A stretch of 64,000 bases of DNA from IMG/VR virus record IMGVR_UViG_3300042446_002107, positions 1 to 64,000 of that record; one strand, given 5' to 3'. Of the stretch, positions 1 to 64,000 are shown in pieces (position 1 is the first letter of the stretch; each line of letters starts with the position of its first letter). The notes under the pieces are model-generated. The model had not been told where the DNA came from, ran no database searches, and worked only from the letters and a program-made list of their open reading frames with translations. The DNA comes from a virus. The position numbers and the translations under genes were made by a program.

Positions 1-61
1 GGTCTTTCAGAATCTTGGTGATGTCATCATCAAGGTCTTTGTTTATTTTTTGTGATTTCAC
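1..61 (-). CDS. 5' end of a small unidentified gene, cut by the window edge
   Basis: Twenty codons beginning with GTG at 61-59 stay open to the left edge of the window. The start is set by a GAAAGGGG ribosome binding site at 68-75, seven bases upstream, and by a promoter at 97-125, the same arrangement as the complete genes of this arm. The visible peptide is charged (KSQKINKDLDDD). No family can be named from so little. Confidence 0.6.
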   Translation of the reverse strand, partial: MKSQKINKDLDDDITKILKD

Positions 62-96
62 TGTATGCCCCTTTCAGGCTCGTGGTGTTACTGGAA

Positions 97-125
97 ACCA
101 TACCATGCTCGGTACAGACTTCCAA
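97..125 (-). promoter_or_regulatory. Sigma-70-like promoter of the left-arm family
   Basis: Minus strand: -35 TTGGAA, 17-base spacer containing GTCTGTAC, -10 TATGGT. Element A (129-140) sits just upstream of the -35. It drives the truncated gene at the left edge. This layout recurs about fifteen times in the first 20 kb. Confidence 0.75.
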
Positions 126-181
126 ATTGTTATCTACTCTGACAGGCAAGGGTCGGTACAAGCCCTTACATGCCAGCATTA

Positions 182-409
182 CTATTTGTTTCCTAGGAGA
201 CTGTTCATGGACACTCCAAGTGCGTCCCCTACAAGAAGTAGGGTCTCAACGCTTGGTGCATAGCGTCCGTTCTCAACACGATTTACAGTTTTTCTGTCCA
301 AGCCTGCACGATTAGCAAGTTCTAATTGTGACCAGCCCATCTTGGTTCTGTATGTTCGTACTGATTCTGAAATGTTTTCCATGGATTGTGTGTTTTTTGT
401 AGTTCCCAT
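182..409 (-). CDS. XRE-family helix-turn-helix regulator
   Basis: A 75-residue protein with one Cro/CI-type helix-turn-helix. The core reads MGWSQLELANRAGLDRKTV then NRVENGRYAPSVETLLLV, with the family's Q-LA-AGL-R-TV and E-G pattern at about residues 24-60. There is no room for a separate oligomerisation or peptidase domain. It follows the Api92-like gene after a 40-base gap that holds element A (435). Start at 409 or at the in-frame ATG at codon 10; neither has a strong ribosome binding site. As the only single-domain repressor-like protein seen in the A-rich arm it is a candidate reader of elements A or B; that is inference. Confidence 0.85.
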   Translation of the reverse strand: MGTTKNTQSMENISESVRTYRTKMGWSQLELANRAGLDRKTVNRVENGRYAPSVETLLLVGDALGVSMNSLLGNK

Positions 410-448
410 TTGGGTTCTCTTTTCTTTTGTGTAGTTATCTACTCTTAT

Positions 449-1195
449 TTAGACTGATGAAATAAACGGCTGTGGCATTTTTCCTTTCTTTTCGCACCGT
501 TTGATGTATGCGAGATGTTTTGGGTATTCGGTCATGACAGTTACAAGTTCGTCATCACAGAGTTCCACTAAGTGATGTTCCCATTCACTAAACGATTCGT
601 ACCAATCTTCCTCGTCCTCGGACAAGTTGGGATTTTCAGGGTCGTTTGCTTTTTTGCATTTTTCGTCAAGTTCAGGCGTGAGCATCTGGGGGTCACGCCC
701 ACCTTCCTCAATGACCTCTCCATTATGAAAGAAAGACCACGCAACAAAGGCGCTGGATTCCTCTGTGGAAACAACTCCGAACATTAGTTGTGGGTACATG
801 GCAGAAATCTTGCAAATTAGACCATCACATGGACTCCACGCAGATTCGTAACGCATGGAAAGGTTTTTCTCCTTAGAGGTTGGGTCGTCTATCTCTACAT
901 TGCATGCGCCCCATTTACTACCCCATGTTGCAACAGCGTCTAAGTATCCATCAAATCCGTCACTTTCGGTACTGAACGCAGTAAATACTTTTTCTACTCC
1001 GTCAGGGGTGGTGGTTTTGACTTCCTTTGACGCCCGAGGGTCAAGTGGTACGAGTTGGTTCAGGTCGTACTCAACGACAACTCGTGATTTGTCTCCCTCA
1101 ACCTTGACATCGGCAACTGTGATGTCGTTGACGAACTTGGCGAGTTCTCTTTTTGTTCCTTTGATGGTCATGTAGTTGTAACACCAGTTAGGCAT
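449..1195 (-). CDS. Api92-like / YubB ferredoxin-fold domain protein
   Basis: A 248-residue protein opening with MPNWCYN, the hallmark start of phage and plasmid proteins carrying the Api92-like (YubB, DUF1281-type) ferredoxin-fold domain. The rest alternates short beta and helical stretches and ends in an acidic segment. Biochemical role unknown. It has its own promoter (1226-1254) and leads a two-gene unit with the XRE regulator. The ribosome binding site is GAAAGAGGAAG just before the ATG. Family from the N-terminus, confident; function open. Confidence 0.75.
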   Translation of the reverse strand: MPNWCYNYMTIKGTKRELAKFVNDITVADVKVEGDKSRVVVEYDLNQLVPLDPRASKEVKTTTPDGVEKVFTAFSTESDGFDGYLDAVATWGSKWGACNVEIDDPTSKEKNLSMRYESAWSPCDGLICKISAMYPQLMFGVVSTEESSAFVAWSFFHNGEVIEEGGRDPQMLTPELDEKCKKANDPENPNLSEDEEDWYESFSEWEHHLVELCDDELVTVMTEYPKHLAYIKRCEKKGKMPQPFISSV

Positions 1196-1225
1196 CTCTT
1201 CCTCTTTCAGTAGGTTTCTTCACAC

Positions 1226-1254
1226 AGCGTACCACCCGTGGCACAGACTTCCCC
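1226..1254 (-). promoter_or_regulatory. Promoter of the Api92-like / XRE unit
   Basis: -35 GGGGAA, 17-base spacer with GTCTGTGCC, -10 TACGCT, ending about 30 bases before the ATG. Element A at 1290-1303 lies about 40 bases further upstream, more distant than usual. Confidence 0.7.
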
Positions 1255-1386
1255 TAGCCCTCTTCCACCACCGTGAATGGGTTGGACAGAGTTATCTACT
1301 CTCTTTCCGTCTCGGCTCGGTTTCGTTTCGTTCTTCGGATTTATCTCTCATCCCCCCCGTTCATCCTGCTCTGCTGTTTCAGCAAG

Positions 1387-1417
1387 AGCCCCGGGACGGA
1401 CCAAGCATGGCGGGGCT
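1387..1417 (-). terminator. GC-rich hairpin ending the upstream unit
   Basis: AGCCCCG pairs with CGGGGCT across a 17-base loop. There is no clear U-run. The same AGCCCCG/CGGGGCT pair recurs at 2921, 3805, 5464, 7361 and 9976, always between genes. Elements A (1438, 1460 inverted pair) and B (near 1339) flank it. Confidence 0.55.
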
Positions 1418-1441
1418 GTTCTCAAAAAGAAAGAAAGTTAT

Positions 1442-1759
1442 CTACTCTGATAGAGAGGCGTAGATAAGTGAGACGCTGACGAACGAGTGTCCCTCGTTGC
1501 TCCTACGTCTCACGAACGAGAGCATCTGCCACATGCTCGGTACATGCATGAACACTGAATCAAGAGACCACCCATACATGTCAAAGTCACATGGCTCCAT
1601 TGGTTCAGGGGCGAATGAGATAACCCTCACTGACGGTGTGCGCTCCCACGACCAGCGAACACGACATTCAGACCCGACCAGTATCAGGTCTCTATGAAAC
1701 AGTGCGTGACGAATGTAGGACATCAAGACAGAGAAATAGATACCGATAGTCGTCCACAT
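1442..1759 (-). CDS. Unidentified protein with a hydrophobic N-terminus
   Basis: A 105-residue ORF. Its ATG follows the stop of the preceding gene by three bases (TAA CTC ATG), with element A supplying that stop, and its own stop is the TAG inside the next element A (TCA GAG TAG). The N-terminus (TTIGIYFSVLMSYI) could be a membrane segment. No family recognised and no Shine-Dalgarno, so translation probably depends on coupling. Confidence 0.6.
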   Translation of the reverse strand: MWTTIGIYFSVLMSYIRHALFHRDLILVGSECRVRWSWERTPSVRVISFAPEPMEPCDFDMYGWSLDSVFMHVPSMWQMLSFVRRRSNEGHSFVSVSLIYASLSE

Positions 1760-1762
1760 GAG

Positions 1763-2023
1763 TTATCTACTCTTACTTGTGGGGAGATAATCCATGGCGG
1801 GTGTCTGTCTGTCTGCTACGGACATTGACGCAACCTTCACCACGAGAAGCGAAAGAGTTTCTAGCAATTTGCGCTCGGACACATCGTGTTCTAAAGCGAC
1901 CCAATTAGCAATACTTTCGTACTCGCTCCAAATAATTTGCAGCGCCTCTATTGCAGTAGTAGCGAGAGTGTAATAATTCTCCCAAATCAACTCTGCCAAT
2001 TCATCCTTAAAAATTACTTCCAT
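1763..2023 (-). CDS. Small helical protein of unknown function
   Basis: An 86-residue, mostly alpha-helical protein, acidic in the first half. Its ATG overlaps the stop of the small zinc-ribbon gene, and its last codons AGT AGA TAA are element A itself. It lies in the unit that starts with the ParA-like gene. No family recognised. Confidence 0.7.
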   Translation of the reverse strand: MEVIFKDELAELIWENYYTLATTAIEALQIIWSEYESIANWVALEHDVSERKLLETLSLLVVKVASMSVADRQTPAMDYLPTSKSR

Positions 2024-2145
2024 GGTCGCTCCTCCATACAGTCCTCACAAATCCAGGCACGATTGTATTCATGCCAAGTGTAGTTGGATTCAGGGTCGTC
2101 CCTACCACAGTAGAGACATTCATCGGGTTCTGTTTCTGTTACCAC
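2014..2145 (-). CDS. 43-residue zinc-ribbon protein
   Basis: GTG start at 2145 and TAA at 2014-2016. Two CxxC pairs (CLYC and CEDC, about 22 residues apart) suggest a zinc-binding ribbon. The GTG overlaps the end of element A (GATAAGTG), and the stop overlaps the next gene's start, typical of translational coupling. It fills the gap between the ParA-like gene and the 86-residue gene. DNA or protein binding is possible but unproved. Confidence 0.72.
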   Translation of the reverse strand: MVTETEPDECLYCGRDDPESNYTWHEYNRAWICEDCMEERPWK

Positions 2146-2160
2146 TTATCTACTCTCTTT

Positions 2161-2751
2161 CTACGGCAACTCATAGGACGGAATGAATCTCTGATTGAAC
2201 AACTCTGCCCACTCCCATTGTGATTCACGATGTCCGTAGAGACCTGCGTCAATGGCACGAGATGTGCGATTGTCAAACTCTACGATGGTGGTGTCCTTCT
2301 GTCTGAGAACCTGACCCACATCTTTCGCTGTTAGAGCGTCCTGTGCGTCTACGATTGCTACTACTGCGTCAGCAGTGTGAGTGGTTTCGAGTGCCTCTGC
2401 TCGCAATGACAGGTATGAGTTGCGAACCACTGCTACACGGAATGGCACATAGTCAAAGTAGGTGTTCTTCTTGCCACCAAGTAGACCGGTGTCAATAACT
2501 ACGAAATCGTAATGAACTCCACGCAGATTGCTCACCTCGGAAAATGGCGCATTCACGATGGTGATGTCCTTGTATGTCTGTTCGCCTGATGACGGAGCCA
2601 GTCCAAGAATGAGCGTGTCATCGTTGTTCGCTGATGTGTCAATGAGCAACACTCGTTCAGGATTGGTCTTGCCCAATGCCAATGCGATTGAGCAGGCTAC
2701 GGTACTTGTGCCTACTCCGCCCTTGCGAGCGCTTACTTCTATTACTTTCAT
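2161..2751 (-). CDS. ParA/CpaE-like P-loop ATPase
   Basis: A 196-residue MinD/ParA-superfamily ATPase. The Walker A is KGGVGTST (residues 10-17): it keeps the superfamily's signature first lysine but has Thr where the usual KGGVGKTT has the P-loop lysine, a form seen in some CpaE-like and phage proteins. LLIDTS and DFVVIDT supply the A' and Walker B motifs. No ParB partner is adjacent, although a ParB-like domain is buried in the polyprotein at 58800-63995. The gene has its own promoter (2791-2819) and a CTGAAAGGGG ribosome binding site. It could segregate an episomal phage, or act in positioning or regulation. Confidence 0.85.
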   Translation of the reverse strand: MKVIEVSARKGGVGTSTVACSIALALGKTNPERVLLIDTSANNDDTLILGLAPSSGEQTYKDITIVNAPFSEVSNLRGVHYDFVVIDTGLLGGKKNTYFDYVPFRVAVVRNSYLSLRAEALETTHTADAVVAIVDAQDALTAKDVGQVLRQKDTTIVEFDNRTSRAIDAGLYGHRESQWEWAELFNQRFIPSYELP

Positions 2752-2790
2752 GAGATACCCCTTTCAGGTATGGCAGTTGTTGCCAAACAC

Positions 2791-2819
2791 AATGTACCAC
2801 GATGAGTACAGACTTCCAA
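2791..2819 (-). promoter_or_regulatory. Promoter of the ParA-like unit
   Basis: -35 TTGGAA, 17 bases (GTCTGTACT inside), -10 TACATT. Element A at 2821-2834 abuts the -35. One of the clearest members of the family. Confidence 0.8.
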
Positions 2820-2834
2820 ATAGTTATCTACTCT

Positions 2835-3137
2835 CATTCTTTCGCAACACAGAGAGACCGTTCTGCCCCCGACTTATCTCTCATCCCCCCGTTGTTCGCT
2901 TTCTCCCCCTTTGAGTGAAAAGCCCCGCTTCGCTAGGTTCCTGCCGGGGCTATCTGCCAAGAGTGCGCCTGTGGGGGAGTGAGAGATAACCGACAGATTG
3001 GTTGGAAACACGGCGAGCTGAAAAGTTATCTACTCTGACGAAAGGCTGGCCGTGTTGGTAAGAGAGTAGATAAGTGAAAGTCCCCGTCAGGGGGGGACTG
3101 ACGGGGACTTCCGATTAGGGGAACTTAGGACTGTGCG
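2835..3137. other. Gene-free stretch holding regulatory modules
   Basis: No convincing ORF. From left: element B (near 2873), hairpin AGCCCCG/CGGGGCT (2921-2951), a second copy of B in the opposite orientation (near 2985), a facing pair of A elements (3026 and 3066) and the strong hairpin at 3078-3110. Confidence 0.75.
3078..3110 (-). terminator. Strong hairpin after the 3138-3608 gene
   Basis: A perfect 13-bp stem, AAGTCCCCGTCAG with CTGACGGGGACTT, 27 bases past the stop codon. Only a weak T-rich tail (TTTCACTT) follows. Confidence 0.75.
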
Positions 3138-3608
3138 CTAGTTGCTCTTGGTTGCGCCTGACTGTACGAACTGCTGGATTGCGTTAGCGAGTGAACCGCT
3201 TGCGCTACCTTCGTCTGTGATTACATCATCAGGCTCATCAGCGAACCGCAACACGCTGGCAACGCTCTGACGGTTAGCGATACAAGACAGACGAACACGA
3301 CGACGCTCTGCGTGTTGTGAAGGTGCTTTGTCAATGTTGCCGTCAGGATTGAGTGGTGCAGCCCAACCTGTCGTGACGATAAGTGTCCAAGCGTATGCGC
3401 TTGCTACCAAGGCGTTGTAGTCATTGTCAAGCAGGTCATACACATCAGCGTGAGACTCAATGAACATGAGTTTCGGCGTGCCTTCGGCTGTGTAATCCAC
3501 ACCGTAAAGGTGTGCGCCTTCCATGACGAACGGAGTTGGCTCGTCTCCCTTTGAGAGTAGGGAGTGTATTTGACTCTCTATCTCTACTGCTATTGCTACT
3601 GTGTCCAT
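3138..3608 (-). CDS. Conserved-type phage protein of unknown function
   Basis: A 156-residue protein. The start MDTVAIAVEIES is chosen because GAAAGGG stands just before it; the longer frame to 3656 runs through the leader. The C-terminal part (HAERRRVRLSC ... LRFADEPDD ... SGSLANAIQQFV) resembles actinophage proteins of no known role, in my recollection. Expressed from 3645-3673 and ended by the hairpin at 3078-3110. Confidence 0.78.
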   Translation of the reverse strand: MDTVAIAVEIESQIHSLLSKGDEPTPFVMEGAHLYGVDYTAEGTPKLMFIESHADVYDLLDNDYNALVASAYAWTLIVTTGWAAPLNPDGNIDKAPSQHAERRRVRLSCIANRQSVASVLRFADEPDDVITDEGSASGSLANAIQQFVQSGATKSN

Positions 3609-3644
3609 TGGGTACCCTTTCATTGGTGTTAGTGGAACACCGTC

Positions 3645-3673
3645 AGCGTACCACACACGGGACAGACTTCCCC
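3645..3673 (-). promoter_or_regulatory. Promoter of the 3138-3608 gene
   Basis: -35 GGGGAA, 17 bases, -10 TACGCT. Element A (3674-3687) is directly upstream. Confidence 0.75.
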
Positions 3674-3687
3674 GAGTTATCTACTCT

Positions 3688-3919
3688 GTTCTTCCACCAC
3701 CGTCATTGTGTTGTGGCGTGGTGACACACTTCCCGTTCACTTGCGCCTCGCCGTACTTATCTCTCGTCTCCCCCGTGTGCGCCTGCTTTGCCCTTTCGGG
3801 CAATAGCCCCGGGCGAACCCAAGCGCAGCGGGGCTGTTCCCCCAAAGCAAGGCAAGAAAAAAGTTATCTACTCTACTCACCCCCGAGAGAGCAAGCAGAG
3901 TAGATAAGTCTCGGGTGAA
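3688..3919. other. Intergenic regulatory module
   Basis: No gene seen. Holds element B (near 3758), the hairpin AGCCCCG/CGGGGCT (3805-3835) preceded by a smaller CCTTTCGGG stem, and facing A elements at 3864 and 3900. It separates the 3920-4237 gene from the 3138-3608 unit. Confidence 0.7.
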
Positions 3920-4237
3920 TTAATCAGATAGGTGGTACTGCCCACCACGCCGTTCGTATTGAGCCGTAGCCTCGGTGATGGTCTCACGGTAATCGCCGTT
4001 CTCCATGTGCCAGCCCTCTGGACGGTCAACGGCGTTCCACACTGCGAACGGGTGGAGCGTGTTGTGTGGCAACAGACAGAGAACCACCCACACGGCGTAG
4101 GCGTCAATATCAGACGGGCGAGATAGCCAGCATGCGAGAATGGTGACAGGGTTACTGCCACTGCTAGGGGTGAACGAGTCACCCACTTTCAGTATGCGCA
4201 TGGGGTATGTCTCGGTAGGTGACTTATCTACTCCCAT
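3920..4237 (-). CDS. Phage protein of unknown function whose start codon lies in element A
   Basis: A 105-residue protein. The first codons ATG GGA GTA GAT AAG are element A, so it begins MGVDK. The ATG lies four bases after the upstream stop (TAA GAAC ATG). The C-terminal VWNAVDRPEGW and ETITEATAQYERRGG look like conserved phage protein sequence, but no function is known to me. Co-transcribed with the DUF3846 gene. Confidence 0.72.
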   Translation of the reverse strand: MGVDKSPTETYPMRILKVGDSFTPSSGSNPVTILACWLSRPSDIDAYAVWVVLCLLPHNTLHPFAVWNAVDRPEGWHMENGDYRETITEATAQYERRGGQYHLSD

Positions 4238-4241
4238 GTTC

Positions 4242-4688
4242 TTACCCTTCCCCGTTGAGCCATGCGTTGATTTGCTCATCGTCCATTGGCACGATGGTAG
4301 GTGCAAAGTCCATTTCGGAAATTGCCTTCGCAAGCATTGCTTGGATTACTTCGCTTTCCGCAATTTCTTTTGCAAAGTCAAAGAAGCGTCCTGATGTGAA
4401 CGCAACGGGCACATCGTGGTTCTCTCCGTCATACTCGCCTTGCTCATTGAGAGAGCCGATAACAACACAGTCACCCACAAGTGGACGCTGAAACAACATG
4501 GACGCCACAGCGTTCAGGGGGAGACCGATAAGCAAACCTTCATCGTGGACATAGCCAACGATTTCCTCGCCTCTTACACAGTCAAACCAACCACCCACGA
4601 TTTCGTGAATGAGTGTGTGACCGTCCTCGGTTGGAATGTCTTGTGTGAATACCTCACCACTAGACCTAATTACTACTGCTGTTGCCAT
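4242..4688 (-). CDS. DUF3846-domain protein
   Basis: A 148-residue protein with the pattern of DUF3846, a small domain common in phages: an IHEIVGGWFDCVR strand-helix early, then YVHDEGLLIGLPLN and the RPLVGDCVVIG stretch (about residues 15-80). The C-terminal third is acidic and helical. Role unknown. The ribosome binding site is GAAAGAGG; promoter at 4722-4750. Confidence 0.8.
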   Translation of the reverse strand: MATAVVIRSSGEVFTQDIPTEDGHTLIHEIVGGWFDCVRGEEIVGYVHDEGLLIGLPLNAVASMLFQRPLVGDCVVIGSLNEQGEYDGENHDVPVAFTSGRFFDFAKEIAESEVIQAMLAKAISEMDFAPTIVPMDDEQINAWLNGEG

Positions 4689-4721
4689 TGCGTACCTCTT
4701 TCGTTTGCGGATGACATGTGA

Positions 4722-4750
4722 AGCGTACCACTCGTAGTACAGACTTTCAC
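4722..4750 (-). promoter_or_regulatory. Promoter of the DUF3846 unit
   Basis: -35 GTGAAA, 17 bases (GTCTGTACT), -10 TACGCT. Element A at 4759-4772 lies nine bases beyond the -35. Confidence 0.7.
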
Positions 4751-4821
4751 AACTTGGACTTATCTACTCTGAACCTGCCGAACCAATGGGGGCTTGCGCC
4801 CCCACTAATTACTCGGCTTGA

Positions 4822-5217
4822 TTAGGCAGTCTTGGCAGTCGGCTTGACTGCACCCTTCGCTGGTCGTACAAGCACTCGTACAGATGATGTGACTGATACA
4901 ACGGCTTTGATGACCTTGGTAGGTACTTTGCCTTCACGAACTGCTCTGTCCCATGCTGGCGTGTCCACGCTTGGCTTTGTGATGGTACGGAACAATGGTG
5001 CGCTGATTAGGTCACGCAACTTCTCAATGTCAAATGAACGACGGTCAGACGGGCTGAGTTTGATGTTGATTTCAGCGTAGTCAAGTGTCTCAACACCATG
5101 CTTTGCGTACACGGCAACCAGTAGTTCTCGTGCTTCCTCGTGAGCCTGCTCGGCTTGTTCTTTGGCTGTGAGAGCGTTTAGAAACGCCTCGGTTGCTTTG
5201 TCTATTTCCTTGTTCAT
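4822..5217 (-). CDS. Small helical phage protein, unknown
   Basis: A 131-residue protein: a coiled N-terminal half rich in Glu/Ala (LTAKEQAEQAHEEARELL), then a basic Ala/Val/Lys C-terminus. The start at 5217 follows GAAAGGGTATCC; the longer frame to 5337 begins with ATG AGA GTA GAT AAC, element A in a translated frame, and reads through the promoter, so it is rejected. PSDRRSFDIEKLRDLI may be a conserved phage segment. Function unknown. Confidence 0.75.
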   Translation of the reverse strand: MNKEIDKATEAFLNALTAKEQAEQAHEEARELLVAVYAKHGVETLDYAEINIKLSPSDRRSFDIEKLRDLISAPLFRTITKPSVDTPAWDRAVREGKVPTKVIKAVVSVTSSVRVLVRPAKGAVKPTAKTA

Positions 5218-5276
5218 TGGATACCCTTTCACTGGTAGATGAACGCCACACGCCGTGTTGCTTGTGGCTTGCCACA

Positions 5277-5305
5277 AGCATACACCCCTTGCCACAGACT
5301 TTCCA
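5277..5305 (-). promoter_or_regulatory. Promoter of the 4822-5217 gene
   Basis: -35 TGGAAA, 17 bases, -10 TATGCT. Element A at 5322-5335. An imperfect inverted repeat around CTTGTGGC/GCCACAAG (5260-5280) overlaps the -10 and could be a further operator. Confidence 0.6.
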
Positions 5306-5335
5306 ACATTGCTTGACAGAAAGTTATCTACTCTC

Positions 5336-5599
5336 ATTCCGAGGCTTCTTCCACCACCGTGAATTGGTTGTGGTGATGTCAGGGATTGTCTTTCCGTTCG
5401 CCCTCACGAGCAGGACTTATCTCTCACCACCCCCGTCGTCTCCGCTTTTCCCTTTTTGGGAAAAGCCCCGGGGACAACCGAGCGCAGCGGGGCTATTCCC
5501 CCGAACGAACAAAAAAAGAGAGGGGGGAGTTATCTACTCTCTAATAGAAAGGGGTATGAAAGTAGATAACTCCGAACAGGCTCGCCCTGCGTGGTGGTG
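5336..5599. other. Intergenic regulatory module
   Basis: No gene seen. Holds element B (near 5419), the hairpin AGCCCCG/CGGGGCT (5464-5494) and facing A elements (5530 and 5562). Confidence 0.7.
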
Positions 5600-5887
5600 C
5601 TAGGGGCGAGGCGAGGTGATGGGCAGGTGAACGGTCTGCCATGTGTCTAGTTGTGTGCCGTAGATTGACACGAGCCTGCTGATGACTTCCTGAATGTCAC
5701 CTGAACAATGACGGTGAGCAATGTTGTACAGAGTGTCCCCACTTTTGATATCCACGATGTGCGTGTCACAAGAGAATGAAGGCTGTTGTATTACTTCATT
5801 CAGTCCCCACCAGCAAGCACCTAGCAAGGTGATGACTAACGGGATAGAGATTATGAAACGGCGTAGAGCGTACTTATCTACTCTCAT
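5600..5887 (-). CDS. Membrane-anchored LysM protein
   Basis: A 95-residue protein: a short cytoplasmic start (MRVDKYALRR), one membrane helix (FIISIPLVITLLGACWW, about residues 12-28), then an external LysM domain (THIVDIKSGDTLYNIAHRHC ... WQTVHLP, about 45-88) that should bind peptidoglycan. The start codon lies inside element A and overlaps the upstream stop as ATGA. The longer frame to 5920 is rejected. A role at the host envelope (exclusion, or helping lysis) is plausible. Confidence 0.8.
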   Translation of the reverse strand: MRVDKYALRRFIISIPLVITLLGACWWGLNEVIQQPSFSCDTHIVDIKSGDTLYNIAHRHCSGDIQEVISRLVSIYGTQLDTWQTVHLPITSPRP

Positions 5888-6348
5888 GCTGTTACCTCTT
5901 TGATTGCGATTGTGTCCCAAGCGTGACGGCTTAGAGGTTCAGTCGTGAGTAGGTGTGTCGTTTCATCTCTGACGATTGTGCGAACTTCCAAATAGTCGTG
6001 ATGAATAATGTACACATAATCACACCACGCAAAATCTGTATCTGTATCCGTGAACAATGCGTAAGGGTCGTCTAGTTCTATGTCTGTGTGTGCGTATCCG
6101 TAGCCCTCTATTAGTGCTTTGTCCTCATAGAGATTAGGCTCGCCACTTTTTGCCATTGGTTCTACTTGTGACCATGAAGCCGTATCGGTGATAAGTGTCT
6201 TGATGACCTTATCTACTCCATCTCTTGCTACTAATTCGCCTAATACATAAGTCATTCGCTCTGGGTAATTGTCCCAATGTGAATACCTGCCTTGCCATGT
6301 GCCAGCACTCTCTGATGTTGAGTGTGCCACGATTGCTCGTGTTGCCAT
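5884..6348 (-). CDS. Conserved phage protein of unknown function
   Basis: A 154-residue protein. The N-terminus, with GRYSHWDNYPE, matches a type I associate with actinophages, whose function is not known to me. Aromatic and acidic throughout. Element A (6209) lies inside the coding sequence, read as GVDK. Start supported by GAAAGGGG nine bases upstream; promoter 6379-6407. Confidence 0.78.
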   Translation of the reverse strand: MATRAIVAHSTSESAGTWQGRYSHWDNYPERMTYVLGELVARDGVDKVIKTLITDTASWSQVEPMAKSGEPNLYEDKALIEGYGYAHTDIELDDPYALFTDTDTDFAWCDYVYIIHHDYLEVRTIVRDETTHLLTTEPLSRHAWDTIAIKEVTA

Positions 6349-6378
6349 TTGTGTCCCCTTTCATTTGTGAACACCCGT

Positions 6379-6407
6379 ATCGTACCACCACTAGGACAGA
6401 CTTGCCA
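6379..6407 (-). promoter_or_regulatory. Promoter of the 5884-6348 / LysM unit
   Basis: -35 TGGCAA, 17 bases, -10 TACGAT, with element A at 6409-6422 immediately upstream. Confidence 0.78.
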
Positions 6408-6541
6408 AAGTTATCTACTCTCAATAGTTCCCACCCGACAAACCCCACAGGAGTACGGTTATCTCTCAAACCCCCCGTGTACGACTTTCGCCCCATTCGG
6501 GGAAAAGCCCCGCTATCAGGGACAAAAATAAGTGGTGAATA

Positions 6542-6715
6542 ATGACAATTTATTTATGGGATTACGAGAAGCGATTGGCTCGAATAGAGCAACTCACTCG
6601 CGAGGCGAACAGGCTCACTACTCTTGTGCGTGAAGCCAATGACGAAACGCGAGCCATTCTTGCTAGGTCTAAGTTCGGGCTCGTTTCGGACTTATCTACT
6701 CCCATTACAGAGTAG
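6542..6715 (+). CDS. 57-residue coiled-coil protein
   Basis: ATG at 6542, stop TAG inside a variant of element A (ACAGAGTAG). The sequence (YEKRLARIEQLTREANRLTT) is a strongly helical heptad pattern, so a small coiled coil. A ribosome-binding-site-like AAGTGGTGA precedes it. It is convergent with the next gene, and a terminator with a T-run on this strand follows at once (6721-6762), which supports a real gene. Function unknown. Confidence 0.65.
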   Translation: MTIYLWDYEKRLARIEQLTREANRLTTLVREANDETRAILARSKFGLVSDLSTPITE

Positions 6716-6720
6716 ATACA

Positions 6721-6762
6721 AAAAACGGGCTAACTCACCATTTGGCAAGCCAGCCCGTTTTT
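6721..6762. terminator. Bidirectional rho-independent terminator
   Basis: AAAACGGGCT pairs with AGCCCGTTTT, with T-run (plus) and A-run (U-run on minus) tails. It lies between convergent genes at 6542-6715 (+) and 6796-7242 (-). Confidence 0.85.
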
Positions 6763-6795
6763 AGGGGTGAAGCACTCTTATGGAGTGAAAGGGGG

Positions 6796-7242
6796 TTAGA
6801 GGTACTTCACCACGCTGTGGTAGGTACTTGTGGACACTACTTCGTTGTCACACATTTGTAATACGCGAATGGCACTTTCCAAGGCGTCTTTGTCTGCGCG
6901 GTATTCCCACTCGCGGTAGGTATCAGGGCTTTCAGGCTTCGCGGAGATAACAGAATTAGGGACTTCTAGTACGAGTTCTACTGATGTTGTAGTGGTACTC
7001 GCGTCAGAACCGTGACGGTAGAAGTGTGTCTCGCTTGCTTTTTTGGCTTTCGCTTTGCCGTTCTTTACGAGTGCTACAACTGCTTTCACAAAATCGGCTT
7101 CCCATTTTTCTTGCGCCTTTTTGTAATCGGCTTCTGTTTTTTCGTTTTTTGAGAAGCGTACTTCACGCTCTGCTAACGCTTTTTGTAAGGCGTCAATAAG
7201 AACACTTACTTTCACCTTCACGCTGATATTTTTTGTGGACAT
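6796..7242 (-). CDS. Helical phage protein, unknown
   Basis: A 148-residue protein with a charged, probably coiled middle (LAEREVRFSKNEKTEADYKK). The start MSTKNISVKVKV is set by GGAGAGA just upstream. The C-terminus is acidic and beta-like. No family recognised. Promoter 7285-7313 carries an element B variant rather than A at its upstream edge. Confidence 0.75.
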   Translation of the reverse strand: MSTKNISVKVKVSVLIDALQKALAEREVRFSKNEKTEADYKKAQEKWEADFVKAVVALVKNGKAKAKKASETHFYRHGSDASTTTTSVELVLEVPNSVISAKPESPDTYREWEYRADKDALESAIRVLQMCDNEVVSTSTYHSVVKYL

Positions 7243-7284
7243 TTTTCTCTCCTGCCAGCAGGGTTGGTAGTTGCTGACCTGTGA

Positions 7285-7313
7285 ACTGTACCAGCGTAGG
7301 TACAAACTTCCCA
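7285..7313 (-). promoter_or_regulatory. Promoter preceded by element B rather than A
   Basis: -35 TGGGAA, 17 bases, -10 TACAGT. GAGGGATAAG (7316-7325), a B variant following seven G, sits where A normally does. Confidence 0.72.
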
Positions 7314-7360
7314 AACTTATCCCTCACCCCCCCGTTTATTCTTTTTAGTTTATGGAGATA

Positions 7361-7397
7361 GCCCCGGCTGTTCGCCGACAATGGCGGGGCTGTTCCC
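7361..7397 (-). terminator. GC-rich hairpin
   Basis: AGCCCCGGCTG opposite the CGGGGCTGTT region; same type as the hairpin at 3805-3835. Its other side faces the plus-strand unit starting near 7460, where element B (near 7430) and element A (7466) follow. Confidence 0.5.
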
Positions 7398-7522
7398 CAA
7401 AAGGCGAGCCGAAGGCGCATGGGGGTGATGAGAGATAACTCCATCTCCTTGCTGGGTCAATGAGAGTAGATAACTTTGCTGGGCGTTTGACATTCCGACA
7501 CGCAACGCCCCTTGTAATAAGT

Positions 7523-7825
7523 ATGACTACTTACTATTCACGAACCCCACTCCCGTACACGCTCAAACCACGCCACGAATGGAACAGGCGTGACTTCTTT
7601 GATTACGAGGTGGACTCGTATTGCCGTTGCGCTACCCGTGTTCGCTATCGCTCTCGTGAGTGGCACGAGTTCACAGAACGCTTCCTGCCGTATTGCGAGG
7701 ACTGGAACGGTTGCTGGGTCGCAGAGGAAGCGTGGCACGAGTTCACGCTCTACCTCATTCTCCCCGAGGGCGAGTACACCCCCGAGGAATACCCCGAGGG
7801 CTGGCACTTCCGTAGAGGACACTAG
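7523..7825 (+). CDS. Acidic, aromatic-rich protein of unknown function
   Basis: A 100-residue protein rich in Tyr, Trp, Glu and His (WHEFTERFLPYCEDW, EEAWHEFTLY). ATG 7523 is preferred; an upstream in-frame ATG at 7460 lies in element A and would add MRVDNFAG plus a non-conserved-looking leader. Neither start has a ribosome binding site. The gene is convergent with 7874-8182; facing A elements (7832 and 7859) separate them. Confidence 0.6.
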   Translation: MTTYYSRTPLPYTLKPRHEWNRRDFFDYEVDSYCRCATRVRYRSREWHEFTERFLPYCEDWNGCWVAEEAWHEFTLYLILPEGEYTPEEYPEGWHFRRGH

Positions 7826-7873
7826 ACAGCGTTATCTACTCCCATCACGCTAATGAGAGTAGATAACTTCGGG

Positions 7874-8182
7874 CTATTCGCTTTCGCACCTGCCACACAG
7901 GTAGTCAGCACCCCAAGCGTCACCCACATAGGTGCCGTGCTTGCAATACAGGCTGGCTTGATATTCACGCTCACGGTTCTCACGGGCTTCACACGCCTCG
8001 TAGTACGCCTCATAATGCTTCTCACAGCGTGGGAAGGTAACGAACGCACCCGAACGGTAGTAGCGCACAGGAATAGTGATTTCGTAGTTCACAGAACCGT
8101 CACAAGGCGAGTCAGGATTGTCGTAATCAAGGCAGTCCTCATGCGTCAGCACGGGCGTATCTGTGTCGTCTAATTCATTCAT
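7874..8182 (-). CDS. Cysteine-rich small protein
   Basis: A 102-residue acidic protein with six cysteines, the last two as CGRC near the C-terminus, suggesting a zinc site. Third gene of the unit 8365-8844, 8186-8368, 7874-8182, each start close to the previous stop. Similar in style to actinophage orphans; function unknown. Confidence 0.72.
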   Translation of the reverse strand: MNELDDTDTPVLTHEDCLDYDNPDSPCDGSVNYEITIPVRYYRSGAFVTFPRCEKHYEAYYEACEARENREREYQASLYCKHGTYVGDAWGADYLCGRCESE

Positions 8183-8185
8183 GGC

Positions 8186-8368
8186 TTAATCTCCGTATCC
8201 GTAGGCAGAACGCTCGTAGCGAACGCTCTCCTCGCTCTCACACAAGCCCTCAATGGCTAGGTCGTAACACTCGGCGCAGTACGCACCGTCAAGGCGTGAA
8301 CTTACATTTGCCTCGTAGTAGGCGAGTTCGCACTCACACTTTGCACATACATCATTCATGACGCTCAC
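8186..8368 (-). CDS. Small double-CxxC zinc-ribbon protein
   Basis: A 60-residue protein with CAKC and CAEC pairs about 22 residues apart. The GTG start at 8368 overlaps the preceding TGA (GTGA); an ATG at 8359 is the alternative. Zinc binding is likely; partner unknown. Confidence 0.75.
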   Translation of the reverse strand: MSVMNDVCAKCECELAYYEANVSSRLDGAYCAECYDLAIEGLCESEESVRYERSAYGYGD

Positions 8369-8844
8369 ACCTTTCCTGCACAGGTGCTACCCATGCCTCT
8401 AGCAACGCTCTTAGGGTCAGTCAGGTCTGCCCCACAGATAACGCACATTGAGAAATGTTGCCCAAGTTCAGCGCACTCGGGAACGGTCATACGCATACTC
8501 GCAGTAAGGCGATAGAACGCACCGCCCTCAAATACGAAACGGTCTGATTTCGTTGCACCCTCGGGAACGAAACGCATTGCGTACATTGCTGTTTTTTGCT
8601 TATTGTGCTTGACACGGTAAACGGTTTCGCCGTCACGGTACATACCGATTTCGGTAACAGGGTCAAGGCTCGCTTTTGCGCTATTGCGGTCACGCTCAAT
8701 ACCTCGCAGAACAGCGAGTATTTGCTTCTCGGACAGAACGCCCTTGCTCTCAAATTGCATGAACAGGCTTTTGTAAAAGTCATTGCGAGTATGGTTATCT
8801 CGCAAGTAGTCATACGCCTTGTCAAAGTCGGCTTGTGTGGTCAT
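8365..8844 (-). CDS. Phage protein with C-terminal Cys motif (DUF6011-like)
   Basis: A 159-residue protein. The C-terminus CVICGADLTDPKSVARGMG then STC resembles the short DUF6011 module of actinophage proteins (CxxC...GxGxxC), probably a zinc knuckle. The N-terminal two thirds are helical then beta-rich. First gene of a three-gene unit with promoter 8873-8901 and a GAAAGGGG ribosome binding site. Confidence 0.75.
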   Translation of the reverse strand: MTTQADFDKAYDYLRDNHTRNDFYKSLFMQFESKGVLSEKQILAVLRGIERDRNSAKASLDPVTEIGMYRDGETVYRVKHNKQKTAMYAMRFVPEGATKSDRFVFEGGAFYRLTASMRMTVPECAELGQHFSMCVICGADLTDPKSVARGMGSTCAGKV

Positions 8845-8872
8845 GATTTCCCCTTTCAGTTGGAACGCCCTA

Positions 8873-8901
8873 ACTGTACCACCGCTGGAACAGGCTTCCC
8901 A
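8873..8901 (-). promoter_or_regulatory. Promoter of the 8365-8844 unit, with tandem A elements
   Basis: -35 TGGGAA, 17 bases, -10 TACAGT. Two A elements lie upstream in the same orientation (8905 and 8929), 24 bases apart, about two helical turns. Confidence 0.75.
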
Positions 8902-9067
8902 TAGTTATCTACTCTGTTTGCTTGCGAGTTATCTACTCTCAAAGTCAGCCCCATTGCCCCCGTCTGAACCCCCTCGCAATCACACTTATCTCTCCTCTCC
9001 CCCATTTCGCCAGCACTCCCATTCCCAACGGGGCTCTGCCTCCTGCTTGCCACCCCTTTGGGGTGAA

Positions 9068-9117
9068 AGCCCCGGCTGTCACCGACTAACGCCCCCGCTT
9101 CGCGAGGTTGTTCTCGC
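9068..9117. repeat. About 50-bp GC-rich repeat, copy 1
   Basis: Runs from AGCCCCGGCT through CGACTAACGCCC to GGTTGTTCTCGC. Related copies at 12185-12233 and 18204-18254 (inverted) and 12944-12993 (same orientation). All lie between genes and can fold, so a terminator-type repeat is likely. Confidence 0.7.
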
Positions 9118-9143
9118 ATGAACGGGAGCGGGTCGTGGATTAT

Positions 9144-9737
9144 CTACTCGGCGTAATCCAGGCGGTACTGCTCGTCCTGTTCTTCTTGCGTCATGTGCTC
9201 CAGGCTGATGGAGCGGTGGCCACCTTCGCACTGCCAACCAACCCGTACGCCGTTGCGGATGACGTCTGAGACCTTCGCACCGCAATCAACGATTGCGTAG
9301 CGGTTGCCTGACTCTGCAGCTCGTTCGCCAAGGCCTTCCCAGTAGTCGAACTCGTATTGGGCGTTCTCTTCATCCGAGAGCTCGGGAATCGGAGTGAACG
9401 GGAATGCTGCTTCCCAATTCTTTTCCACGAGCCAACCACAGCGATTCGCTTCTTCGCGGTCACGGGCGTTCGCTTCCAGGGCTGCATTGCGCTCGCGGTC
9501 ACCTTCCTCAATTATCCAGCCGTAGACATCGTTACGAACCTCGTTACGCGCTTTGACTGCCTTGACCGCTTGCTTTGGTGTGAGCGCCTTCTCTCCGTCC
9601 CAACCGAAAGCTGCTACGAGCTCCTCGTCTGAGAAGCACTCGGCCAGCTCGGACTCAAAGAATGTCTGTGGGTCTGTGTAAGCAGGTAGCGCCTTGATGG
9701 CCTCTACGACTGCTGTGTGATTTGGGTGGGTGTTCAT
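9144..9737 (-). CDS. Acidic phage protein of unknown function
   Basis: A 197-residue protein rich in Glu, Ala and aromatic residues. The start MNTHPNH is set by CAAGGAGC upstream; the longer frame runs into the promoter. The stop TAG is the one in element A (GCC GAG TAG). The C-terminal KVSDVIRNGVRVGWQCEGGHR may bind a metal through its Cys and His. Unlike the neighbours its promoter has no adjacent element A. Confidence 0.75.
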   Translation of the reverse strand: MNTHPNHTAVVEAIKALPAYTDPQTFFESELAECFSDEELVAAFGWDGEKALTPKQAVKAVKARNEVRNDVYGWIIEEGDRERNAALEANARDREEANRCGWLVEKNWEAAFPFTPIPELSDEENAQYEFDYWEGLGERAAESGNRYAIVDCGAKVSDVIRNGVRVGWQCEGGHRSISLEHMTQEEQDEQYRLDYAE

Positions 9738-9771
9738 GTGTGCTCCTTGTTGTTTTGGCTTTTTAATTTTA

Positions 9772-9800
9772 ATTGTACAAAGCGTGGTACAGACTTTCTT
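9772..9800 (-). promoter_or_regulatory. Promoter without an adjacent element A
   Basis: -35 AAGAAA, 17 bases (GTCTGTACC retained), -10 TACAAT, the best -10 of the family. The nearest A element (9878) is about 80 bases away, so this unit may be regulated differently. Confidence 0.72.
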
Positions 9801-10075
9801 ATTTCCTTCTAAAACCCTTTGCCTGTAACGAGTGGCGTTTAGCAACCCGTCAGTTTCGTTACAAACACAAACACGCGTTATCTACTCTTGTTGCCTGGCT
9901 TTTTGCCAGCTCCGCGCCCAGCTCCCTGGTTATCTCTCAAACCCCCGTCCGCGGCAAGTCCAGCGCAGAAAACGGAGCCCCGCTCCGCCCCGACTGTTGC
10001 GGGGCTATCGGATTCCCTATCCATACGAGACTTTTCTCGCATGGACGGGAGACGATGCCGGGGAGTTATCTACTC
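9801..10075. other. Intergenic regulatory module
   Basis: No gene seen. Holds A elements (9878 and 10066), element B (near 9931) and the hairpin AGCCCCG/CGGGGCT (9976-10006). Confidence 0.7.
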
Positions 10076-10420
10076 TCAGTACCTTCCGTCCAAAATCATT
10101 TTTTTGTAGTCCGTAAACATTTTAAGAGCATCGTTATGACTGTCAGCATCGTCAAGTACGGGGTCATGAATAATGGATTTGTCTTTCCAGATAACAATCT
10201 TGTAGCACTTAATGACACAGTGTGTATCCGTCCCAATGCCATAGGCCATGTACTCGCAATAATCTGCGTGGATTTCTAAACGAGATTTTTCGTTTTCCCA
10301 TGTGTCCACCACATCGGTGCCCAGCGACGTTCCGATAAAACTCAATTCACGATTGCCTTTATTCGCCCAATCTAACGCTTCATACCACTCATCAAAACTT
10401 GTGTAACTTTTATTTTTCAT
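10076..10420 (-). CDS. Small unidentified protein
   Basis: A 114-residue mixed alpha/beta protein (YTSFDEWYEALDWANKG; IKCYKIVIWKDKSII). CTGAAAGGGG-type ribosome binding site (TGAAAGGGG) upstream and promoter 10449-10477. Stop TGA lies two bases before an A element. No family recognised. Confidence 0.72.
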   Translation of the reverse strand: MKNKSYTSFDEWYEALDWANKGNRELSFIGTSLGTDVVDTWENEKSRLEIHADYCEYMAYGIGTDTHCVIKCYKIVIWKDKSIIHDPVLDDADSHNDALKMFTDYKKMILDGRY

Positions 10421-10448
10421 TGGCTGCCCCTTTCACTTGGCTGCCATA

Positions 10449-10477
10449 AACATACCACACGAGGTACAGACTTCCAA
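10449..10477 (-). promoter_or_regulatory. Promoter of the 10076-10420 gene
   Basis: -35 TTGGAA, 17 bases, -10 TATGTT, element A at 10479-10492. Confidence 0.78.
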
Positions 10478-10664
10478 AAGTTATCTACTCTGTTGCTTGC
10501 GCTCAACGTTGCCTGTGAATAATTTCAATCGGACATATCTCTCGTCTCCCCCTCCGTGACTTTCTCCCTTCGGTCGAAAGCCCCGCTGGTGCGCGCGATG
10601 CGAAAAAAAGGGTATGATTCTCACAGCCAGCGCGAAGCTGTCGCGTAACGTCAAGGAGAAAACT

Positions 10665-10895
10665 GTGGGAACACCGAAGAAGAAGTCAGTCGAAAAGAAA
10701 CCGGCCAAGATAAAGGCCGCAGTCAAGAAGAGAATTGCTCTTCCACGTAAGACAGTAAAGCCAGTAAAGATTGCGTCTACAAGTACGTCTAGTACGGCGT
10801 CTATTACAACAGTGAGAGTTACTCCTGTTACAAAAGTGAGCAGCACGTCTATTAACCCAGGCACCAAAATCTCCTACAAGTCTGAAAAGAAGTAG
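10665..10895 (+). CDS. Lys-rich histone-H1-like basic protein
   Basis: A 76-residue, strongly basic, low-complexity protein (TPKKKSVEKKPAKIKAAVKK) with a Ser/Thr-rich tail, like H1 or AlgP tails. The start is GTG 10665, six bases after AAGGAG, rather than the ATG at 10614. First plus-strand gene of a three-gene cluster. Nucleic-acid coating is the natural guess; a similar but distinct protein is encoded at 45283-45609. Confidence 0.7.
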   Translation: MGTPKKKSVEKKPAKIKAAVKKRIALPRKTVKPVKIASTSTSSTASITTVRVTPVTKVSSTSINPGTKISYKSEKK

Positions 10896-10897
10896 AC

Positions 10898-11191
10898 GTG
10901 GGGAAAGATGCGTGGGGATTCGACCCTGCCGCTATGATGGCCAGGTTAAGAGAAGGAGAAAAAATGACTTTTGATGAATGGATGAAAATTGGCCTGGATT
11001 CCGGATGGTGCGGCCCACCGGTTTGTTACACCCATGATGGGTTACCAATGTCCGAAGAAGAAGAAGAAGAATTCGAAGAGGGAGACCCATGCATACACGT
11101 AATTCGCATGTACGAGAGCGAAGAGCACAGGCAATTGGTAGAGGACGCGCACTCGCCGAGCCAATGGCGCAATCATTACTCGAAGGATTAG
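10898..11191 (+). CDS. Conserved actinophage-type protein, unknown role
   Basis: A 97-residue acidic protein beginning with GTG two bases after the previous stop. MTFDEWMKIGLDSGW then CYTHDGLPMSEEE is a pattern I recognise from actinophage proteins of unknown function. A later ATG could also serve as start. Confidence 0.75.
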   Translation: MGKDAWGFDPAAMMARLREGEKMTFDEWMKIGLDSGWCGPPVCYTHDGLPMSEEEEEEFEEGDPCIHVIRMYESEEHRQLVEDAHSPSQWRNHYSKD

Positions 11192-11370
11192 ATACTCTCG
11201 CAGCGCTACTTAGACAGAGCGCAATGTTTCATTTATTGATGAGCTTGTTTGCCGGATACATGGGGTTGATTACTAATTCAGATTTCCTGGCAACAATTGT
11301 TATTGCTACCGGTGCGTTCTGTTCCCTCAACGCGCTACATCTCGCGCGCCTACAAGGATTAATAGAGTAG
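11164..11370 (+). CDS. Two-helix membrane protein
   Basis: A 68-residue protein with two hydrophobic segments (FHLLMSLFAGYMGLI and FLATIVIATGAFCSL). The start at 11164 overlaps the previous gene by 28 bases; a longer frame from 11089 overlaps by 103 and is less likely. Stop TAG belongs to element A (ATA GAG TAG). A holin is possible but the lysin is 11 kb away. Confidence 0.65.
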   Translation: MAQSLLEGLDTLAALLRQSAMFHLLMSLFAGYMGLITNSDFLATIVIATGAFCSLNALHLARLQGLIE

Positions 11371-11470
11371 ATAAGTAAATTCGCCTTTTTATCGGGGCTC
11401 CCAACACTTCCAGGCCAAGTAGCGGACATTGCACGGGGGAGTGAGAGATAACTTGAGAGTAGATAACTTT

Positions 11471-11499
11471 TGGAAAGTCTGTACTGTGCGTGGTACATT
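11471..11499 (+). promoter_or_regulatory. Plus-strand promoter with B and A stacked upstream
   Basis: -35 TGGAAA, 17 bases, -10 TACATT. Element B (11435-11452) and element A (11455-11468) follow each other directly, the most compact example of the module. Confidence 0.82.
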
Positions 11500-11526
11500 T
11501 GTGTCGTACCAGTGAAAGGGGACATA

Positions 11527-11775
11527 ATGAGGACATCAACCAAGGCAAAGTGTGAAGCTTTTGCTAGGGCCAATAGGCTAACCATAACGGTTCGTAGATT
11601 TAATGGCGTTTGGTATTCAGTGGATTTACCAGAGGGTCTAATCACCGAGAGTGGCAACACTGGTAAAGGTGGTGATACTGATGGTGAGGACTACACGATG
11701 CCCGAAGTATGGGGAGCGATTATGGACGACATGGAGACTTTGCTCGCGGAAGAATGGGTTTGCAATGGAAACTAG
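11527..11775 (+). CDS. Small unidentified protein
   Basis: An 82-residue protein. ATG 11527 is set by GAAAGGGG eight bases before. Basic N-terminus (TSTKAKCEAFARANRL), then a beta-rich middle and an acidic end. Start of a three-gene unit with overlapping ends. Confidence 0.75.
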   Translation: MRTSTKAKCEAFARANRLTITVRRFNGVWYSVDLPEGLITESGNTGKGGDTDGEDYTMPEVWGAIMDDMETLLAEEWVCNGN

Positions 11776-12004
11776 ATTACTATCAGACATTGCAAAGGAT
11801 ATTCGGGCCGATTGGACTAATCCGTATTTTGGGGCCGTTCCGTACCTAGACGCCATGAGCACGTTAGGAAGTATTGACGATACTTACGGCATGGACAATG
11901 CGAAATATATCGTGGTGTATTTTTTGAGCAACGCTACGACATGGCGTGGCCCAGTAGCACGAGACATAAAGAAAGAACTCAAGAAATTGGCGGGCATCAA
12001 GTGA
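11765..12004 (+). CDS. Conserved phage protein, unknown role
   Basis: A 79-residue protein overlapping its upstream neighbour by 11 bases. The sequence PYFGAVPYLDAMSTL and VVYFLSNATTWRG then RDIKKELKK matches a type I have seen in actinophages without a function. Confidence 0.78.
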   Translation: METRLLSDIAKDIRADWTNPYFGAVPYLDAMSTLGSIDDTYGMDNAKYIVVYFLSNATTWRGPVARDIKKELKKLAGIK

Positions 12005-12153
12005 AAGAAACAACTACGAGTCTTATCAAAGAAATGCTGACAAGTCACGAGAATGTTATTTGCCTAGAATGTTTGCGATTATTTGACCTACTGAACGAGG
12101 ACGAAGCGAACGAATGGTTTTATGGCCATGATTGTGAAACTGTTTCAGAGTAG
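12001..12153 (+). CDS. 50-residue cysteine-containing protein
   Basis: Starts with GTG overlapping the previous TGA (GTGA). Cysteines CLEC and a later HDC suggest a small metal site. The stop TAG is in element A (TCA GAG TAG). Last gene of its unit. Confidence 0.68.
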   Translation: MKETTTSLIKEMLTSHENVICLECLRLFDLLNEDEANEWFYGHDCETVSE

Positions 12154-12184
12154 ATAACTTTCACCCCCGACTCTCACCCTCATT

Positions 12185-12233
12185 GCGTGAACAACCTCAC
12201 GCAGTGAGGGCGTTAGTCAGCGAAGCCGGGGCT
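12185..12233. repeat. About 50-bp GC-rich repeat, inverted copy
   Basis: GTGAACAACCTCACGC through GGGCGTTAGTC to AGCCGGGGCT, following the 12001-12153 stop. See the copy at 9068-9117. Confidence 0.65.
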
Positions 12234-12278
12234 ATCACTTAAACCAGCAACTACGCGCGGGGATGATGAGAGATAAGT

Positions 12279-12307
12279 TGGAAAGTCTGTCCCCTGGATG
12301 GTACGAT
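12279..12307 (+). promoter_or_regulatory. Promoter preceded by element B
   Basis: -35 TGGAAA, 17 bases, -10 TACGAT. Element B (12259-12277) directly abuts the -35; there is no A element next to it. Confidence 0.75.
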
Positions 12308-12336
12308 GAAGGCAGACCAACTGAAAGGGGTTCGTA

Positions 12337-12663
12337 ATGGAAACGACCGACAAACTAGAGATGCTCAAAGAGCAACTAGAAGCAATGACAGACCAGGTGA
12401 AGAAAATGGCAGCGGCTCTCAGTACGCCAACGCCATGCGATTGCTGCTTCACTCTTGAGGAAAACGCTGACAATTATCTCGACTTCGAGAACGCAGTTCG
12501 CGACATTTCCAACAAGTGCCAGGACATCGCGATGAAAGCGAACGCTTGCTACTGGGCGTTCCGTTCTGCTCCACACGACATTGCGCTAGCGAAACTGGAA
12601 ACAGAAAGCCGCGAACATTTTTACACACACCCTGACAGCAACGCTTTCATCTCCTGGGACTAA
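12337..12663 (+). CDS. Small helical protein with a Cys cluster
   Basis: A 108-residue protein with a coiled N-terminus (DKLEMLKEQLEAMTDQVKK), then CDCC, then helical. TGAAAGGGG ribosome binding site. Unknown function. Confidence 0.75.
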   Translation: METTDKLEMLKEQLEAMTDQVKKMAAALSTPTPCDCCFTLEENADNYLDFENAVRDISNKCQDIAMKANACYWAFRSAPHDIALAKLETESREHFYTHPDSNAFISWD

Positions 12664-12678
12664 GAGAGTAGATAACCC

Positions 12679-12897
12679 ATGAACATACAGAACAACACAT
12701 ACACACAGACGCACAGCAAGTTCGTACTGTGCCCGCGCTGTGAAGGATTCATTCCCAACAACGACACACCAGGCGCATACCCAGGTGCTATCTCGCGTCT
12801 TGACAACAAGACCGAAATCTGTTCAGAGTGCGGAACGATGGAAGCGATTCTTGACTTCCAAGGCGAACTCACTGACTGGCGCAAGCCACAGGAGTAA
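12679..12897 (+). CDS. Zinc-ribbon protein
   Basis: A 72-residue protein with CPRC and CSEC pairs 30 residues apart (VLCPRCEGFIPNND ... EICSECGTMEAIL). The ATG is three bases after element A (GTAGATAACCC ATG) with no Shine-Dalgarno. Typical of small phage zinc-ribbon proteins. Confidence 0.78.
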   Translation: MNIQNNTYTQTHSKFVLCPRCEGFIPNNDTPGAYPGAISRLDNKTEICSECGTMEAILDFQGELTDWRKPQE

Positions 12898-12943
12898 GAC
12901 GCTCATAAATCTTTTATTAGAGAGAGTAGATAACTCCACAAAG

Positions 12944-12993
12944 AGCCCCGGCTACGCCGACTAACGCCCTCGCTCCGCATCGGTTGTTCTCGC
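12944..12993. repeat. About 50-bp GC-rich repeat, copy 2
   Basis: AGCCCCGGCT through GACTAACGCCC to GGTTGTTCTCGC, same orientation as 9068-9117, downstream of the zinc-ribbon gene. Confidence 0.68.
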
Positions 12994-13029
12994 ACAGAAG
13001 ATGGGGGTGGTGGGAAGAGTAGATAAGTT

Positions 13030-13058
13030 TGGTAAGTCTGTACTTCGCGTGGTACATT
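13030..13058 (+). promoter_or_regulatory. Promoter of the 13087-13287 gene
   Basis: -35 TGGTAA, 17 bases (GTCTGTACT), -10 TACATT, element A at 13014-13028. Confidence 0.78.
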
Positions 13059-13086
13059 ATTGACATCTCAAGGAAAGGGGATATCG

Positions 13087-13287
13087 ATGAAGGTCAAAAT
13101 CACGGCCAAAAACATTATCGGCAAGAAGGTACGTTTGTACTCAATACGCTGGACACAGGGGTACTGTGACGGAGAGTGCACTGGGTACGATGCGGTCCGC
13201 GGAGTATTCTTCTTCCGTCGTAACGGCCAGCAACTTGATGAGGGTACTTACGAAGTACGCGACATTTCACAGTTTGAGTTACTGTAA
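13087..13287 (+). CDS. Small basic protein, unknown
   Basis: A 66-residue beta-rich basic protein (KVRLYSIRWTQGYCDGECTGYDAVRGVFFF would be one small barrel-like stretch at residues 14-43). ATG 13087 follows GAAAGGGG. Ended by the terminator at 13336-13380. Confidence 0.72.
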   Translation: MKVKITAKNIIGKKVRLYSIRWTQGYCDGECTGYDAVRGVFFFRRNGQQLDEGTYEVRDISQFELL

Positions 13288-13335
13288 ATCCTGATTCTCT
13301 CGGTTTCCTTCCTGCCGAGAGAACCCCCCAAGAGA

Positions 13336-13380
13336 AACGCCCCACAAGAGTTATCTACTCTCTTGTGGGGCGTTCTTTTT
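13336..13380 (+). terminator. Rho-independent terminator carrying element A in its loop
   Basis: A perfect 15-bp stem (AACGCCCCACAAGAG with CTCTTGTGGGGCGTT) followed by CTTTTT. The nine-base loop plus the top of the stem is exactly element A (GAGTTATCTACTC). The protein that binds A could therefore influence termination. Confidence 0.88.
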
Positions 13381-13494
13381 GATTAATGAGTTATCTACTC
13401 TCAATAGTTTGGCCACCAACATTGCAAAAGCGCTGCAATCCGAGTTATCTCTCACTCCCCCAGCCTCAACTTTCCCCGAAGGGGAAAGCCCCGC

Positions 13495-13632
13495 TTAGGG
13501 GCAGCATGCTCTTGGTGGTTTGCGATGCAAGCGGCTGAATTTTGGAACGTCAGCGATTGGAATAGCTTGAGGTTCTGGTTTTTGAGCTTCTGCTGGAAGT
13601 TGAGCTTCTGGTTCTTCGTTGTTTTCTGTCAT
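13495..13632 (-). CDS. 45-residue Pro/Glu-rich peptide, tentative
   Basis: ATG 13632 to TAA 13495. Composition is regular (QLPAEAQKPEPQAI) and ends with a basic, CC-containing tail. Only a weak ribosome binding site (GAGAAAATAGAG). It fills an otherwise empty 400-base gap, and a hairpin and element B follow. Confidence 0.45.
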   Translation of the reverse strand: MTENNEEPEAQLPAEAQKPEPQAIPIADVPKFSRLHRKPPRACCP

Positions 13633-13689
13633 GCTCTATTTTCTCACAATTTCTAAATTAGATGGGGTAGCGAGAGATAAGTCAGAGTT

Positions 13690-13890
13690 TTAAAAAAGAG
13701 GAACATCCAGGGCGTGCGGCCGGTCGTTGCAATGTATGTGTTTGTACTCGTGGAGCTCTTCGACTACCCGATTGATGGCCTTGCCGCCCGATTTGAGCCA
13801 AACAATAGCCTTGCGCTCGACGGTGTTGTCCCCAGGACGCAGCGATAGGCCGCAGACGTAGCAGACAAAAAGAGGAGGTAAGCCGGTCAT
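13690..13890 (-). CDS. Conserved actinophage-type zinc-binding protein
   Basis: A 66-residue protein, MTGLPPLFVCYVCGLSLRPG ... HEYKHIHCNDRP, with CxxC and a later H-x-HC that could bind zinc. Start at 13890 chosen for the AAAGGT ribosome binding site; the longer frame to 13968 lacks one. Function unknown. Confidence 0.75.
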   Translation of the reverse strand: MTGLPPLFVCYVCGLSLRPGDNTVERKAIVWLKSGGKAINRVVEELHEYKHIHCNDRPHALDVPLF

Positions 13891-13957
13891 GTTGATGGAC
13901 CTTTCGTAGAGTAGATAAGGCATCCTAGCGCGAGGCCTAACTAAAATCTCAATAGTT

Positions 13958-13987
13958 TTGCCATTCACGTAGAAAGCTGACTAAGAT
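13958..13987 (+). promoter_or_regulatory. Possible helicase promoter
   Basis: TTGCCA, 18 bases, TAAGAT. TGACTAAGAT is shared with the sequence just before the gene at 45702. It does not belong to the main left-arm promoter family. Confidence 0.4.
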
Positions 13988-14045
13988 GTCGGCATAGGAA
14001 TTAACAGGGCTCTCGCAACCTCTCTCCTTTCGGTACATCCCCAGC

Positions 14046-15995
14046 GTGAGCCCTGTTGGTTTCTACTATGATGAACCCATGAGGTTGTACTTAGATAAAA
14101 GCGAGATTGTGCTGGATTTTCCATATGACGCACAACAGGTGTCGGAATTAAAGCTAATAAAAGGCTCGCGTTGGGATAAACAGACAAAGCTCTGGAAGGT
14201 TCCTGTTACGTCCCTGGAGGCGGCTCGAGATTTCGCCATAAAGCATGACTTCAATGTAACTATCGACGTCCTCACGTTTAACGCCCCTAAAATCAAAACA
14301 GGAGCAGCAAAAGTCTCGCTCGAAGACGAAATGATTTCTATCCGTGTTCCGTATGAGCGCGTTGTTGTCAAAGCTGTAAAGCAGATACCCGCAGTTTCGT
14401 GGAATGCAGATAAACATTGTTGGCAGGCACCCGTATCATCCGTTCTTAACACGATTGAGTGGGCAGAAAAGTTTGATGTAGTAGTAGACCCTGCTGTGGC
14501 AGCACTGTCAGACCAGGTAACGGCGCGAATGAACGAGTTCGTTGAGGCCTCACGGGCAACCGAAGCAGAAGTTGACATCGTAGGCCTACAGGGAGAGCTT
14601 CTTCCCTATCAGCGTGCCGGAGTTGTGTATGCAGCACGCGCTCGACGTACGTTTATCGCAGACGACATGGGGTTGGGTAAGACTCTCCAGTCGATAGCGA
14701 CCCTCGAATATGTTACGGACTCGTATCCGGCCGTAGTTGTTTGTCCACCAAGCTTGGTCCTCAACTGGGTAACAGAATGGAACCGGTGGCTGCCTAATCG
14801 AAAGGTTGTGCCAGTAACTAATCGCAAGGACTTCCCCGAACGCGGCTCGTATGACGTAGTTGTTGTTGGTTACAGCAATATTGCTCACTGGGAAAAGCGC
14901 CTAACTGGGCATCGTTCTTACATCTTCGACGAAAGTCACTACGCAAAGACGCCAACAGCACAGAGAACGAAGGCAGCAGTAAAGATGGCCAAGTCTGCTC
15001 ACAAAGAGGGTCTCGTATTGTGTCTCACTGGCACGCCGGTAACCAATCGTCCAAACGAATACGCTTCTCAATTGGAAATACTGGGAAGACTTAAAGACTT
15101 TGGCGGCCTATGGGGTTTTTATCGCCGCTACTGTGCTGCCTATCAGGACAACTTCGGGCAATGGAACATCACCGGTCACTCGCATCTCGACGAACTGAAC
15201 GAACGCCTCCGAGGAACGTGCTACATAAGAAGGACGAAAGACCAGGTGCTGTCAGAGCTCCCTCCCGTAATGCACAGCAAACTGCTGGTAGAGGGAAGCT
15301 CTGCTGCAATGAAAGAATACAAAAAAGCCGAAACAGACATCTTGTTGTACATCGCAGAACGAGCACGTCAACTCGCTCTCGAACAAGGAAAGCCATCGTA
15401 CGGCGCTGCCATACACGCAATGATTAAAGCAGAGGCGAACGAACACCTGGTTCGACTGTCTGTACTCCGCAAGCTCGCTGCTAAAGCAAAAATGGAAGTC
15501 GTAGAAGAGTGGATAAACGCCCGCATAGATAACGGCAAGAAGGTTGTTGTTGCTGCTCACCATCGAGATATTGTCGATGAGCTTGCTCGCAAGTATGGCA
15601 ACCTTCGCATACAAGGCGGAATGTCTGTTGAGGAAGTCGAAGAGAGTAAGCGCAGATTTCAGACAGAAGATGTCGAAAGCGCACCCGTAATCGTTTTATC
15701 AATTCAGGCCGCAAAGACGGGACACACACTCACAGCAGCAGAGGAGTGTTTATTCGTGGAACTCCCGTGGACACCCGCTGACGTGGACCAGACTTACAGT
15801 AGATTGCACAGAATTGGACAGAAAGGCAGCGTAACGGCAACATACATGCTCGCTGCTGGAACCATAGACGAAGACATTTACGAGATTATCCAAAAGAAAC
15901 GTTCAGTGGTCAATGCTGCCGTTGACGGTGGGGAAGTAGATAACTCTGATTTTTCTACTCAGATGATTCTTAGCTTGCTAGATAAGCTTTCTTAA
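14046..15995 (+). CDS. SNF2-family helicase with N-terminal HARP-like region
   Basis: A 649-residue superfamily 2 ATPase. Residues 1-190 hold two similar beta-alpha segments (KGSRWDKQTKLWKVPV and PAVSWNADKHCWQAPV) like the HARP repeats of SMARCAL1-type annealing helicases. Walker A DDMGLGKT is near 207-214, the DESH box at 295-298, motif III LTGTPV follows, and RLHRIGQ (586-592) is the SNF2 motif VI. Likely remodels or anneals forked DNA in phage replication or repair. GTG 14046 is used; ATG 14079 (MRLYLDK) is an equally good start and neither has a ribosome binding site. Element A (15936) lies in the last codons. Confidence 0.9.
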   Translation: MSPVGFYYDEPMRLYLDKSEIVLDFPYDAQQVSELKLIKGSRWDKQTKLWKVPVTSLEAARDFAIKHDFNVTIDVLTFNAPKIKTGAAKVSLEDEMISIRVPYERVVVKAVKQIPAVSWNADKHCWQAPVSSVLNTIEWAEKFDVVVDPAVAALSDQVTARMNEFVEASRATEAEVDIVGLQGELLPYQRAGVVYAARARRTFIADDMGLGKTLQSIATLEYVTDSYPAVVVCPPSLVLNWVTEWNRWLPNRKVVPVTNRKDFPERGSYDVVVVGYSNIAHWEKRLTGHRSYIFDESHYAKTPTAQRTKAAVKMAKSAHKEGLVLCLTGTPVTNRPNEYASQLEILGRLKDFGGLWGFYRRYCAAYQDNFGQWNITGHSHLDELNERLRGTCYIRRTKDQVLSELPPVMHSKLLVEGSSAAMKEYKKAETDILLYIAERARQLALEQGKPSYGAAIHAMIKAEANEHLVRLSVLRKLAAKAKMEVVEEWINARIDNGKKVVVAAHHRDIVDELARKYGNLRIQGGMSVEEVEESKRRFQTEDVESAPVIVLSIQAAKTGHTLTAAEECLFVELPWTPADVDQTYSRLHRIGQKGSVTATYMLAAGTIDEDIYEIIQKKRSVVNAAVDGGEVDNSDFSTQMILSLLDKLS

Positions 15996-16438
15996 TCTTC
16001 TGCTGTTCGGGATTCGGAAGAATCGACACCGGCAATGATTTCTTGCGCAATAAGCTTTGCGTACTTGCGGCGTAAGCGCCAAATCTTTCTATTCATCTCA
16101 GTAAGCCCGCTACTCATGCGCGCCTTGATGATTGCATCGTCATCGAACACTCCGTATGCATTGAACAACGCATCATGAAGCTCTGTGTCCTCGATTAAAA
16201 TGTCAGAAATCCATCCGGCTTTTTTATCTATCGACATCATGAGTTCGCACATTCCTTCTGCACCAAACTCTTCCCAGAGGCGGTTTACAACAATGTTGCA
16301 GTAATGGCTACGGTACAAGCGCTGAGCTTTCTGTGATTGAGACATGAACTCAGAGAGCCATACGGCAAGTTCTGCACTCGATGGGCCTTCTTCGTCATCA
16401 AAGTCAAAGACTTCATCGTTATCGTCATTTTCATTCAC
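15992..16438 (-). CDS. Acidic helical phage protein, unknown
   Basis: A 148-residue protein with a very acidic N-terminus (MNENDDNDEVFDFDDEEG) then helices (QKAQRLYRSHYCNIVVNRLWEE at 37-58). Convergent with the helicase, overlapping its end by four bases. No family recognised. Confidence 0.75.
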   Translation of the reverse strand: MNENDDNDEVFDFDDEEGPSSAELAVWLSEFMSQSQKAQRLYRSHYCNIVVNRLWEEFGAEGMCELMMSIDKKAGWISDILIEDTELHDALFNAYGVFDDDAIIKARMSSGLTEMNRKIWRLRRKYAKLIAQEIIAGVDSSESRTAED

Positions 16439-16482
16439 GATTGTTCCCTTCGGCTTTCTCTATCTAAATGATACAGCCGAGA

Positions 16483-17511
16483 TTAGGATACCCCTGACAA
16501 TAGATAATCCTGAGCCTTTACTTTTGCTCGTGTCACCCACGAGTTGTTACTCATAGAAGCGAGTGCTCGCTCGGTAGGTGTTGCTTCGCGATAGTGGTCG
16601 AGATACTCACCGATTGCGTTGACGAGAGACCAGCCGTTGTACCCGTAGTTCTTTGCGTTGTTGTCGTTTGCGTAAATTGCGCGTACCAATGATGTTACTT
16701 CTTTGTGGTTTGTTTCTTGACGTGCTGTTGCGTCTTTGCTTATCGGGAATACTTGGTTCAGTGTCTTGTCAAGTATTTGAGAAGAAGCAGGAACATTTAT
16801 TGACAGCAACTTTTCTGCTGTAAGCGTGAACTCGCGAGCCCATTCGGTTGAGATATTGAGAACTTCGTTCGCTTGCTCCATTGCTCTATCTGCATTGCGT
16901 GTGTGACGCGCAGTAAAGACTCGCTTCGCTGACGAAACACCGGCAATCACTGTGTTTTTACATACGGCACGAATACTCGTGTTCGCAAAGGTAATCGCTG
17001 TTTTGCCGTCATGCCCGTTGTGTACGAGTAGATAACGTTCAATCGAGTCATTGATTCCTGCTGGGTCGATTATTAGCGCACCCATGTCAATAGATGCAAA
17101 GAATTCACATCCGTCTCTCAGGACTCCGCATGTATCAACAACTGCATCCCCATCCGAAGCACCAACTATGTCGAGGGCGTAATTGAGACATTCCCGATTC
17201 TGCTGCACCACATAGCGAGTACCCACTGTTGCTAGGCCGTTAAACGACCCGTCTGTGTTCACCCGTACTGTTGCTCTGCTGTCTGGTACAAGAATTGTGG
17301 TTCCGTCCGGTTGACGAATTGGCTCCCCGTCGTCGTCACATACGGCTACCCGTGTGGTTACTACGTCGAAATCTGCCTGTGCTGCAGCAAGCATTGCTTC
17401 TGCCGTTTGTAGCCCTCTCATGGGCTGCCCAAGCTTGTGCCATGGAATCTGTCGGTCCGCATACGCCATGCGTGCTGTACCGTCTTTGTTGATTTCTATC
17501 TGATGAGCCAT
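16483..17511 (-). CDS. DUF932 phage/plasmid-like protein
   Basis: A 342-residue protein of the DUF932 (TIGR03299) family found in phages and plasmids: N-terminal PWHKLGQPMRG, central YVVQQNRECLNYA and the GHDGKTAITFANTSIRAVC segment are typical. Function unproved; a link to DNA metabolism or anti-restriction has been proposed for relatives. The start MAHQIEI follows GAGACGGAGACGG; the longer frame to 17619 is leader. Element A (17028) lies inside the gene in the sense opposite to translation. Confidence 0.85.
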   Translation of the reverse strand: MAHQIEINKDGTARMAYADRQIPWHKLGQPMRGLQTAEAMLAAAQADFDVVTTRVAVCDDDGEPIRQPDGTTILVPDSRATVRVNTDGSFNGLATVGTRYVVQQNRECLNYALDIVGASDGDAVVDTCGVLRDGCEFFASIDMGALIIDPAGINDSIERYLLVHNGHDGKTAITFANTSIRAVCKNTVIAGVSSAKRVFTARHTRNADRAMEQANEVLNISTEWAREFTLTAEKLLSINVPASSQILDKTLNQVFPISKDATARQETNHKEVTSLVRAIYANDNNAKNYGYNGWSLVNAIGEYLDHYREATPTERALASMSNNSWVTRAKVKAQDYLLSGVS

Positions 17512-17684
17512 AGCCGTCTCCGTCTCTGTTTTCTTATAGATAAATCTATCTGAAAGATGCCCACTTCTAGTGCAACAGTTATTATCGGGGCTCTCCCCTT
17601 TTGGGGAGCGCACGCACACACGGGGGTGTGAGAGATAACTCGCTGGTTTGAGCGAAGTGGCGCACTAACAGAGTAGATAACTTT

Positions 17685-17713
17685 TCGCAAGTCTGTACCC
17701 CTGCTGGTACGAT
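17685..17713 (+). promoter_or_regulatory. Promoter of the 17743-18141 gene
   Basis: -35 TCGCAA, 17 bases (GTCTGTACC), -10 TACGAT. Element A (17670-17684) abuts it and element B is at 17621-17639. Confidence 0.78.
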
Positions 17714-17742
17714 TTGGGTATTCCAACTGAAAGGGGAACCCA

Positions 17743-18141
17743 ATGAACCTAGAGCAAGCACTTCTGCTAGTTTCCGAGAGCATCAACGCACACCTACACA
17801 TGGAGCGCCTGATGGCGTCCGATGTAAGCGCAAGCCGTCAGGCGATGCAAGACCAAGCCCGTGACACATGGGACGCACAGGACTACAAGGACGCAACCGA
17901 GGGTGGCTGTGGCTTCCCATGGGAATCCGACGAGGAGAACGAATGGACGAGCGTCATCTCACGAGAGACGACCTTCGCCCTGATGCACATCGCAGTGAAC
18001 ATGGTCATGGCTCTCGTCCCTGAGGAATGGACGGAAGCAACCCGTGAGGACTGGGTAGCGTTCCTAGACCAAGACTGCACGCTTGACTCAGACGCCGTGG
18101 CGCAGTTCATGCATGGATGGGACGGGGAGTTCACCTACTGA
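17743..18141 (+). CDS. Acidic helical phage protein, unknown
   Basis: A 132-residue acidic protein with a CTGAAAGGGG ribosome binding site (ACTGAAAGGGG). Regular helices and Trp-rich segments (EEWTEATREDWVAFL). No family recognised. Followed by the hairpin at 18157-18196. Confidence 0.78.
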   Translation: MNLEQALLLVSESINAHLHMERLMASDVSASRQAMQDQARDTWDAQDYKDATEGGCGFPWESDEENEWTSVISRETTFALMHIAVNMVMALVPEEWTEATREDWVAFLDQDCTLDSDAVAQFMHGWDGEFTY

Positions 18142-18156
18142 CCCCACCCCAAAAAA

Positions 18157-18196
18157 GACGGCACTCGGAGTCCACCCCCCGACCCCGAGTGCCGTC
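18157..18196 (+). terminator. Hairpin terminator
   Basis: GACGGCACTCGG pairs perfectly with CCGAGTGCCGTC (12 bp), 15 bases after the stop. No T-run. Confidence 0.7.
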
Positions 18197-18203
18197 CGTC
18201 AGG

Positions 18204-18254
18204 GCGAGAACAACCGCAGCGAAGCAAGGGCGTTAGTCGACAAAAGCCGGGGCT
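18204..18254. repeat. About 50-bp GC-rich repeat, inverted copy
   Basis: GCGAGAACAACCGC through GGGCGTTAGTCG to AGCCGGGGCT. See 9068-9117. Confidence 0.65.
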
Positions 18255-18345
18255 ATCACTCAAACCTGCTGACGTCAGGAACATGATGGGGATGATGAGA
18301 GATAAATCGGAATTATTTGACGCGCGTACACAGAGTAGATAACTT

Positions 18346-18374
18346 TTGCAAGTCTGAACCAGCGATGGTACATT
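18346..18374 (+). promoter_or_regulatory. Promoter giving a leaderless transcript
   Basis: -35 TTGCAA, 17 bases, -10 TACATT. The -10 ends at 18374, six bases before ATG 18381, so the mRNA would begin at the start codon. Element A lies upstream (18335). Confidence 0.75.
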
Positions 18375-18380
18375 GTGTGC

Positions 18381-19583
18381 ATGAGACAAGTACCTACAGC
18401 ATCACTAGCCCATAGCCTGCATACCGATTATCTGCAATACCGAGAGAGCCACCCAACGATGGACAGGCTCTTGCACCTCGGATACTTTCGCGCCATGTGG
18501 GCAGATAGCGATACATCTATTGTGACCCGTGAAACATTGAAGAGGGAAGCAGAAAGAGGCGCAGTCCATCATGAGGTACATCGCGCACTAGACGACACAA
18601 TCATCGCGCTCGGTGACACCGTGTTTCTTACTGATGACCTGCGTGAGTTGGTCAAGACAGCAGAAGCAACAATGCCTGATGAAGTTTTATTTGAGACCGA
18701 CATTTTTACCCCGTGTGGATTTATTGTGATGGAAACCCCACTGCACAAAACCGTACAGTCACTCATAAAAGTTGAAGATTTTGATGAAGTATTTGCGCTT
18801 GCGAAAAAGTACGGCGCAATAATAAGCGGAACACGCAACGATAATGAACCCAATGAAGACGGCAATTATTTAGGCACAGAGAATTGGGAAGTGCAAGCGT
18901 TTGCGTGGGCTGACGTGGACGCCGTAACACCCGAAGCACTTTTAGAAATAGAGAGACGGTTCGGCAAGGACAGTAATGAATATGATTTCGCTAAAAATGT
19001 TTCTAAGAACTCAGAAAAAGACAACGCTATTCAGGTTCGTGTTTTTGGAACTCTCGTATCAACTACTGTCAATGGACTAACGGTAGAAGTTCCACAACTA
19101 CACATTGCTCCGTTACGACTAATGGACATGTACGCGTTTTTCTATGGTGAAGATGGAATGGAAATAGAACGCAAAGCAAGTGGAGTAGATAACTTTTCAG
19201 AGAACGAATTGAACGAATCGTCATGGGAACGAAGCAGAGAGGTGCGTCGTTTTCTTGTTGCTCTGTTTCGCTTGATGGATGAATATGTTGATGTGGAAAC
19301 AACCGCGCTACCCCGTGCTTTCGGGAGACGCGCTACGCGTGGTGGTCGTAAGGGTGATGCAAAAAGTGTCACCACACTTTCATTGCGTCGCGCTCTGTAT
19401 GACGAGACAGATGGAACGGGAGCAAAGATAACGCTTGCTCATTTAGTCCGTGGTCACTGGCGTAATCAGTGGTACCCATCACGCAAGACCCATCGTGCAA
19501 AATGGATACAGGCTCATCGTCGCGGTGGAAACATCACAGACGAAGTAACAGAGCGCCCACGCATTATCAAGGTAGACCGATAG
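18381..19583 (+). CDS. Large orphan, actinobacterial plasmid/phage type
   Basis: A 400-residue protein. The C-terminal HLVRGHWRNQWYPS then HRAKWIQAHRRG is a segment I recognise from actinobacterial phage and plasmid proteins of unknown function. The N-terminal part is helical, the middle beta-rich (IQVRVFGTLVSTTVNG). The start is ATG 18381 because the promoter places transcription there; a GTG two codons earlier overlaps the -10. Element A (19185) is inside, read as GVDNF. Confidence 0.78.
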   Translation: MRQVPTASLAHSLHTDYLQYRESHPTMDRLLHLGYFRAMWADSDTSIVTRETLKREAERGAVHHEVHRALDDTIIALGDTVFLTDDLRELVKTAEATMPDEVLFETDIFTPCGFIVMETPLHKTVQSLIKVEDFDEVFALAKKYGAIISGTRNDNEPNEDGNYLGTENWEVQAFAWADVDAVTPEALLEIERRFGKDSNEYDFAKNVSKNSEKDNAIQVRVFGTLVSTTVNGLTVEVPQLHIAPLRLMDMYAFFYGEDGMEIERKASGVDNFSENELNESSWERSREVRRFLVALFRLMDEYVDVETTALPRAFGRRATRGGRKGDAKSVTTLSLRRALYDETDGTGAKITLAHLVRGHWRNQWYPSRKTHRAKWIQAHRRGGNITDEVTERPRIIKVDR

Positions 19584-19591
19584 GAACGCAA

Positions 19592-19652
19592 AAGCGCCGT
19601 GCCGATACTTATCTACTCTCATAGGTAAGTGCCGACACGACGCTTACGTCGT
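19592..19652 (+). terminator. Imperfect hairpin with element A at its top
   Basis: AAGCGCCGTG opposes CACGACGCTT, and ACTTATC opposes GGTAAGT higher in the stem, with TCTACTCTCATA as the loop region. Element A (19609) again sits in a hairpin between convergent genes. A nested CACGACG/CGTCGTG stem overlaps the end. Pairing is imperfect. Confidence 0.5.
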
Positions 19653-19665
19653 GTACCGAATTTGT

Positions 19666-19989
19666 TTACTTGCTCTGTGAGTTACGCGCACTGTATGGAT
19701 ACGAAGGGTGCGTCCGTCGTGCATTGTGGCGCATGCCTTTGATTTCTCCGTATGCCCAAACACTAAGCAATGTTCCCGTCACAGTACCCGTGACGGTCAA
19801 GAACAAACCAGCGAAAAGGTCGTAGGCGGTATGGCTCCGATGTGAGAGCGATGCGAGATACAGACCAAGCGCGGTGAACACCCATGGCGTTCCTGCAAGA
19901 AGTTTGTAAATCAGTGTCGGATAATTTTCTGTAAGCCAGTTGGTTGCCTGTGCTTCTACTCGGTCTAGGTGGTTGATGATGCTTGTCAT
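19666..19989 (-). CDS. Two-helix membrane protein
   Basis: A 107-residue protein with hydrophobic segments TPWVFTALGLYLASL and LFAGLFLTVTGTVTGTLL and a basic tail. The GAAAGGGAATC ribosome binding site sets the start. Holin-like size, but far from the lysin; function unknown. Confidence 0.72.
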   Translation of the reverse strand: MTSIINHLDRVEAQATNWLTENYPTLIYKLLAGTPWVFTALGLYLASLSHRSHTAYDLFAGLFLTVTGTVTGTLLSVWAYGEIKGMRHNARRTHPSYPYSARNSQSK

Positions 19990-20022
19990 GGTGATTCCCT
20001 TTCGGTTGGTGGTGACTTACGA

Positions 20023-20051
20023 ACTGTACCACTCACAGGACAAACTATCAA
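20023..20051 (-). promoter_or_regulatory. Promoter with element B only
   Basis: -35 TTGATA, 17 bases, -10 TACAGT. Element B variant (GAGATAA after five G, 20053-20072) is adjacent; no A element. Confidence 0.7.
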
Positions 20052-20120
20052 GGATTATCTCTTACTCCCCCACATTGAGAGCAGTGATGGTGGTGAGAGC
20101 CCCGGGTTTGTGACGGTTAT

Positions 20121-20381
20121 CTACTCTGTGTCAGTATCGCCACGTAAGTAGTTGGCACGCATTACTTCGGTAGTGGCTTCTCCGGTTTGGTCAAGTGTCG
20201 CGATGTCGTAGATGCAACCACAGCGATAGCAGAGGTATGAATGACCATCCCAAGAACCGTTAGCAACGGGTTCTACCATCTCTCCTGATGGCAGACATGC
20301 GTAGAAACCATCAATGTCCGGTTCGTTACCGCATCCACATACAAGCCAGTCGGCTACTGTTCTATCGAGATTGAGTGTCAT
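20121..20381 (-). CDS. Cysteine-rich, probably zinc-binding protein
   Basis: An 86-residue protein with CGC near residue 15 and CYRCGC near 51. Overlaps the stop of the upstream gene by four bases. Ends two bases before an A element (20117). Unknown function. Confidence 0.7.
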   Translation of the reverse strand: MTLNLDRTVADWLVCGCGNEPDIDGFYACLPSGEMVEPVANGSWDGHSYLCYRCGCIYDIATLDQTGEATTEVMRANYLRGDTDTE

Positions 20382-20830
20382 GACTGTTCTTCTTCCTTTG
20401 GTTCTTCGATGATTATCGAAGCCCTATCATAGGGGTTGTGTGGAGGGTCATCGTGCCACGCTCCATCAGGCCATGCTGTACGAGAGTGAACGCCATGAAC
20501 GTTCTGTCCAAAGAGTTCAGTGCTCTGCCAAGCGTGCGTACAGCAAGGGATGACGTCACTGTTCGGATGACAGTTCTGACCAACTGTCTGAGCGAGCAAA
20601 GGGAACGTGGTGAGAAACTTGGCAACGCAGTCATGACACATAATCCATTCACGAGAACGAACTCTGCCTGAGAGCACATCGAGGTTGTCACAAAAGCCAC
20701 CATAGTAACCAAAGGTGTCGAAGGGTAAGACCCAACCATCATCGGGATAACTGTCTTGTTGAGTACAGATGACCTGTTGAGCACATGCTGAGCAGGTTGC
20801 GTATCGGGTAGGTGTGTTGGGTTGGTTCAT
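20378..20830 (-). CDS. Cysteine-rich protein, leaderless
   Basis: A 150-residue protein with CSAC, CHDC and a CCTH pair, suggesting zinc sites. Start at 20830 (MNQPNT) because the -10 box (20838-20843) overlaps the earlier ATG at 20839; transcription would begin at 20830 itself. Function unknown. Confidence 0.7.
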   Translation of the reverse strand: MNQPNTPTRYATCSACAQQVICTQQDSYPDDGWVLPFDTFGYYGGFCDNLDVLSGRVRSREWIMCHDCVAKFLTTFPLLAQTVGQNCHPNSDVIPCCTHAWQSTELFGQNVHGVHSRTAWPDGAWHDDPPHNPYDRASIIIEEPKEEEQS

Positions 20831-20837
20831 GTAGAGC

Positions 20838-20866
20838 ATGGTACCACCATGAGTACAGACTCCCGT
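20838..20866 (-). promoter_or_regulatory. Promoter of the 20378-20830 gene
   Basis: -35 ACGGGA, 17 bases (GTCTGTACT), -10 TACCAT, seven bases before the ATG. No element A or B alongside. Confidence 0.68.
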
Positions 20867-20903
20867 AGGGTACCCGTGGCCTCTTAGGCAATCATCAAGA
20901 AGG

Positions 20904-21269
20904 TCAAGAAATAATGTTGCCTGATGTCATTCGGTAGAAGATGGCATAGCAGTATCGTCTGCGTCGTGTCTGTTCTCTCTCGACCTTGTACCTATGCCAC
21001 CTGTTGAGCATGTCCATACTGGCAGGTGAGTGATAGCAACCTGCCTCTGTCTCTGCCTCTACCATGAGGGAGTAGAGGTTTGCCTCACTACCCGTGGCAC
21101 TCTGCGTGTTCACCTTCGCTTCACGCAATGCCTGAAATACTTTTGACATGAACAAAGAGGCAACGAGCATCTGTTCGAGGTTCTCATCGTCTGTTAGGTA
21201 GTCATCGACGATGCGTGACACACGAATAGCCTGATGGACACTATGTGACGGTATGTAGATGCCGGGCAT
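20904..21269 (-). CDS. Helical protein of unknown function
   Basis: A 121-residue protein, mostly helical (VDDYLTDDENLEQMLVASLF) with a basic stretch REQTRRRRYCY. GATACT lies eight bases before the ATG, so this may also be a leaderless gene. No family recognised. Confidence 0.68.
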   Translation of the reverse strand: MPGIYIPSHSVHQAIRVSRIVDDYLTDDENLEQMLVASLFMSKVFQALREAKVNTQSATGSEANLYSLMVEAETEAGCYHSPASMDMLNRWHRYKVEREQTRRRRYCYAIFYRMTSGNIIS

Positions 21270-21305
21270 CTGCGCAGAGTATCACTCCACTAACGAGAGG
21301 GGTAG

Positions 21306-21479
21306 CTATCCCCACTTGATTTCTTTGGTCTGTTTGTCTTGGGGCTCTACTGATAACACTTCGAGCATGTCTCCTTGACTGAGAAGGTTACGCACTAGAG
21401 ATAGTGCCTCATCTACTGATGATGGTATGTCAAGGTCACTGCGCTGACCTACTGTGACGGTGATTCGGTATGTGTTCAT
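21306..21479 (-). CDS. 57-residue beta-alpha protein
   Basis: Starts at ATG 21479, overlapping the upstream TGA (ATGA). MNTYRITVTVGQRSDLDIP then a helix (VDEALSLVRNLLSQ): a small beta-alpha fold. Function unknown. Confidence 0.65.
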   Translation of the reverse strand: MNTYRITVTVGQRSDLDIPSSVDEALSLVRNLLSQGDMLEVLSVEPQDKQTKEIKWG

Positions 21480-21709
21480 GCCTTGTACCATACAGCCTTA
21501 GATAGGCGTGCGATACTAGATGCCTGTTGAGGTGATGTACAGGGGATACGCCTAATGATGCGATGCGTCTCACCTGATGTAGTTACTGACATCCACACCT
21601 CCACGATGTTACCTATGGCATTGATGTAGGTGACTGTCCCCTCTGATGCTAGGTCAGTGATGTGTGAGGTGAGTAGATGGTCTATTAGTGATGGGGTGAT
21701 GGTGTTCAT
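21476..21709 (-). CDS. Small alpha/beta protein, leaderless
   Basis: A 77-residue protein starting at ATG 21709, seven bases after the -10 TACTGT, so leaderless. The longer frame to 21739 runs through the promoter. Helical N-terminus, then beta strands. Unknown function. Confidence 0.68.
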   Translation of the reverse strand: MNTITPSLIDHLLTSHITDLASEGTVTYINAIGNIVEVWMSVTTSGETHRIIRRIPCTSPQQASSIARLSKAVWYKA

Positions 21710-21716
21710 GTGAAGG

Positions 21717-21745
21717 ACAGTACACGAGGGGTGGTACATAGTAAA
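21717..21745 (-). promoter_or_regulatory. Promoter of the 21476-21709 pair
   Basis: -35 TTTACT, 17 bases, -10 TACTGT. The GTCTGTAC spacer motif is absent. Confidence 0.5.
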
Positions 21746-21859
21746 GGGGGGGGTGGGGGTATAGCCCCGCGAGCTTTCGACCGAGGCCCGAATACCGGGG
21801 GCCAGCTATAAATCAAAATTTATGCTTCATCTTTTTTTACTTAAATTTATCCAATCTGC
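21746..21859. other. G-rich boundary between the two genome arms
   Basis: A G-run (GGGGGGGTGGGGG-type, 21745-21759) followed by TATAGCCCCGCGAGC and a GGCC-rich stem region ending near 21808, then AT-rich sequence containing AAATTTATCC (21843-21852). No gene. It separates the element-A-rich arm from the rest and lies between divergent genes. Confidence 0.5.
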
Positions 21860-21888
21860 TTGCGTGTGGCAGCCTGTCTGTGTAGCCT
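21860..21888 (+). promoter_or_regulatory. Possible promoter of 21895-22161
   Basis: TTGCGT, 17 bases, TAGCCT, six bases before the ATG. Would give a leaderless mRNA. Confidence 0.45.
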
Positions 21889-21894
21889 TGTCCC

Positions 21895-22161
21895 ATGAGC
21901 ACCATCTACAACTATGACGAGTTCCTTCTTTTTGTCGCACGAGAGCACAAGCAGCTTTCTGCGGAGGATTCGACGATTCGTTATGGGCAGACGTATTTTA
22001 ACTGTTTGTGGGAATTCCGGCCAAGTATTGCCTCTGAGATTCGTGCCACGGAAATGGACCCTTTCCACAAGAGCGAAGTCTCCCCTCTGACCCATGTGCA
22101 TGTCCAGGGTTTATGGGAAGAGATGAATGCTCGGGTGCTGAAAAGCATTGAGGAAAGCTAG
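21895..22161 (+). CDS. Small phage protein, unknown
   Basis: An 88-residue protein (STIYNYDEFLLFVAREH; GQTYFNCLWEFRPSIASEI): helical with a conserved-looking middle. First gene of the lysin-side region. No family recognised. Confidence 0.72.
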   Translation: MSTIYNYDEFLLFVAREHKQLSAEDSTIRYGQTYFNCLWEFRPSIASEIRATEMDPFHKSEVSPLTHVHVQGLWEEMNARVLKSIEES

Positions 22162-22166
22162 ATATT

Positions 22167-22367
22167 ATGGAATTATCTGATTTGTTTCTTGCTTTTTTTA
22201 TTTTTTTGTTGGGGTTGGGTGCATTTTCGGTCTTTTTGGGGCAGTTTTTCTCCGAGGAAAAGTGCACAGGCTGTGGTCGTTTTGGCCCCTCTAGGCATAT
22301 GTCCAAAGACACAAGAGGCCGTCACTGGCACTATTCTTGTTACAAGGATGGTTATTTTTTTGAGTGA
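22167..22367 (+). CDS. Membrane helix plus zinc motif
   Basis: A 66-residue protein: membrane segment LFLAFFIFLLGLGAFSVFL (about 6-24), then CTGCGRFGPSRHM and SCYKDG, a possible cytoplasmic zinc knuckle. Starts five bases after the previous stop. May act with the lysin; unproved. Confidence 0.68.
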   Translation: MELSDLFLAFFIFLLGLGAFSVFLGQFFSEEKCTGCGRFGPSRHMSKDTRGRHWHYSCYKDGYFFE

Positions 22368-22453
22368 CTACTTTGTTGTTCTTTGCATTGTGGTGCTTTT
22401 GCTTGTCTTTGCCCTTACAGGTAACGCTCAGGGCCTCTGAAAGCCTCCTGTAA
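22364..22453 (+). CDS. Possible 29-residue hydrophobic peptide
   Basis: GTG 22364 overlaps the preceding TGA (GTGA) and opens a short Leu/Phe/Cys-rich frame to TAA 22453. Position and coupling resemble a tiny lysis peptide, but length and composition give little support. Confidence 0.25.
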   Translation: MTTLLFFALWCFCLSLPLQVTLRASESLL

Positions 22454-22784
22454 GCAATCCTGAGCCCCTGAAGCCGCGTCTAGTACGTGGAAGGCCGTGA
22501 TGCTAGAAAAGGGGCGCACGGATTTTCCCCCAGCCCAAATATAGGGCACCCCCACAAATTTTGAGGTCCTGGACCGCATTAGGATAAATTTATCCAAAAA
22601 GAGGGTCTCAGAAAAAAAATCGCGTTGGTTCCTTACTTTTCTATTCAATGGAGTTACCCGCGGGGTGGCTTGCGTCGGGGGCGTTCCGGGGGTAGGGTGT
22701 GTAGATGGTAGAATTAACTACTACCGATAATGAGCCCACTACTAACAGGGCCTGCTGTATCCACCTAACACAGGAGCACAAATC
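22454..22784. other. Lysin upstream region with a 14-bp palindrome
   Basis: No gene seen. GGATAAATTTATCC (22582-22595) is a perfect palindrome, half of which (AAATTTATCC) recurs at 21843-21852; it could be an operator. TTGCGT-17-TAGGGT (about 22669-22697) and TAGAAT (about 22710) are possible promoter boxes before the lysin. AGGAG precedes its GTG start. Confidence 0.5.
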
Positions 22785-23900
22785 GTGAAACCACACCGAC
22801 TGATTATTTTTGCATTGTCTGCTTTACTTTTGGGGCCAGCTTTTGAAGCTCGCGCCTCCTCCTCTCCAGAAGAGGAGGTACCGGTAGAACAACATGTGAC
22901 GATTCAGTCGGTAGCTACACCAGAATCTATTAGAGCTTCTGCTGTAGCGAGAGAGCACGCTTTTGCCCCAGATTCTTTTTGGATAAAGTTGGCGCAGTGT
23001 GAAACTGCGAACGATTGGTCCAATGGTGGCCGTTGGGCTGGCGGCTTAGGAATAATGACCAGCAGTCGTTTCCCGAAGGGGTCGATGGGCACTTGGGAGC
23101 GTTACGGTGGCGAACAGTTCGCTTCTTCTCCAGACAAGGCGACTCGCGAAGAGCAGATAATCGTGGCTAACCGCATTTCTGTCGAAGGTTATAAGCAGGT
23201 CGTTCATCGTGACCCAGATTGGGCTCGTCGTCAGGGAATTCCTGCCGTGTATTTATGGGACCAAAAGCCAGTAGGTCTCGGAGGATGGGGTTGTTACAAA
23301 TCTCAATCCACGGGTAAGTACAGGATGAGTAAGCCAAAGTTCTTCTACTACGAGAATTTTAAAGATGTTCTTTTGTTCTCTTTTAAATTTAACGAAAGTA
23401 GTAAAGCCGTTCATGACTTGCAGATGTTTCTTAATCTCAAGGTCGACAGTGTGTATGGTCCAAAGACCAGACAAGCTCACGTTCATTACTTAAAGAAAAA
23501 GAAACTTTCAACTTCGGGTGTTCCCAAGGTAAAGAAATCTCCCAAGCAGGTAACTACTGCTGGAGTTAGTAAATCTTCTGTGGGTGTATCGGTAGTCAAA
23601 AGTTGCCCTCAGTGGGAAAGTAAACTGAAAGCGCAAGGGCTTGTTCCGGTAAAGAAGTTCTCGCAAATAATGTGGCGTGAAAGCCGCTGCCAAGAAAAAG
23701 TAATTTCGAAGAAGAACTCAAATGGCACGCGAGATTACGGTTTATTACAAATCAACTCTTCATGGCGGACAGTTACAAAGAACGTATGTGGTGTCAAAAA
23801 CATTGATGCACTGCTTGACTCTAAGTGCAATCTAAAAGTTGCTCGTTATCTGTTTGATAACGGCGGGATAGGTCACTGGAAAGCAACTTCCGGTAGTTAA
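22785..23900 (+). CDS. Secreted endolysin with two lysozyme-like domains
   Basis: A 371-residue exported cell-wall hydrolase. GTG start with an AGGAG site. Signal peptide at residues 1-25 (LIIFALSALLLGPAF, cut near ARA-SS). Residues 62-135 resemble the Rpf transglycosylase domain (FWIKLAQCETAND, catalytic Glu 73; GTWERYGG; EEQIIVANR). Residues 205-236 look like a peptidoglycan-binding repeat (LQMFLNLKVDSVYGPKTRQ). Residues 288-371 are an SLT-type lysozyme domain (MWRESRC with Glu 299; DYGLLQINSSW). Having two glycan-cutting domains in one chain is unusual. Overlaps the convergent rfbD-like gene by four bases. Confidence 0.88.
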   Translation: MKPHRLIIFALSALLLGPAFEARASSSPEEEVPVEQHVTIQSVATPESIRASAVAREHAFAPDSFWIKLAQCETANDWSNGGRWAGGLGIMTSSRFPKGSMGTWERYGGEQFASSPDKATREEQIIVANRISVEGYKQVVHRDPDWARRQGIPAVYLWDQKPVGLGGWGCYKSQSTGKYRMSKPKFFYYENFKDVLLFSFKFNESSKAVHDLQMFLNLKVDSVYGPKTRQAHVHYLKKKKLSTSGVPKVKKSPKQVTTAGVSKSSVGVSVVKSCPQWESKLKAQGLVPVKKFSQIMWRESRCQEKVISKKNSNGTRDYGLLQINSSWRTVTKNVCGVKNIDALLDSKCNLKVARYLFDNGGIGHWKATSGS

Positions 23901-24742
23901 GACAAAAGTTTCCTAACAAGTCGCTCCATCGGAACAAGATGATGGTCGAGCAATGTTATTTTTTCATCTTCCATTCTTTTATTTCTTAGAACAGAGTTGA
24001 GTGGTCGATGAGCTGGCCTTTGGCTGCGGATGTCTTCAGTTTTTACGGGTTTCACGGGGGTGCTGATGCCGGCGAAATCTAGTACATTCTTTGCGAAATC
24101 GCACCAAGACGTTTGTCCTTGATTCGTCACGTGCCAAATACCGGGAGAATTAGAAATCGACATTTCAAGTATGCGTAATGAAGCATCGTCTGCAAATGTA
24201 GGGTGACCAATCTGGTCGTCGACAAAAGATAATTCCGAAGAGCCTTCCGCTATTCGAAGAATGGTCTTGACCATGTTTGAACCGTTCTTGCCGTTTACCC
24301 AAGACACACGTATGACCGAGTCTGTAGGCCTCATGCATGTTTCTCCTTGAAGCTTTGTTAAGCCGTATGTGGAGATAGGGGAAGGCGAATCGTTTTCTTC
24401 GTAAGGCGATTTTTTATTTCCGTCAAAAACATAGTCCGTTGAGATATACGTTACGTGTGCGCCTACTTGTGCAGCAGCTTGCACTATGAACCTAGTGCCG
24501 TCAGCGTTTATTGACTCCGCCTTGACTTGATGCTTCTCGCACTCATCCACGGCTGTCCATGCTGCACAGTGAATGATGTGTGTTGGCTGGTGTTTTCTTA
24601 TCGAATCAATTACGTCTTGTTGATTGCTGACGTTGAGTCCTCGTTTGTCAAGCGCGACAGTTTCGTATCCGTGCTCAATGCTGCGTTCTACTATTTCTAA
24701 GCCAAGCTGTCCGCCAGCTCCAGTTACGAGAACCTTATGCAT
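23897..24742 (-). CDS. rfbD: dTDP-4-dehydrorhamnose reductase
   Basis: A 281-residue short-chain dehydrogenase/reductase, last step of dTDP-L-rhamnose synthesis. MHKVLVTGAGGQLG is the NAD(P)-binding GxxGxxG; ISTDYVFDG and YGLTKLQGE carry the catalytic Thr and YxxxK; QIGHPTFADD is typical of RmlD. Start MHKVLV at 24742, overlapping the rfbB end by eight bases; the longer frame is not used. Fourth gene of the rfbA-C-B-D operon. Confidence 0.92.
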   Translation of the reverse strand: MHKVLVTGAGGQLGLEIVERSIEHGYETVALDKRGLNVSNQQDVIDSIRKHQPTHIIHCAAWTAVDECEKHQVKAESINADGTRFIVQAAAQVGAHVTYISTDYVFDGNKKSPYEENDSPSPISTYGLTKLQGETCMRPTDSVIRVSWVNGKNGSNMVKTILRIAEGSSELSFVDDQIGHPTFADDASLRILEMSISNSPGIWHVTNQGQTSWCDFAKNVLDFAGISTPVKPVKTEDIRSQRPAHRPLNSVLRNKRMEDEKITLLDHHLVPMERLVRKLLS

Positions 24743-25694
24743 CCTTGAGGGGTTCCCACCACCAACGATTAGACCGATACCAGTCAATCGTGTAGCTAAG
24801 AGAGTCTTCGATATTGTGGAGAGGCTTCCAGCCAAGATTTGTAATTTTACTTACGTCTACTGAATAACGTCTGTCGTGTCCTTTTCTGTCCTGAACGCGC
24901 TCAATCCACTCGGCGGGGTCTTGCTCAAAGTATCGAAGAATCATTCCTACGAGGTCTATATTTGACGTACCGTTGCCAGCGCCTATGTTATAAATTTGTC
25001 CACTTTCACCATGTGTAAGAACTTTGTGTACAGCAGCGCAGTGGTCAAGAACGTCAATCCAGTCTCTTTCGTTGAGACCGTCTCCATATAGAGGTATTTT
25101 TTTGTTTTGAAATATGTTTGTGACAAATAGCGGTATTGCTTTTTCTGGAAACTGATATGGCCCGAAATTGTTCGTACACCTAGTAACCGAGACCGGTAGG
25201 CCGTGTGTGTGGAAGTGAGACAGCGCTATTAGGTCTGAGCCCGCCTTGGATGCCGAGTAAGGGGAACGTGGTTCTAGTGGGTCGGTCTCTAAAGACGAAC
25301 CAGTCTCAACGGAGCCGTAAACCTCGTCAGTTCCGATGTGTACAACCTTTTTTACGCCTATATGTTGCGCTATGTTCATTACGGAATCGGTTCCAGTGCA
25401 GTTGGTACGTACGAAATCATCGGAAAGAAGTATTGACCTATCAACATGGGTCTCTGCAGCAAAATGGACTACGTAGTCAGCCCCCTTCATGGCTGCAAGG
25501 AGAGATTCTTTGTCGCAAACGTCTCCGTACGCAAAGTGGACACGTGGAGAATCTATGAAGTCGCTCATCGTCGTCAATAATCCTGCGTAAGTCAGCATGT
25601 CGTAAACTGTTACTTCGTCGTCTGTATTGTTTAGTACGTAGCGAACATAGTTGGAGCCTATAAACCCAGCTCCACCGGTTACAAAGTGCTTCAC
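24735..25694 (-). CDS. rfbB: dTDP-glucose 4,6-dehydratase
   Basis: A 319-residue extended SDR: VTGGAGFIGSNYVR at the N-terminus, GTDEVYG with the catalytic Asp-Glu, YSASKAG (YxxxK) and RCTNNFGPYQFPEK as in RmlB. Converts dTDP-glucose to the 4-keto-6-deoxy sugar. One base separates it from rfbC. Confidence 0.94.
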   Translation of the reverse strand: MKHFVTGGAGFIGSNYVRYVLNNTDDEVTVYDMLTYAGLLTTMSDFIDSPRVHFAYGDVCDKESLLAAMKGADYVVHFAAETHVDRSILLSDDFVRTNCTGTDSVMNIAQHIGVKKVVHIGTDEVYGSVETGSSLETDPLEPRSPYSASKAGSDLIALSHFHTHGLPVSVTRCTNNFGPYQFPEKAIPLFVTNIFQNKKIPLYGDGLNERDWIDVLDHCAAVHKVLTHGESGQIYNIGAGNGTSNIDLVGMILRYFEQDPAEWIERVQDRKGHDRRYSVDVSKITNLGWKPLHNIEDSLSYTIDWYRSNRWWWEPLKDA

Positions 25695-25695
25695 G

Positions 25696-26262
25696 TTATG
25701 TCCTTGAGTCGTAAATTGGTTTTAGCCCGGCCGGGATGTCTAATATCAGCGGATTGTTTTTATCCCTATCGGAAACGGTGGGATTTTCAATAGCATCGGC
25801 GATATGTATGCCTGGGTCGTTCCAGAGTATTCCCAACTCGTCGTTTTTGTTGTAGTAGTTATCAACCATATAGGTGATAGTCATGTCTGTTACTGAGTAA
25901 AACCCATGTGCCACGCCGGGCGGAATGAATAGGCCGCGGTGGTCGTGGGTGTTCTCGTCCACCATTCCAAGCCGTGTCGTGTAGGTATTGCCGTAAGTGG
26001 GGGAACCTTCTCTAATGTCGTGAAGAATAACCAAACACGCACCAAAGGGTACGTACCAATAATCTGCTTGATGTAAATGATAATGAAGACCTACTAGGCA
26101 GCCAGCTTTTCTGTCTCCCCTGTTGCCTTGAACCATTTCTCGACCCAGAGGGAACCAGTTTCTCCTGTATGTCTCTACGAAGTACCCACGCTCGTCTCCG
26201 TGCTTGTCGGGATGAACTATTAATACGTCTTTTATTTCCGTACACTCTTCAAATTTTGGCAT
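25696..26262 (-). CDS. rfbC: dTDP-4-dehydrorhamnose 3,5-epimerase-like cupin
   Basis: A 188-residue cupin-fold epimerase: DERGYFVETYRRNWF, then GCLVGLHYHLHQADYW with the catalytic His, and FIPPGVAHGF. Its stop abuts and shares bases with rfbA. Slightly different HYH pattern from the classical RmlC (LRGxHxQ), so 3-epimerase only or another 4-keto sugar epimerase cannot be excluded. Confidence 0.88.
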   Translation of the reverse strand: MPKFEECTEIKDVLIVHPDKHGDERGYFVETYRRNWFPLGREMVQGNRGDRKAGCLVGLHYHLHQADYWYVPFGACLVILHDIREGSPTYGNTYTTRLGMVDENTHDHRGLFIPPGVAHGFYSVTDMTITYMVDNYYNKNDELGILWNDPGIHIADAIENPTVSDRDKNNPLILDIPAGLKPIYDSRT

Positions 26263-27320
26263 TACTCTACCTCTACTACGCTGTAGTCACTTATCATCAG
26301 TTTCAGTGCTGACGGTTTTTGTTCTGATTGTTTTACAATAGCCGAACGTCCTACTAGAGAGTCGCTCATTCTTGCAATATCTGTGACTGTGCTTCCTTTA
26401 AGAAGAACGGAGTTTTGAATTTCTGAATTTCTCACAACGCAGTCAGGGCCTATGGATGTGTATGGTCCGATATACGAATCGGAAATTATTACATTATCCG
26501 CTATAGATACCGGCCCAATAATTCTGGAATTGTATATCTGAGACTTTCCTATTTTTACTTTTCCGTCTGCCGTAAAAGAGTTAAGAGGGTTGTCGTATAT
26601 GTCTCGTTCGATAGCGTCAAGAACGAGCCTATTGCACTCAAGAAGAGGGTCTTTTTTGCCAGTATCAATCCACCAGCCATCGAGTATCTCGTAAGCCACT
26701 CTGCTGCCAGAATCTATTAAGTTTTGTATCGCGTCCGTTATTTCAAGTTCGCCTCGCGGTGAAGCTTTTATTCTTTTGATGCTTTGATGTATTTCTTTTG
26801 AAAACATGTAAACACCAACTAGCGCCAAATTGGATTTTGGGTTGGCTGGTTTTTCTACCAATGTTTTTATTCGGCCGTCATCACCTATTTCAGCAACTCC
26901 GAACTGGCTAGCGTCTTCGACTTCTTTCAGAAGAAGTTTTGCGTCGAAACCGGCCATACCGTCAAGTACAAAAGAGGTAAGACTGGACTCAATCATGTTA
27001 TCTCCTAGATACATGACGAAATTATCTTCACCTAGAAAATCTGAAGCGATGTATACGCAATGAGCCAAGCCAAGCGGAGCGCCCTGAGTTATGTAAGTTA
27101 TTTTTGCACCAAAAGCCGAACCGTCCCCAACGGCCTCAATTACTTCGTTCGCCGTAGAGCCAACAATGATTGCAATGTCGGTTATTCCAGCATTAACCAT
27201 GTCTTCTATGCCGTAAAAAAGTATCGGCTTATTGGCAATGGGGACTAACTGTTTTGCGCTCGTGTGTGTTATTGGCCTAAGTCTCGTTCCAGAGCCGCCA
27301 GATAAAATTAAACCCTTCAT
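26262..27320 (-). CDS. rfbA: Glucose-1-phosphate thymidylyltransferase, long form
   Basis: A 352-residue nucleotidyltransferase: LILSGGSGTRLRPITHTSAKQL is the pyrophosphorylase signature (residues 4-25), with LGDNMI for metal. The C-terminal third is a left-handed beta-helix (repeated IxxSxIxxxxSIG-type rungs), making it the StrD-type long form rather than the 290-residue RmlA. First enzyme of the operon; ATG overlaps the previous stop (TAATG). Confidence 0.93.
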   Translation of the reverse strand: MKGLILSGGSGTRLRPITHTSAKQLVPIANKPILFYGIEDMVNAGITDIAIIVGSTANEVIEAVGDGSAFGAKITYITQGAPLGLAHCVYIASDFLGEDNFVMYLGDNMIESSLTSFVLDGMAGFDAKLLLKEVEDASQFGVAEIGDDGRIKTLVEKPANPKSNLALVGVYMFSKEIHQSIKRIKASPRGELEITDAIQNLIDSGSRVAYEILDGWWIDTGKKDPLLECNRLVLDAIERDIYDNPLNSFTADGKVKIGKSQIYNSRIIGPVSIADNVIISDSYIGPYTSIGPDCVVRNSEIQNSVLLKGSTVTDIARMSDSLVGRSAIVKQSEQKPSALKLMISDYSVVEVE

Positions 27321-27523
27321 TAGCTCAGTTCCTGTGTCTGATTGGTATTTCTTGTTCGCTCGTTGGTCGCATGATTTAGTGAGGTAACAACAAGTTGTGC
27401 TATTTGTCGGTCAAGTGTGCCAACAACCTCCCATGCGTCCACCTCTGCAGTTGAGCACAGTAGATAGCAGAAAGACGGATTATCTGGAGGAAAGGAGTAT
27501 GCGTAAACTGGACTATTTGTCAT
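27320..27523 (-). CDS. Small unidentified protein
   Basis: A 67-residue protein (PVYAYSFPPDNPSFCYLL). ATG 27523 overlaps the upstream gene by 11 bases and its stop overlaps rfbA's start, so it is in the rhamnose operon. Family unknown; a link to the sugar pathway is only positional. Confidence 0.65.
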   Translation of the reverse strand: MTNSPVYAYSFPPDNPSFCYLLCSTAEVDAWEVVGTLDRQIAQLVVTSLNHATNERTRNTNQTQELS

Positions 27524-27707
27524 CTTCTTCTTCAATCCAACCATCGATTATTTTCATTATATGTTCTTCTGACATATTTAGACTTTCGGCAGTTGGTCCC
27601 CACAGCCATTCTCCGTCTTCGTTCATGCCTTTTATTTCAATCAAGTTTGCTTTTCGAAGATGTTCCATATCGTCAAATAAGTCTTCTTTTGTGTACTGTT
27701 CGTCCAT
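27513..27707 (-). CDS. Small acidic helical protein
   Basis: A 64-residue protein: MDEQYTKEDLFDDMEHLRK ... WLWGPTAES: the first half resembles a winged-helix fragment. An AGGAGAAAAG site upstream sets the start. Unknown function. Confidence 0.68.
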   Translation of the reverse strand: MDEQYTKEDLFDDMEHLRKANLIEIKGMNEDGEWLWGPTAESLNMSEEHIMKIIDGWIEEEDDK

Positions 27708-27735
27708 GTCTTCACTTTTCTCCTATTAATAATTT

Positions 27736-27897
27736 TTAAGAATAAACACTGTCAATTATGGATTGAACAATATCTTTGTCTTCAATCCTGGTGACTGGAA
27801 TTCGCTGAGCATGATTATGAAGTATGCAGGATTCAGATTCTTCATACCAAGACACGACGTTAGCTATGGTGACGTTAATCGGTTTTTCGGATTTCAT
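27736..27897 (-). CDS. 53-residue helical protein
   Basis: ATG 27897 to TAA 27736. VTIANVVSWYEESESCILHN is a regular helix. AGAAAG precedes the start. Lies just downstream of the tRNA. No family recognised. Confidence 0.55.
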   Translation of the reverse strand: MKSEKPINVTIANVVSWYEESESCILHNHAQRIPVTRIEDKDIVQSIIDSVYS

Positions 27898-27913
27898 GTT
27901 TTTACTTTCTGTT

Positions 27914-27990
27914 TGGTGGGCCCTCTGGGACTTGAACCCAGGACTGACGGATTATGAGTCCGGCGCTCTAACCAACTGAGCTAAGGGCCC
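27914..27990 (-). tRNA. tRNA with CAU anticodon (Met or Ile2), CCA encoded
   Basis: Full cloverleaf: acceptor GGGCCCT/AGGGCCC, D-arm GCTC-AGTTGGTT-AGAGC, anticodon loop CTCATAA, T-arm CTGGG-TTCAAGT-CCCAG, and CCA in the DNA. CAU may read AUG, or AUA after lysidine modification; the sequence alone does not decide it. One mismatch at the base of the anticodon stem. Confidence 0.93.
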
Positions 27991-27996
27991 GATTTA

Positions 27997-28245
27997 TTAC
28001 CCTTTAAGCTCGCATCCTCTTTCGTATGCCCTATGGGCAATCTTGTTCACTTGGTCAGATAGGCGGTCGGAAACACTGCCTGGATTGTCGTAGTCGAGTT
28101 CCTCCATGAGCCATTCAAACATTTCATAAATGGCATGCTCCAGTAATTCAATTTGTTTTTCTGACGACTCTGGGATGGGGCCTAGTTTGTATTTGCCAGT
28201 TTCCCATTCGCGATAAGTGGTGTTGGTGAATTTTGTGTTACTCAT
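27997..28245 (-). CDS. Acidic helical protein, unknown
   Basis: An 82-residue protein rich in helices (EKQIELLEHAIYEMFEWLME). AAGAAAGAAC precedes the ATG. Seven bases upstream of the tRNA on the same strand. No family recognised. Confidence 0.7.
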   Translation of the reverse strand: MSNTKFTNTTYREWETGKYKLGPIPESSEKQIELLEHAIYEMFEWLMEELDYDNPGSVSDRLSDQVNKIAHRAYERGCELKG

Positions 28246-28261
28246 TGTTCTTTCTTTCTTT

Positions 28262-28564
28262 TTATTTATGTGTGCTTGAATTCGGCATCACAGATTTAGG
28301 CGGGATTGGTAATCCCCCAGCGTTCATTCGTAGCCATGTTTTTTCGTTGACTATTTCGTAGGCCCATGCATCCTGGGTATAGCCATGATTTGCAGGGTGT
28401 GGTCGTCTGTCGATTAGTGACTTTAGAATTGCTCGCTCTTTGGTTTCTTCGATTGTCACAAACCATCTTTCTGCTGGGTCTGACGTATGCCATATGACGT
28501 AAACGACATCGTTCTCAATTCCTGCTTGTGTAAATTTTCCTATGGTTCCTTTATTGTTTGGCAT
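28262..28564 (-). CDS. Small beta-rich protein, unknown
   Basis: A 100-residue protein (DVVYVIWHTSDPAERWFVTIEE; ends in a Pro/Ser-rich tail at 88-100). Start preceded by GAAAGG. Genes 28930 to 27997 run in one direction with short gaps. No family recognised. Confidence 0.7.
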   Translation of the reverse strand: MPNNKGTIGKFTQAGIENDVVYVIWHTSDPAERWFVTIEETKERAILKSLIDRRPHPANHGYTQDAWAYEIVNEKTWLRMNAGGLPIPPKSVMPNSSTHK

Positions 28565-28573
28565 TTTTACCTT

Positions 28574-28930
28574 TCATAGTGCTTTCGATGGGGGTGAGTA
28601 TGTTCGCCAAGTCGCATGTATCTCAGGGTCACTATTTCCGTCCCAGTAGGTAGGGATTTCTCCGAGAATTGTTGCTGCGTCGTGTATGTCTGAATCCATC
28701 TTGGGGAGTTCTGTATCGAGAGTGTCAAGCCATCCAGCGGCCCAATAGTCTTGCGAGCGTGCACTCATCACTTCAGGCATCCAGATTTTGAGAAGACTTT
28801 TTAATTGTTCTGCTTCTTCTCTTGTTTGCGAGAGCTTTTCTTCAAGAGCGTGACAATGCTCAATCCAGAATCTGAGAGCTCTGCGCTCTTCTTCGCGTTT
28901 TTGCTCTGGAGGTAGGTCAGGCATTTCCAT
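28574..28930 (-). CDS. Coiled-coil protein, unknown
   Basis: A 118-residue protein with a strong N-terminal coiled coil (RFWIEHCHALEEKLSQTREE) followed by an acidic domain with Trp residues. Preceded by AAAAGGGAAT. Unknown function. Confidence 0.7.
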   Translation of the reverse strand: MEMPDLPPEQKREEERRALRFWIEHCHALEEKLSQTREEAEQLKSLLKIWMPEVMSARSQDYWAAGWLDTLDTELPKMDSDIHDAATILGEIPTYWDGNSDPEIHATWRTYSPPSKAL

Positions 28931-28943
28931 TTTTTATTCCCTT

Positions 28944-29102
28944 TTATTTTTGATTGCTGTTTTTATCTAAGTACTCGTGTATTGCTTTTCTGAGAAGCGA
29001 GCCTACTGATAGTTTTTCTTTTTCCGACACCAGTACTAGACGGTCGTGAAGCTCTCGCGATATGTGTAGTACTAGTTTTTCGTAATCTGTTAATTTTTTC
29101 AT
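28944..29102 (-). CDS. Ribbon-helix-helix-type small regulator
   Basis: A 52-residue protein: KKLTDYEKLVLHISRELHDR forms strand-helix, then KLSVGSLLRKAIHEYLDKN is the second helix with the GSLLRKAI pattern of RHH/Arc proteins. Start MKKLTDY is set by GAAGGAAT; the tRNA-like element lies 15 bases upstream. Candidate DNA-binding protein. Confidence 0.7.
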   Translation of the reverse strand: MKKLTDYEKLVLHISRELHDRLVLVSEKEKLSVGSLLRKAIHEYLDKNSNQK

Positions 29103-29116
29103 AATTCCTTCTTTGT

Positions 29117-29192
29117 GCTGGAGGCGAGACTTGAACTCGCGTGTCACCATCTACCCTTTCTACACTTTATAAGAGTGAGGGGATACTCCAGC
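29117..29192 (-). tRNA. tRNA-like element with abnormal D-arm
   Basis: Minus strand: perfect 7-bp acceptor GCTGGAG/CTCCAGC and perfect T-arm GCGAG-TTCAAGT-CTCGC, 76 bases in all, but no normal D-arm. The middle can form CACT-CTTATAA-AGTG (anticodon UAU if real) with a long variable region. No CCA encoded. Could be a D-armless or decayed tRNA. Confidence 0.5.
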
Positions 29193-29221
29193 CATCGCTT
29201 TTTGTGGCTAAAGAGCGATGG
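29191..29221 (-). terminator. Hairpin across the thioredoxin stop codon
   Basis: GCCATCGCT and AGCGATGGC pair (9 bp) around the thioredoxin TAG. No T-run; overlaps the first two bases of the tRNA-like element, so it may be a processing signal rather than a terminator. Confidence 0.5.
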
Positions 29222-29537
29222 CTATTCGAATGTTTTCTGTTAAGCGGCTTTTGCTGTAACCGCCCCTCGAAGGCACTAGTCCGCCGAATGCGCCGTCTTT
29301 AAACATTGCAAAAGCAGGAATTGACATTACGGAGTAACGCTTGCCAAATTCTGGAAACTCTTCTATGTCCATTTTTGCAAATATTACTTCTTCGGCCATT
29401 TCTGTTGACAGTTCATCGATGAGTGGTGCAATTATTCTGCAAGGCCCACACCAGGGTGCCCAAAAGTCAACAATGACTGGTTTATCTGCGCTTTGGATAA
29501 ATTCATCAAAAGTGTTTGCGTTTAGTTCTTTTGTCAT
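29208..29537 (-). CDS. Thioredoxin
   Basis: A 109-residue single-domain thioredoxin: [16 protein letters not shown] with the active site WCGPC at residues 29-33, the cis-Pro region [10 protein letters not shown] and IRIAIAL at the end. Likely reductant for the phage class II ribonucleotide reductase at 46773-48698, whose C-terminal Cys pair needs thioredoxin or a similar donor. Confidence 0.93.
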
Positions 29538-29575
29538 TTTTTTAATACTGCTTTCGTGTCTTGATGTCTTTTAAT

Positions 29576-30025
29576 CTAGTCGTAGATTTGATTGATTAGC
29601 AAATCCTGAACGTGTTCTTTCATTAGAAGAAAACCACGAGCAGGATTGTCGTTTCCGCCAAGATTTATCTTGGTTGACTCGTTGAATGTTTCATGGTTTG
29701 CCCGCAGGTATCTTTTCACGCGAGCAACATCCACAACAACAAAGCCCTGAGACGGAGAAAATACATAGACCCACCATTTGGCCGTGGTTACATTTATTCC
29801 ACTTTTGTGCCAGATTCTGTTTCCGTCTGCGTCTGTTATGGCTCTAGGGTTCTGGTCGGTTTCTATGACCATTCTCCCATTTCGGTAGCGGTCTGTTTTT
29901 ACCTCAAAGGAACCGTTAGACAAATCATCAAGAAACCCCTCTATCTCTTTTTCGCTTTGTAGCCCAAACTCTAAGTCTTTTTTGAAGTCAAAAGACCGGG
30001 CTGGGATATCGAATGATTCCTTCAT
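29576..30025 (-). CDS. PD-(D/E)XK-like phage nuclease candidate
   Basis: A 149-residue protein. GSFEVKTDRYRNGRMVIET combined with a later SGINVTTAKWWVYVFS matches the layout of small phage PD-(D/E)XK-like proteins (E-x-K, R-x-G-x-x-x-IE, then SGI-TTA-WW). Metal-dependent DNA cleavage is inferred, not shown. One base overlaps the next gene. Confidence 0.6.
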   Translation of the reverse strand: MKESFDIPARSFDFKKDLEFGLQSEKEIEGFLDDLSNGSFEVKTDRYRNGRMVIETDQNPRAITDADGNRIWHKSGINVTTAKWWVYVFSPSQGFVVVDVARVKRYLRANHETFNESTKINLGGNDNPARGFLLMKEHVQDLLINQIYD

Positions 30026-30279
30026 TATCCTGCTACTAATTGATATTCTTCTGGTGTTTCACGGCTCATCGTTACGCTCATTTCACCCTTTTCATTGAGG
30101 CCATCATCAACAGTCAATCCAAGCATTCCTGCTATTAGTTCAGAGATGTCTTCAGCAGCCATTTGTGTTTCACGAGCCTCTTCCGGACTAGCTGATTCTA
30201 GCCCCATAAAGTTAGATATTGTTTCGGCAAATAGGTCTATGAGGGAGAGTCTAAGTTCTGTTCCGTTTTTTGAATTCAT
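30025..30279 (-). CDS. Small acidic protein, unknown
   Basis: An 84-residue acidic protein (SLIDLFAETISNFMG; AEDISELIAGMLGLTVDDG). Start ATG 30279 is preferred because TAGTAT lies seven bases before it (possible leaderless promoter); other in-frame ATGs exist upstream. Divergent from ssb. Confidence 0.6.
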   Translation of the reverse strand: MNSKNGTELRLSLIDLFAETISNFMGLESASPEEARETQMAAEDISELIAGMLGLTVDDGLNEKGEMSVTMSRETPEEYQLVAG

Positions 30280-30366
30280 GGTTGACATACTAGCGCAGGA
30301 CGTGTATCGTGTGCTTGTCCAGGAATGACCCATTCCGAGGGCAACCATATAGAAAAGAGATAACCC

Positions 30367-30843
30367 ATGAATTTGGCCCCAATTACAGTGGTCGGGAACC
30401 TGACAGCAGACCCCGAACTCACCTACACAACATCAGGACAAGCAAAACTGAGCTTTTCCGTAGCATCTACACATGTTTGGTATGACCAAGCTGGAGAGAA
30501 GCAAGAGAAGACAAGCTACTTCAACATCGCCGCTTGGCGTTACTTGGCTGAGAACTCAGCTCGCACTCTCGAAAAGGGAATTGGCGTCATCGTGTATGGC
30601 CGCCTAGAGCAGCGTTCATACGAAGACAAAGAAGGCATCAAGCGTTCAGCAGTTGAACTCGTAGCAGAAGAAGTTGCTATTTCAACAAAGTCACTTGAGA
30701 CCATTGAGCGTCGTCAGCGAAGCGAGAATGCCCAGTCAGCAGCCCCTCGTGGACAATCAGACCAACAGCGCAGAACCCGCCCAAATACCGCAAAGGTACC
30801 TGCTGGCGGCCTTCTTGAGGAAATTGACTCAGACCCGTTTTAG
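30367..30843 (+). CDS. ssb: Single-stranded DNA-binding protein
   Basis: A 158-residue SSB. OB-fold at residues 1-105 (ITVVGNLTADPELTYTTSG; KTSYFNIAAWRYLAEN; GRLEQRSYEDKEG), a flexible Gln/Arg linker, and the acidic tip EEIDSDPF that recruits partners. AGAGATAACCC stands before the ATG. Ended by the terminator at 30894-30940. Confidence 0.94.
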   Translation: MNLAPITVVGNLTADPELTYTTSGQAKLSFSVASTHVWYDQAGEKQEKTSYFNIAAWRYLAENSARTLEKGIGVIVYGRLEQRSYEDKEGIKRSAVELVAEEVAISTKSLETIERRQRSENAQSAAPRGQSDQQRRTRPNTAKVPAGGLLEEIDSDPF

Positions 30844-30893
30844 TCCGCTCACGGGCGCACTGAGCGTCTGAGAACGGTTTACAGAACCAACAG

Positions 30894-30940
30894 AACACCC
30901 AGCTGGCGAGATTTTCTCAAAGGCTGGGTGTTTTGTTTTG
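30894..30940 (+). terminator. Rho-independent terminator of ssb
   Basis: AACACCCAGC pairs with GCTGGGTGTT followed by TTGTTTTG. Confidence 0.88.
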
Positions 30941-30986
30941 TCCAAGCTTACATAGATATATATTTTTAAAAAATGTTTGAAATATG

Positions 30987-31015
30987 TTGCAAAAAACCAA
31001 AACCTTGTTTATGAT
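30987..31015 (+). promoter_or_regulatory. Promoter of the 31055-31303 gene
   Basis: -35 TTGCAA, 17 bases, -10 TATGAT, 40 bases before the ATG, in AT-rich DNA. No element A or B. Confidence 0.78.
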
Positions 31016-31054
31016 TTCCTTACCCATCCACCTACATAAAACTGGGAGTCAATA

Positions 31055-31303
31055 ATGTCAGAATATAGCAAGCTTCGCGAAAAGGGAATCAACCGAGGTC
31101 GGCCTAAGCACAGTCCGGAACAAAAGGCTGAATCACAAATGCGCAACTCGGTCCGACAGGAAGCACGTCGGAGGGCTCATATGGTTCTCAAGGCACGTCA
31201 TGCCGAAGAATTCAATGCAATTTATGAGGCAGAGATGAAAGACCTCGTTAAAGAGCTTTCGACAGCTCAAAAAAACGCACCGAAGAAGTCCGCAAAAAAC
31301 TAG
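31055..31303 (+). CDS. Small basic coiled protein
   Basis: An 82-residue, strongly charged helical protein (RRRAHMVLKARHAEEFNAIYE) with a Lys-rich tail. ATG preceded by GGGAG. It has its own good promoter. Could bind nucleic acid; unknown. Confidence 0.7.
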   Translation: MSEYSKLREKGINRGRPKHSPEQKAESQMRNSVRQEARRRAHMVLKARHAEEFNAIYEAEMKDLVKELSTAQKNAPKKSAKN

Positions 31304-31461
31304 TCTTCTGTTTCGGCTTCTTTTTTGGCATTCCTGTAGGAGTGTTCTAGGACGGCTATCAAATCGAGTCCTCTTTCTTCTCCGTCATGATTTCTTTTTG
31401 AGTCAATGGCGTTTAAGTCAGCAAGGAGTTTTATGTCTGCGTCGATTCCGGGGAAAGTCAT
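31300..31461 (-). CDS. Small protein, unknown
   Basis: A 53-residue protein (PGIDADIKLLADLNAIDSK). Start ATG 31461 directly after the upstream TGA; a longer frame from 31527 would overlap the upstream gene by 65 bases. Convergent overlap of four bases with the plus-strand gene. Confidence 0.6.
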   Translation of the reverse strand: MTFPGIDADIKLLADLNAIDSKRNHDGEERGLDLIAVLEHSYRNAKKEAETED

Positions 31462-31462
31462 A

Positions 31463-31648
31463 TCAGGAGTCCTTGTCTTTGTGATTTTTAGTATTTCTTT
31501 TGAGTACTTTTTTCTTTGAGGAACCATAGCTTATTTCTAGCCAGTCGTCAAAGTCCTCGTAAGTTCCAACACTGTGCTGTACGTATCTTTCGTATTGAAA
31601 CAAGAGGCTTAAGTACTCTTCATTGTTTTCATCAAAACGTGATGGCAT
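31463..31648 (-). CDS. Small acidic protein, unknown
   Basis: A 61-residue protein: NEEYLSLLFQYERYVQHSVG then a Lys-rich tail. AAGGTATTCCT precedes the ATG. No family recognised. Confidence 0.6.
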   Translation of the reverse strand: MPSRFDENNEEYLSLLFQYERYVQHSVGTYEDFDDWLEISYGSSKKKVLKRNTKNHKDKDS

Positions 31649-31660
31649 AGGAATACCTTA

Positions 31661-32146
31661 TTATCTTTTTCTTGCTTTTTTAGCAGCTTCAGTGTTTGAA
31701 ACGAACTGGCTACCTTTTCGGCTGCCAAGTATTTTTTTCCTGTTTGTCGCAGCTCTTTGTGCTGGCGTCAGTTTTGCCCACGCCTTTGCTGGAAGATACC
31801 TACGGGTTCCGCCCTTACGTATCGCTGGCTTGCCATCTGACGTGCTCCATTTCTCACGAGTCCACGTCTTTAATGAGCGCTGCGCCTTACGTGGAGCCCC
31901 TCTGTAGCCTCCACCGGCCTTCCTGTACTCCATAGCCAGTAACTGAGCCTTGCGGGCGCTCCACTGTCCAGGTTTGCCACCTTTGGAGCCAGCCATTATT
32001 CTATTTTTTATCCGTTCACGCACGTCTGGTTTCGTGTAGGACATCTTTGCTGTTTTTTCAAGAACATCTGGCGCTCCGTCTGTAAAAACAGATGCGGCCT
32101 CTTCGACCCATGCTGGTGAATCTGGGGAATTTTTATGGTCTCTCAT
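31661..32146 (-). CDS. DUF5872-type phage protein
   Basis: A 161-residue very basic protein. RIMAGSKGGKPGQWSARKAQ then KAGGGYRG, TREKW, RRYLPAKAWAKLTPAQ is the pattern of DUF5872, found in many phages and giant viruses with no known role; a DNA- or capsid-associated protein is likely from charge. Overlaps the next gene by four bases. Confidence 0.82.
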   Translation of the reverse strand: MRDHKNSPDSPAWVEEAASVFTDGAPDVLEKTAKMSYTKPDVRERIKNRIMAGSKGGKPGQWSARKAQLLAMEYRKAGGGYRGAPRKAQRSLKTWTREKWSTSDGKPAIRKGGTRRYLPAKAWAKLTPAQRAATNRKKILGSRKGSQFVSNTEAAKKARKR

Positions 32147-32397
32147 TTTTCATTTTCTTTAATCGCTTTTTCCGCTTCACCTATTATCCATGCAGTTTCG
32201 GCGTTTAACGTGTAAAGCCATGGATGGGATTTTGCGAAGTCAACGATTACCTGTGAGCCGTCTTCCCCGCTGAAGTCAATCCCTACGAATCTAAGCACGT
32301 CATAGATGCTTTCAACACCAGGGATGTCTATCTGTCGATACTTGGCCCAGTCTGCGTTCTCTTGGGAATCGTCAATGTTTACTCTATTCGTCGCCAT
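32143..32397 (-). CDS. Small acidic protein, unknown
   Basis: An 84-residue protein (SIYDVLRFVGIDFSGEDG; ETAWIIGEAEKAIKENEK). Overlaps both neighbours by a few bases. Unknown. Confidence 0.7.
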   Translation of the reverse strand: MATNRVNIDDSQENADWAKYRQIDIPGVESIYDVLRFVGIDFSGEDGSQVIVDFAKSHPWLYTLNAETAWIIGEAEKAIKENEK

Positions 32398-32617
32398 CTT
32401 TTTTCTTTCGAGTCTTGAGTGGCTTGACGTATCTGGATGGCATCGGGGTATTTAAAGACGGTATGTCCAGGAAAGAGGGTTTGCTCTCTTCTGGTTCGGG
32501 CTTTGATTTATTTTTCCCAGTTGTGCGTCTTTTTACAGTAGGCAGCCCTCTGGCCCCTATTTGGTTCAGTTCTAAGCTAAAAACTTTTTTCTGGTCTTCT
32601 TTTTTACCAAGGGCCAT
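32384..32617 (-). CDS. Small basic protein, unknown
   Basis: A 77-residue Lys/Pro-rich, probably unstructured protein (VKRRTTGKNKSKPEPEESK). Overlaps the end of the polyprotein gene by 14 bases, so it is translated from the same mRNA. Confidence 0.68.
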   Translation of the reverse strand: MALGKKEDQKKVFSLELNQIGARGLPTVKRRTTGKNKSKPEPEESKPSFLDIPSLNTPMPSRYVKPLKTRKKKDGDE

Positions 32618-35600
32618 AGTGTTCGTTTTCTATCATGTTTGCTTCTGCTTCCTTAATGTCGTATCTACTTACGTCTGCTTCTTCAATATTTCCAATGCCA
32701 TAGTAGAGAATCTGTGGAAACTCTACTCTGTTGCCGTTTGAGTAATCCCGTACCCACACCAGACCGTCTCTCTCGAACTCTGTCCATGCATGTGGGAATC
32801 TGAGCCCTTCTGCTTCTCCTCCGGTACCAAGAGGATAGCCATGTACTATTTTTACATTTTCGTAGGCATCGGCCAGTTTTCTAGCCTGCTGTATTGCTTC
32901 ACTAAAGCAGTCACCCTCTCCATCGGGGACTTTTTGATTAAACTTTTTCTCAAATTCGTCATCGTGAAGCTGAACGCTCTTTGGCTTTGCTTTCTTTGAA
33001 GGATTTTTGCCAGAGGATAATCTCGTGCTGTTTTCTCCGTCGGTTTTGAGAACTAGAGCACCCTTTTCTTGTGGGTCAAAAGCACCAACTTGGCGAAGCG
33101 TGATTATTTCTTTGTAAGTCTTTGTTGGGTCTGGATTTACGCTAACAACTTCAAGTCTTCCTCCAGAAACGTATTCACGTGGAGTCATTCCTGTTTCCTC
33201 GTCTTCCATAGCGAGGTAATAATCTTCGTGGTCTTCAGGCAGTGACTCACCTTCCCATTCAAGCTTTATGGTTTCATTCCCCACTTCATCCAGCGTGTCT
33301 TTTATGTCTGTTTTTAGTTGTCGTCTCTCTGCCGGGTCTCTGGACTTTTGATAATCATCAACAAGTTTTATAAGCCTGTTAGCAAACTCGGTATCGTTCT
33401 CAATATTCTCTTCGTCAGAGACTCCGTTTTCTATATCAGCCAATATTGCTTCTGCAAATTCATTGACGTTGTAAAGAGTGTCGCTTTCATACCTGCTAGA
33501 GAAGACTGGCTCAAATGTTCCGCCCGTTTGATATGACCCAGGGAAGTCTTCTAGCACCAAGAGAGCGTCGTTGCCGAATCTTGTCAAGAAATGGTCCCCA
33601 CTAGGAGATGGACCTATTTCAACAAAAGCAAGTAACGGTATATCTACCTGATTACCGACCTTCATTGTGTCGAAGAACTGTTTTCCTTCTTCTGGAGACG
33701 AAAACGCCATTGCTCTATATAGATAAGGCTGTTTTTCGTATCTTGCTTTGTTCGTTAAAGAATCGACAATGCTTGCCATAAGATAGCGGGCTTGTTCGGT
33801 TCTCTTTTCGGGAGAAATAGCTGTGTCAAATCTTGAGTTTCCAAAGAACCCACCACTTTGAGTGATATTTGGGTCTCGTTCTGAGTACTCGTCTATTCCA
33901 GCAAGTTCGTATGCGGCTGTTCTTATTTCGCGACATGGGTCCCATTGCATCCAGTCTCCACCAACAGACTCTTTGACTATATCGTCTCTGTCTTCTTCGC
34001 TATCATCAGGAGATGCTCCAAGAACTTCAAAATCAACAATCTCTTCAACTGTTTTCCATTCTGGAGTGTGTGATTTCTTGCCTGAAGAAAGTTTTTGGAC
34101 CGATTCAGAGGACTGGTTATCGGCCGTGACGTATCCCTCGGGCATTATTGCATCAGTGAGGTTTGCACCAGTCAGGTTTGCCGCTTCAAGGTTTGCGCCA
34201 GTGAGGTTTGCTTGGGTTAGGTCTGCGCCAGTCAAGTCTGCGCCCGTTAAGTCCACCTCAGTGAGGTTTGCTATTCTTAGGTCTGCACCACTTAGGTTTG
34301 CACCACTTAGGTTTGCACGAGTCAGGTCTGTATCAGCCATGTCTGCAGAAGACAGATTTGCGCCAGTCAGGTTTGCTTTATTCAGCTTCGCACCCATTAG
34401 GTTTGCAGAACTCAATTCTGTACCGCTCAGGTTTGTATCAGTCAAGTTTGCATTCATAAGGAATCCAGCAGTAAAGTTTGCATTGGTCAGGTCAGCACCA
34501 CTCAGGTTTATATTGTGGCCGTTTGCACCAGTGAGGTCTGCGTCAGTCAAGTTTGTACCAGACAGGTCTACGCTACCCAGTCTTACGTTTTCAAGTCTTG
34601 CGCCTTCCAGGTTTGCATTTGAGAGGTCAGCATCTATTAGGTTTGCACCCGTCAGGTCTGCACCGGACAGGTCTGCGCCACCCAGGTTTGCACCACGCAA
34701 GTCTGCACGAGACAAGTCTGCGCCAATCAGATTTGAGTCAGACAGGTTTGCGTTATTCAGCTTTGCGTTTGTTAAGTTTGCGCCAGACAGGTTGGAACCA
34801 ACCAGGCTTGCGCCGGATAAGTTTGCTTCAGTGAGGTCTGCACTGCGTAGGTCTGCGTCTTCTATGTCTAGGTCGCTTCCGTCTATGAATGACAAATCTG
34901 AACCAGGCTTTATAAGCTCTTCAATATTTGAAGTAGTTAATTTAGACGCTCTCCCTTCTCCGGCAATAGCTGACATCGATGCGTTTTTTAATCTGTTTCT
35001 AGCACGTGTTGCTTCCTCACTGTCGTACGCGAGAATCGCAAAAGCCTTGACCGGCTTGCCAATAACAACTACTTCATCTTCAGAAAGACACCCAAACCCG
35101 CTCAATGGGTGTGAAAATATATCTTCAACGGGAACAAAAGCTTTAAGCAGTGTAGGCTCCAAAGGTCCACCTACTTCTCCTCCAGAATTACTAAAACCCA
35201 AAGCGACTCCCGAGCTCGTGCTCCATGAAGATAGTGGCCGCATTGTTGTTTCTATCGGTGAAATAACTCCCGGGGTTAAATCTATATTATTCTGAGAAAA
35301 TCCTCTGTATATGGGTACGTGTGTAACCCCTTTTGTTTTGTAATAAAGCTGAGTAGCATCATATATATTTTGGAGAATCGGTCTAATCATTGCTGATTGA
35401 GCATCCGTCAATTCGGGAGCTCCGTCAAATTCGTGAGCCGACATTTCCTCCCTTTCTTCCGGGAGAAGAGCTTTAAGCGGCCAAGTTGACCAACCCACGG
35501 CTTCGGTCAATCCAAACATCTTTCTTATTTCATGCTGAACTGCAAGAGCAACCGGGTTTGCGTTGTTGGCCGAGATTGCCCAAGTATGAATAAGGTCGGA

Positions 35601-38600
35601 AATCAGAGATTCTCGAACAAGTCGTTTTCCTTCGGTTGTCTCTAAATCAAAGAACACAACTCCCGTTTTGTTTGTGTAGCTTTCCCGCTTTGATTCAAAA
35701 TTTCCAGCTCTAGAACGTACGTTTGCTACTAGATGCTCTTTTAGTGCTTTTTTAATTTCTGGCGAATCAATGTTTGAACTATCTATTTTAAGCAAACCCG
35801 AGTCGCGTATTTTCATGAGTTTTTCTGCCGTTAGCCAACCTTTAAACTCAGACATAATATCTGCAAATTTTTGACCATAATCTTCATCACTAATATCAAG
35901 AGACGACATTGCATCCATGACGCCCATGTTTACTCCACGACCCAGTAATGAAATTACTTCATAATCGCGTTCTCCCGTGTTGGGATTTATTTCCCCTATT
36001 CTGGCAAGCCCGAAAGCTTTACTTTCTTGTAGTTCAACTGCTTCGATAAGGCGGTTTAAAAGTCCACGCCGTGGCTCTATCTCTTCTAGAAACTCTCTTC
36101 TAATATCGTCAGTTCCAAGTTTCGTCATTAAATAAGGGGTAAAAAGTGATTTTTCGCTACCGTCTGTAGCCATTAATTCATCAAAAGAGGAGCCAAAAAG
36201 TTCGTCAAAGTTTTCTTTTTCTAGCCTGTCTAATATTTCGTCGTAATATCGTGCTCTACCAAGAATGTCGTCATGTATTTTTGCCGAAATAATACGTCCG
36301 CTTTTTGTATCAAAAGCACCCCTAGCAGCCGTTCTTCTTTCCGTGCTCGCAGCATCTGCTGGTAGGTTTTTTACAGTTTCGTACATTTTTTGTACTGCTT
36401 TAAAAGTTTCCGTACTGTGAAAACCGAAACGGTCGTTGCCTGCAGAAAAAACTTTAATAAAATCTTCAACATCAAAATCTACCGAGCGAGACAGGTTTGC
36501 GGTAATTGCTTTCTTGGCAATAATAGAAGCTCTTGAACCCATCCCTATCGAGTCAATACTTCCATAGGCTCCTTTGTCGAATTCCAACGCTATAGACTGT
36601 ACGTCTTTTAGTAACTCGTTCTTTAAGGTGTCTTCATCAGGTATTGGTAAGGCTTTAAGCAATTCTTCTGACGGTTCGGTAGCGAACGAAACCAGGCCTT
36701 CAGGTCTCTCCACTACTGGAGGTTTCCTTTTTTCCTCAACGGTTGCTTCTTCAGTTTCTTCTTTTCTGAATCTTGAGAAAATTGTTTTGCGTTTGTCTTT
36801 TTTGGCACCCGATGAAAGGCGATTTTCCGAGCCAGCTTTAGAATCGCTCCATGGAAGGTTTTTTTCGTCAACGCCAATTAGCGTATAAATGTCTTTTCTG
36901 AGTTTCTTGCTCAGGGTCTTTTCTGGCATTTCCTTGTTTGGATGCATTATTGCAACAAAGGCTTCTGCCATGGCCTCTCTTTTGTTTATGTTTCCGTAAG
37001 AGGTGGATAGGAGAGGCTCATCGGGGTGGGCTCTGAACATTTCTTCAGGGCTTCTTCCAGTCAGGTCGATGAACTGCGAATAGATTTCTATTCTCTTGTC
37101 GTCAGTTTCGTAGTCACCGTATTCTTCTGCAACATCAAGCGAAGCTACGTATCTTGGGTCAGAAAGCTTTCCAGTTCCATAATATGAGCGCATTTTTCCT
37201 GAAGCGCCGTTTGTTTCCGTATCCCAAAGCGCTCTGTGATGTATCCAGTGTCCAAACTCGTGAACGAGTGTTCCTTCTAGGGACCTATCTATGTGAGCAT
37301 CTCGTGGTGCCGGAACCCGGTCTGGGTCTAAACTTATTGGGTAAACACCCTTGTCGTCATTAAGTAACGATTCTCTATCTATCAGGGCTCGTGGAGAAAT
37401 ACCTATAGACCCCAAGGAACGATTTGCAAGTCCGCTAACAAATGGGATTTTTTCTGTTCCGCGTTGCTTGGCAAGAAGCTCTAGTCGTTCTTTCATGTCT
37501 GGACTGTTTTCGTAAGCGTCCATTCCTTCGCGAGTGAACGGAACAATCAATGGTGCTCCGAAGTTTTGCATTACCCACATAACAGAAGGGGAAGAATCCA
37601 GCAGGTCTTTTACTAATTTCTGGGTAGCAGCTATTGATTCTGGAGAATAATCAACAGGAATATTAGTTGAGTCTTTTTGTAGCTCCTCATAGTAGTTCTT
37701 GATGAATTTTTGCTGTTTTTTACTGGCTCGCCAGTTTGGTCCAGCAATATCGTCAGCCCACATCTCGAAATGCTCATCAGCATTGACAGGAACAACAACC
37801 TTAGAAATTTCATCAGAACTCAAACCGGAAAGCCACGTTGAGGAATACCTACTAATCAAATTTCCTGAAGAGTCTTGAGTTCTGTAGCCAGTAGCACCAG
37901 TTCCTTTTCGCTCCTTTGACGGAGCATTCATTGGTATTAATTCGCGCTGTCTGCCGGAAGAAAGACGATTTGAATTCTTTGAGGGAACAGGTCCAATATT
38001 GTCTATTGCGTTGTCGTACGAATCTATTGTTGAACGATATTTTCCTTTTTTTAAGATTTCTAGAATTTCACTATCGCTCATTCCGTCTATTGAGATTCTC
38101 TCATTATCTATGAAGTCTCGAAACCTTGAGAAATGCTCACCTATTTCGTCGGATATTTCCCTGCCGCTAGTATGTCTTGATTCGTATAATTCCTCTGCAT
38201 CACGGTTTCTAATTTGAAGATACGTACGAACAACATCTGCATCTGACATTTCTGATTCTCTATAGAATCTCCCTACTTCTTTCCTAATTTCAGATATCGG
38301 CGGAATGCTTCTTTTGGCTCTAGCTCCAGAAGAAAGCCTTGTGCTTTCCTCTTCTTTCTGGGCTGAAACAAAAGACTCTTTGTCTGATTCAAACTTTTCA
38401 ATATCTGCGTTAAATTTATCGTTGTCTGCTTTTAGTTTTGCGTCTCTTTTTTCTTTATCCAAGACGTCAGTGGACCATCCGTTCTCAATGGCTCTATCGA
38501 TTATCTTCTGCATAACCTGACTGGTTGCGAAAGCGTCGGCATCGGCGTTGTGGTGACCCTCACCTAATTCAACATCCAAATATTCGGTTATTGCAGCAAG

Positions 38601-41600
38601 ACTGCTGGATGGTTTTTTATTTCCGTCTCTATCGGTTATATAGGGACCTTCTGGGCTCTCTTCGCTCCATACAGGCAAGGTCATTGCACTTATGTCTCTT
38701 GTGTCAAGATAGCCAGAAGGACGCCAATCTATGCCGTCTCTTTCTAACGCATCTTCAAGCACTCTCTTATCAAACGTTGCATTCTGTACACCAATGATTG
38801 CGTCTGGTCCAATAAACTCAGCAACTTGTCTATGGGCTTCCGCCATTGGCATTTGCGTAGCAAGCCATTCGTTGGTTATTGGATTACCATCTGCATCTTT
38901 AAGGTTTGCTAAAGACCATTCACCAAGAGGCTGTTCGGGGTTCATGAAAAGATTTAAACGGCCTATTTCTTTGCCGTTCTTCATTCTTACAAGACCAATT
39001 TGCGTTGGGTTACCGTTTGTGGTTGCTTTACCGAATTCGTCGAAATCTAATCCGGTTGTTTCGTAGTCAAGAAATACCATTTCGGTTTCGGCATAGCGCT
39101 CCTTGAACTCCTCCCAGGAATCAACGCCTTCAAATCTTTCTTGCGCTCCTTCAAGGAAAGCACCCAGCGTTGGTTCGCGCGGGTATCGAGGAGCTCTACC
39201 ACTGGAAAGCCTTGCTGAACCGCTACTTCCAGAAGAAGCCCCAGCCAGCTCTCTTAGTGGTCTTGAGTAGAAGAATTGAGCATTTGCATTAGAAAAAACT
39301 TCGTCTGCTTTAGGAAAATCTACAAACTCTTCTGCCGTGGCTTCCGTCTCAAACAATCCAGTATCGTTATTTTTTCTGTACAGGGAAGATATCTTTTTTC
39401 TATCTTCTTCAGAAAACATTTCTGGAGTATTGACGATTGCCTCATCAATTAATTTTATAAAATCCTGCTTATCTTTCTCTCCTGCCCAAGAGAAACCATT
39501 TTTTGGCCAATGAACAGCACCGGTTGAACCACTGCCGGAATTACCCCAAGTAATTATGGAACGAACATCAAGTTCGTTGTATAATTTTTCATTTCTAGCA
39601 TTAAAAACAGACCCAATTCCTTGACCTTGGGCACGATTGTTGATGTAAAAAGAATCGTGAGAGACAATTCGAACGTCTTTGTCATCTCCAGACACCTGAA
39701 TGAATGTTCTGTATCCCGTCGCAAGAGCCGGTGTACCGTCTTCTCTGGAAATGTATCTTTTTCCATCTTCATCATTAAATATAGCCAAGAGTGCGTCGCT
39801 GTACTCAGGAAGTGGCTTAATCCTGAATTCAAGTTGCAGTTCTGTTACTAAGTCACCCTCTTTTATATTTTCTTCATACAGTCCTAATTCATCCTGTTCC
39901 GCAAGGTCTTTTTCAGAAGCCTTTTTTACCTTTATCGCTGGCGCATAGGAAGATTGCGGCATTATTTCTACTAGGACTTTTTTTCCTATGTTTAATTGTG
40001 TCCCGTCGTCAGCGGTGATGATGACGTCTTTGTCTAGGGTCATCTCGCCTTTAAATACTTCGGCTAACAAGTTGCGAACTCGTTCTTTTTCTAGAGTTCT
40101 TTTTTCATCGTCTTTAAGTATTTGTCTCGGCTTTGGTTCTGGCATTCCGGGAGGCCTTGGTGGCGTCGGACCGGTATCAAGCACATAAATATCTTCTTTT
40201 TGAAATTCTTCTGACACAATATCATCAAGAAAATTAGCTATCGATTGTTTTTTATCTTCGCTTAACGATGGCTGGGAATCAACTATCTCCTGATATTTTT
40301 TTCCAGAAGAAAGCCTTGAGCCGGAGTCTCCCTGCTCTCCTTTGCGTGGTGAAAAGAGACCTTCTTGCGTTTGTGTAGCTTTTTCTGCTTTTATTGGTCC
40401 ATCCCCACCAGTAACCGAACGCCACCAGTCTCCACCTTCGTCGGTGGTGCCACCAGGGCTTATCTCGTAGTCGGGATTTTCTGTCACAAAAGAATCAAGA
40501 AGGGCTTCGGCTATTCCTTGACGACGATATTCTTCATCGGTGAAAACCATTGCCACAACGGCTTTCTTGTTTTCTGTATCCATATTGTAGTCGATGTATG
40601 CAACGTTTTTATCCTCGTCGAACGCAGAGATGTAACCGTTGTACATGTCTCTGCCGGGAGAGTCTCCACCACGAGAAATCTCAAACACTTTGCCGTCAAT
40701 TTCAAAAGACGATACCTGCGCGTATTCGTCGTCTTTTCCATAGCGCGTAACGTTTAGCTTTGTATTACGTCCTTTGCCAGAGGAAAGTTTTGCCGATACG
40801 GAGACAGTGGGAGTCGCGTCGGCAAAAGCCCTACCGTCATCAGTCAACGCGTCGCTATGTTGGAGGTCTTGGTCGGGAAATACTTCACGATGAAAGTTAA
40901 ACATCTCTGTTGCTAATCCACGACGGCGGTGTTTTTCTCTTGTTTCTATTCCGAAAACTTCAATGCCTTTGCCGGATAGGTAGACCTGCATTCCTGCTGA
41001 TGGTTTAATTTTTCGCTGGTCATCGAGCAGTCCTCTTAGTACATCCCGGTCATCAATGTCCTTCAATGCAAGGGGGGCTTCTTTGTTTGTAAAAGGATTT
41101 TTGCCTAGCTCGTTAAATCTGTCGAGAAGGTTGTTTCTTTCTTTCTCAATGTCTGAATCAAGAAATGCGGCTACGGTTCCCGATGTCGTTATGACTATTC
41201 TGTATTCTCCGCCTTTGCCTTTGACGTCTTTCGCTTGAACTTTTTTTGACGCCACAAGAGCGCCATAGTCGTGCCGCTCTGTTGGTGAAAGTTGCACCAT
41301 GCCACTAGAAAGACGAGCAACAGTATTTGGCTTACCTGCTTGACTCTCGGTGCCGACCCATACTGGCTTGGTGGTTCCCTCGTCTGCCCAGCCATCGCCG
41401 TCAACGTCTCTTCTCGAACCGGTAGGGTTTCTTTGGCCTGGCTTGCCGCCAGTGGGAAGCTCGATATTGCCGCTTCTTCTTTTTTTGCGCCCTTCGCCGA
41501 TTGTCGGTCTATTAACTCCGCGAGAAGCTAAATACTGACCAAGTCGCCCTACGGCCGCTTTTTCCTCTTGGTTAGCCGCCAGACCGCGTCTGGACTCCTC

Positions 41601-41633
41601 GAAAGGGATGGGGAATTCATTATCGGAAGACAT
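32604..41633 (-). CDS. Giant multi-enzyme polyprotein with LSSG separators
   Basis: 3009 residues. The tetrapeptide LSSG, nearly always preceded by R or K, occurs at residues 108, 283, 441, 809, 1100, 1224, 1606, 2515 and 2872 and cuts the chain into ten segments of different kind. 1-107: basic, Gly/Arg-rich. 111-282: GNAT-like (RRRGLATEM at 236). 286-440: GNAT-like (YRRQGIAEALL near 368). 444-808: helical, then a third GNAT-like domain (RAQGQGIGSVF near 665). 812-1099: DnaQ-like DEDDh exonuclease (LDYETTGLD near 852; HHNADADA near 1028). 1103-1223: small helical. 1227-1605: metallopeptidase-like HEFGHWIHH (1458-1466). 1609-2514: helical region, then R-S-E ADP-ribosyltransferase (Arg 2110, STS 2138-2140, EDE 2185-2187), then pentapeptide repeats (about 2258-2498). 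2518-2871: second, degenerate ART-like domain (PYLYRAMAF; SGGRLEVVSV). 2875-3009: papain/transglutaminase-like Cys-His-Asp (Cys 2909, His 2948). Probably a virion-delivered effector precursor; cleavage is inferred. Confidence 0.9.
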   Translation of the reverse strand: MSSDNEFPIPFEESRRGLAANQEEKAAVGRLGQYLASRGVNRPTIGEGRKKRRSGNIELPTGGKPGQRNPTGSRRDVDGDGWADEGTTKPVWVGTESQAGKPNTVARLSSGMVQLSPTERHDYGALVASKKVQAKDVKGKGGEYRIVITTSGTVAAFLDSDIEKERNNLLDRFNELGKNPFTNKEAPLALKDIDDRDVLRGLLDDQRKIKPSAGMQVYLSGKGIEVFGIETREKHRRRGLATEMFNFHREVFPDQDLQHSDALTDDGRAFADATPTVSVSAKLSSGKGRNTKLNVTRYGKDDEYAQVSSFEIDGKVFEISRGGDSPGRDMYNGYISAFDEDKNVAYIDYNMDTENKKAVVAMVFTDEEYRRQGIAEALLDSFVTENPDYEISPGGTTDEGGDWWRSVTGGDGPIKAEKATQTQEGLFSPRKGEQGDSGSRLSSGKKYQEIVDSQPSLSEDKKQSIANFLDDIVSEEFQKEDIYVLDTGPTPPRPPGMPEPKPRQILKDDEKRTLEKERVRNLLAEVFKGEMTLDKDVIITADDGTQLNIGKKVLVEIMPQSSYAPAIKVKKASEKDLAEQDELGLYEENIKEGDLVTELQLEFRIKPLPEYSDALLAIFNDEDGKRYISREDGTPALATGYRTFIQVSGDDKDVRIVSHDSFYINNRAQGQGIGSVFNARNEKLYNELDVRSIITWGNSGSGSTGAVHWPKNGFSWAGEKDKQDFIKLIDEAIVNTPEMFSEEDRKKISSLYRKNNDTGLFETEATAEEFVDFPKADEVFSNANAQFFYSRPLRELAGASSGSSGSARLSSGRAPRYPREPTLGAFLEGAQERFEGVDSWEEFKERYAETEMVFLDYETTGLDFDEFGKATTNGNPTQIGLVRMKNGKEIGRLNLFMNPEQPLGEWSLANLKDADGNPITNEWLATQMPMAEAHRQVAEFIGPDAIIGVQNATFDKRVLEDALERDGIDWRPSGYLDTRDISAMTLPVWSEESPEGPYITDRDGNKKPSSSLAAITEYLDVELGEGHHNADADAFATSQVMQKIIDRAIENGWSTDVLDKEKRDAKLKADNDKFNADIEKFESDKESFVSAQKEEESTRLSSGARAKRSIPPISEIRKEVGRFYRESEMSDADVVRTYLQIRNRDAEELYESRHTSGREISDEIGEHFSRFRDFIDNERISIDGMSDSEILEILKKGKYRSTIDSYDNAIDNIGPVPSKNSNRLSSGRQRELIPMNAPSKERKGTGATGYRTQDSSGNLISRYSSTWLSGLSSDEISKVVVPVNADEHFEMWADDIAGPNWRASKKQQKFIKNYYEELQKDSTNIPVDYSPESIAATQKLVKDLLDSSPSVMWVMQNFGAPLIVPFTREGMDAYENSPDMKERLELLAKQRGTEKIPFVSGLANRSLGSIGISPRALIDRESLLNDDKGVYPISLDPDRVPAPRDAHIDRSLEGTLVHEFGHWIHHRALWDTETNGASGKMRSYYGTGKLSDPRYVASLDVAEEYGDYETDDKRIEIYSQFIDLTGRSPEEMFRAHPDEPLLSTSYGNINKREAMAEAFVAIMHPNKEMPEKTLSKKLRKDIYTLIGVDEKNLPWSDSKAGSENRLSSGAKKDKRKTIFSRFRKEETEEATVEEKRKPPVVERPEGLVSFATEPSEELLKALPIPDEDTLKNELLKDVQSIALEFDKGAYGSIDSIGMGSRASIIAKKAITANLSRSVDFDVEDFIKVFSAGNDRFGFHSTETFKAVQKMYETVKNLPADAASTERRTAARGAFDTKSGRIISAKIHDDILGRARYYDEILDRLEKENFDELFGSSFDELMATDGSEKSLFTPYLMTKLGTDDIRREFLEEIEPRRGLLNRLIEAVELQESKAFGLARIGEINPNTGERDYEVISLLGRGVNMGVMDAMSSLDISDEDYGQKFADIMSEFKGWLTAEKLMKIRDSGLLKIDSSNIDSPEIKKALKEHLVANVRSRAGNFESKRESYTNKTGVVFFDLETTEGKRLVRESLISDLIHTWAISANNANPVALAVQHEIRKMFGLTEAVGWSTWPLKALLPEEREEMSAHEFDGAPELTDAQSAMIRPILQNIYDATQLYYKTKGVTHVPIYRGFSQNNIDLTPGVISPIETTMRPLSSWSTSSGVALGFSNSGGEVGGPLEPTLLKAFVPVEDIFSHPLSGFGCLSEDEVVVIGKPVKAFAILAYDSEEATRARNRLKNASMSAIAGEGRASKLTTSNIEELIKPGSDLSFIDGSDLDIEDADLRSADLTEANLSGASLVGSNLSGANLTNAKLNNANLSDSNLIGADLSRADLRGANLGGADLSGADLTGANLIDADLSNANLEGARLENVRLGSVDLSGTNLTDADLTGANGHNINLSGADLTNANFTAGFLMNANLTDTNLSGTELSSANLMGAKLNKANLTGANLSSADMADTDLTRANLSGANLSGADLRIANLTEVDLTGADLTGADLTQANLTGANLEAANLTGANLTDAIMPEGYVTADNQSSESVQKLSSGKKSHTPEWKTVEEIVDFEVLGASPDDSEEDRDDIVKESVGGDWMQWDPCREIRTAAYELAGIDEYSERDPNITQSGGFFGNSRFDTAISPEKRTEQARYLMASIVDSLTNKARYEKQPYLYRAMAFSSPEEGKQFFDTMKVGNQVDIPLLAFVEIGPSPSGDHFLTRFGNDALLVLEDFPGSYQTGGTFEPVFSSRYESDTLYNVNEFAEAILADIENGVSDEENIENDTEFANRLIKLVDDYQKSRDPAERRQLKTDIKDTLDEVGNETIKLEWEGESLPEDHEDYYLAMEDEETGMTPREYVSGGRLEVVSVNPDPTKTYKEIITLRQVGAFDPQEKGALVLKTDGENSTRLSSGKNPSKKAKPKSVQLHDDEFEKKFNQKVPDGEGDCFSEAIQQARKLADAYENVKIVHGYPLGTGGEAEGLRFPHAWTEFERDGLVWVRDYSNGNRVEFPQILYYGIGNIEEADVSRYDIKEAEANMIENEHYGPW
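34140..34860 (-). repeat. Pentapeptide-repeat tract (15-bp period)
   Basis: About 48 pentapeptides A(D/N)LxX (for example ANLSGADLSGADLTG) in the polyprotein, residues about 2258-2498, forming a right-handed quadrilateral beta-helix by family knowledge. At DNA level a 15-base period with silent variation. The opposite strand stays open over the tract (33862-35295), an artefact of the repeat. Confidence 0.92.
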
Positions 41634-41668
41634 TTAGTTAAATAATACCATTAGAAGATATGCGTAAA

Positions 41669-41995
41669 CTAAAGGCGGTTGCCGCATTTGGTGCATATCT
41701 TGGCCCAAGGATAGAAACGCATCATTTCCATTGGGTGGTCGCATTCAAGCAGTCTCTTGGCTTCGGAATTAAGAATGTTTCTAATCCACGCAGAAAGGGT
41801 TACCTGCTCTATATTGGCAGCTTCTTTCCATCTGCCTCTTTCGTAGTCGTTGGTACGAATAAGGACCTGTTTGTCTGCTGGACCGTCTGAAGCGTCAATT
41901 AAAGGCGAGATGGTGGGTGTCAAGGTTTCTGCAACCTTGTCCATAGCTACGCGAATATTGTCAAGTTCTTCATTTTCATTGTTCGATATCATCAT
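41669..41995 (-). CDS. RHH-like domain plus C-terminal zinc ribbon
   Basis: A 108-residue protein. KQVLIRTNDYERGRWKEAAN then EQVTLSAWIRNILNSEAK is strand-helix-helix like mobilisation and RHH proteins; the tail CDHP ... CTKCGN is a zinc site. Start at 41995 with AGGGACCC before it; overlaps the upstream gene by 20 bases. Likely DNA binding. Confidence 0.7.
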   Translation of the reverse strand: MMISNNENEELDNIRVAMDKVAETLTPTISPLIDASDGPADKQVLIRTNDYERGRWKEAANIEQVTLSAWIRNILNSEAKRLLECDHPMEMMRFYPWAKICTKCGNRL

Positions 41996-42644
41996 CGCTT
42001 GGGTCCCTGTAGTTTGGCTCATCCGTTGAGTCAGATACTACTTCAGCGTCGATAATTAAACCTTCATCTTCTTGGTTTTTTCTAAGAATTGCATAAACAG
42101 TCTCCTCTGGCAACACTCCAGAAATTGCCATCAATTCCAACAGTTTTCTTGCTTCTGATTCGGCGTCGAAACCAACTGCAGGCATAGTTACGCCTGGTTG
42201 TCCAGCAATAGTTGCGCGAACTGTCTGGTTCAGTGTTCCGTCAACGTTTACGTTCACGTTTGTCTGCTCCATGCCAAGCAATTTCGTTCTTCTGTCCATT
42301 ATGGAAAGAACTTGCTGTATCGCCTTCAGGTCCGGCTCTATCTGCATTTCTGTTCCATCGTCACCGACTATGCGTCTGTGTTGCGTCATGGGCCATATTG
42401 CTTGCTGTAGGTTGTCTAAACGCTCCAGCTCCATTCTCAGTACCTCAGGGTAGGCAAGGATGGCTTCCTTGTTCATCTTTTCAAGTTGGCGCTGAATAGA
42501 CCTAGACACCGAGGCTGAGGAAACGCCAAATCTTCTGGCTATTTCATTTACGGAAGTTCCTGCTTGACGCATTTTGAAAATGCGCATGTCTCTCTCGTTC
42601 AGAAACTCTTTAGTAGTAATTGGTTTTGATTTTTCGTCACTCAT
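41976..42644 (-). CDS. HTH protein, possible small terminase subunit
   Basis: A 222-residue protein. N-terminal helix-turn-helix (GTSVNEIARRFGVSSASVSR, residues 29-48), then a helical segment and an acidic tail. Size and layout (HTH plus oligomerising helices) fit a TerS; a recombination or regulatory protein is possible. Overlaps the primase-helicase stop by four bases. Confidence 0.6.
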   Translation of the reverse strand: MSDEKSKPITTKEFLNERDMRIFKMRQAGTSVNEIARRFGVSSASVSRSIQRQLEKMNKEAILAYPEVLRMELERLDNLQQAIWPMTQHRRIVGDDGTEMQIEPDLKAIQQVLSIMDRRTKLLGMEQTNVNVNVDGTLNQTVRATIAGQPGVTMPAVGFDAESEARKLLELMAISGVLPEETVYAILRKNQEDEGLIIDAEVVSDSTDEPNYRDPSDDDIEQ

Positions 42645-44482
42645 TTAACAGCCTTAGACCACTCGACGACCTCAAATGGAAATCTGACGCCTCTCTTTAT
42701 TTTAGTAGGCCATTGGCGCTCGTCACGAGCACCTCTGAAATGGCGTACATCATAAACGTAGCCTCCTAATGCCGTTGGGTCTGGCTGGAGAGAAATACCG
42801 AACTCTGGCCACCTAGACCAGACCGCTGAACCAAACGGACGCAGGTCTCTACTTGTCATGCTTGTCCCAAGTGGAGCGTGATGCTCAATCCAGAGAGCGC
42901 ATTTATAGATGGTTCTAATCGTGTCCAAGTATTTTGCAACTTCTAACGCTATTGACTCAGAAGTTCTGCCACCTGGGTCTAGAAACGCTTTATAAAGAGG
43001 ACCTATAACCAAAAGCTCAGGCTTGACCGTATCAAGCGCTTCTTCAAGAATCGCCCTATCGCTCGCCTTGAGTAAATCCATACCAGACGGACGAGTTAAC
43101 AATTCGGCGTTCAGGCGAGACACGCGACCCTGCGACATGGCTTGAAGCGCTATGGAGCGACCAGTTCTTCTAATGATTCTGTCTGGGTTTTCAAGGTCAA
43201 CAGTAAGTGTTGTGATTGGTTTCATGGGCTGAAACGAAAACGGATGTATTCCAGCCGCTGAAAGAAGCGCAACCTGTCTAGCCAACATTGTTTTACCGAC
43301 ACCTTCGGCAGCAACAACAATAACTCTTTCTCCTTTTTCAATAAGGCCAGGTATAGCCCAATCGTAAGTGTCACCATCGGACTCGTTGATGAAATCGTTC
43401 CAGTGAACAAGACGACCAGTGTCTAATGTGAAAGACACGGTAGCCGTTGCGAGAATAAGGCCACTCTTTGCTATTTTTTGTTTATTATTCAGGTCGCTTC
43501 TGTCTAAGATTTCTTGAATTTTGGTTAGAGCCAAATCTTCAGGAGAAAGTTCGTCTGTAATCTTTGATTCAGAAACGACTACTTCATTAAATCCATCTGC
43601 AGAAGTTTGTTGCGGTTCCTCTTCTTCCGGAATATACGGAATCAGCTCGTCAATGGCTCTACCAGCCTGAAGATGGTCTGTTATGTCCTTGTGTTCTGGA
43701 CATACCCACACTTGAGCGTCGCATCCCACTGCCTTAAGTTTTTTACAAACATCTAAAGCGTGTTTTAATCCAACCTCGTCTTTGTCGGCGATTATTTCTA
43801 CAACTAAACCAGCAAGTGGTTCGGTATGAATATCAAGCCATTTCCCAGCACCACCAGGCATGGTTGTAGCAATATAACCAGCGTCAGTCAACGTGTCTAC
43901 ATCTTTTTCGCCCTCCACAACCCATACAGGAGCATCGAACTGCTTTGAGTTTACAACTGCGGGAAGATTATAGAGAACCTTAGGAATGTCGCCGAGACTG
44001 TACTCCCAGCCACCCCTGGAGTCTGGCTTTCGCTGACTAAATGTTTTCTTACCATTCTCGTCTACGTATCGAAGCTTTTGAAATATCAGCTTTCCGTTTT
44101 CGTCCGTGTAGTCATAGGTTGCTACTAATGTTTGTTTTGTTGAGGGTGTAGATTTTGCGACCACTGGCTTTTTCTGCTGTTCTGAGCTTTTTGGTGGAGA
44201 AACTGGACGATAATCTTTGTTCTGTAGATAGTCAGAATCGTCTTTTCGTGGCATCAAATCAGCAACACTTAAACCAACGGCAGTGCATATCTCTTCTACG
44301 TTGCAGGACATTCCTCGATGACAGGTAACGAGAACTCTGCCGTCCATTCCTTGTCCAACAGAGAGAGACGGGTTGGCGTCATCGTTTCTGCATGGGCAGC
44401 GTGCAATCCATCCAGAGCCAGCCTTGCGAACACCGTCCAATAAGGCTAGAAAATTTTCAGTTTCTAAAGAAGGATTTGTCAT
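42641..44482 (-). CDS. Primase-helicase fusion
   Basis: A 613-residue replication protein. Residues 25-75 hold a zinc site of the CHC2 type (CPCRNDD; CHRGMSC). A TOPRIM-like region follows (VVEGEKDVDTL near 188; IIADKDEVG near 230). The C-terminal half is a RepA/DnaB-like AAA ATPase (AAEGVGKTMLARQ near 390; LTVDLENP; LLVIGPLYKAFLDP Walker B; IEHHAPLG). Likely unwinds DNA and lays primers at the phage fork. Confidence 0.85.
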   Translation of the reverse strand: MTNPSLETENFLALLDGVRKAGSGWIARCPCRNDDANPSLSVGQGMDGRVLVTCHRGMSCNVEEICTAVGLSVADLMPRKDDSDYLQNKDYRPVSPPKSSEQQKKPVVAKSTPSTKQTLVATYDYTDENGKLIFQKLRYVDENGKKTFSQRKPDSRGGWEYSLGDIPKVLYNLPAVVNSKQFDAPVWVVEGEKDVDTLTDAGYIATTMPGGAGKWLDIHTEPLAGLVVEIIADKDEVGLKHALDVCKKLKAVGCDAQVWVCPEHKDITDHLQAGRAIDELIPYIPEEEEPQQTSADGFNEVVVSESKITDELSPEDLALTKIQEILDRSDLNNKQKIAKSGLILATATVSFTLDTGRLVHWNDFINESDGDTYDWAIPGLIEKGERVIVVAAEGVGKTMLARQVALLSAAGIHPFSFQPMKPITTLTVDLENPDRIIRRTGRSIALQAMSQGRVSRLNAELLTRPSGMDLLKASDRAILEEALDTVKPELLVIGPLYKAFLDPGGRTSESIALEVAKYLDTIRTIYKCALWIEHHAPLGTSMTSRDLRPFGSAVWSRWPEFGISLQPDPTALGGYVYDVRHFRGARDERQWPTKIKRGVRFPFEVVEWSKAVK

Positions 44483-44490
44483 CTAGATGG

Positions 44491-44814
44491 TCACCGAGGC
44501 AGGAGTAGGTTGACGGGGACTTTAGGAATCATAATGATGTTTAGTTTTCTTCTCATTTGATGCCTCTCACGTTCTGACGCTCCACCCCATATACCAAAAG
44601 ATTCGTGATACAAGCCGTAAGACAAACACTCTAAACGAACGGAACAATCTTTGCAAATGCTCTTCGCGAGCACAGCATCTTTTTTTGCTTTGCGATAATT
44701 GTCTGAGAATTTTCCTGGCTGAGATTTGTCCGCCATGGGAAACCACATATTGAGGTCTTTTCCGGTGCAACTACCACCTTCGGGAATACTGTCTATACGT
44801 TCAATATTGTTCAC
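44491..44814 (-). CDS. WhiB-family iron-sulfur regulator
   Basis: A 107-residue Wbl protein. Four conserved Cys at 16, 54, 57 and 63 (C-x37-C-x2-C-x5-C) should bind a 4Fe-4S cluster; the turn GIWGG (74-78) and a basic RMRRK-like tail (ERERHQMRRK) follow. The family is restricted to Actinobacteria and their phages, the best host clue here. Phage WhiB proteins can compete with host ones at the sigma factor. Confidence 0.92.
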   Translation of the reverse strand: MNNIERIDSIPEGGSCTGKDLNMWFPMADKSQPGKFSDNYRKAKKDAVLAKSICKDCSVRLECLSYGLYHESFGIWGGASERERHQMRRKLNIIMIPKVPVNLLLPR

Positions 44815-44844
44815 TAGTAAACCCTGTCTTGCCGTGAAGCGAAA

Positions 44845-45255
44845 TTATTCTCCTGCGATACGGATTACATCGCGTGATGAAAGATACACGACTGCGCTGC
44901 GAATCACAAGTTGACCATTGATATCTTCTGAAGCAACATCTACTGCTTCCATTGGAACACCTATTCTAGAAGCAATCGCTGCTCTGGTTTTTTCTATCCG
45001 AGTTTCTTGTTCTGCTAAATCGTCATCGTAAAAAACGTTTGAAGGAGAAGGTGCGGTAAAAGACTTGAGCTCTACTTGTTTTTCTTTAGCGCGCAAGCAC
45101 CACATGCACGCAATATCACTCGATGAAGCTTTGCGTTTTCTAACATCAATATGACCACAAGAAAGCTTGTGCTGATACGTTAGTTGTCCCCATGCTCCTA
45201 TTTTTTCAATAGAAACAATGGCCCTACGTGGGGCTTTTCGTCGTTCTGTTGTCAT
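44845..45255 (-). CDS. Zinc-finger protein of unknown role
   Basis: A 136-residue protein: LSCGHID and CMWC give a C-x-H and CxxC pair; the C-terminal half is alpha/beta (IGVPMEAVDVASEDINGQL). Between the WhiB and H1-like genes. Unknown function. Confidence 0.72.
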   Translation of the reverse strand: MTTERRKAPRRAIVSIEKIGAWGQLTYQHKLSCGHIDVRKRKASSSDIACMWCLRAKEKQVELKSFTAPSPSNVFYDDDLAEQETRIEKTRAAIASRIGVPMEAVDVASEDINGQLVIRSAVVYLSSRDVIRIAGE

Positions 45256-45282
45256 TTGGGCGAAGCTTTCCTCTCGGAAAGA

Positions 45283-45609
45283 CTAACGCTTAAACAGTTT
45301 TGAGAAGATTCTCTTCAGGGTGCCAACGCGAGCAGGGGCTTCCTTTTTCACAAGGTCTTTAATCTCGTTTGTAGTGGATGAAATGAAATCTTTGAATTCA
45401 GATGTTCCATCAACAAAATTAATTTTAATCGTTTCCAATTCGTGCAATGCTTCATGAATTGCTGCTGCTTCAACGGCAGGCTTAACGCTCTTCTTCTTTG
45501 GAGCCGCAGCTTTCTTAGCGGGAGCCTTCTTGGCCGGAGCCTTTTTCTTGGCTACAGCCTTCTTGACTGGTGCTTTTTTTGATGATGTTTTTTTCTTGCT
45601 ATCGCTCAT
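45283..45609 (-). CDS. Histone-H1-like Lys/Ala-rich protein
   Basis: A 108-residue protein with a tail of KKAPAKKA-type repeats (residues 5-45) and a C-terminal helical domain ending in a basic FSKLFKR. Expected to bind nucleic acid, perhaps compacting phage DNA. TATTGT lies seven bases before the ATG, so leaderless initiation is possible. Confidence 0.78.
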   Translation of the reverse strand: MSDSKKKTSSKKAPVKKAVAKKKAPAKKAPAKKAAAPKKKSVKPAVEAAAIHEALHELETIKINFVDGTSEFKDFISSTTNEIKDLVKKEAPARVGTLKRIFSKLFKR

Positions 45610-45701
45610 GGCTAAAACAATAGCGTACGGGTATGTCGTACAGGGTAAAACAACTTTATTTGTTTACCCGGATTCCGGGGGTCATTGACTAAGATTTTTT
45701 C

Positions 45702-46340
45702 GTGGAGCAATATGTAAATGATTTTAGTAAAATGGCACTGGCATTGACCTCGGCCCAAATGGCCAAGGATGAAGCAGTCAGTGAACATGGACTAGGAGAA
45801 GAGCTCTCGATTCATTTTTTAGCATGGCTAGATAACACCCTCATAGCGATTTGCCAAATGAATGGGGAAACTGGCAAGCTTGACCCTGAAACTAGATTTA
45901 ATAGATGTAAAGAGTTATGCAAAGTCCTCAGGACGGACATGTGGTCAACTGCGATAACTATGGTTTCAGAAGGATATTGCTCCCTGGACTCTTATAAGAC
46001 CAAGAACATGGACCTTGCCACCGCTTTTGCTGACCAAAGTCTCCCGGTTTACGAATGCATAACCGTTAGCCACACGTCCATTGATGAAGATACTGACCAC
46101 GTTTCTCCCGTTTCAATGGTTGCAGCGCCGTACAAGATTGAAGTAGGCAGAAAAGTGAGCTGGAAAGAGGTGTTGGTTTATCCAGAAAAAGCCGACGAAT
46201 ACACTCGCCAGACCAAGTACCCGACCATGCTCCGCAGGGTTTTGCAGATGGACCCAGACGATTCCGTCATTGGAGACAATCTAACCACAGCAACATCTAA
46301 GATTTCCGACCTAGGTTTTATAATGCAGAGATTAATTTAA
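45702..46340 (+). CDS. Phage protein, unknown
   Basis: A 212-residue protein starting with GTG six bases after TAAGAT, a possible leaderless promoter. Helical N-terminal half, beta-rich middle (YECITVSHTSIDEDTDHV). Divergent from the H1-like gene, in front of nrdJ. No family recognised. Confidence 0.72.
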   Translation: MEQYVNDFSKMALALTSAQMAKDEAVSEHGLGEELSIHFLAWLDNTLIAICQMNGETGKLDPETRFNRCKELCKVLRTDMWSTAITMVSEGYCSLDSYKTKNMDLATAFADQSLPVYECITVSHTSIDEDTDHVSPVSMVAAPYKIEVGRKVSWKEVLVYPEKADEYTRQTKYPTMLRRVLQMDPDDSVIGDNLTTATSKISDLGFIMQRLI

Positions 46341-46353
46341 GTAAACTTATATT

Positions 46354-46683
46354 ATGTCTGAATTTTATAACAGCGCTGGATTTGGCGAATCATCGCTCTT
46401 TAGAAACGACTCCTCCGGAATAGATATCCACAGGGCAGACAGACAACCATGTCCGGTCTGTGGTCACCCTACTGGGGACTGCGTAGGAGATACTCCCGCT
46501 CCGGAGACAATATGGGGATACAACACTTCATCTTCGTTAGACAACTCGTTAACTTTTTATATTGAAGAAGATTATTTTGAAGAACGTGAAATTGCACCCG
46601 GCATAATTACGAAGATTCTTGTCTTTAAAAAGGGAAAAAACATTCCTTTGACCACCGCAAAAGAATACGGTTTCATAAAATAA
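46354..46683 (+). CDS. Small protein with CPVCG-type zinc motif
   Basis: A 109-residue protein with CPVCGHPTGDC near residue 33, then a beta-rich tail (ITKILVFKKGKNIPLTTAKE). Thirteen bases after the preceding stop. Unknown function; neighbours suggest nucleotide or DNA metabolism. Confidence 0.72.
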   Translation: MSEFYNSAGFGESSLFRNDSSGIDIHRADRQPCPVCGHPTGDCVGDTPAPETIWGYNTSSSLDNSLTFYIEEDYFEEREIAPGIITKILVFKKGKNIPLTTAKEYGFIK

Positions 46684-46772
46684 ATTTCATCGTCTCTCGA
46701 CTTTTTCTTTATTCGTTTTTGCGCTACACTCATTTACTCACAGTTATTAAGTGACCTACCTGACAGGAAATT

Positions 46773-48698
46773 ATGAACCTCATTGACGATGAATTTATTG
46801 CTTCATACGCGAACAAGCAAGTCCCTTGGGGCTTTAACGGAATGGGAGAAATCGTTTTTTTGCGCACCTATGGTCGCTTGAAAGAGAATGGAAACATAGA
46901 AACATGGGCTGAAACAATTCAGCGAGTTGTCAATGGAGCAGTTGCTATCGGCGTTCCTTACACTAGAGAAGAAGCCGAAGAACTTTTTGACCACATGTAT
47001 CACTTGAGGTGCTCAGTAAGCGGTAGGGCGCTTTGGCAGCTTGGAACCCCAATGGTTGAATCTTTTGGCGGAGCATCCTTGAACAACTGCTACTTCACAA
47101 ACATTGAAAAGATAGATGACTTTGAGTTTCTTTTCAATTACTTGATGCTTGGCGGCGGAGTTGGTTTTTCAGTAGAGCGTTCAAAGATTCACGACCTTCC
47201 AAAGGTCAAATCTGGCGTTGTTATCTCGCACGAAAGAACAAACGATGCAAATATTATTGTTCCAGACTCACGAGAGGGCTGGAGCCGTCTACTACATGCC
47301 GTATTGAAGTCATACTTTGATACTGGTAAGTCTTTTACTTATTCAACAATTCTTGTACGAGAGTACGGAGCAAAGTTGAGCAAGATGGGCGGAACCGCAT
47401 CGGGTCCTGGCGCTCTTATTGAGGGCGTGGAGGATATCTGCAAGGTTCTGGAAAACAGAGTAGGAAAGAAGCTTCGGTCTATCGATGTTTTGGATATTTG
47501 TAACATTATTGGTCGCGTTGTTGTTTCCGGCTCGTCGCGTCGGTCGGCGCAAATAGCCGCAGGTGACCCTGACGACGTTCTTTTCCAGCGTGCCAAGAAC
47601 TGGGGAAGTGGAAACATTCCTGCATGGCGAGCAAACAGCAACAACTCTATCTATGCCGATGGTTGGGACGAGATTCCTGCTGAGATTTGGAAGGGTTACG
47701 ACGGTTCTGGCGAACCATACGGATTCCTTAACAGAAAGCTTGCAAGAGCCGTTGGTCGACTTGGCGAAAAGAACGTTGACAACTCAATTGAAGGCTTTAA
47801 TCCATGCGCTGAAATTGGCCTAGCAGATGGAGAGTCGTGCAACTTGTCCACAATCTTCCTGCCGAACGTAGAGTCCGTAAAACAGTTGATGTCTATCTCT
47901 CGTCTTCTTTATATGACACAAAAGCAGATAACACGACTTTCTTACCCGTTTGAAAAGACAACCAAGATTGTTCGCAAGAACGCCAGAATTGGACAAAGCG
48001 TCACAGGAGTGCTTCAAGCCTCCGAACAGCAGGTTTCTTGGCTCTCCACGACATACGACTACCTTCGTGACCTTGACGCCGAGTACTCAGCAGAAAAAGG
48101 CTTTCCGAAGTCCATCCGTCTTACCACCGTACAGCCCTCTGGGACGCTCTCTCTGCTCCCTGGAGTCACTCCGGGCATACATCCGGCCTTTGCAGCCTAT
48201 TACACCCGTAGGGTCCGTTTTGGCTCGAACGACCCGCTCGTAGAAGCCTGTCGCAAGAGGGGTTACAAGGTCGTCTGGGATATTGGCATCGATGGACGAG
48301 AAGACCACACCCGTTATGTTGTTGAGTTCCCTTGTGAATCACCGCAGGGGTCAATTTTGGTCAGCGAAATGACAGCAGTTCAGCAATTGGAGTGGGTCAA
48401 GAAGCTTCAGACAGAATGGGCAGACAATGCCGTCTCGGTAACTGTGTATTACAGAAAAGAAGAACTTGAAGAAATCAAGCAATGGCTTTCAAAGAATTAC
48501 AACGACAGCGTTAAGTCTGTTTCATTCCTTCTTCACACAGACCATAACTTCGTTCTTCCTCCATACGAGGAAATTACAAAAGAAGAATATGAAAAGACTG
48601 TCGCAAAGATTGATTTCACTATTCCACTTGTTCAGTCAAAGTTTGACGGAGAAATTGACATGGAAGATTGCGCAACAGGAGCCTGCCCAGTAAAGTAG
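46773..48698 (+). CDS. nrdJ: Adenosylcobalamin-dependent ribonucleotide reductase (class II)
   Basis: A 641-residue monomeric class II ribonucleoside triphosphate reductase. SLNNCYF (Cys 106) and NPCAEIGL (Cys 345, radical) give the active-site cysteines, and the C-terminal CATGACPVK carries the pair that is re-reduced by thioredoxin. No NrdB is needed, so it works with or without oxygen but needs B12 from the host. Acts with the phage thioredoxin. Confidence 0.93.
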   Translation: MNLIDDEFIASYANKQVPWGFNGMGEIVFLRTYGRLKENGNIETWAETIQRVVNGAVAIGVPYTREEAEELFDHMYHLRCSVSGRALWQLGTPMVESFGGASLNNCYFTNIEKIDDFEFLFNYLMLGGGVGFSVERSKIHDLPKVKSGVVISHERTNDANIIVPDSREGWSRLLHAVLKSYFDTGKSFTYSTILVREYGAKLSKMGGTASGPGALIEGVEDICKVLENRVGKKLRSIDVLDICNIIGRVVVSGSSRRSAQIAAGDPDDVLFQRAKNWGSGNIPAWRANSNNSIYADGWDEIPAEIWKGYDGSGEPYGFLNRKLARAVGRLGEKNVDNSIEGFNPCAEIGLADGESCNLSTIFLPNVESVKQLMSISRLLYMTQKQITRLSYPFEKTTKIVRKNARIGQSVTGVLQASEQQVSWLSTTYDYLRDLDAEYSAEKGFPKSIRLTTVQPSGTLSLLPGVTPGIHPAFAAYYTRRVRFGSNDPLVEACRKRGYKVVWDIGIDGREDHTRYVVEFPCESPQGSILVSEMTAVQQLEWVKKLQTEWADNAVSVTVYYRKEELEEIKQWLSKNYNDSVKSVSFLLHTDHNFVLPPYEEITKEEYEKTVAKIDFTIPLVQSKFDGEIDMEDCATGACPVK

Positions 48699-48702
48699 AC
48701 AC

Positions 48703-49335
48703 ATGGCAGGAAGAAAACCAATACCAGAAGAAGAACGTTTCTGGGAGAAGGTAGACAAATCTGGACCTAATCCAGATTATCCAGACTGTTGGGAATGGAC
48801 TGGCTATGTTGTGAAAAAATATGGTCACTTTGCAATCAAGCAAGATGGGGTAAACAAGAAACTTGGTGCCCATGTTTATAGCTGGCAAAAAGCAAATGGC
48901 AAGCGAGTCCCAGAAGGGCGCGAAGTTTGCCATACATGTAACAACCCTCCATGTGTTCGTCCGGACCATTTAGAAGCTGAGACCCGTTCTCACAATCAGC
49001 GCTATTCGGTTACGCACGGGAATCATAAAGAGAGCAGAAAGACGCACTGCAAACACGGTCATCTCTATGATGAGGAAAACACAATCCACAGAATCAGCAA
49101 ACATACCGGTTTTGTCACACGGGATTGTAAGGCTTGTCACAAAAGATGGAAGAAAGAGCGACTTGCGCGCAGACGCGAGGAAAAGGGAATAGAGCCTAAA
49201 AAACTAAACCACTGTAGAAAAGGTCATGACTTTAGTGTTTATGGGGAGAAGTGGTTCGTGAAAAAAAGTGGGCGAAAGTATCGGACGTGCGCGGAGTGTA
49301 TGCGAATTAGAAACGAAAAGAAAAAAAATGGCTAA
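48703..49335 (+). CDS. HNH endonuclease with zinc motifs
   Basis: A 210-residue protein. CWEWTG ... GHFAIK ... AHVYSW then REVCHTCNNPPCVRPDHLE is the HNH_3-type fold (residues 28-95). The second half has two HC-KxGH zinc segments (THCKHGHLYD; NHCRKGHDF). Four bases after nrdJ. A free-standing homing endonuclease that may target nrdJ alleles. Confidence 0.88.
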   Translation: MAGRKPIPEEERFWEKVDKSGPNPDYPDCWEWTGYVVKKYGHFAIKQDGVNKKLGAHVYSWQKANGKRVPEGREVCHTCNNPPCVRPDHLEAETRSHNQRYSVTHGNHKESRKTHCKHGHLYDEENTIHRISKHTGFVTRDCKACHKRWKKERLARRREEKGIEPKKLNHCRKGHDFSVYGEKWFVKKSGRKYRTCAECMRIRNEKKKNG

Positions 49336-49897
49336 GAATATGCCTCTCATTGAAAGATTTTTTCAGAAGGTCGATAAGTCTGGTAACGATAAATTTCCAG
49401 ATTGCTGGATTTGGACTGGCGCACCAACGAGTAAGGGGTATGGTTCGTTCAAGTACTACCAAGACAGGCCGGCGATTGGGGCTCATGTTTCAAGCTACCT
49501 TTTTCATATAGGTGAAGTACCAAAGGGCCTACTTGTCTGCCACCATTGCGACAACCCGCCGTGCGTTAACCCCGAACATCTTTTTCTAGATACAAATTCA
49601 GGAAACATGAAGGACATGTTCAAAAAAGGAAGAAATCCCCCTCAGACGAAAAAACAGACTCACTGTAAAAAGGGTCATTCTTTTGAGGAGTTCGAACCTC
49701 TTGTATATGTAAAGAAACAGGGCAGGCAAATTGGTGAAGAATATAGGGTCTGCAGGGAATGCAAACGAATCAATGACTTAAAAAGGAAAGGGAAAAACAT
49801 TGAGTCCATGAAGGAGTACAACCGCGTGAACCGGGACAAACTGAACGAACAAAAGAGAAACCTGTATCATTCTCGCAAGAACAAACCAACCCTCTAG
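49328..49897 (+). CDS. Second HNH endonuclease
   Basis: A 189-residue relative of its neighbour: CWIWTG, AHVSSY, LLVCHHCDNPPCVNPEHLF and a later HCKKGHSF. ATG 49328 overlaps the previous stop by eight bases; the GTG at 49268 is a less likely start. Similarity suggests an old duplication or twin import. Its TAG ends where a decayed tRNA begins. Confidence 0.87.
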   Translation: MAKNMPLIERFFQKVDKSGNDKFPDCWIWTGAPTSKGYGSFKYYQDRPAIGAHVSSYLFHIGEVPKGLLVCHHCDNPPCVNPEHLFLDTNSGNMKDMFKKGRNPPQTKKQTHCKKGHSFEEFEPLVYVKKQGRQIGEEYRVCRECKRINDLKRKGKNIESMKEYNRVNRDKLNEQKRNLYHSRKNKPTL

Positions 49898-49957
49898 CGT
49901 CGGTGGCCCAAGGGATAAGGCAACAGACTTCTAAAAGTAACAATGGTCAGAATCCCA
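49897..49957 (+). pseudogene. Decayed tRNA-Arg(UCU)-like sequence
   Basis: GCGTCGG (acceptor 5'), then a normal D-arm GCCCAAGGGATAAGGC, the anticodon loop CTTCTAA and a damaged GGTCAGAATCC T-arm. The anticodon stem does not pair and the matching acceptor strand (CCGACGC) is absent. It lies between two HNH genes, the second of which leads to an intact tRNA-Arg of the same anticodon. Confidence 0.5.
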
Positions 49958-49975
49958 AATGTGTACAATTTAAAT

Positions 49976-50410
49976 ATGACCAAAGAATGCCCATCGTGCA
50001 AAACCGTAAAACCTAAAAATTGTTTTGCTAAAAATGTAGGAAAAAAAGATGGGTTACAAAGCTCCTGTAGGGAGTGTAGGAAGGTTTATTTTAAGACGCA
50101 TTATGAAGAAAATAAAAAATACTATATCGACAAAGCGTACGATAGAAAATTAAGGATTCAAAAAGAATTCATTGAATGGTTAGCAGATAAATCATGTATG
50201 GACTGCGGAAATAGTGATATCCGTGTTTTAGAATTTGACCATCGTGGGGAAAAAGAGTACAATGTGTCTCACTTGGTAAATACTGGAAGAGACAAAGCGG
50301 CATACGAAGAAATTAAAAAATGCGATATTGTATGTGCAAATTGTCATAAAATTAGAACGGCACAACAATTTAACTGGGCAAAGCACTCATATCGGGCCCC
50401 ATTAACTTAG
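49976..50410 (+). CDS. HNH endonuclease with N-terminal zinc ribbon
   Basis: A 144-residue protein of a different HNH subfamily: ECPSCKTVKPKNCF and CREC at the N-terminus, CMDCGNSDIRVLEFDHRG and CANCHKIRT as the catalytic beta-beta-alpha site. ATG 49976 (MTKECPS) is preferred to 49943. The last five codons overlap the 5' end of tRNA-Arg. Confidence 0.85.
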   Translation: MTKECPSCKTVKPKNCFAKNVGKKDGLQSSCRECRKVYFKTHYEENKKYYIDKAYDRKLRIQKEFIEWLADKSCMDCGNSDIRVLEFDHRGEKEYNVSHLVNTGRDKAAYEEIKKCDIVCANCHKIRTAQQFNWAKHSYRAPLT

Positions 50411-50470
50411 TGGATAAAGTCAATGCCTTCTAAGCATTTTACGGGAGTTCGATTCTCTCATGGGGCACCA
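50396..50470 (+). tRNA. tRNA-Arg (anticodon UCU), CCA encoded
   Basis: Acceptor GCCCCAT/ATGGGGC, D-arm ACTT...AGT, anticodon stem AATGC/GCATT with loop CTTCTAA, T-arm GGGAG-TTCGATT-CTCTC, then A and CCA. Reads AGA/AGG, codons rare in GC-rich hosts, so it may help translate this mid-GC phage. Overlaps the HNH gene end. Confidence 0.94.
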
Positions 50471-50523
50471 AATCTTACAAAGCCTAAGCCCTGCCCGACG
50501 CGCAACGAGTATAGGATTTAGCC

Positions 50524-50907
50524 ATGAATATCAACATAGGTTCAGACCCGGATTTCCAAAACATCCTTGACCGTTTTGCTGACGGCATACCGGCAACCAT
50601 TGACTGTGGTTATGGCTGGGCGGAATTAATAAGGAAATGCGATACTGTTTTATTTACGCAGGACCCGAATTACACGATTGTGCAAATAAAAGAAAAGTTT
50701 GGTGGACTACGTTTTTACTTCAATCTTTCAAACATGGAAGAATATAGTAAAGTCAATTCACTGATTCTTACTATCGAGCAGGATTCTTTCAGCGTATGTG
50801 AGAAATGCGGTGAACCAGGATATCCACGCAAGGTGGAGACATCAGGAATGCGTTATACGTCTTGCGACGAGCACGAAATTCATTCCCACATTTCAGGGTT
50901 GGGGTGA
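50524..50907 (+). CDS. Conserved phage protein, unknown role
   Basis: A 127-residue protein: YGWAELIRKCDTVLFTQDP, then IVQIKEKFGGLRFYF and CEKCGEPGYPR. I recall related proteins in several phages, without function. Zinc binding is probable at the CxxC. End overlaps convergently with the small membrane gene. Confidence 0.75.
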   Translation: MNINIGSDPDFQNILDRFADGIPATIDCGYGWAELIRKCDTVLFTQDPNYTIVQIKEKFGGLRFYFNLSNMEEYSKVNSLILTIEQDSFSVCEKCGEPGYPRKVETSGMRYTSCDEHEIHSHISGLG

Positions 50908-51005
50908 CTCACTGCTTTTTTCATCTTTATAGCTGTTCTTGCCACAACAACGGCTGAAACAATTGCCGCTAGCCAGTTAATGACGTTATTTATCTTTTTC
51001 TTCAC
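50880..51005 (-). CDS. 41-residue single-span membrane protein
   Basis: GTG 51005 with a good GGAGGA site seven bases upstream; the longer ATG frame to 51074 is inside the preceding gene. One membrane helix (VINWLAAIVSAVVVARTA) between basic ends. Could be holin-like; unproved. Confidence 0.6.
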   Translation of the reverse strand: MKKKINNVINWLAAIVSAVVVARTAIKMKKAVSHPNPEMWE

Positions 51006-51444
51006 GTATTGGTCCTCCGGTGACCCAGGCGCGACAAGTTCTCTTAGAAGCGCACTTAAAGTCGAATGCTTCACAGTATCCTAGTTCACCAGCTTCGTCT
51101 ATTGCTTCCCATTCGTCTTTTCTATCGTCTCCGACAAGTCCGCCTTGTATGCATGACTTCATTTGTGGGGTGACAATAAAAACTGCGCAATTGCCGCATT
51201 TCTGTTTCTTAGCCTCTTCGGTGCTTACTTCCCACTCGTCGGCAAGCTTGGACCAGAACTCTTCGTTTTTCTCTTCTGGATTAAGCGGGCCGTAGTCAGC
51301 AACAGCGATTGCCTTTTTGCGATTAAGCAGGTTTACCGAAACGTCTTTTGTTGCCGTAGGGCATTTAGCGGATTCGTCTGCTTTCACTTCTATGCGAAGG
51401 CCTTTTATGGGTCCTTTATAGGAACCCCATGTATTGTCGTTCAT
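50986..51444 (-). CDS. Conserved Cys-rich phage protein
   Basis: A 152-residue protein. The C-terminal half carries KCGNCAVFIV, MKSCIQGG, GYCEAFDFKCASKRTC and WVTGGP, with six to seven Cys in a pattern I recall from environmental phages; a metal or iron-sulfur site is likely. Overlaps the nuclease gene by four bases. Confidence 0.75.
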   Translation of the reverse strand: MNDNTWGSYKGPIKGLRIEVKADESAKCPTATKDVSVNLLNRKKAIAVADYGPLNPEEKNEEFWSKLADEWEVSTEEAKKQKCGNCAVFIVTPQMKSCIQGGLVGDDRKDEWEAIDEAGELGYCEAFDFKCASKRTCRAWVTGGPIREEKDK

Positions 51445-51842
51445 TTTTTAAATTCTTCCCAAGTTTTATCCCCTTGGCCGTAGTACTCACGAGCGTAGCC
51501 CGATGAAACTATGTCCTGATTAAGGCATGCAGTTAATTCGGACTTGACGTCCTTGTCGGAATATATTTGAGCCAAGACTCTTCCGTACTTGTCATCCTTG
51601 CCGGCGATTGTCTTTAAAAAGACAATAGAGTGCCGTGTTGTCCAGTCTGAAGTAAAACTCTTTGCCTTTAGACCCATTTCCTTTTCAGCCAAATCCTTTG
51701 TACGGGATTCTGGAGTGTTTACTCCATAGAGCCTCACTCTGGCTTTGTGGTGAATACTGAACCCTAGGTCTATCATGACGTCGAGAGTGTCTCCGTCTAT
51801 TACCTTGAGTACTTTTGCTGTGTACCAGTATTGCTCAGCCAT
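51441..51842 (-). CDS. Staphylococcal-nuclease-like protein
   Basis: A 133-residue SNase-fold protein: KVIDGDTLDVMIDLG, RVRLYGVNTPE with the catalytic Arg/Glu, and DDKYGRVLAQIY. No signal peptide, so an intracellular or virion nuclease. Overlaps the 51835-52656 gene by eight bases. Confidence 0.88.
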   Translation of the reverse strand: MAEQYWYTAKVLKVIDGDTLDVMIDLGFSIHHKARVRLYGVNTPESRTKDLAEKEMGLKAKSFTSDWTTRHSIVFLKTIAGKDDKYGRVLAQIYSDKDVKSELTACLNQDIVSSGYAREYYGQGDKTWEEFKK

Positions 51843-52656
51843 TTTTTTGCTTAGCCTTACGACGCTGTTTCATCATTTTTGCTGCCTTAGACATTCTTTT
51901 TAGTTCTTCTGAATCTTCTGAAATATAAGACTGTGATGCGGTTTTGGACGAAGGCGCTAGTTCGGAGACACTTCTCCGAAGAGATGCGCGTATCGCTTGC
52001 TGCTCTTCGGACATGGATTCATTTAAGAACAACATTCCATCAGGAGGGATAAGTCCTTTAAGTTCTTCTGAATTAATAAATTCGTTATAACTATCTGGCG
52101 AAAACTTATTAAAGTAGTCGTAAGAAAAATGTGATTTCTTAGATTTAGAATTCTGGTATCTTTCCAGCATTCTTCTTCCTTTTGCTGCAAGCTTTTTGGC
52201 GTCTTCGATATTTTGAGGTACTGGTTCGCCCCAGGCTGCAGCCGATAGAGCCAATCTAGTTGCTCTGCCCTTTTCGTCTTTCATAGGGCCTGATGGGTTT
52301 GTGAAGAAACGAGTCAAGAAAGAACCTTTTCTTCTCATCTTTTCAGGAGTATCGGCAGCCCCCTTTACTCCTGGCTTCAAGCTAGCTCCTTCTTTTCTTT
52401 TGAAGTAAGCTCGTCCGGCAGCAGTCAGGCCACCCTTTGGGTCTTTAAGTACTGGTTTTTTTGAACCTTTGACTAGTACTTCTTGGAAAACAAAAGAACC
52501 GTAATATTCATCGAATATTGGGTGCATTTCAATATGCTTCAGCTCAATCATGGACTGGTTAGCTATTTGCTCAAGGGCTAGTTCTACCTCTATTTGGTCA
52601 GATAAGCCCTGAAGTTCTTCAAACGTTTTTTCGATGTCATCAAATGGATTAGTCAT
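51835..52656 (-). CDS. Structural-type protein with a GGLTAAGRAYF motif
   Basis: A 273-residue protein. LKDPKGGLTAAGRAYFKR ... LKPGVKG ... RRKGSFLTRFFTNPSGPM ... RLALSAAAWGEPV is a basic module seen in phage head-region proteins (DUF6321-like, from memory). The C-terminal part is helical. Directly downstream of the capsid gene, after a terminator. Confidence 0.68.
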   Translation of the reverse strand: MTNPFDDIEKTFEELQGLSDQIEVELALEQIANQSMIELKHIEMHPIFDEYYGSFVFQEVLVKGSKKPVLKDPKGGLTAAGRAYFKRKEGASLKPGVKGAADTPEKMRRKGSFLTRFFTNPSGPMKDEKGRATRLALSAAAWGEPVPQNIEDAKKLAAKGRRMLERYQNSKSKKSHFSYDYFNKFSPDSYNEFINSEELKGLIPPDGMLFLNESMSEEQQAIRASLRRSVSELAPSSKTASQSYISEDSEELKRMSKAAKMMKQRRKAKQKNG

Positions 52657-52694
52657 ATAAGATATCTTCTCATAGTTTTTGGGTTATAAAAGGC

Positions 52695-52734
52695 AAAAAC
52701 CCCGCCCGTACCGTTCGAAGGTACAGGCGGGGTT
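52695..52734 (-). terminator. Rho-independent terminator of the capsid gene
   Basis: AACCCCGCCTGTACC with GGTACGGGCGGGGTT (one mismatch) and a TTTTTG tail on the minus strand, fifteen bases after the capsid stop. Confidence 0.9.
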
Positions 52735-52748
52735 CCGCTTAGTGCTTA

Positions 52749-54116
52749 TTAGGCTGGTGCGTTGTCGAAGGTTACTTCAACGAATGCTTCTGGACGCTTG
52801 ACAGCAAGCGCAAGTCTTTGCTCTGCAAGGATAACGATTGCGTTACGGACGAAGAAGTCCGAATGCTGTTCGCTGATGCGGATGCTTGCTTCTTCACGGT
52901 CGTACAACTGTGCTCCGGTACCGAAGGCTCCAACAAGTGCCTTACCTTCAGTCATTGCAGGAGTGTCAACGATTGGCATACGCCAGACGCGTGGCTCGCC
53001 ACCCATTGCAACCGAAACTGCGATGAGGTACTGGCCTTGTGAGTCCTTAGTAAGTTCGATGTCTTCCCAGTCGTTCGGGTGAAGAACGATGCCGCTTGGC
53101 TCGTAGTAAGCAAGGAAGGAAAGGGTTGCCGCACGGCGAAGCGCGTCAGCCTTTGTGTCCTTCACTGGCAGAGTTGCACCGCTTGACCAGTTGTATGTCT
53201 GGATGTTTGGTGTGTTACGAACGCCCAACAAGTTTTCACCAGTACCGTTACCGTTAAGGATTTGGTTATCCTCAAGGAGACGGAGACCGTACATCAATTC
53301 GTTGTCGATAATGCTTCGAAGCTGTGGCTCGTCTGCAAGAACGTTGCGGTGTGCTGCTTCCCAATGTGCAAGTGTGCGCACTGGAGCCTGCTCACCAACG
53401 AAGGCGAATGAAGACTGTGGCTTGATACCGAATGCGGTATTGCCGGCGTTGCGCTCTGCAACTGATGATGCACTGTTTACGCCTGCTCCAGCCTGCAAGG
53501 TTGTGAAACCAAGCTGACGGAAGTATTCGATAACAGCAGCGTTTGTCTTGCGAACTGGGAACAAGTCACGAACACGCTTTGTACGTGTTGGTGGCAATAC
53601 CATTGGGTCACGCTGTACGGAACCAAATGAACCAAGACGGCTATCGGTTACTGCTGTTGTTGGCAGACCCGAGTAAACGTCCTTTACGTTGTAACCAGAA
53701 GTGTATGAAGTCAACGATGCAGCAATTTGCCATGGTGAAACCATGTTTGCTCCATTGCGGCCACCATTAAGTGCCTTGAACTCTGGTGAGTCAGTGAACA
53801 TTTGTCCAATTGACTTGATTTCACGTGAAGACAAGCTATTGAGGTCTGCTGCGGCGGCAGCATAAGCTGCTCCTGCAGAATCGCCTGATGGCTGTGATGC
53901 CCAGTTGTCTACTTGGTTCATGGTCTCAAGGTCTCCGAGAAGGCCCTTGATTTCCTTGATGTCGCGCATGTTCTTGTCGAACGCTGACTTTTGCTCAGGA
54001 GTAACGACTACTGTGCCGTCCTCGATTTTGAATGAATCTGCGATGGTCTTATTGTCTGCCATCTTTGTGCGAAGAGCTGATTGAAGCTCTTCTGTACGTG
54101 CCTTGTCTTCCGACAT
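52749..54116 (-). CDS. Major capsid protein, HK97 fold
   Basis: A 455-residue HK97-type capsid protein. Residues 1-94 form a helical, Ala-rich segment like a delta domain; LSSREIKSIG (95-104) is where HK97-type proteins are usually cut and resembles the LSSG separators. The body shows typical features: an E-loop-like RTLAHWEAAH, NGNGTGENLLGVRNTPN, YYEPSGIVLHPNDWEDI and a P-domain with MGGEPRVWRMPIV. AGAGGAGAACCC is the ribosome binding site. It is followed by a strong terminator and preceded by its own promoter, suiting high expression. Confidence 0.92.
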   Translation of the reverse strand: MSEDKARTEELQSALRTKMADNKTIADSFKIEDGTVVVTPEQKSAFDKNMRDIKEIKGLLGDLETMNQVDNWASQPSGDSAGAAYAAAAADLNSLSSREIKSIGQMFTDSPEFKALNGGRNGANMVSPWQIAASLTSYTSGYNVKDVYSGLPTTAVTDSRLGSFGSVQRDPMVLPPTRTKRVRDLFPVRKTNAAVIEYFRQLGFTTLQAGAGVNSASSVAERNAGNTAFGIKPQSSFAFVGEQAPVRTLAHWEAAHRNVLADEPQLRSIIDNELMYGLRLLEDNQILNGNGTGENLLGVRNTPNIQTYNWSSGATLPVKDTKADALRRAATLSFLAYYEPSGIVLHPNDWEDIELTKDSQGQYLIAVSVAMGGEPRVWRMPIVDTPAMTEGKALVGAFGTGAQLYDREEASIRISEQHSDFFVRNAIVILAEQRLALAVKRPEAFVEVTFDNAPA

Positions 54117-54194
54117 TGGGTTCTCCTCTTATGAGTTGGGTGGGGTTTGTTTATTGTTGGTTTTTCCAAGGCTTAGGTAAGCACCCAGCTCTTA

Positions 54195-54224
54195 TGTATA
54201 AACAAAAATAACAGATAATTGACA
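54195..54224 (-). promoter_or_regulatory. Likely capsid gene promoter
   Basis: -35 TGTCAA, 18 bases, -10 TATACA, in AT-rich DNA about 80 bases before the ATG. A small ACACC/GGTGT hairpin (54222-54235) overlaps the upstream side. Confidence 0.55.
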
Positions 54225-54277
54225 CCTCTCGGTGTAACTAATAATATTTTGCAATTAAAGTACGTAAATAGATTACG

Positions 54278-54949
54278 TTACTTACCAATGAGTTCTCGCG
54301 TGAGGGATGTTTTCCTTGCGACGCTTGACTTTGGTTTTTCGCGCAAGACGGTCCTGACAGCGTTTCTGGTTTCCCGTTCACGCCTCTTGCTGATGTTTCT
54401 TCTGCCTAAAGATGTTGAACCAGTTCTATTGGAATAATCAGTCATATTTGTACATGGCATCCACACCGTGCGTCCTGACTTGCTCACTCTTCTACTGATT
54501 CCTATGCACCCAATCTGGCGAGAACGAGCCTTGGCTGATTCTGGGTCAATAAAGACGTCTACGTCGTTATCTCTTACGAACTCTGGGCCGACACCCTTTT
54601 CTTCGCAGCATTCAATAGATTTACCACTAAAGGAAGTAGACGAAACGATGCCTCCACCTTCCAGTGAGCCAATTCCCCGTATTGGCGCTTCCGTTAGGTT
54701 TTCCCAGCCGTCAGAGCGTCTTTTTTTCTTGTTTTTCCCAATACTTCTTTTTGTTCCCGCTTCTTTAGCTCCTGGAACGACACTTCTCCACCTTGATGTC
54801 TCGGCAGTGTTTGAGATTCTTTCCATCTCTTCCATGGAAGCACAGGGCATCCATCTTCCTTCTGAATCCTTGTGTGCGCCGGAACACCCTATGTCTTGAG
54901 CAAGACGCAGAGCCAATGCTTTTGCTTTTGCTGGAGATTTACCTTGCAT
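54278..54949 (-). CDS. Protein with twin GC-x-G ... WMPC repeats
   Basis: A 223-residue basic protein in the head region. A motif occurs twice: QDIGCSGAHKDSEGRWMPC (about 18-36) and RQIGCIGISRRVSKS then VWMPC (about 143-164), each followed by M-x-x-x/Y. Two paired-Cys modules suggest metal binding. The middle and C-terminus are basic and Arg-rich. I recall single copies of this motif in other phages' head-region proteins; function unknown. Confidence 0.72.
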   Translation of the reverse strand: MQGKSPAKAKALALRLAQDIGCSGAHKDSEGRWMPCASMEEMERISNTAETSRWRSVVPGAKEAGTKRSIGKNKKKRRSDGWENLTEAPIRGIGSLEGGGIVSSTSFSGKSIECCEEKGVGPEFVRDNDVDVFIDPESAKARSRQIGCIGISRRVSKSGRTVWMPCTNMTDYSNRTGSTSLGRRNISKRRERETRNAVRTVLREKPKSSVARKTSLTRELIGK

Positions 54950-55631
54950 GTTTTATTTCGTTTCTAGTGTAAGAAACCCGTGCTGAAATTGATTCCTTTT
55001 GGCCAGCCGTTGCTTCTCGGGTAATGCTTTCTAGAGTCTTGGCTCTGCGAGTCAATCGACGACTTGAAGAAGTTTCTGCCGTTTTTCTATTGGCTGTTTT
55101 TCTAATAAACCCTTGACCAAATTGTCCATATATGAGTTCTGTCTCTATTTGTCCAAACTGTGCTTTAGGATGAGATTTAACAGCGCGAGATTTTTCGTCA
55201 AAAAAAACTTTTCCTGACTTTATTCTTCTCTTGAATTCTGATTTTTTCTTAAGGTTTTTAAAGTTACTGGTCTTGAAAGAAATAGCGTTCAGTTTATTGA
55301 CCGCGGAGGAAAACGACCGGATTGGCGTATTTTCGATAGGGTCACGATTTGAGCTTCTCTCGTTTTTTACAGTAGTGATGTAGCGGTACGATTTTTTCTC
55401 AATTGCTTTAGAAACAGGCTCGTCCTCTGCTATTTCTGAGTTTTCGAAGAATCCGGTAAAAATAAATCCATCAGGCACTGTTGACTTAATGTTGTAAGCG
55501 TCAAAATTAAAATCAGAAACAATTGATTTGCCATATTCGGTAATTGCTTTTACCTGAATTTTTTCGTTGTTTGAAGTTGCCATAACATGAGGCATTCCTC
55601 CAAAAACATCCTTGATAAAACCGATTTTCAT
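54939..55631 (-). CDS. Head-region protein, unknown
   Basis: A 230-residue protein: beta-rich N-terminus (FIKDVFGGMPHVMATSNNEK), very basic second half (KKKSEFKRRIKSGK; SSSRRLTRRAK). Overlaps both neighbours. No family recognised; position suggests a minor head or scaffold-type role. Confidence 0.7.
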   Translation of the reverse strand: MKIGFIKDVFGGMPHVMATSNNEKIQVKAITEYGKSIVSDFNFDAYNIKSTVPDGFIFTGFFENSEIAEDEPVSKAIEKKSYRYITTVKNERSSNRDPIENTPIRSFSSAVNKLNAISFKTSNFKNLKKKSEFKRRIKSGKVFFDEKSRAVKSHPKAQFGQIETELIYGQFGQGFIRKTANRKTAETSSSRRLTRRAKTLESITREATAGQKESISARVSYTRNEIKHAR

Positions 55632-57658
55632 TATATAGCTCCACTAATTAATTTTTTAAGAGTATCTTTTCCAGCATTTAAGTTTTCTAGTCTTGCATCA
55701 AACAGTTTGCCAAGAATATTTATATGTATTTTTTCACCCTCAGAAAGGCCGTATTTTGATAGAGATTTTTGAAACTCTAATGAGTTAAATTTTTTTGCTC
55801 TTTGAATCATTACGGACAAAAACTTCATAAATGCAACTCTTTGCTGCGCCTTGAGCGACTGATAATAGTCAGAATACGAAGGAGTGAGCTGTGTTGCGTA
55901 GAAATCATTTAAACGCAAATTCATACGTTTTGTAATTTCTATCTTGGACAAATCAACGAGTCCAGATGTTGCGTTTTGCCCTGCTATAAGTCTTCTTGCA
56001 TCAGGAGTATCTATGGTGTAGATAGACGTAAGTGGGCGTTCTCTTTGGTCGGTCAGGTAGTCCGACACCATTAATGCAGCAACGTCAGAAGGCTCAAGCT
56101 CGTTGAACTTTATCTCTGGGTTGAAGACGCCACCAGGGATTGCGCTTGTAACCTCTTGTCGTAAGAATTTTCTTACTTCTCCTGGTTTGTCGGCAAAGAT
56201 TACGTCTGGTGATTCCAGTCCTAGCTGCTGTTGAACGTCAGCAGCAAATCTTTCTCCAATATGCTGAAACCTGTTTGGCTTATTGTAAAGAAACAAACGC
56301 TCTGTAGGGGTGGCGATAGCAACTATATTGTTGGCAAGCTTCTGTTTCTGAATCACGCCTGACTTGGATAAAACTTTGGACATAATTTTTGGGTCAATAT
56401 CTGACATTGAACCACCATTGATGAGATGCTGAACTGCTGAATCTACATTCGATATCAGCTTTCTACGTGGCCCAAAAGATTCTGTATCACGCGTAGACGA
56501 AGACTGGGGTTGCGTCATCATGCGCTTTCCCCACACCTGTGATGCCCAGCTGATTCTGCCCTTGACTATTTCGTTTGGATTTTTAACTCCTACGAAATCT
56601 TCGGAATAGAGCATGCCGTCACCAATGGCGTCAGCTAGTGCTTTGAGGCGTTTTGAAGGGTCTCTTGAGTTGTCGATTGCAATAACTTGATTTAGTGTTC
56701 TTCCAAGTTTTCTTCTTTCACCAACTTCTAGCGCTCTCGCTTTTTCTAGCGTGACAGACGAGCCGCCCGGGAGTACATAAATTAGAGAAGTCACTCCAGT
56801 GTTTGAAAGGAGGCCCAACTCTTCTCCTCCGATGTCTTTTGGAGAAAGGGCTGACATCACGAAATATGCTCCCTCCATGTCTCTGTTGTCAGGGATTGCT
56901 CTTAGTACTTTGTTAGGAACAACTGGTTCAAGTACAAAGCCGTCACGACGAATCATTCTTCTTACTTTTAAGCCCGATTCTTTATTGAACTTTCCTATTG
57001 AGCTTATTTCTTCTTTTAGCCTACTTAGAGACGCACGACTGTTGAAGGCTCCAACCTTAGGTATTTGAGGTGCGCGAGACAGGATAATTGAGCTGTCGTA
57101 AGGTGACCCTGTTAGGTCTCTTCCACGTGTTTCTGAAGATATTCCGGAAGTAAGGGCTCCTCTGGCTGCCCCAATTGCTGCACCGAGAGCAGAGGGGATT
57201 GCAAAGAGCTTTGCACCACAAGTAGAAAGCCTATTGTCTGTAAATCTTCCACCGTATTGATATCCCTCTGGGCATCGATGAGCCCTGTTTTGCCCAGGAA
57301 GTGAACCGCCACGACCCCCTGGGCGTCCTGGGGTTATTGTTCTGTAAATAGCAGAACGTACTGGTGAGCGCAGTGGGCCAGAATCTCCTGGGACCGCCAC
57401 GCTTAACGCCGAACTTCCCAACTGTCGCAAAGCGTTCGCCTTAAACTGCATTCCACTAGATTGCTGATTACGCTGAATTCTTCTGGTGTTGCCAAATTTT
57501 CTAGACAAAGCTTTGTAATCGGTAATTTCTTGAGTTAACGTTTTTGTCCCGCGGATATAGTCAATATTTTGTTTTTGAGCAGGGTTAAACAGTAAAACCC
57601 TTGTTACTAGTATCTCATTCCCGCTACAGCAGTCGTTTGCGTTATCCACAGCACTCAT
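55631..57658 (-). CDS. Minor head-type protein with CPEGYQYGGRF motif
   Basis: A 675-residue protein. The motif HRCPEGYQYGGRFTD then STCGAKLF (about 127-150) is one I associate with actinophage structural proteins. After a Gly/Ala linker (LGAAIGAARGALTSG) comes a large alpha/beta domain whose ERLFLYNKPNRF, FADKPGEVRKFL and LMVSDYLTDQRE could be kinase-like remnants. Unproved; structural role by position. Confidence 0.7.
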   Translation of the reverse strand: MSAVDNANDCCSGNEILVTRVLLFNPAQKQNIDYIRGTKTLTQEITDYKALSRKFGNTRRIQRNQQSSGMQFKANALRQLGSSALSVAVPGDSGPLRSPVRSAIYRTITPGRPGGRGGSLPGQNRAHRCPEGYQYGGRFTDNRLSTCGAKLFAIPSALGAAIGAARGALTSGISSETRGRDLTGSPYDSSIILSRAPQIPKVGAFNSRASLSRLKEEISSIGKFNKESGLKVRRMIRRDGFVLEPVVPNKVLRAIPDNRDMEGAYFVMSALSPKDIGGEELGLLSNTGVTSLIYVLPGGSSVTLEKARALEVGERRKLGRTLNQVIAIDNSRDPSKRLKALADAIGDGMLYSEDFVGVKNPNEIVKGRISWASQVWGKRMMTQPQSSSTRDTESFGPRRKLISNVDSAVQHLINGGSMSDIDPKIMSKVLSKSGVIQKQKLANNIVAIATPTERLFLYNKPNRFQHIGERFAADVQQQLGLESPDVIFADKPGEVRKFLRQEVTSAIPGGVFNPEIKFNELEPSDVAALMVSDYLTDQRERPLTSIYTIDTPDARRLIAGQNATSGLVDLSKIEITKRMNLRLNDFYATQLTPSYSDYYQSLKAQQRVAFMKFLSVMIQRAKKFNSLEFQKSLSKYGLSEGEKIHINILGKLFDARLENLNAGKDTLKKLISGAI

Positions 57659-58298
57659 CCTCTAGTGAAGACGTTTTCAGAACCTGAGAAAAGGATTTCT
57701 TTCCGGATTCGTCTTCACCCTCTATTTGCCAATTTTTGTCATTTCTTAAGAAGGTCACAAAATCTTTTTCCATCTCGCAAAACTCATTCAGAACCTTCAT
57801 AGCGTGGAAAATATCCGACTCTGTTACGACCGAATTTTCGTTTGATTTAAAATCAGTATCTGGTTGTTCGTAAAAGAACAAATCAGAACCAAATGGTGAA
57901 TCAGATTTTTCTCCAGAAGTCCTAATCATATTTTTAGGCTTTTTCCCCGAAAGGGAAGTATTGAACTGAGAGTCTGTCCAGTTGGTCAGTTTCCGGAGCT
58001 TCTTCCTGCAGTTCTTCATACCTGGATGATGGCAACCTTCGTTTGGCCAAAGACCAGTAGTTTCGTGATGCAACCAAGCACAGATATTGTTTAGTGGGTA
58101 CAGTTCTGGATGGTTAACCAGAATGACCCGACACCTACGAAAGCCGCCTGGCTTCTTCATGATGGGACGCCAGTATCTGAGGAGGCGCTCAAGGTTTCCA
58201 CGCCTTGGTCCTCTACCACGCAAGATGTCCCCAGTGACAAGCTCTTGGGGCAACAAACCGCCAAGAGGGTCTGCCTTGATTCCGTCACTGTTCATCAT
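57642..58298 (-). CDS. Conserved phage protein with Cys/His cluster
   Basis: A 218-residue protein. The first half is basic and patterned (RGPRRGNLERLLRYWRPIM; AWLHHETTGLWPNEGCHHPG; KNCRKKL), a conserved type next to actinophage portal and capsid genes by my recollection. The C-terminal half is acidic. Stop overlaps the 675-residue gene by 17 bases; begins inside the upstream gene. Confidence 0.72.
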   Translation of the reverse strand: MMNSDGIKADPLGGLLPQELVTGDILRGRGPRRGNLERLLRYWRPIMKKPGGFRRCRVILVNHPELYPLNNICAWLHHETTGLWPNEGCHHPGMKNCRKKLRKLTNWTDSQFNTSLSGKKPKNMIRTSGEKSDSPFGSDLFFYEQPDTDFKSNENSVVTESDIFHAMKVLNEFCEMEKDFVTFLRNDKNWQIEGEDESGKKSFSQVLKTSSLEDECCG

Positions 58299-58803
58299 TT
58301 ATGGCCTTTTCTATACTTCTCATAGTCTTAACTGAAAGCCACGCAAAGTCGCGTTCTTCTAGCGACTTAAAGGCGTAATCGTTTATGTTTAACTGTACCA
58401 CCTCGCTGCAGCACGAGTTGGAAAGCATGCGGCGAGTGATTTCGTCCAGTTGGAAAGACTTGACGGACTTTTTAGTTTTGTCTATCTTTTTTTTGTTTTT
58501 ACCAAGCGCTGAATGCATTGGCATTGAGTCCATGAGTGAATCGTTTATTGGACGTGTTTTCTCAATAAAGGTTTCGTACCATGCTCCCGACAAGGGGTCT
58601 TTAGGGGAGTCCCATACGAACCTTTGAAAAGGAGTGTTTCGTAGTTTTGTAAGATTTCTAGCCGTACTTGACAAGTGCATTAAATCCATTTTTACAACCG
58701 AGCCGTCAGCTTTCTCGACAGCCGCGTCCTTCTGGCCTCTTTTTGCGTCCACGTCATAATAAACACGTGAATCCCCAAGAAGTGCTACAAGTGCGGCTCT
58801 CAT
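58285..58803 (-). CDS. Head-region protein, unknown
   Basis: A 172-residue protein, VALLGDSRVYYDVDAKRG at the N-terminus and LMHLSSTARNLT at 41-52, a weaker LSST match to the separator motif. KNKKKIDKTKKSVKS is a basic hinge. Overlaps the second polyprotein by four bases. Function unknown. Confidence 0.7.
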   Translation of the reverse strand: MRAALVALLGDSRVYYDVDAKRGQKDAAVEKADGSVVKMDLMHLSSTARNLTKLRNTPFQRFVWDSPKDPLSGAWYETFIEKTRPINDSLMDSMPMHSALGKNKKKIDKTKKSVKSFQLDEITRRMLSNSCCSEVVQLNINDYAFKSLEERDFAWLSVKTMRSIEKAINDEQ

Positions 58804-61800
58804 AGTTTTCCTCCGAATATAGATGTAACTTTTGGCTTGTTTGTTTTTTTCATTTCTTTGAGCAAGTCTTTCGCTGCTGCAATAATTTCCTCAGCTATAG
58901 AGTCCTTGAGGGTTGACTCAACAGACTGGCCTGCTTTGGCGCTCTTAGAGTGAGAACGAGCGTCTTCAATATTGAAACCATTCGGGTGAGCAAACTTGAC
59001 ATTATTCAGACCACGCTTGGCAAAGTCGTCTTTCATCTTTTGTGACGCTCTGTATTTACGCAGCATAGACATGCTTGCTGTATCTAACGATTGTCCCCCG
59101 CCCATAGAGTAAAAGTATTCAATTTCTTCTTGAGAAAATCCGGCTTTTCTTAACTTGTCAGCAATCGATACGGCATCAACAACGTCGGAAATGTCTTCTT
59201 TCGCCGAGGCGGCCTCAATCTTGCTCAACGGAACGTTTATTTGTTCGATATCAGCAACGTCAAATCCGCCCAAAATCTGAGCCTCAAAAGGTTCCCTGGT
59301 GGAGCCTTCGGGTAGTTTCTTGTCGAACGAAGATGGCATTTTTCCACTAGAGCTTCTTGATGCGTTTGCGTTTGAAAAATCGTTATTCAAAGAAGAAGAG
59401 AGCATGTGTAAAAGGGCTTCTCGTTTTGTTTCTTCAGCGTTTACTCCGTCGGCATTAAGGATTGCGTCAGCTACGTCGTCCCTGTTACGTGAGTTAAGCA
59501 TTACGGGCCTGTGAGCCGAAGTGAGAGCATTGCCTCGTCCGTAAGCGACCCGGTTTGACACTCCAGGGCGCAAAACTATTTCCATATCACCCAAGGCCGT
59601 TAGGCCGTCTCCAACTAAATCTTCGTCCCCTACTTCAAACACACCATCTGGTCTGAGATTTCCAGGCATTCCGCCTTTTGTAATCTGAGCACGTTTTGCA
59701 TCTATGTGAGATTTATGAACGAGATATCCACTTACTGGCATCATGTCTGGGTCAAGAGAGCTTGGTAGACCTATTCTTGAATAATATTCGCTTGCGTAGT
59801 TTTTAGGAGACATTCCTACCGTCTTGCCTGAAGCGGGAGCATCGATAGTCTTTCCACTACTAAGTCTCTTTCCTTTACGCATTTTTGCCAATCTGCCAAC
59901 AGATTCTCTTTCCGCGGGAGCATCTGGCGAACGTTGTCTCCCTGCATCACGAATGGCTGCATCAAGCTCTAGTTCACGAGCTCTTGCTGCTGGGCCGGGT
60001 CTTCTTGTCAGAGCACTAGTCTGTCTTTCCTTGGCTCGTGCTGCGTAGTCTGGATTGTTTGAAAGACCAATCGAGCCAAGCTGAACAAAATTTCCTTCTG
60101 CGTACTTTTCGTCCACAAGGGTGCCCACGTTTTTGGTCAAACCGTCCATGAGTTGAGATATTTCGTTTTTACTAATGTCGGTTATTTCTCCCTCTTTCCA
60201 CTTGTTTTCAGCTCCAAGGCGCGCTTCTTTAATACCCCAAGCGTCTTGGAAGATTTTTCCTAGGGTCAAAGCTTCAATTATGTCCGTTTGTATTTCATTA
60301 ACATTCAAAGGGAGTCGTAATTCTTCCGAAAGTGAACTGTTTCCTACGTTTATTCCTGCCCACCTATGGTGACCGTCAACAATAAACCCATCACTTGCAG
60401 TAAGGATGGGCTGCATAAACCATTGCTTTTTCATTTCTTCTAGGTATTTTGTTCTAAAGTCTTCGTCCGATATTCCAGGATTATCAGCTCTTATGCCCTC
60501 GGCAACTTCTATGGCTTTTTCTTGTATTTGCCTAGCGGTACCGTCTACTTTTGATGCAACTAGCTGCTGCTGTGATGGAGCATAATCACCAGGATTTACC
60601 TCTTTAAGGATTACCGAAGGTTCGCCGTTTTCTGGCTCAATAACTCCATTTAGCCATTCTATGAATGGTGTCTCCAAGTTTACTTCAGTGTCGTTCCAGT
60701 CAGTGTTTTCATATAGCCAATTTTTCGAAGCATCAGACATTTTGTCGTAAGAATCACCCTTGTGTTGTTCTTGTGTTTTGTCCCCAAATTGATTCCTTAA
60801 TGAATGTTTTTCTGAAACTATCTCATAAAGTTTTTTTGAAATCTCTTCGTCTGTTAATTCTGGTTTACCCTTTTTGACTAGACCAGCGTTGGCTTTAATT
60901 ACTGCTGCATTAAGTTCTTCTGCGAACTCTGCGTCTACTGCAGCGTTTCTTTTTATAGTCTTTGCAGGTTCAAACTTTCCGGCGGCTTCTCCGGCTTTAA
61001 GCGCTCTTACCGCGACAGTATCGTAGCCTGCAGACCTTCCGTTTGTCTGAGGCATTTTTTCTCTATCAATACCGATATGCCCCGAGCACAGCAAGTTTTG
61101 TGCCGGACTATACAAAGCGCAAAGGTCTGCTTGATAGCTGTCTACGTAGTTCTTTTCCATTTCCTTGACAACTGCAGGGTCTCCATAGTCTAAATCTGGA
61201 GAATCTTTTTTATACTGTTCTTGATACTGAACCCATTTAGGGTGAGGGTTTTGGGCGTCAATATGTTTCTTTGCAGCATTTTTAACTTCTTCTTCAAATG
61301 CTTTTTGTGATTGCTCGGTCAATCTTAGGTCCTGGTCTTTAACAGCAACGTGATGCCCCAACATCATTAACGCAATAGCTGTCGGCACGTCGTCCACTTC
61401 ATAAAGCGAGTCGTTTGTAGCACTTACTGATTTTCTCTTAGATTTCTTTACTTTCCCACCGAAAGACGCAGAGAGTTCTGCTTCGGACATGTCGTCTAAG
61501 TTTTTTCCGTCGGCGTTAAGGACTTTGTCAAATATTTCAAAAGCCTTAACTGCAACTTCTTTTTCTTGCCTTTTTCTTTCAGCTAAATTCTCTGAAGAAT
61601 CAATAGTTCGGCCGGAAGACAGTCTTGAAGAGCGCTCGTCTGGACCCATTCCTGAGTATCTTTGCGCTCTGCGTGATGTTCTTTTTGCTTCATCGTCTGG
61701 AGAAGCAAACGGGGACCTTATGGAGCCCGTGGAAGAAAGTCTCTCAATGTCGTCATCTGTTGCGCGAACACGTACTCTTCTATCGAAACCTTCATGCATT

Positions 61801-63995
61801 CTGTATGCAGTATTCTCGGCTCTTGCTAACAGGTCTTCTTCTGGAGTATCGGCGATTAAACGAGCAACGTCTGGGTGGATGTCACCCCTTGACAGTGGGT
61901 CAGCCGAGTCCCCCTGTCCTCCTCCAAGAATGGATTTAACTTCCCTAACCTGAGAAGACATTGACTTATTTCTTAATTCTGTTCTTTGCTTGCGCGTAGC
62001 GGGAGCGCCCAGTACGTCTTTCTTTCCAGAAGACAAGCGGGAACTTGAGTCATCAGACGACAAGTGAGGGGGTAGTTCGTCAAAACCTTCTCCGAAAGAA
62101 CCACCAGCGTCCACAACCTCGTCTACAACTGTTTTGCTTGAGGTTTCTGAGACGGAATCGTAATCACTTCTTGAACCCGTAGATTCCTTACCTGATTCAC
62201 GGCGCGAGTTAACGTACTTGTCTGCTACTGCTTTGATTTTTTTACCGTGGCTCTGCGCCCAAATTGCATCAGTTTTGTTTGTCTCCAAACTGTATGCCAT
62301 GGAGTCAATGACCTCAACAGAGTCTTTTTGATAAGACAACTCTGCTCTTACTGTTCCGTCGGGGTCTATCCCCGTAATGCGAAGGCGTCCAGGTGGAGCA
62401 ACAAAGCGTTGGTCGTCTTCTCCTGCTGAAGGAAAGAGGCCTCTGTCTCCCTCGCGAACCTGTACAACTACGCGGCGAGCGGTTTTCCCAGTTTCTTTGT
62501 CGCGAATTCCTTTTTCTGGCATGTCCAGCTTTTTTGTTTTCGTCGTCAGAACCTTGCCGGAAACAAATTGAGGCATTTCAATTTCTTTGCCTTCAATTTT
62601 TCCTCGTAGAACTCCTGAATCGAAATCAATAACTGTTTCTATCTCGAACGGGTCAGCAATAGACGTTCCGTCGATTACTTCCATGACTGGAATTAGCAAA
62701 TTTTGAACTTGCTGGACAACGTCGCCTTCTTCAGATGATTTTTCATCAACCGTAAGTCCCAATCTCTTTATTCTGGCGTTTCTTTTGTTTATTGCTCTTC
62801 CGGCCCTGGTCTGAGCCGCAGGGTCAAGCAGTTGTCCTACGTCCGAAGATGCAATGTCTCCGAGTTCTTTGACTGCTTTTTTCTGCTCTGCAGTTCCGCG
62901 AACCCGGCGACGTTCTTTTGTTGCGTGGTCTTTTGCTTCTTGCTTGCTCTTTAAGGACACGTTCTTTTTTGCTGGAGGAGAAATTAAATCCTTAACACTC
63001 TGGTCTAGGTTTTTCTTTAATTTGGCAGTCGTCGACTTGTCTCCTGCGTCACGCATGTTTTGTACATACTGCTCTTTTATGACGTCAATCTTTTCAATTA
63101 GGTTTTTAGCCTCGTCGGAAGATGGGTCAAGAGTGCTTAGGTATATTTCGTCATCAGCCAGGCGTCGAATTATCTTCTTCTCTGGCATTTTTTCTACAGA
63201 CTTACGAAGGTCGTCGAGAGCTGCTATTTTTGCAAGTTCTTCAATTTCAACATCATCAAACAGTCCTTCTCTTTCACGGACTGCCTTAACGGATTCTTTA
63301 AATCTGTCTTTTTCTCCTCTAGCTCCGATGCCGTACTTTTTTCTCCACGCTTTTGATGCTTCGTTGTATCTAGTGTCGTGGAAGTCCAATTCCATTTGCG
63401 TTTGCTTCTTAAGATTCTCTAGATATCCCCTTATTGACTCTTTCTCGTCTTCAGGCAGGGACGGGTCAATCTCGAAATCATTAAGTTTCTTTAACGTGTT
63501 ATTTGAAGCATCTCTCTGAGATTCAATAATTGCAGCTTCTGAAATCATTTCATCTTCAGGAAGGTCTTTGAATCCCGTCTTGAATTGTTTTATTTCCTCA
63601 CGAAGAGCAGAAGCAATGCGTTCGTCCCTGTCCCCTAGCGCTTCTGTTATGGATTCTTCCGGCATGCCGTCCGGAACGACGGAGTCTGGACGAATAGTGA
63701 ACACGTCGTCCATGTCAACAAGCGCTGCGGTCTCGTCACCAAGAGCTCTGTCAATCGACGCTCTACTATCGCCTATGTCGTCCATAAAGGCTAAAGCTGC
63801 GTCAATGTCGTCTCCGTATATTATGCCTCTCGCGCGAAGGGCGTGTAGTTCTGCTGCTACTTCAAGAGCCCAAACCTCTGAGCCTTCTTTGTATGCATCT
63901 CTTGGATACGCTCCAGCAAGAGGTGCCACAGATTTGATGCGCTCCATGGCGTCTTTTAAGGAATCCAGGTTTATGTCGTCCGCTACGTCGGTCAT
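58800..63995 (-). CDS. Second LSSG polyprotein, with ParB-like domain; 5' end may lie outside
   Basis: 1731 codons visible from ATG 63995, but the frame may continue past the window. LSSG occurs at residues 654, 792 and 1378, with variants LSSTG (753) and SSSG (1548). Segment 1-653: long charged helices then a beta-rich region (VVVQVREGDRG; GRLRITGIDPDG). 654-792: Ser/Arg-rich. 796-1377: helical region with DLCALYSPAQNLLCSGHIG, then a ParB/Srx-like domain (FIVDGHHRWAGI, DGHHR at 1207-1211). 1382-1547: alpha/beta with YLVHKSHIDAKRAQ and VAYGRGNALTSAHRPV. 1552-1731: helical end. First gene of the head cluster, so probably a head-associated precursor. Confidence 0.85.
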   Translation of the reverse strand: MTDVADDINLDSLKDAMERIKSVAPLAGAYPRDAYKEGSEVWALEVAAELHALRARGIIYGDDIDAALAFMDDIGDSRASIDRALGDETAALVDMDDVFTIRPDSVVPDGMPEESITEALGDRDERIASALREEIKQFKTGFKDLPEDEMISEAAIIESQRDASNNTLKKLNDFEIDPSLPEDEKESIRGYLENLKKQTQMELDFHDTRYNEASKAWRKKYGIGARGEKDRFKESVKAVREREGLFDDVEIEELAKIAALDDLRKSVEKMPEKKIIRRLADDEIYLSTLDPSSDEAKNLIEKIDVIKEQYVQNMRDAGDKSTTAKLKKNLDQSVKDLISPPAKKNVSLKSKQEAKDHATKERRRVRGTAEQKKAVKELGDIASSDVGQLLDPAAQTRAGRAINKRNARIKRLGLTVDEKSSEEGDVVQQVQNLLIPVMEVIDGTSIADPFEIETVIDFDSGVLRGKIEGKEIEMPQFVSGKVLTTKTKKLDMPEKGIRDKETGKTARRVVVQVREGDRGLFPSAGEDDQRFVAPPGRLRITGIDPDGTVRAELSYQKDSVEVIDSMAYSLETNKTDAIWAQSHGKKIKAVADKYVNSRRESGKESTGSRSDYDSVSETSSKTVVDEVVDAGGSFGEGFDELPPHLSSDDSSSRLSSGKKDVLGAPATRKQRTELRNKSMSSQVREVKSILGGGQGDSADPLSRGDIHPDVARLIADTPEEDLLARAENTAYRMHEGFDRRVRVRATDDDIERLSSTGSIRSPFASPDDEAKRTSRRAQRYSGMGPDERSSRLSSGRTIDSSENLAERKRQEKEVAVKAFEIFDKVLNADGKNLDDMSEAELSASFGGKVKKSKRKSVSATNDSLYEVDDVPTAIALMMLGHHVAVKDQDLRLTEQSQKAFEEEVKNAAKKHIDAQNPHPKWVQYQEQYKKDSPDLDYGDPAVVKEMEKNYVDSYQADLCALYSPAQNLLCSGHIGIDREKMPQTNGRSAGYDTVAVRALKAGEAAGKFEPAKTIKRNAAVDAEFAEELNAAVIKANAGLVKKGKPELTDEEISKKLYEIVSEKHSLRNQFGDKTQEQHKGDSYDKMSDASKNWLYENTDWNDTEVNLETPFIEWLNGVIEPENGEPSVILKEVNPGDYAPSQQQLVASKVDGTARQIQEKAIEVAEGIRADNPGISDEDFRTKYLEEMKKQWFMQPILTASDGFIVDGHHRWAGINVGNSSLSEELRLPLNVNEIQTDIIEALTLGKIFQDAWGIKEARLGAENKWKEGEITDISKNEISQLMDGLTKNVGTLVDEKYAEGNFVQLGSIGLSNNPDYAARAKERQTSALTRRPGPAARARELELDAAIRDAGRQRSPDAPAERESVGRLAKMRKGKRLSSGKTIDAPASGKTVGMSPKNYASEYYSRIGLPSSLDPDMMPVSGYLVHKSHIDAKRAQITKGGMPGNLRPDGVFEVGDEDLVGDGLTALGDMEIVLRPGVSNRVAYGRGNALTSAHRPVMLNSRNRDDVADAILNADGVNAEETKREALLHMLSSSLNNDFSNANASRSSSGKMPSSFDKKLPEGSTREPFEAQILGGFDVADIEQINVPLSKIEAASAKEDISDVVDAVSIADKLRKAGFSQEEIEYFYSMGGGQSLDTASMSMLRKYRASQKMKDDFAKRGLNNVKFAHPNGFNIEDARSHSKSAKAGQSVESTLKDSIAEEIIAAAKDLLKEMKKTNKPKVTSIFGGKL

Positions 63996-64000
63996 TATCG

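Follow-up and report, generated by a model that had tools for sequence, protein, structure and literature searches.

Stoperators of cluster A mycobacteriophages such as L5 and Bxb1 are asymmetric 13-bp sites present in 20-30 copies spread over the whole genome. The cluster A repressors bind these 13-mers at a promoter and at stoperators oriented with transcription, and the consensus differs between subclusters (PMC6550527, PMC9283540). The start-associated sequences (SAS/ESAS) of cluster K mycobacteriophages are also asymmetric 13-bp repeats, mostly in one orientation and restricted to the non-structural part of the genome, but they lie 3-7 bp before start codons and contain a Shine-Dalgarno-like sequence (PMC3203893). 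DNA-bound proteins can also act as roadblocks that halt elongating RNA polymerase (PMC10310618). Dispersed short words that differ between lineages, and that often sit at gene ends as inverted pairs, are found as well in the dialects of bacterial DNA uptake sequences.

A large uncultured phage, probably of an actinobacterium (IMG/VR record IMGVR_UViG_3300042446_002107, 92.3 kb), carries a comparable array. The core GTAGATAA occurs 47 times (18 on the plus and 29 on the minus strand) between positions 130 and 20124 of the window, the 64,000-nucleotide stretch analysed here, and is found neither elsewhere in the window nor in the remaining 28 kb of the record. A first-order Markov simulation of the first 20.2 kb gives a mean of 0.4 and a maximum of 2 copies for this 8-mer, and the commonest of all 8-mers in a simulation reaches at most 8. 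The 11-mer AGTAGATAACT has 27 hits against 0 for a reversed-pattern control, and the 13-mer AGAGTAGATAACT is present in this region 24 times exactly, 38 times with up to 1 mismatch and 44 times with up to 2. The core is invariant by construction; it is preceded by AGA (A 38/47, G 45/47, A 46/47) and followed by C/G and then T. The array described in the sequence-only reading is thus confirmed, and it is larger than that reading reported. Its statements that copies directly upstream of -35 boxes point with transcription (11 of 13 recognised promoters) and that a few copies lie inside genes (4) are correct. Its restriction of the array to the left arm, however, reflects a broken contig end, since related contigs show that the array continues beyond window position 1, and a second, related word, GAGAGATAA (15 exact copies and 1 variant), had been missed. 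The features are collected in the table below.

Table. Sites, composite elements and two genes in the window (positions refer to the 64-kb stretch).
Position	Strand	Feature	Context
130-137	-	site core GTAGATAA	abuts promoter box downstream of XRE gene direction (8 bp to box)
435-442	-	site core	between XRE gene and gene 449-1195
1292-1299	-	site core	about 41 bp upstream of promoter box
1438-1445	-	site core	21 bp before terminator hairpin
1460-1467	+	site core	inverted partner of 1438
1763-1770	-	site core	end of gene 1763-2023
2146-2153	-	site core	just after ParA gene 2161-2751
2824-2831	-	site core	abuts promoter of ParA gene
3026-3033	-	site core	intergenic
3066-3073	+	site core	inverted partner of 3026
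3677-3684	-	site core	abuts promoter
3864-3871	-	site core	29 bp before terminator hairpin
3900-3907	+	site core	inverted partner of 3864
4224-4231	-	site core	after stop of 4242-4688
4760-4767	-	site core	13 bp upstream of promoter box
5324-5331	-	site core	about 20 bp upstream of a promoter-like box
5530-5537	-	site core	36 bp before terminator hairpin
5562-5569	+	site core	inverted partner of 5530
5874-5881	-	site core	gene junction (stop/start overlap)
6209-6216	-	site core	inside gene 5884-6348
6411-6418	-	site core	abuts promoter
6692-6699	-	site core	intergenic
7466-7473	+	site core	downstream of hairpin element
7832-7839	-	site core	gene end region
7859-7866	+	site core	inverted partner of 7832
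8905-8912	-	site core	abuts promoter
8929-8936	-	site core	tandem with 8905
9140-9147	-	site core	end of gene 9144-9737
9878-9885	-	site core	downstream of hairpin element
10066-10073	-	site core	after stop of 10076-10420, before hairpin
10481-10488	-	site core	abuts promoter
11367-11374	+	site core	intergenic
11459-11466	+	site core	abuts promoter
12150-12157	+	site core	TAG inside it is the stop of ORF 11941-12153
12668-12675	+	site core	between genes 12337-12663 and 12679-12897
12926-12933	+	site core	after stop of 12679-12897
13019-13026	+	site core	abuts promoter
13351-13358	-	site core	in the loop of a perfect terminator-like hairpin (GCCCCACAAGAG...CTCTTGTGGGGC)
13391-13398	-	site core	intergenic
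13911-13918	+	site core	intergenic by these gene calls
15936-15943	+	site core	inside 3' end of SNF2-like helicase gene 14079-15995
17028-17035	+	site core	inside gene 16483-17511 (antisense)
17673-17680	+	site core	abuts promoter of 17743-18141
18335-18342	+	site core	abuts promoter
19185-19192	+	site core	inside gene 18495-19583
19609-19616	-	site core	intergenic
20117-20124	-	site core	end of gene 20121-20381
1341-1349	-	sister site	GGGG-N3/4-GAGAGATAA
2874-2882	-	sister site	
2981-2989	+	sister site	
3757-3765	-	sister site	
5417-5425	-	sister site	
6459-6467	-	sister site	
7317-7325	-	sister site	variant GAGGGATAA
7430-7438	+	sister site	
8986-8994	-	sister site	
9930-9938	-	sister site	
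11443-11451	+	sister site	
12268-12276	+	sister site	directly in front of a promoter
13445-13453	-	sister site	
13672-13680	+	sister site	
17630-17638	+	sister site	
18297-18305	+	sister site	
1338-1429	-	composite hairpin/sister-site element	AGCCCCG..CGGGGCT hairpin, about 38 nt, G-run, sister site
2871-2963	-	composite hairpin/sister-site element	
2909-2992	+	composite hairpin/sister-site element	shares its hairpin with 2871-2963
3754-3847	-	composite hairpin/sister-site element	
5414-5506	-	composite hairpin/sister-site element	
7348-7441	+	composite hairpin/sister-site element	
9927-10018	-	composite hairpin/sister-site element	
182-409	-	XRE/HTH_3 protein (Pfam HTH_3, 3e-15)	flanked by sites; putative recognition helix nearly invariant across site lineages
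2161-2751	-	ParA-like ATPase	not present in all site-bearing lineages

A scan of related phages, which had been proposed beforehand as a check, revealed that contigs of 145-170 kb carry about 45-120 copies (43-119 exact cores), mostly within one region of small genes. Each lineage spells nearly all its copies with its own word (AGAGTAGATAACT, AGTAGATAAGTC, GGTGTAGGTAAGTC, GGTAGATAAGTC and others), and related phages have switched to another word in a concerted manner. Of 45 aligned type-III sites (GGTGTAGGTAAGTC) in one phage record, G015, 39 face a type-II site, the other phage's own word, in its relative G008; an example is AGGAGTAGATAAGTCT against AGGTGTAGGTAAGTCC. Three records (G003, G009 and G010) matched the search pattern only by chance, and their dominant repeat is different. 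The closest public terminases are 43-45% identical and include those of Gordonia phages; phage Gray has no comparable dispersed word. Among bacterial genome contigs, related terminases were found only in two MAG contigs (28.6 and 8.3 kb), in Phycisphaerae and Acidimicrobiia bins.

The sites follow the layout of transcription units. In each of 10 records they are depleted from genes (p<1e-11), and 75-86% of those between co-directional genes point with transcription (p<=1e-3), the remaining 14-25% pointing the other way. In four genomes representing lineages I-IV, 45 of 70 recognised promoters have a same-direction site within 60 bp upstream (16% expected, p=4e-20). The distance has a mode of 7-8 bp in lineages I-III, that is, the site abuts the -35 box, whereas in lineage IV the site runs into the promoter box. 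Segments comprising a promoter and its leader hold 0, 0 and 2 sites in the records G004, G008 and G015 against 6.3, 5.2 and 7.5 expected, although lineage IV shows no such depletion (7 sites, 5.2 expected). The genomes are related, so their statistics are not independent, and the promoter and hairpin patterns were chosen after looking at the data. The sister word lies about 38 nt past an invariant GCCCCG/CGGGGC hairpin. In lineages I-III, 45 of the 46 hairpins that have the sister word within 120 nt have it at 29-48 nt, mostly at 35-41 nt, while only 11 of the 20 hairpins of lineage IV show the fixed distance. The sister word changes with the main word, including the A-to-G change of lineage III. 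RNA consensus folding supports only the invariant hairpin, without covariation.

A comparison with the cluster A stoperators reveals both shared and divergent properties. The asymmetric word of about 13 bp, the high copy number, the predominance of one orientation relative to transcription, the intergenic location with some copies placed as operators would be (by position only) and the distinct consensus of related phages are common to both. By contrast, the sites described here are confined mainly to one region, bracket terminators, skip promoter-leader segments in lineages I-III and are accompanied by a sister half-site at a preferred distance from a hairpin; the sequences are also different. 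No PF00589 or PF07508 recombinase domain was found in 12 records, nine of them of 134-170 kb and some incomplete, so that a lysogenic role is unsupported, and ParA occurs only in some lineages. No homologous repressor was recognised in a comparison that did not take in all the genes or the L5 and Bxb1 records: a protein designated P157 and a 162-aa winged-helix protein have no PHROG match, and a P157 profile finds no phage repressor among solved chains. For these reasons the array is not assigned to the cluster A system. It differs from the cluster K sequences in that most window sites lie upstream of promoters or at gene ends, and from DNA uptake sequences in that its sites follow the direction of transcription and phages are not known to have an uptake machinery. 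With respect to protein roadblocks, a region-wide punctuation is inferred here from sequence alone.

The most plausible explanation, to which we assign a probability of roughly 0.5, is that the 13-bp word is the binding site of a phage-encoded, sequence-specific DNA-binding protein. In this view, copies abutting the -35 box (overlapping it in one lineage) would act as operators, whereas copies after stop codons, around terminator hairpins and between genes would act as directional blocks to RNA polymerase that stop read-through between the many small transcription units of the region. The sister word contains the same 3' half and would be read by the same protein, helping termination. The analysis itself establishes the array, the positions and orientation of its sites, their preferred geometries and the concerted, lineage-specific switching; that a protein binds the word, that this protein is phage-encoded and that binding represses promoters or blocks elongation in an orientation-dependent manner, instead of activating, is inferred from sequence in the absence of binding or expression data.

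The interpretation offered by the sequence-only reading, a resemblance to stoperators with the XRE protein among the candidate binding factors and a centromere-like array or an activator site as alternatives, is supported in part. The stoperator-like reading fits, but the XRE protein is unlikely to set the specificity, because its putative recognition helix stays RKTVNRIEN (with T/I and V/I variants) in lineages whose words differ. The 162-aa winged-helix protein, encoded beside the AAA/VWA genes, was rejected likewise, as it retains a conserved GFSYQTTL/GFSYPTTL helix in lineages with different words. A search for a protein in which the two lineage-III phages stand apart from lineage II gave nothing convincing. 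No DNA-binding protein could be tied to the word by covariation; whole-protein identities of P157 do not track site type and were not informative. The type I copy of P157 lies at 3106-3630 on the minus strand of contig L135, and the window's own copy would lie beyond its contig ends. A hypervariable winged-helix protein remains a weak candidate.

Among the alternatives, activator sites are unlikely but not excluded. A position abutting -35 is also the classical place for an activator that recruits RNA polymerase to the many small-gene promoters, the 11 window promoters with an upstream site show a mode of 7-8 bp from the AAGTCTG box, and leaders largely lack sites in lineages I-III; copies elsewhere would then be spares or serve promoters not recognised here. 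However, the spacing ranges from 6 to 43 bp, the site overlaps the -35 position in lineage IV, some promoters lack a site, and many sites follow stop codons or bracket hairpins with no promoter recognised downstream, which argues against activation as the general function. An element acting in RNA, as an antitermination, processing or stability signal near gene 3' ends and terminators, is somewhat less likely still. It would agree with the orientation, with the sites after stop codons and before hairpins, and with inverted pairs that could form stems, but sites abutting -35 or lying past terminators would not be in the transcript of the adjacent promoter, 5' leaders largely lack sites in lineages I-III, folding supports the invariant hairpin alone, and a search for Rfam families returned only two tRNAs at the gathering threshold, both outside the region.

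The remaining possibilities appear remote. Against binding by a host protein stands that the word differs between phages sharing 76-79% DNA identity over aligned regions, which is easier to explain by a phage-encoded partner. A partition or DNA-organising role for the ParA-like protein is very improbable: homologues occur in phages of lineages I-IV, but none at E<=1e-4 was found in G016 (lineage III) or in G046, G047 and G048 (lineages V-VII), all rich in sites, and the position and orientation of the sites follow transcription units. Recombination sites that let genes move as cassettes are equally disfavoured. Several genes are in a different order in the records G000 and G008, and most genes there are flanked by sites, yet only 2 of 17 insertion/deletion breakpoints lie within 25 bp of a site, not more than the 24-35% expected for intergenic positions.

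A more far-reaching possibility, which is doubtful on present evidence but not excluded by it, is a transcription-insulation system in phages with no detected integrase. One fast-evolving DNA-binding protein would mark both borders of nearly every small transcription unit over tens of kilobases, and its sister site at a preferred distance past each hairpin would turn the hairpin into a protein-assisted terminator. Lineages would diverge by switching the whole set of words together with the protein, giving a natural series of orthogonal insulators.

If the main reading is right, the stoperator principle exists outside the cluster A mycobacteriophages, in large uncultured phages, at several times the copy number and with a new link to terminators. 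At least seven lineages with different words provide a comparative set for asking how a regulator and dozens of its sites change specificity together, and they could supply orthogonal directional transcription blocks.

The core GTAGATAA occurs 47 times between window positions 130 and 20124 (18 on the plus strand and 29 on the minus strand), and nowhere else in the 92,297-base record. A Markov simulation of the same stretch gives a mean of 0.4 copies (maximum 2 in 60 runs), and the commonest 8-mer of any kind in the simulated sequence reaches at most 8. The 11-mer AGTAGATAACT has 27 hits, whereas its reversed control has none. The array of 47 copies noticed in the sequence-only reading is confirmed by these counts. 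A second word, GAGAGATAA, occurs 15 times, with one additional variant. All copies are found in window 1-18.4 kb, and each is preceded by a run of at least four G that ends a few bases upstream.

The record is a fragment of a larger kind of phage. Relatives were found in IMG/VR through searches with a DNA pattern, the ribonucleotide reductase, an AAA protein and a MarR-like protein, and are designated here by G (related records) or L (related loci) and a number. Contigs of 145-170 kb show that the array is confined mainly to one region. This region spans about 40 kb in G008, G015 and G024, while in G016 the array sits at the two contig ends, as expected if that contig is cut at another point of the genome. 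Two WhiB-type proteins suggest an actinobacterial host, and one related terminase lies in a short Acidimicrobiia MAG contig, which is weak support. A search of public phage records revealed no close relative. Other features observed in the window, its record and the related contigs are collected in the table below.

Coordinates of further features in the window, its record and related contigs
Sequence	Position	Strand	Feature
Window	2161-9737		Small genes of the array region, compared with G008 108-118 kb; they occur in a different order in relatives although the rest of the genome is largely syntenic
Window	13349-13400		One site core forms the loop of a long perfect terminator-like hairpin
Window	23897-27320	-	Four adjacent genes that look, by their sequence motifs alone, like a dTDP-rhamnose synthesis set (RmlD, B, C, A)
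Window	27914-27990	-	tRNA-Met (CAT) gene
Window	32604-41633	-	One 3009-aa reading frame with a GNAT acetyltransferase domain, an RNase_T exonuclease domain and long pentapeptide repeats
Window	46773-48698	+	Ribonucleotide reductase; its closest relative in public phage records is 48% identical
Window	50396-50470	+	tRNA-Arg (TCT) gene
Record	58800-65969		Giant reading frame of 2389 aa
Record	67747-76497		Giant reading frame of 2916 aa
G008	88254-88727		Reading frame of the P157 kind
L123	8254-8727		P157, hypervariable predicted winged-helix protein
L123	8743-9195		Conserved MarR-like protein beside P157

In each genome nearly all copies share one word, but the word differs between lineages. The words are AGAGTAGATAACT in lineage I (the window, G001, G002, G004 and G005), AGTAGATAAGTC in lineage II (G008), GGTGTAGGTAAGTC in lineage III (G015 and G016), GGTAGATAAGTC in lineage IV (G024), AATAGATAAGTC in lineage V (L251/G046), ACTAGATAAGT in lineage VI (L255 and others), and CTAATAGATAACT in lineage VII (L270/G048 and others). 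Further words were found in more distant loci, such as AAGGATAATGTAA (L264) or GAATAAAGATAGC (L274). More distant relatives (L287 and L281/L283) carry lower-copy words that are partly palindromic (AGAATATTCT; GATATC-containing), suggesting a different binding mode. An alignment of G015 with G008, which share 76% identity over aligned DNA, reveals that 39 of 45 type-III sites face a type-II site. In the other direction, 39 of 67 type-II sites face a type-III site, and several of the rest face the sister word. This concerted switching is the expected trace of a sequence-specific trans-acting factor.

We further analyzed the position and orientation of the sites using a simple gene caller written for this analysis. 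Although these gene calls are approximate, and the genomes are related to each other and incomplete, the sites are depleted from genes in each of 10 records (p<1e-11), and 75-86% of those lying between co-directional genes point with transcription; the window gives 29 with and 5 against. With a promoter pattern chosen from the window after inspection (AAG[TC][CT]TG...GGTA), 11 of 13 window promoters have a same-direction site within 60 bp upstream, with a mode of 7-8 bp that abuts the presumed -35. Pooled over G004, G008, G015 and G024, this arrangement is found in 45 of 70 promoters, against 16% expected (p=4e-20). By contrast, promoter-plus-leader stretches hold 9 sites against 24.2 expected (p=4e-4), and 7 of these 9 are in lineage IV, where the site runs directly into the promoter box. 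Other sites lie at or just after stop codons: in G008, 9 of 49 genes of the region have the stop codon inside a site, and 10 more have a site starting within about 40 nt after it.

The sister word is a putatively terminator-linked site: it is preceded by an invariant GCCCCG...CGGGGC hairpin, the pattern of which was likewise chosen after inspection. Among hairpins with the sister word within 120 nt, 45 of 46 in G000, G004, G008 and G015 have it at 29-48 nt (six of seven at 37-39 in G000; eight of ten at 35-39 in G004; 32-48 in G008; 35-44 with one at 79 in G015). In G024, where the search word is the main core, 11 of 20 fall at 30-41 nt, ten of them at 38-41, and nine lie further off. The sister word changes with the main word, and reads GAGAGATAA in lineage I, GTAGTAGATAA or GTGGTAGATAA in lineage II, and GGCAGGTA or AGCAGGTA in lineage III. 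Both words share the 3' half, as if one protein reads both.

A comparison of helix-turn-helix proteins was used to look for the presumed specificity factor. The XRE protein, named as a possible binder in the sequence-only reading, and a 162-aa winged-helix protein are unlikely to set the specificity, because their putative recognition helices barely change while the words do; the MarR-like 150-aa protein is also conserved there. Directly downstream of the MarR-like gene, all 27 loci examined have a reading frame of the P157 kind. P157 is 25-37% identical between most lineage pairs (52-61% among G008, G015 and G016), while its neighbour is 58-83% identical to the G008 copy. It is predicted as a winged-helix domain with a long helical tail (mean pLDDT 84.1), and resembles MarR-family folds weakly (best E about 1e-3). 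Of the proteins compared it is the one with a variable putative recognition helix, but its overall identities do not follow site type. We regard it as a doubtful candidate for the factor. No P157 was identified in the window's own record, presumably because the contig is incomplete.

The stoperator-like interpretation put forward in the sequence-only reading is partly supported. The array would work like stoperators, but is not assigned to that family, since a defining feature, the genome-wide distribution of sites, does not hold here, and a homologous repressor was not recognised among the proteins compared. It differs from start-associated sequences in position (PMC3203893). A search of the literature, limited to open-access papers, found no description of this array.

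Operators at -35 plus blocks at gene boundaries would explain all classes of sites with one protein, as in cluster A phages, where repressor binding at a promoter and block of elongation at oriented stoperators are described (PMC6550527, PMC9283540). Every step beyond the recognition of these words as sites, including binding by a protein and its effect on transcription, is inferred from sequence alone, and neither activation nor a role at the RNA level is excluded. The absence of detected integrase domains speaks against a simple prophage-silencing role. The protein may instead shut off or insulate early genes during lytic growth.
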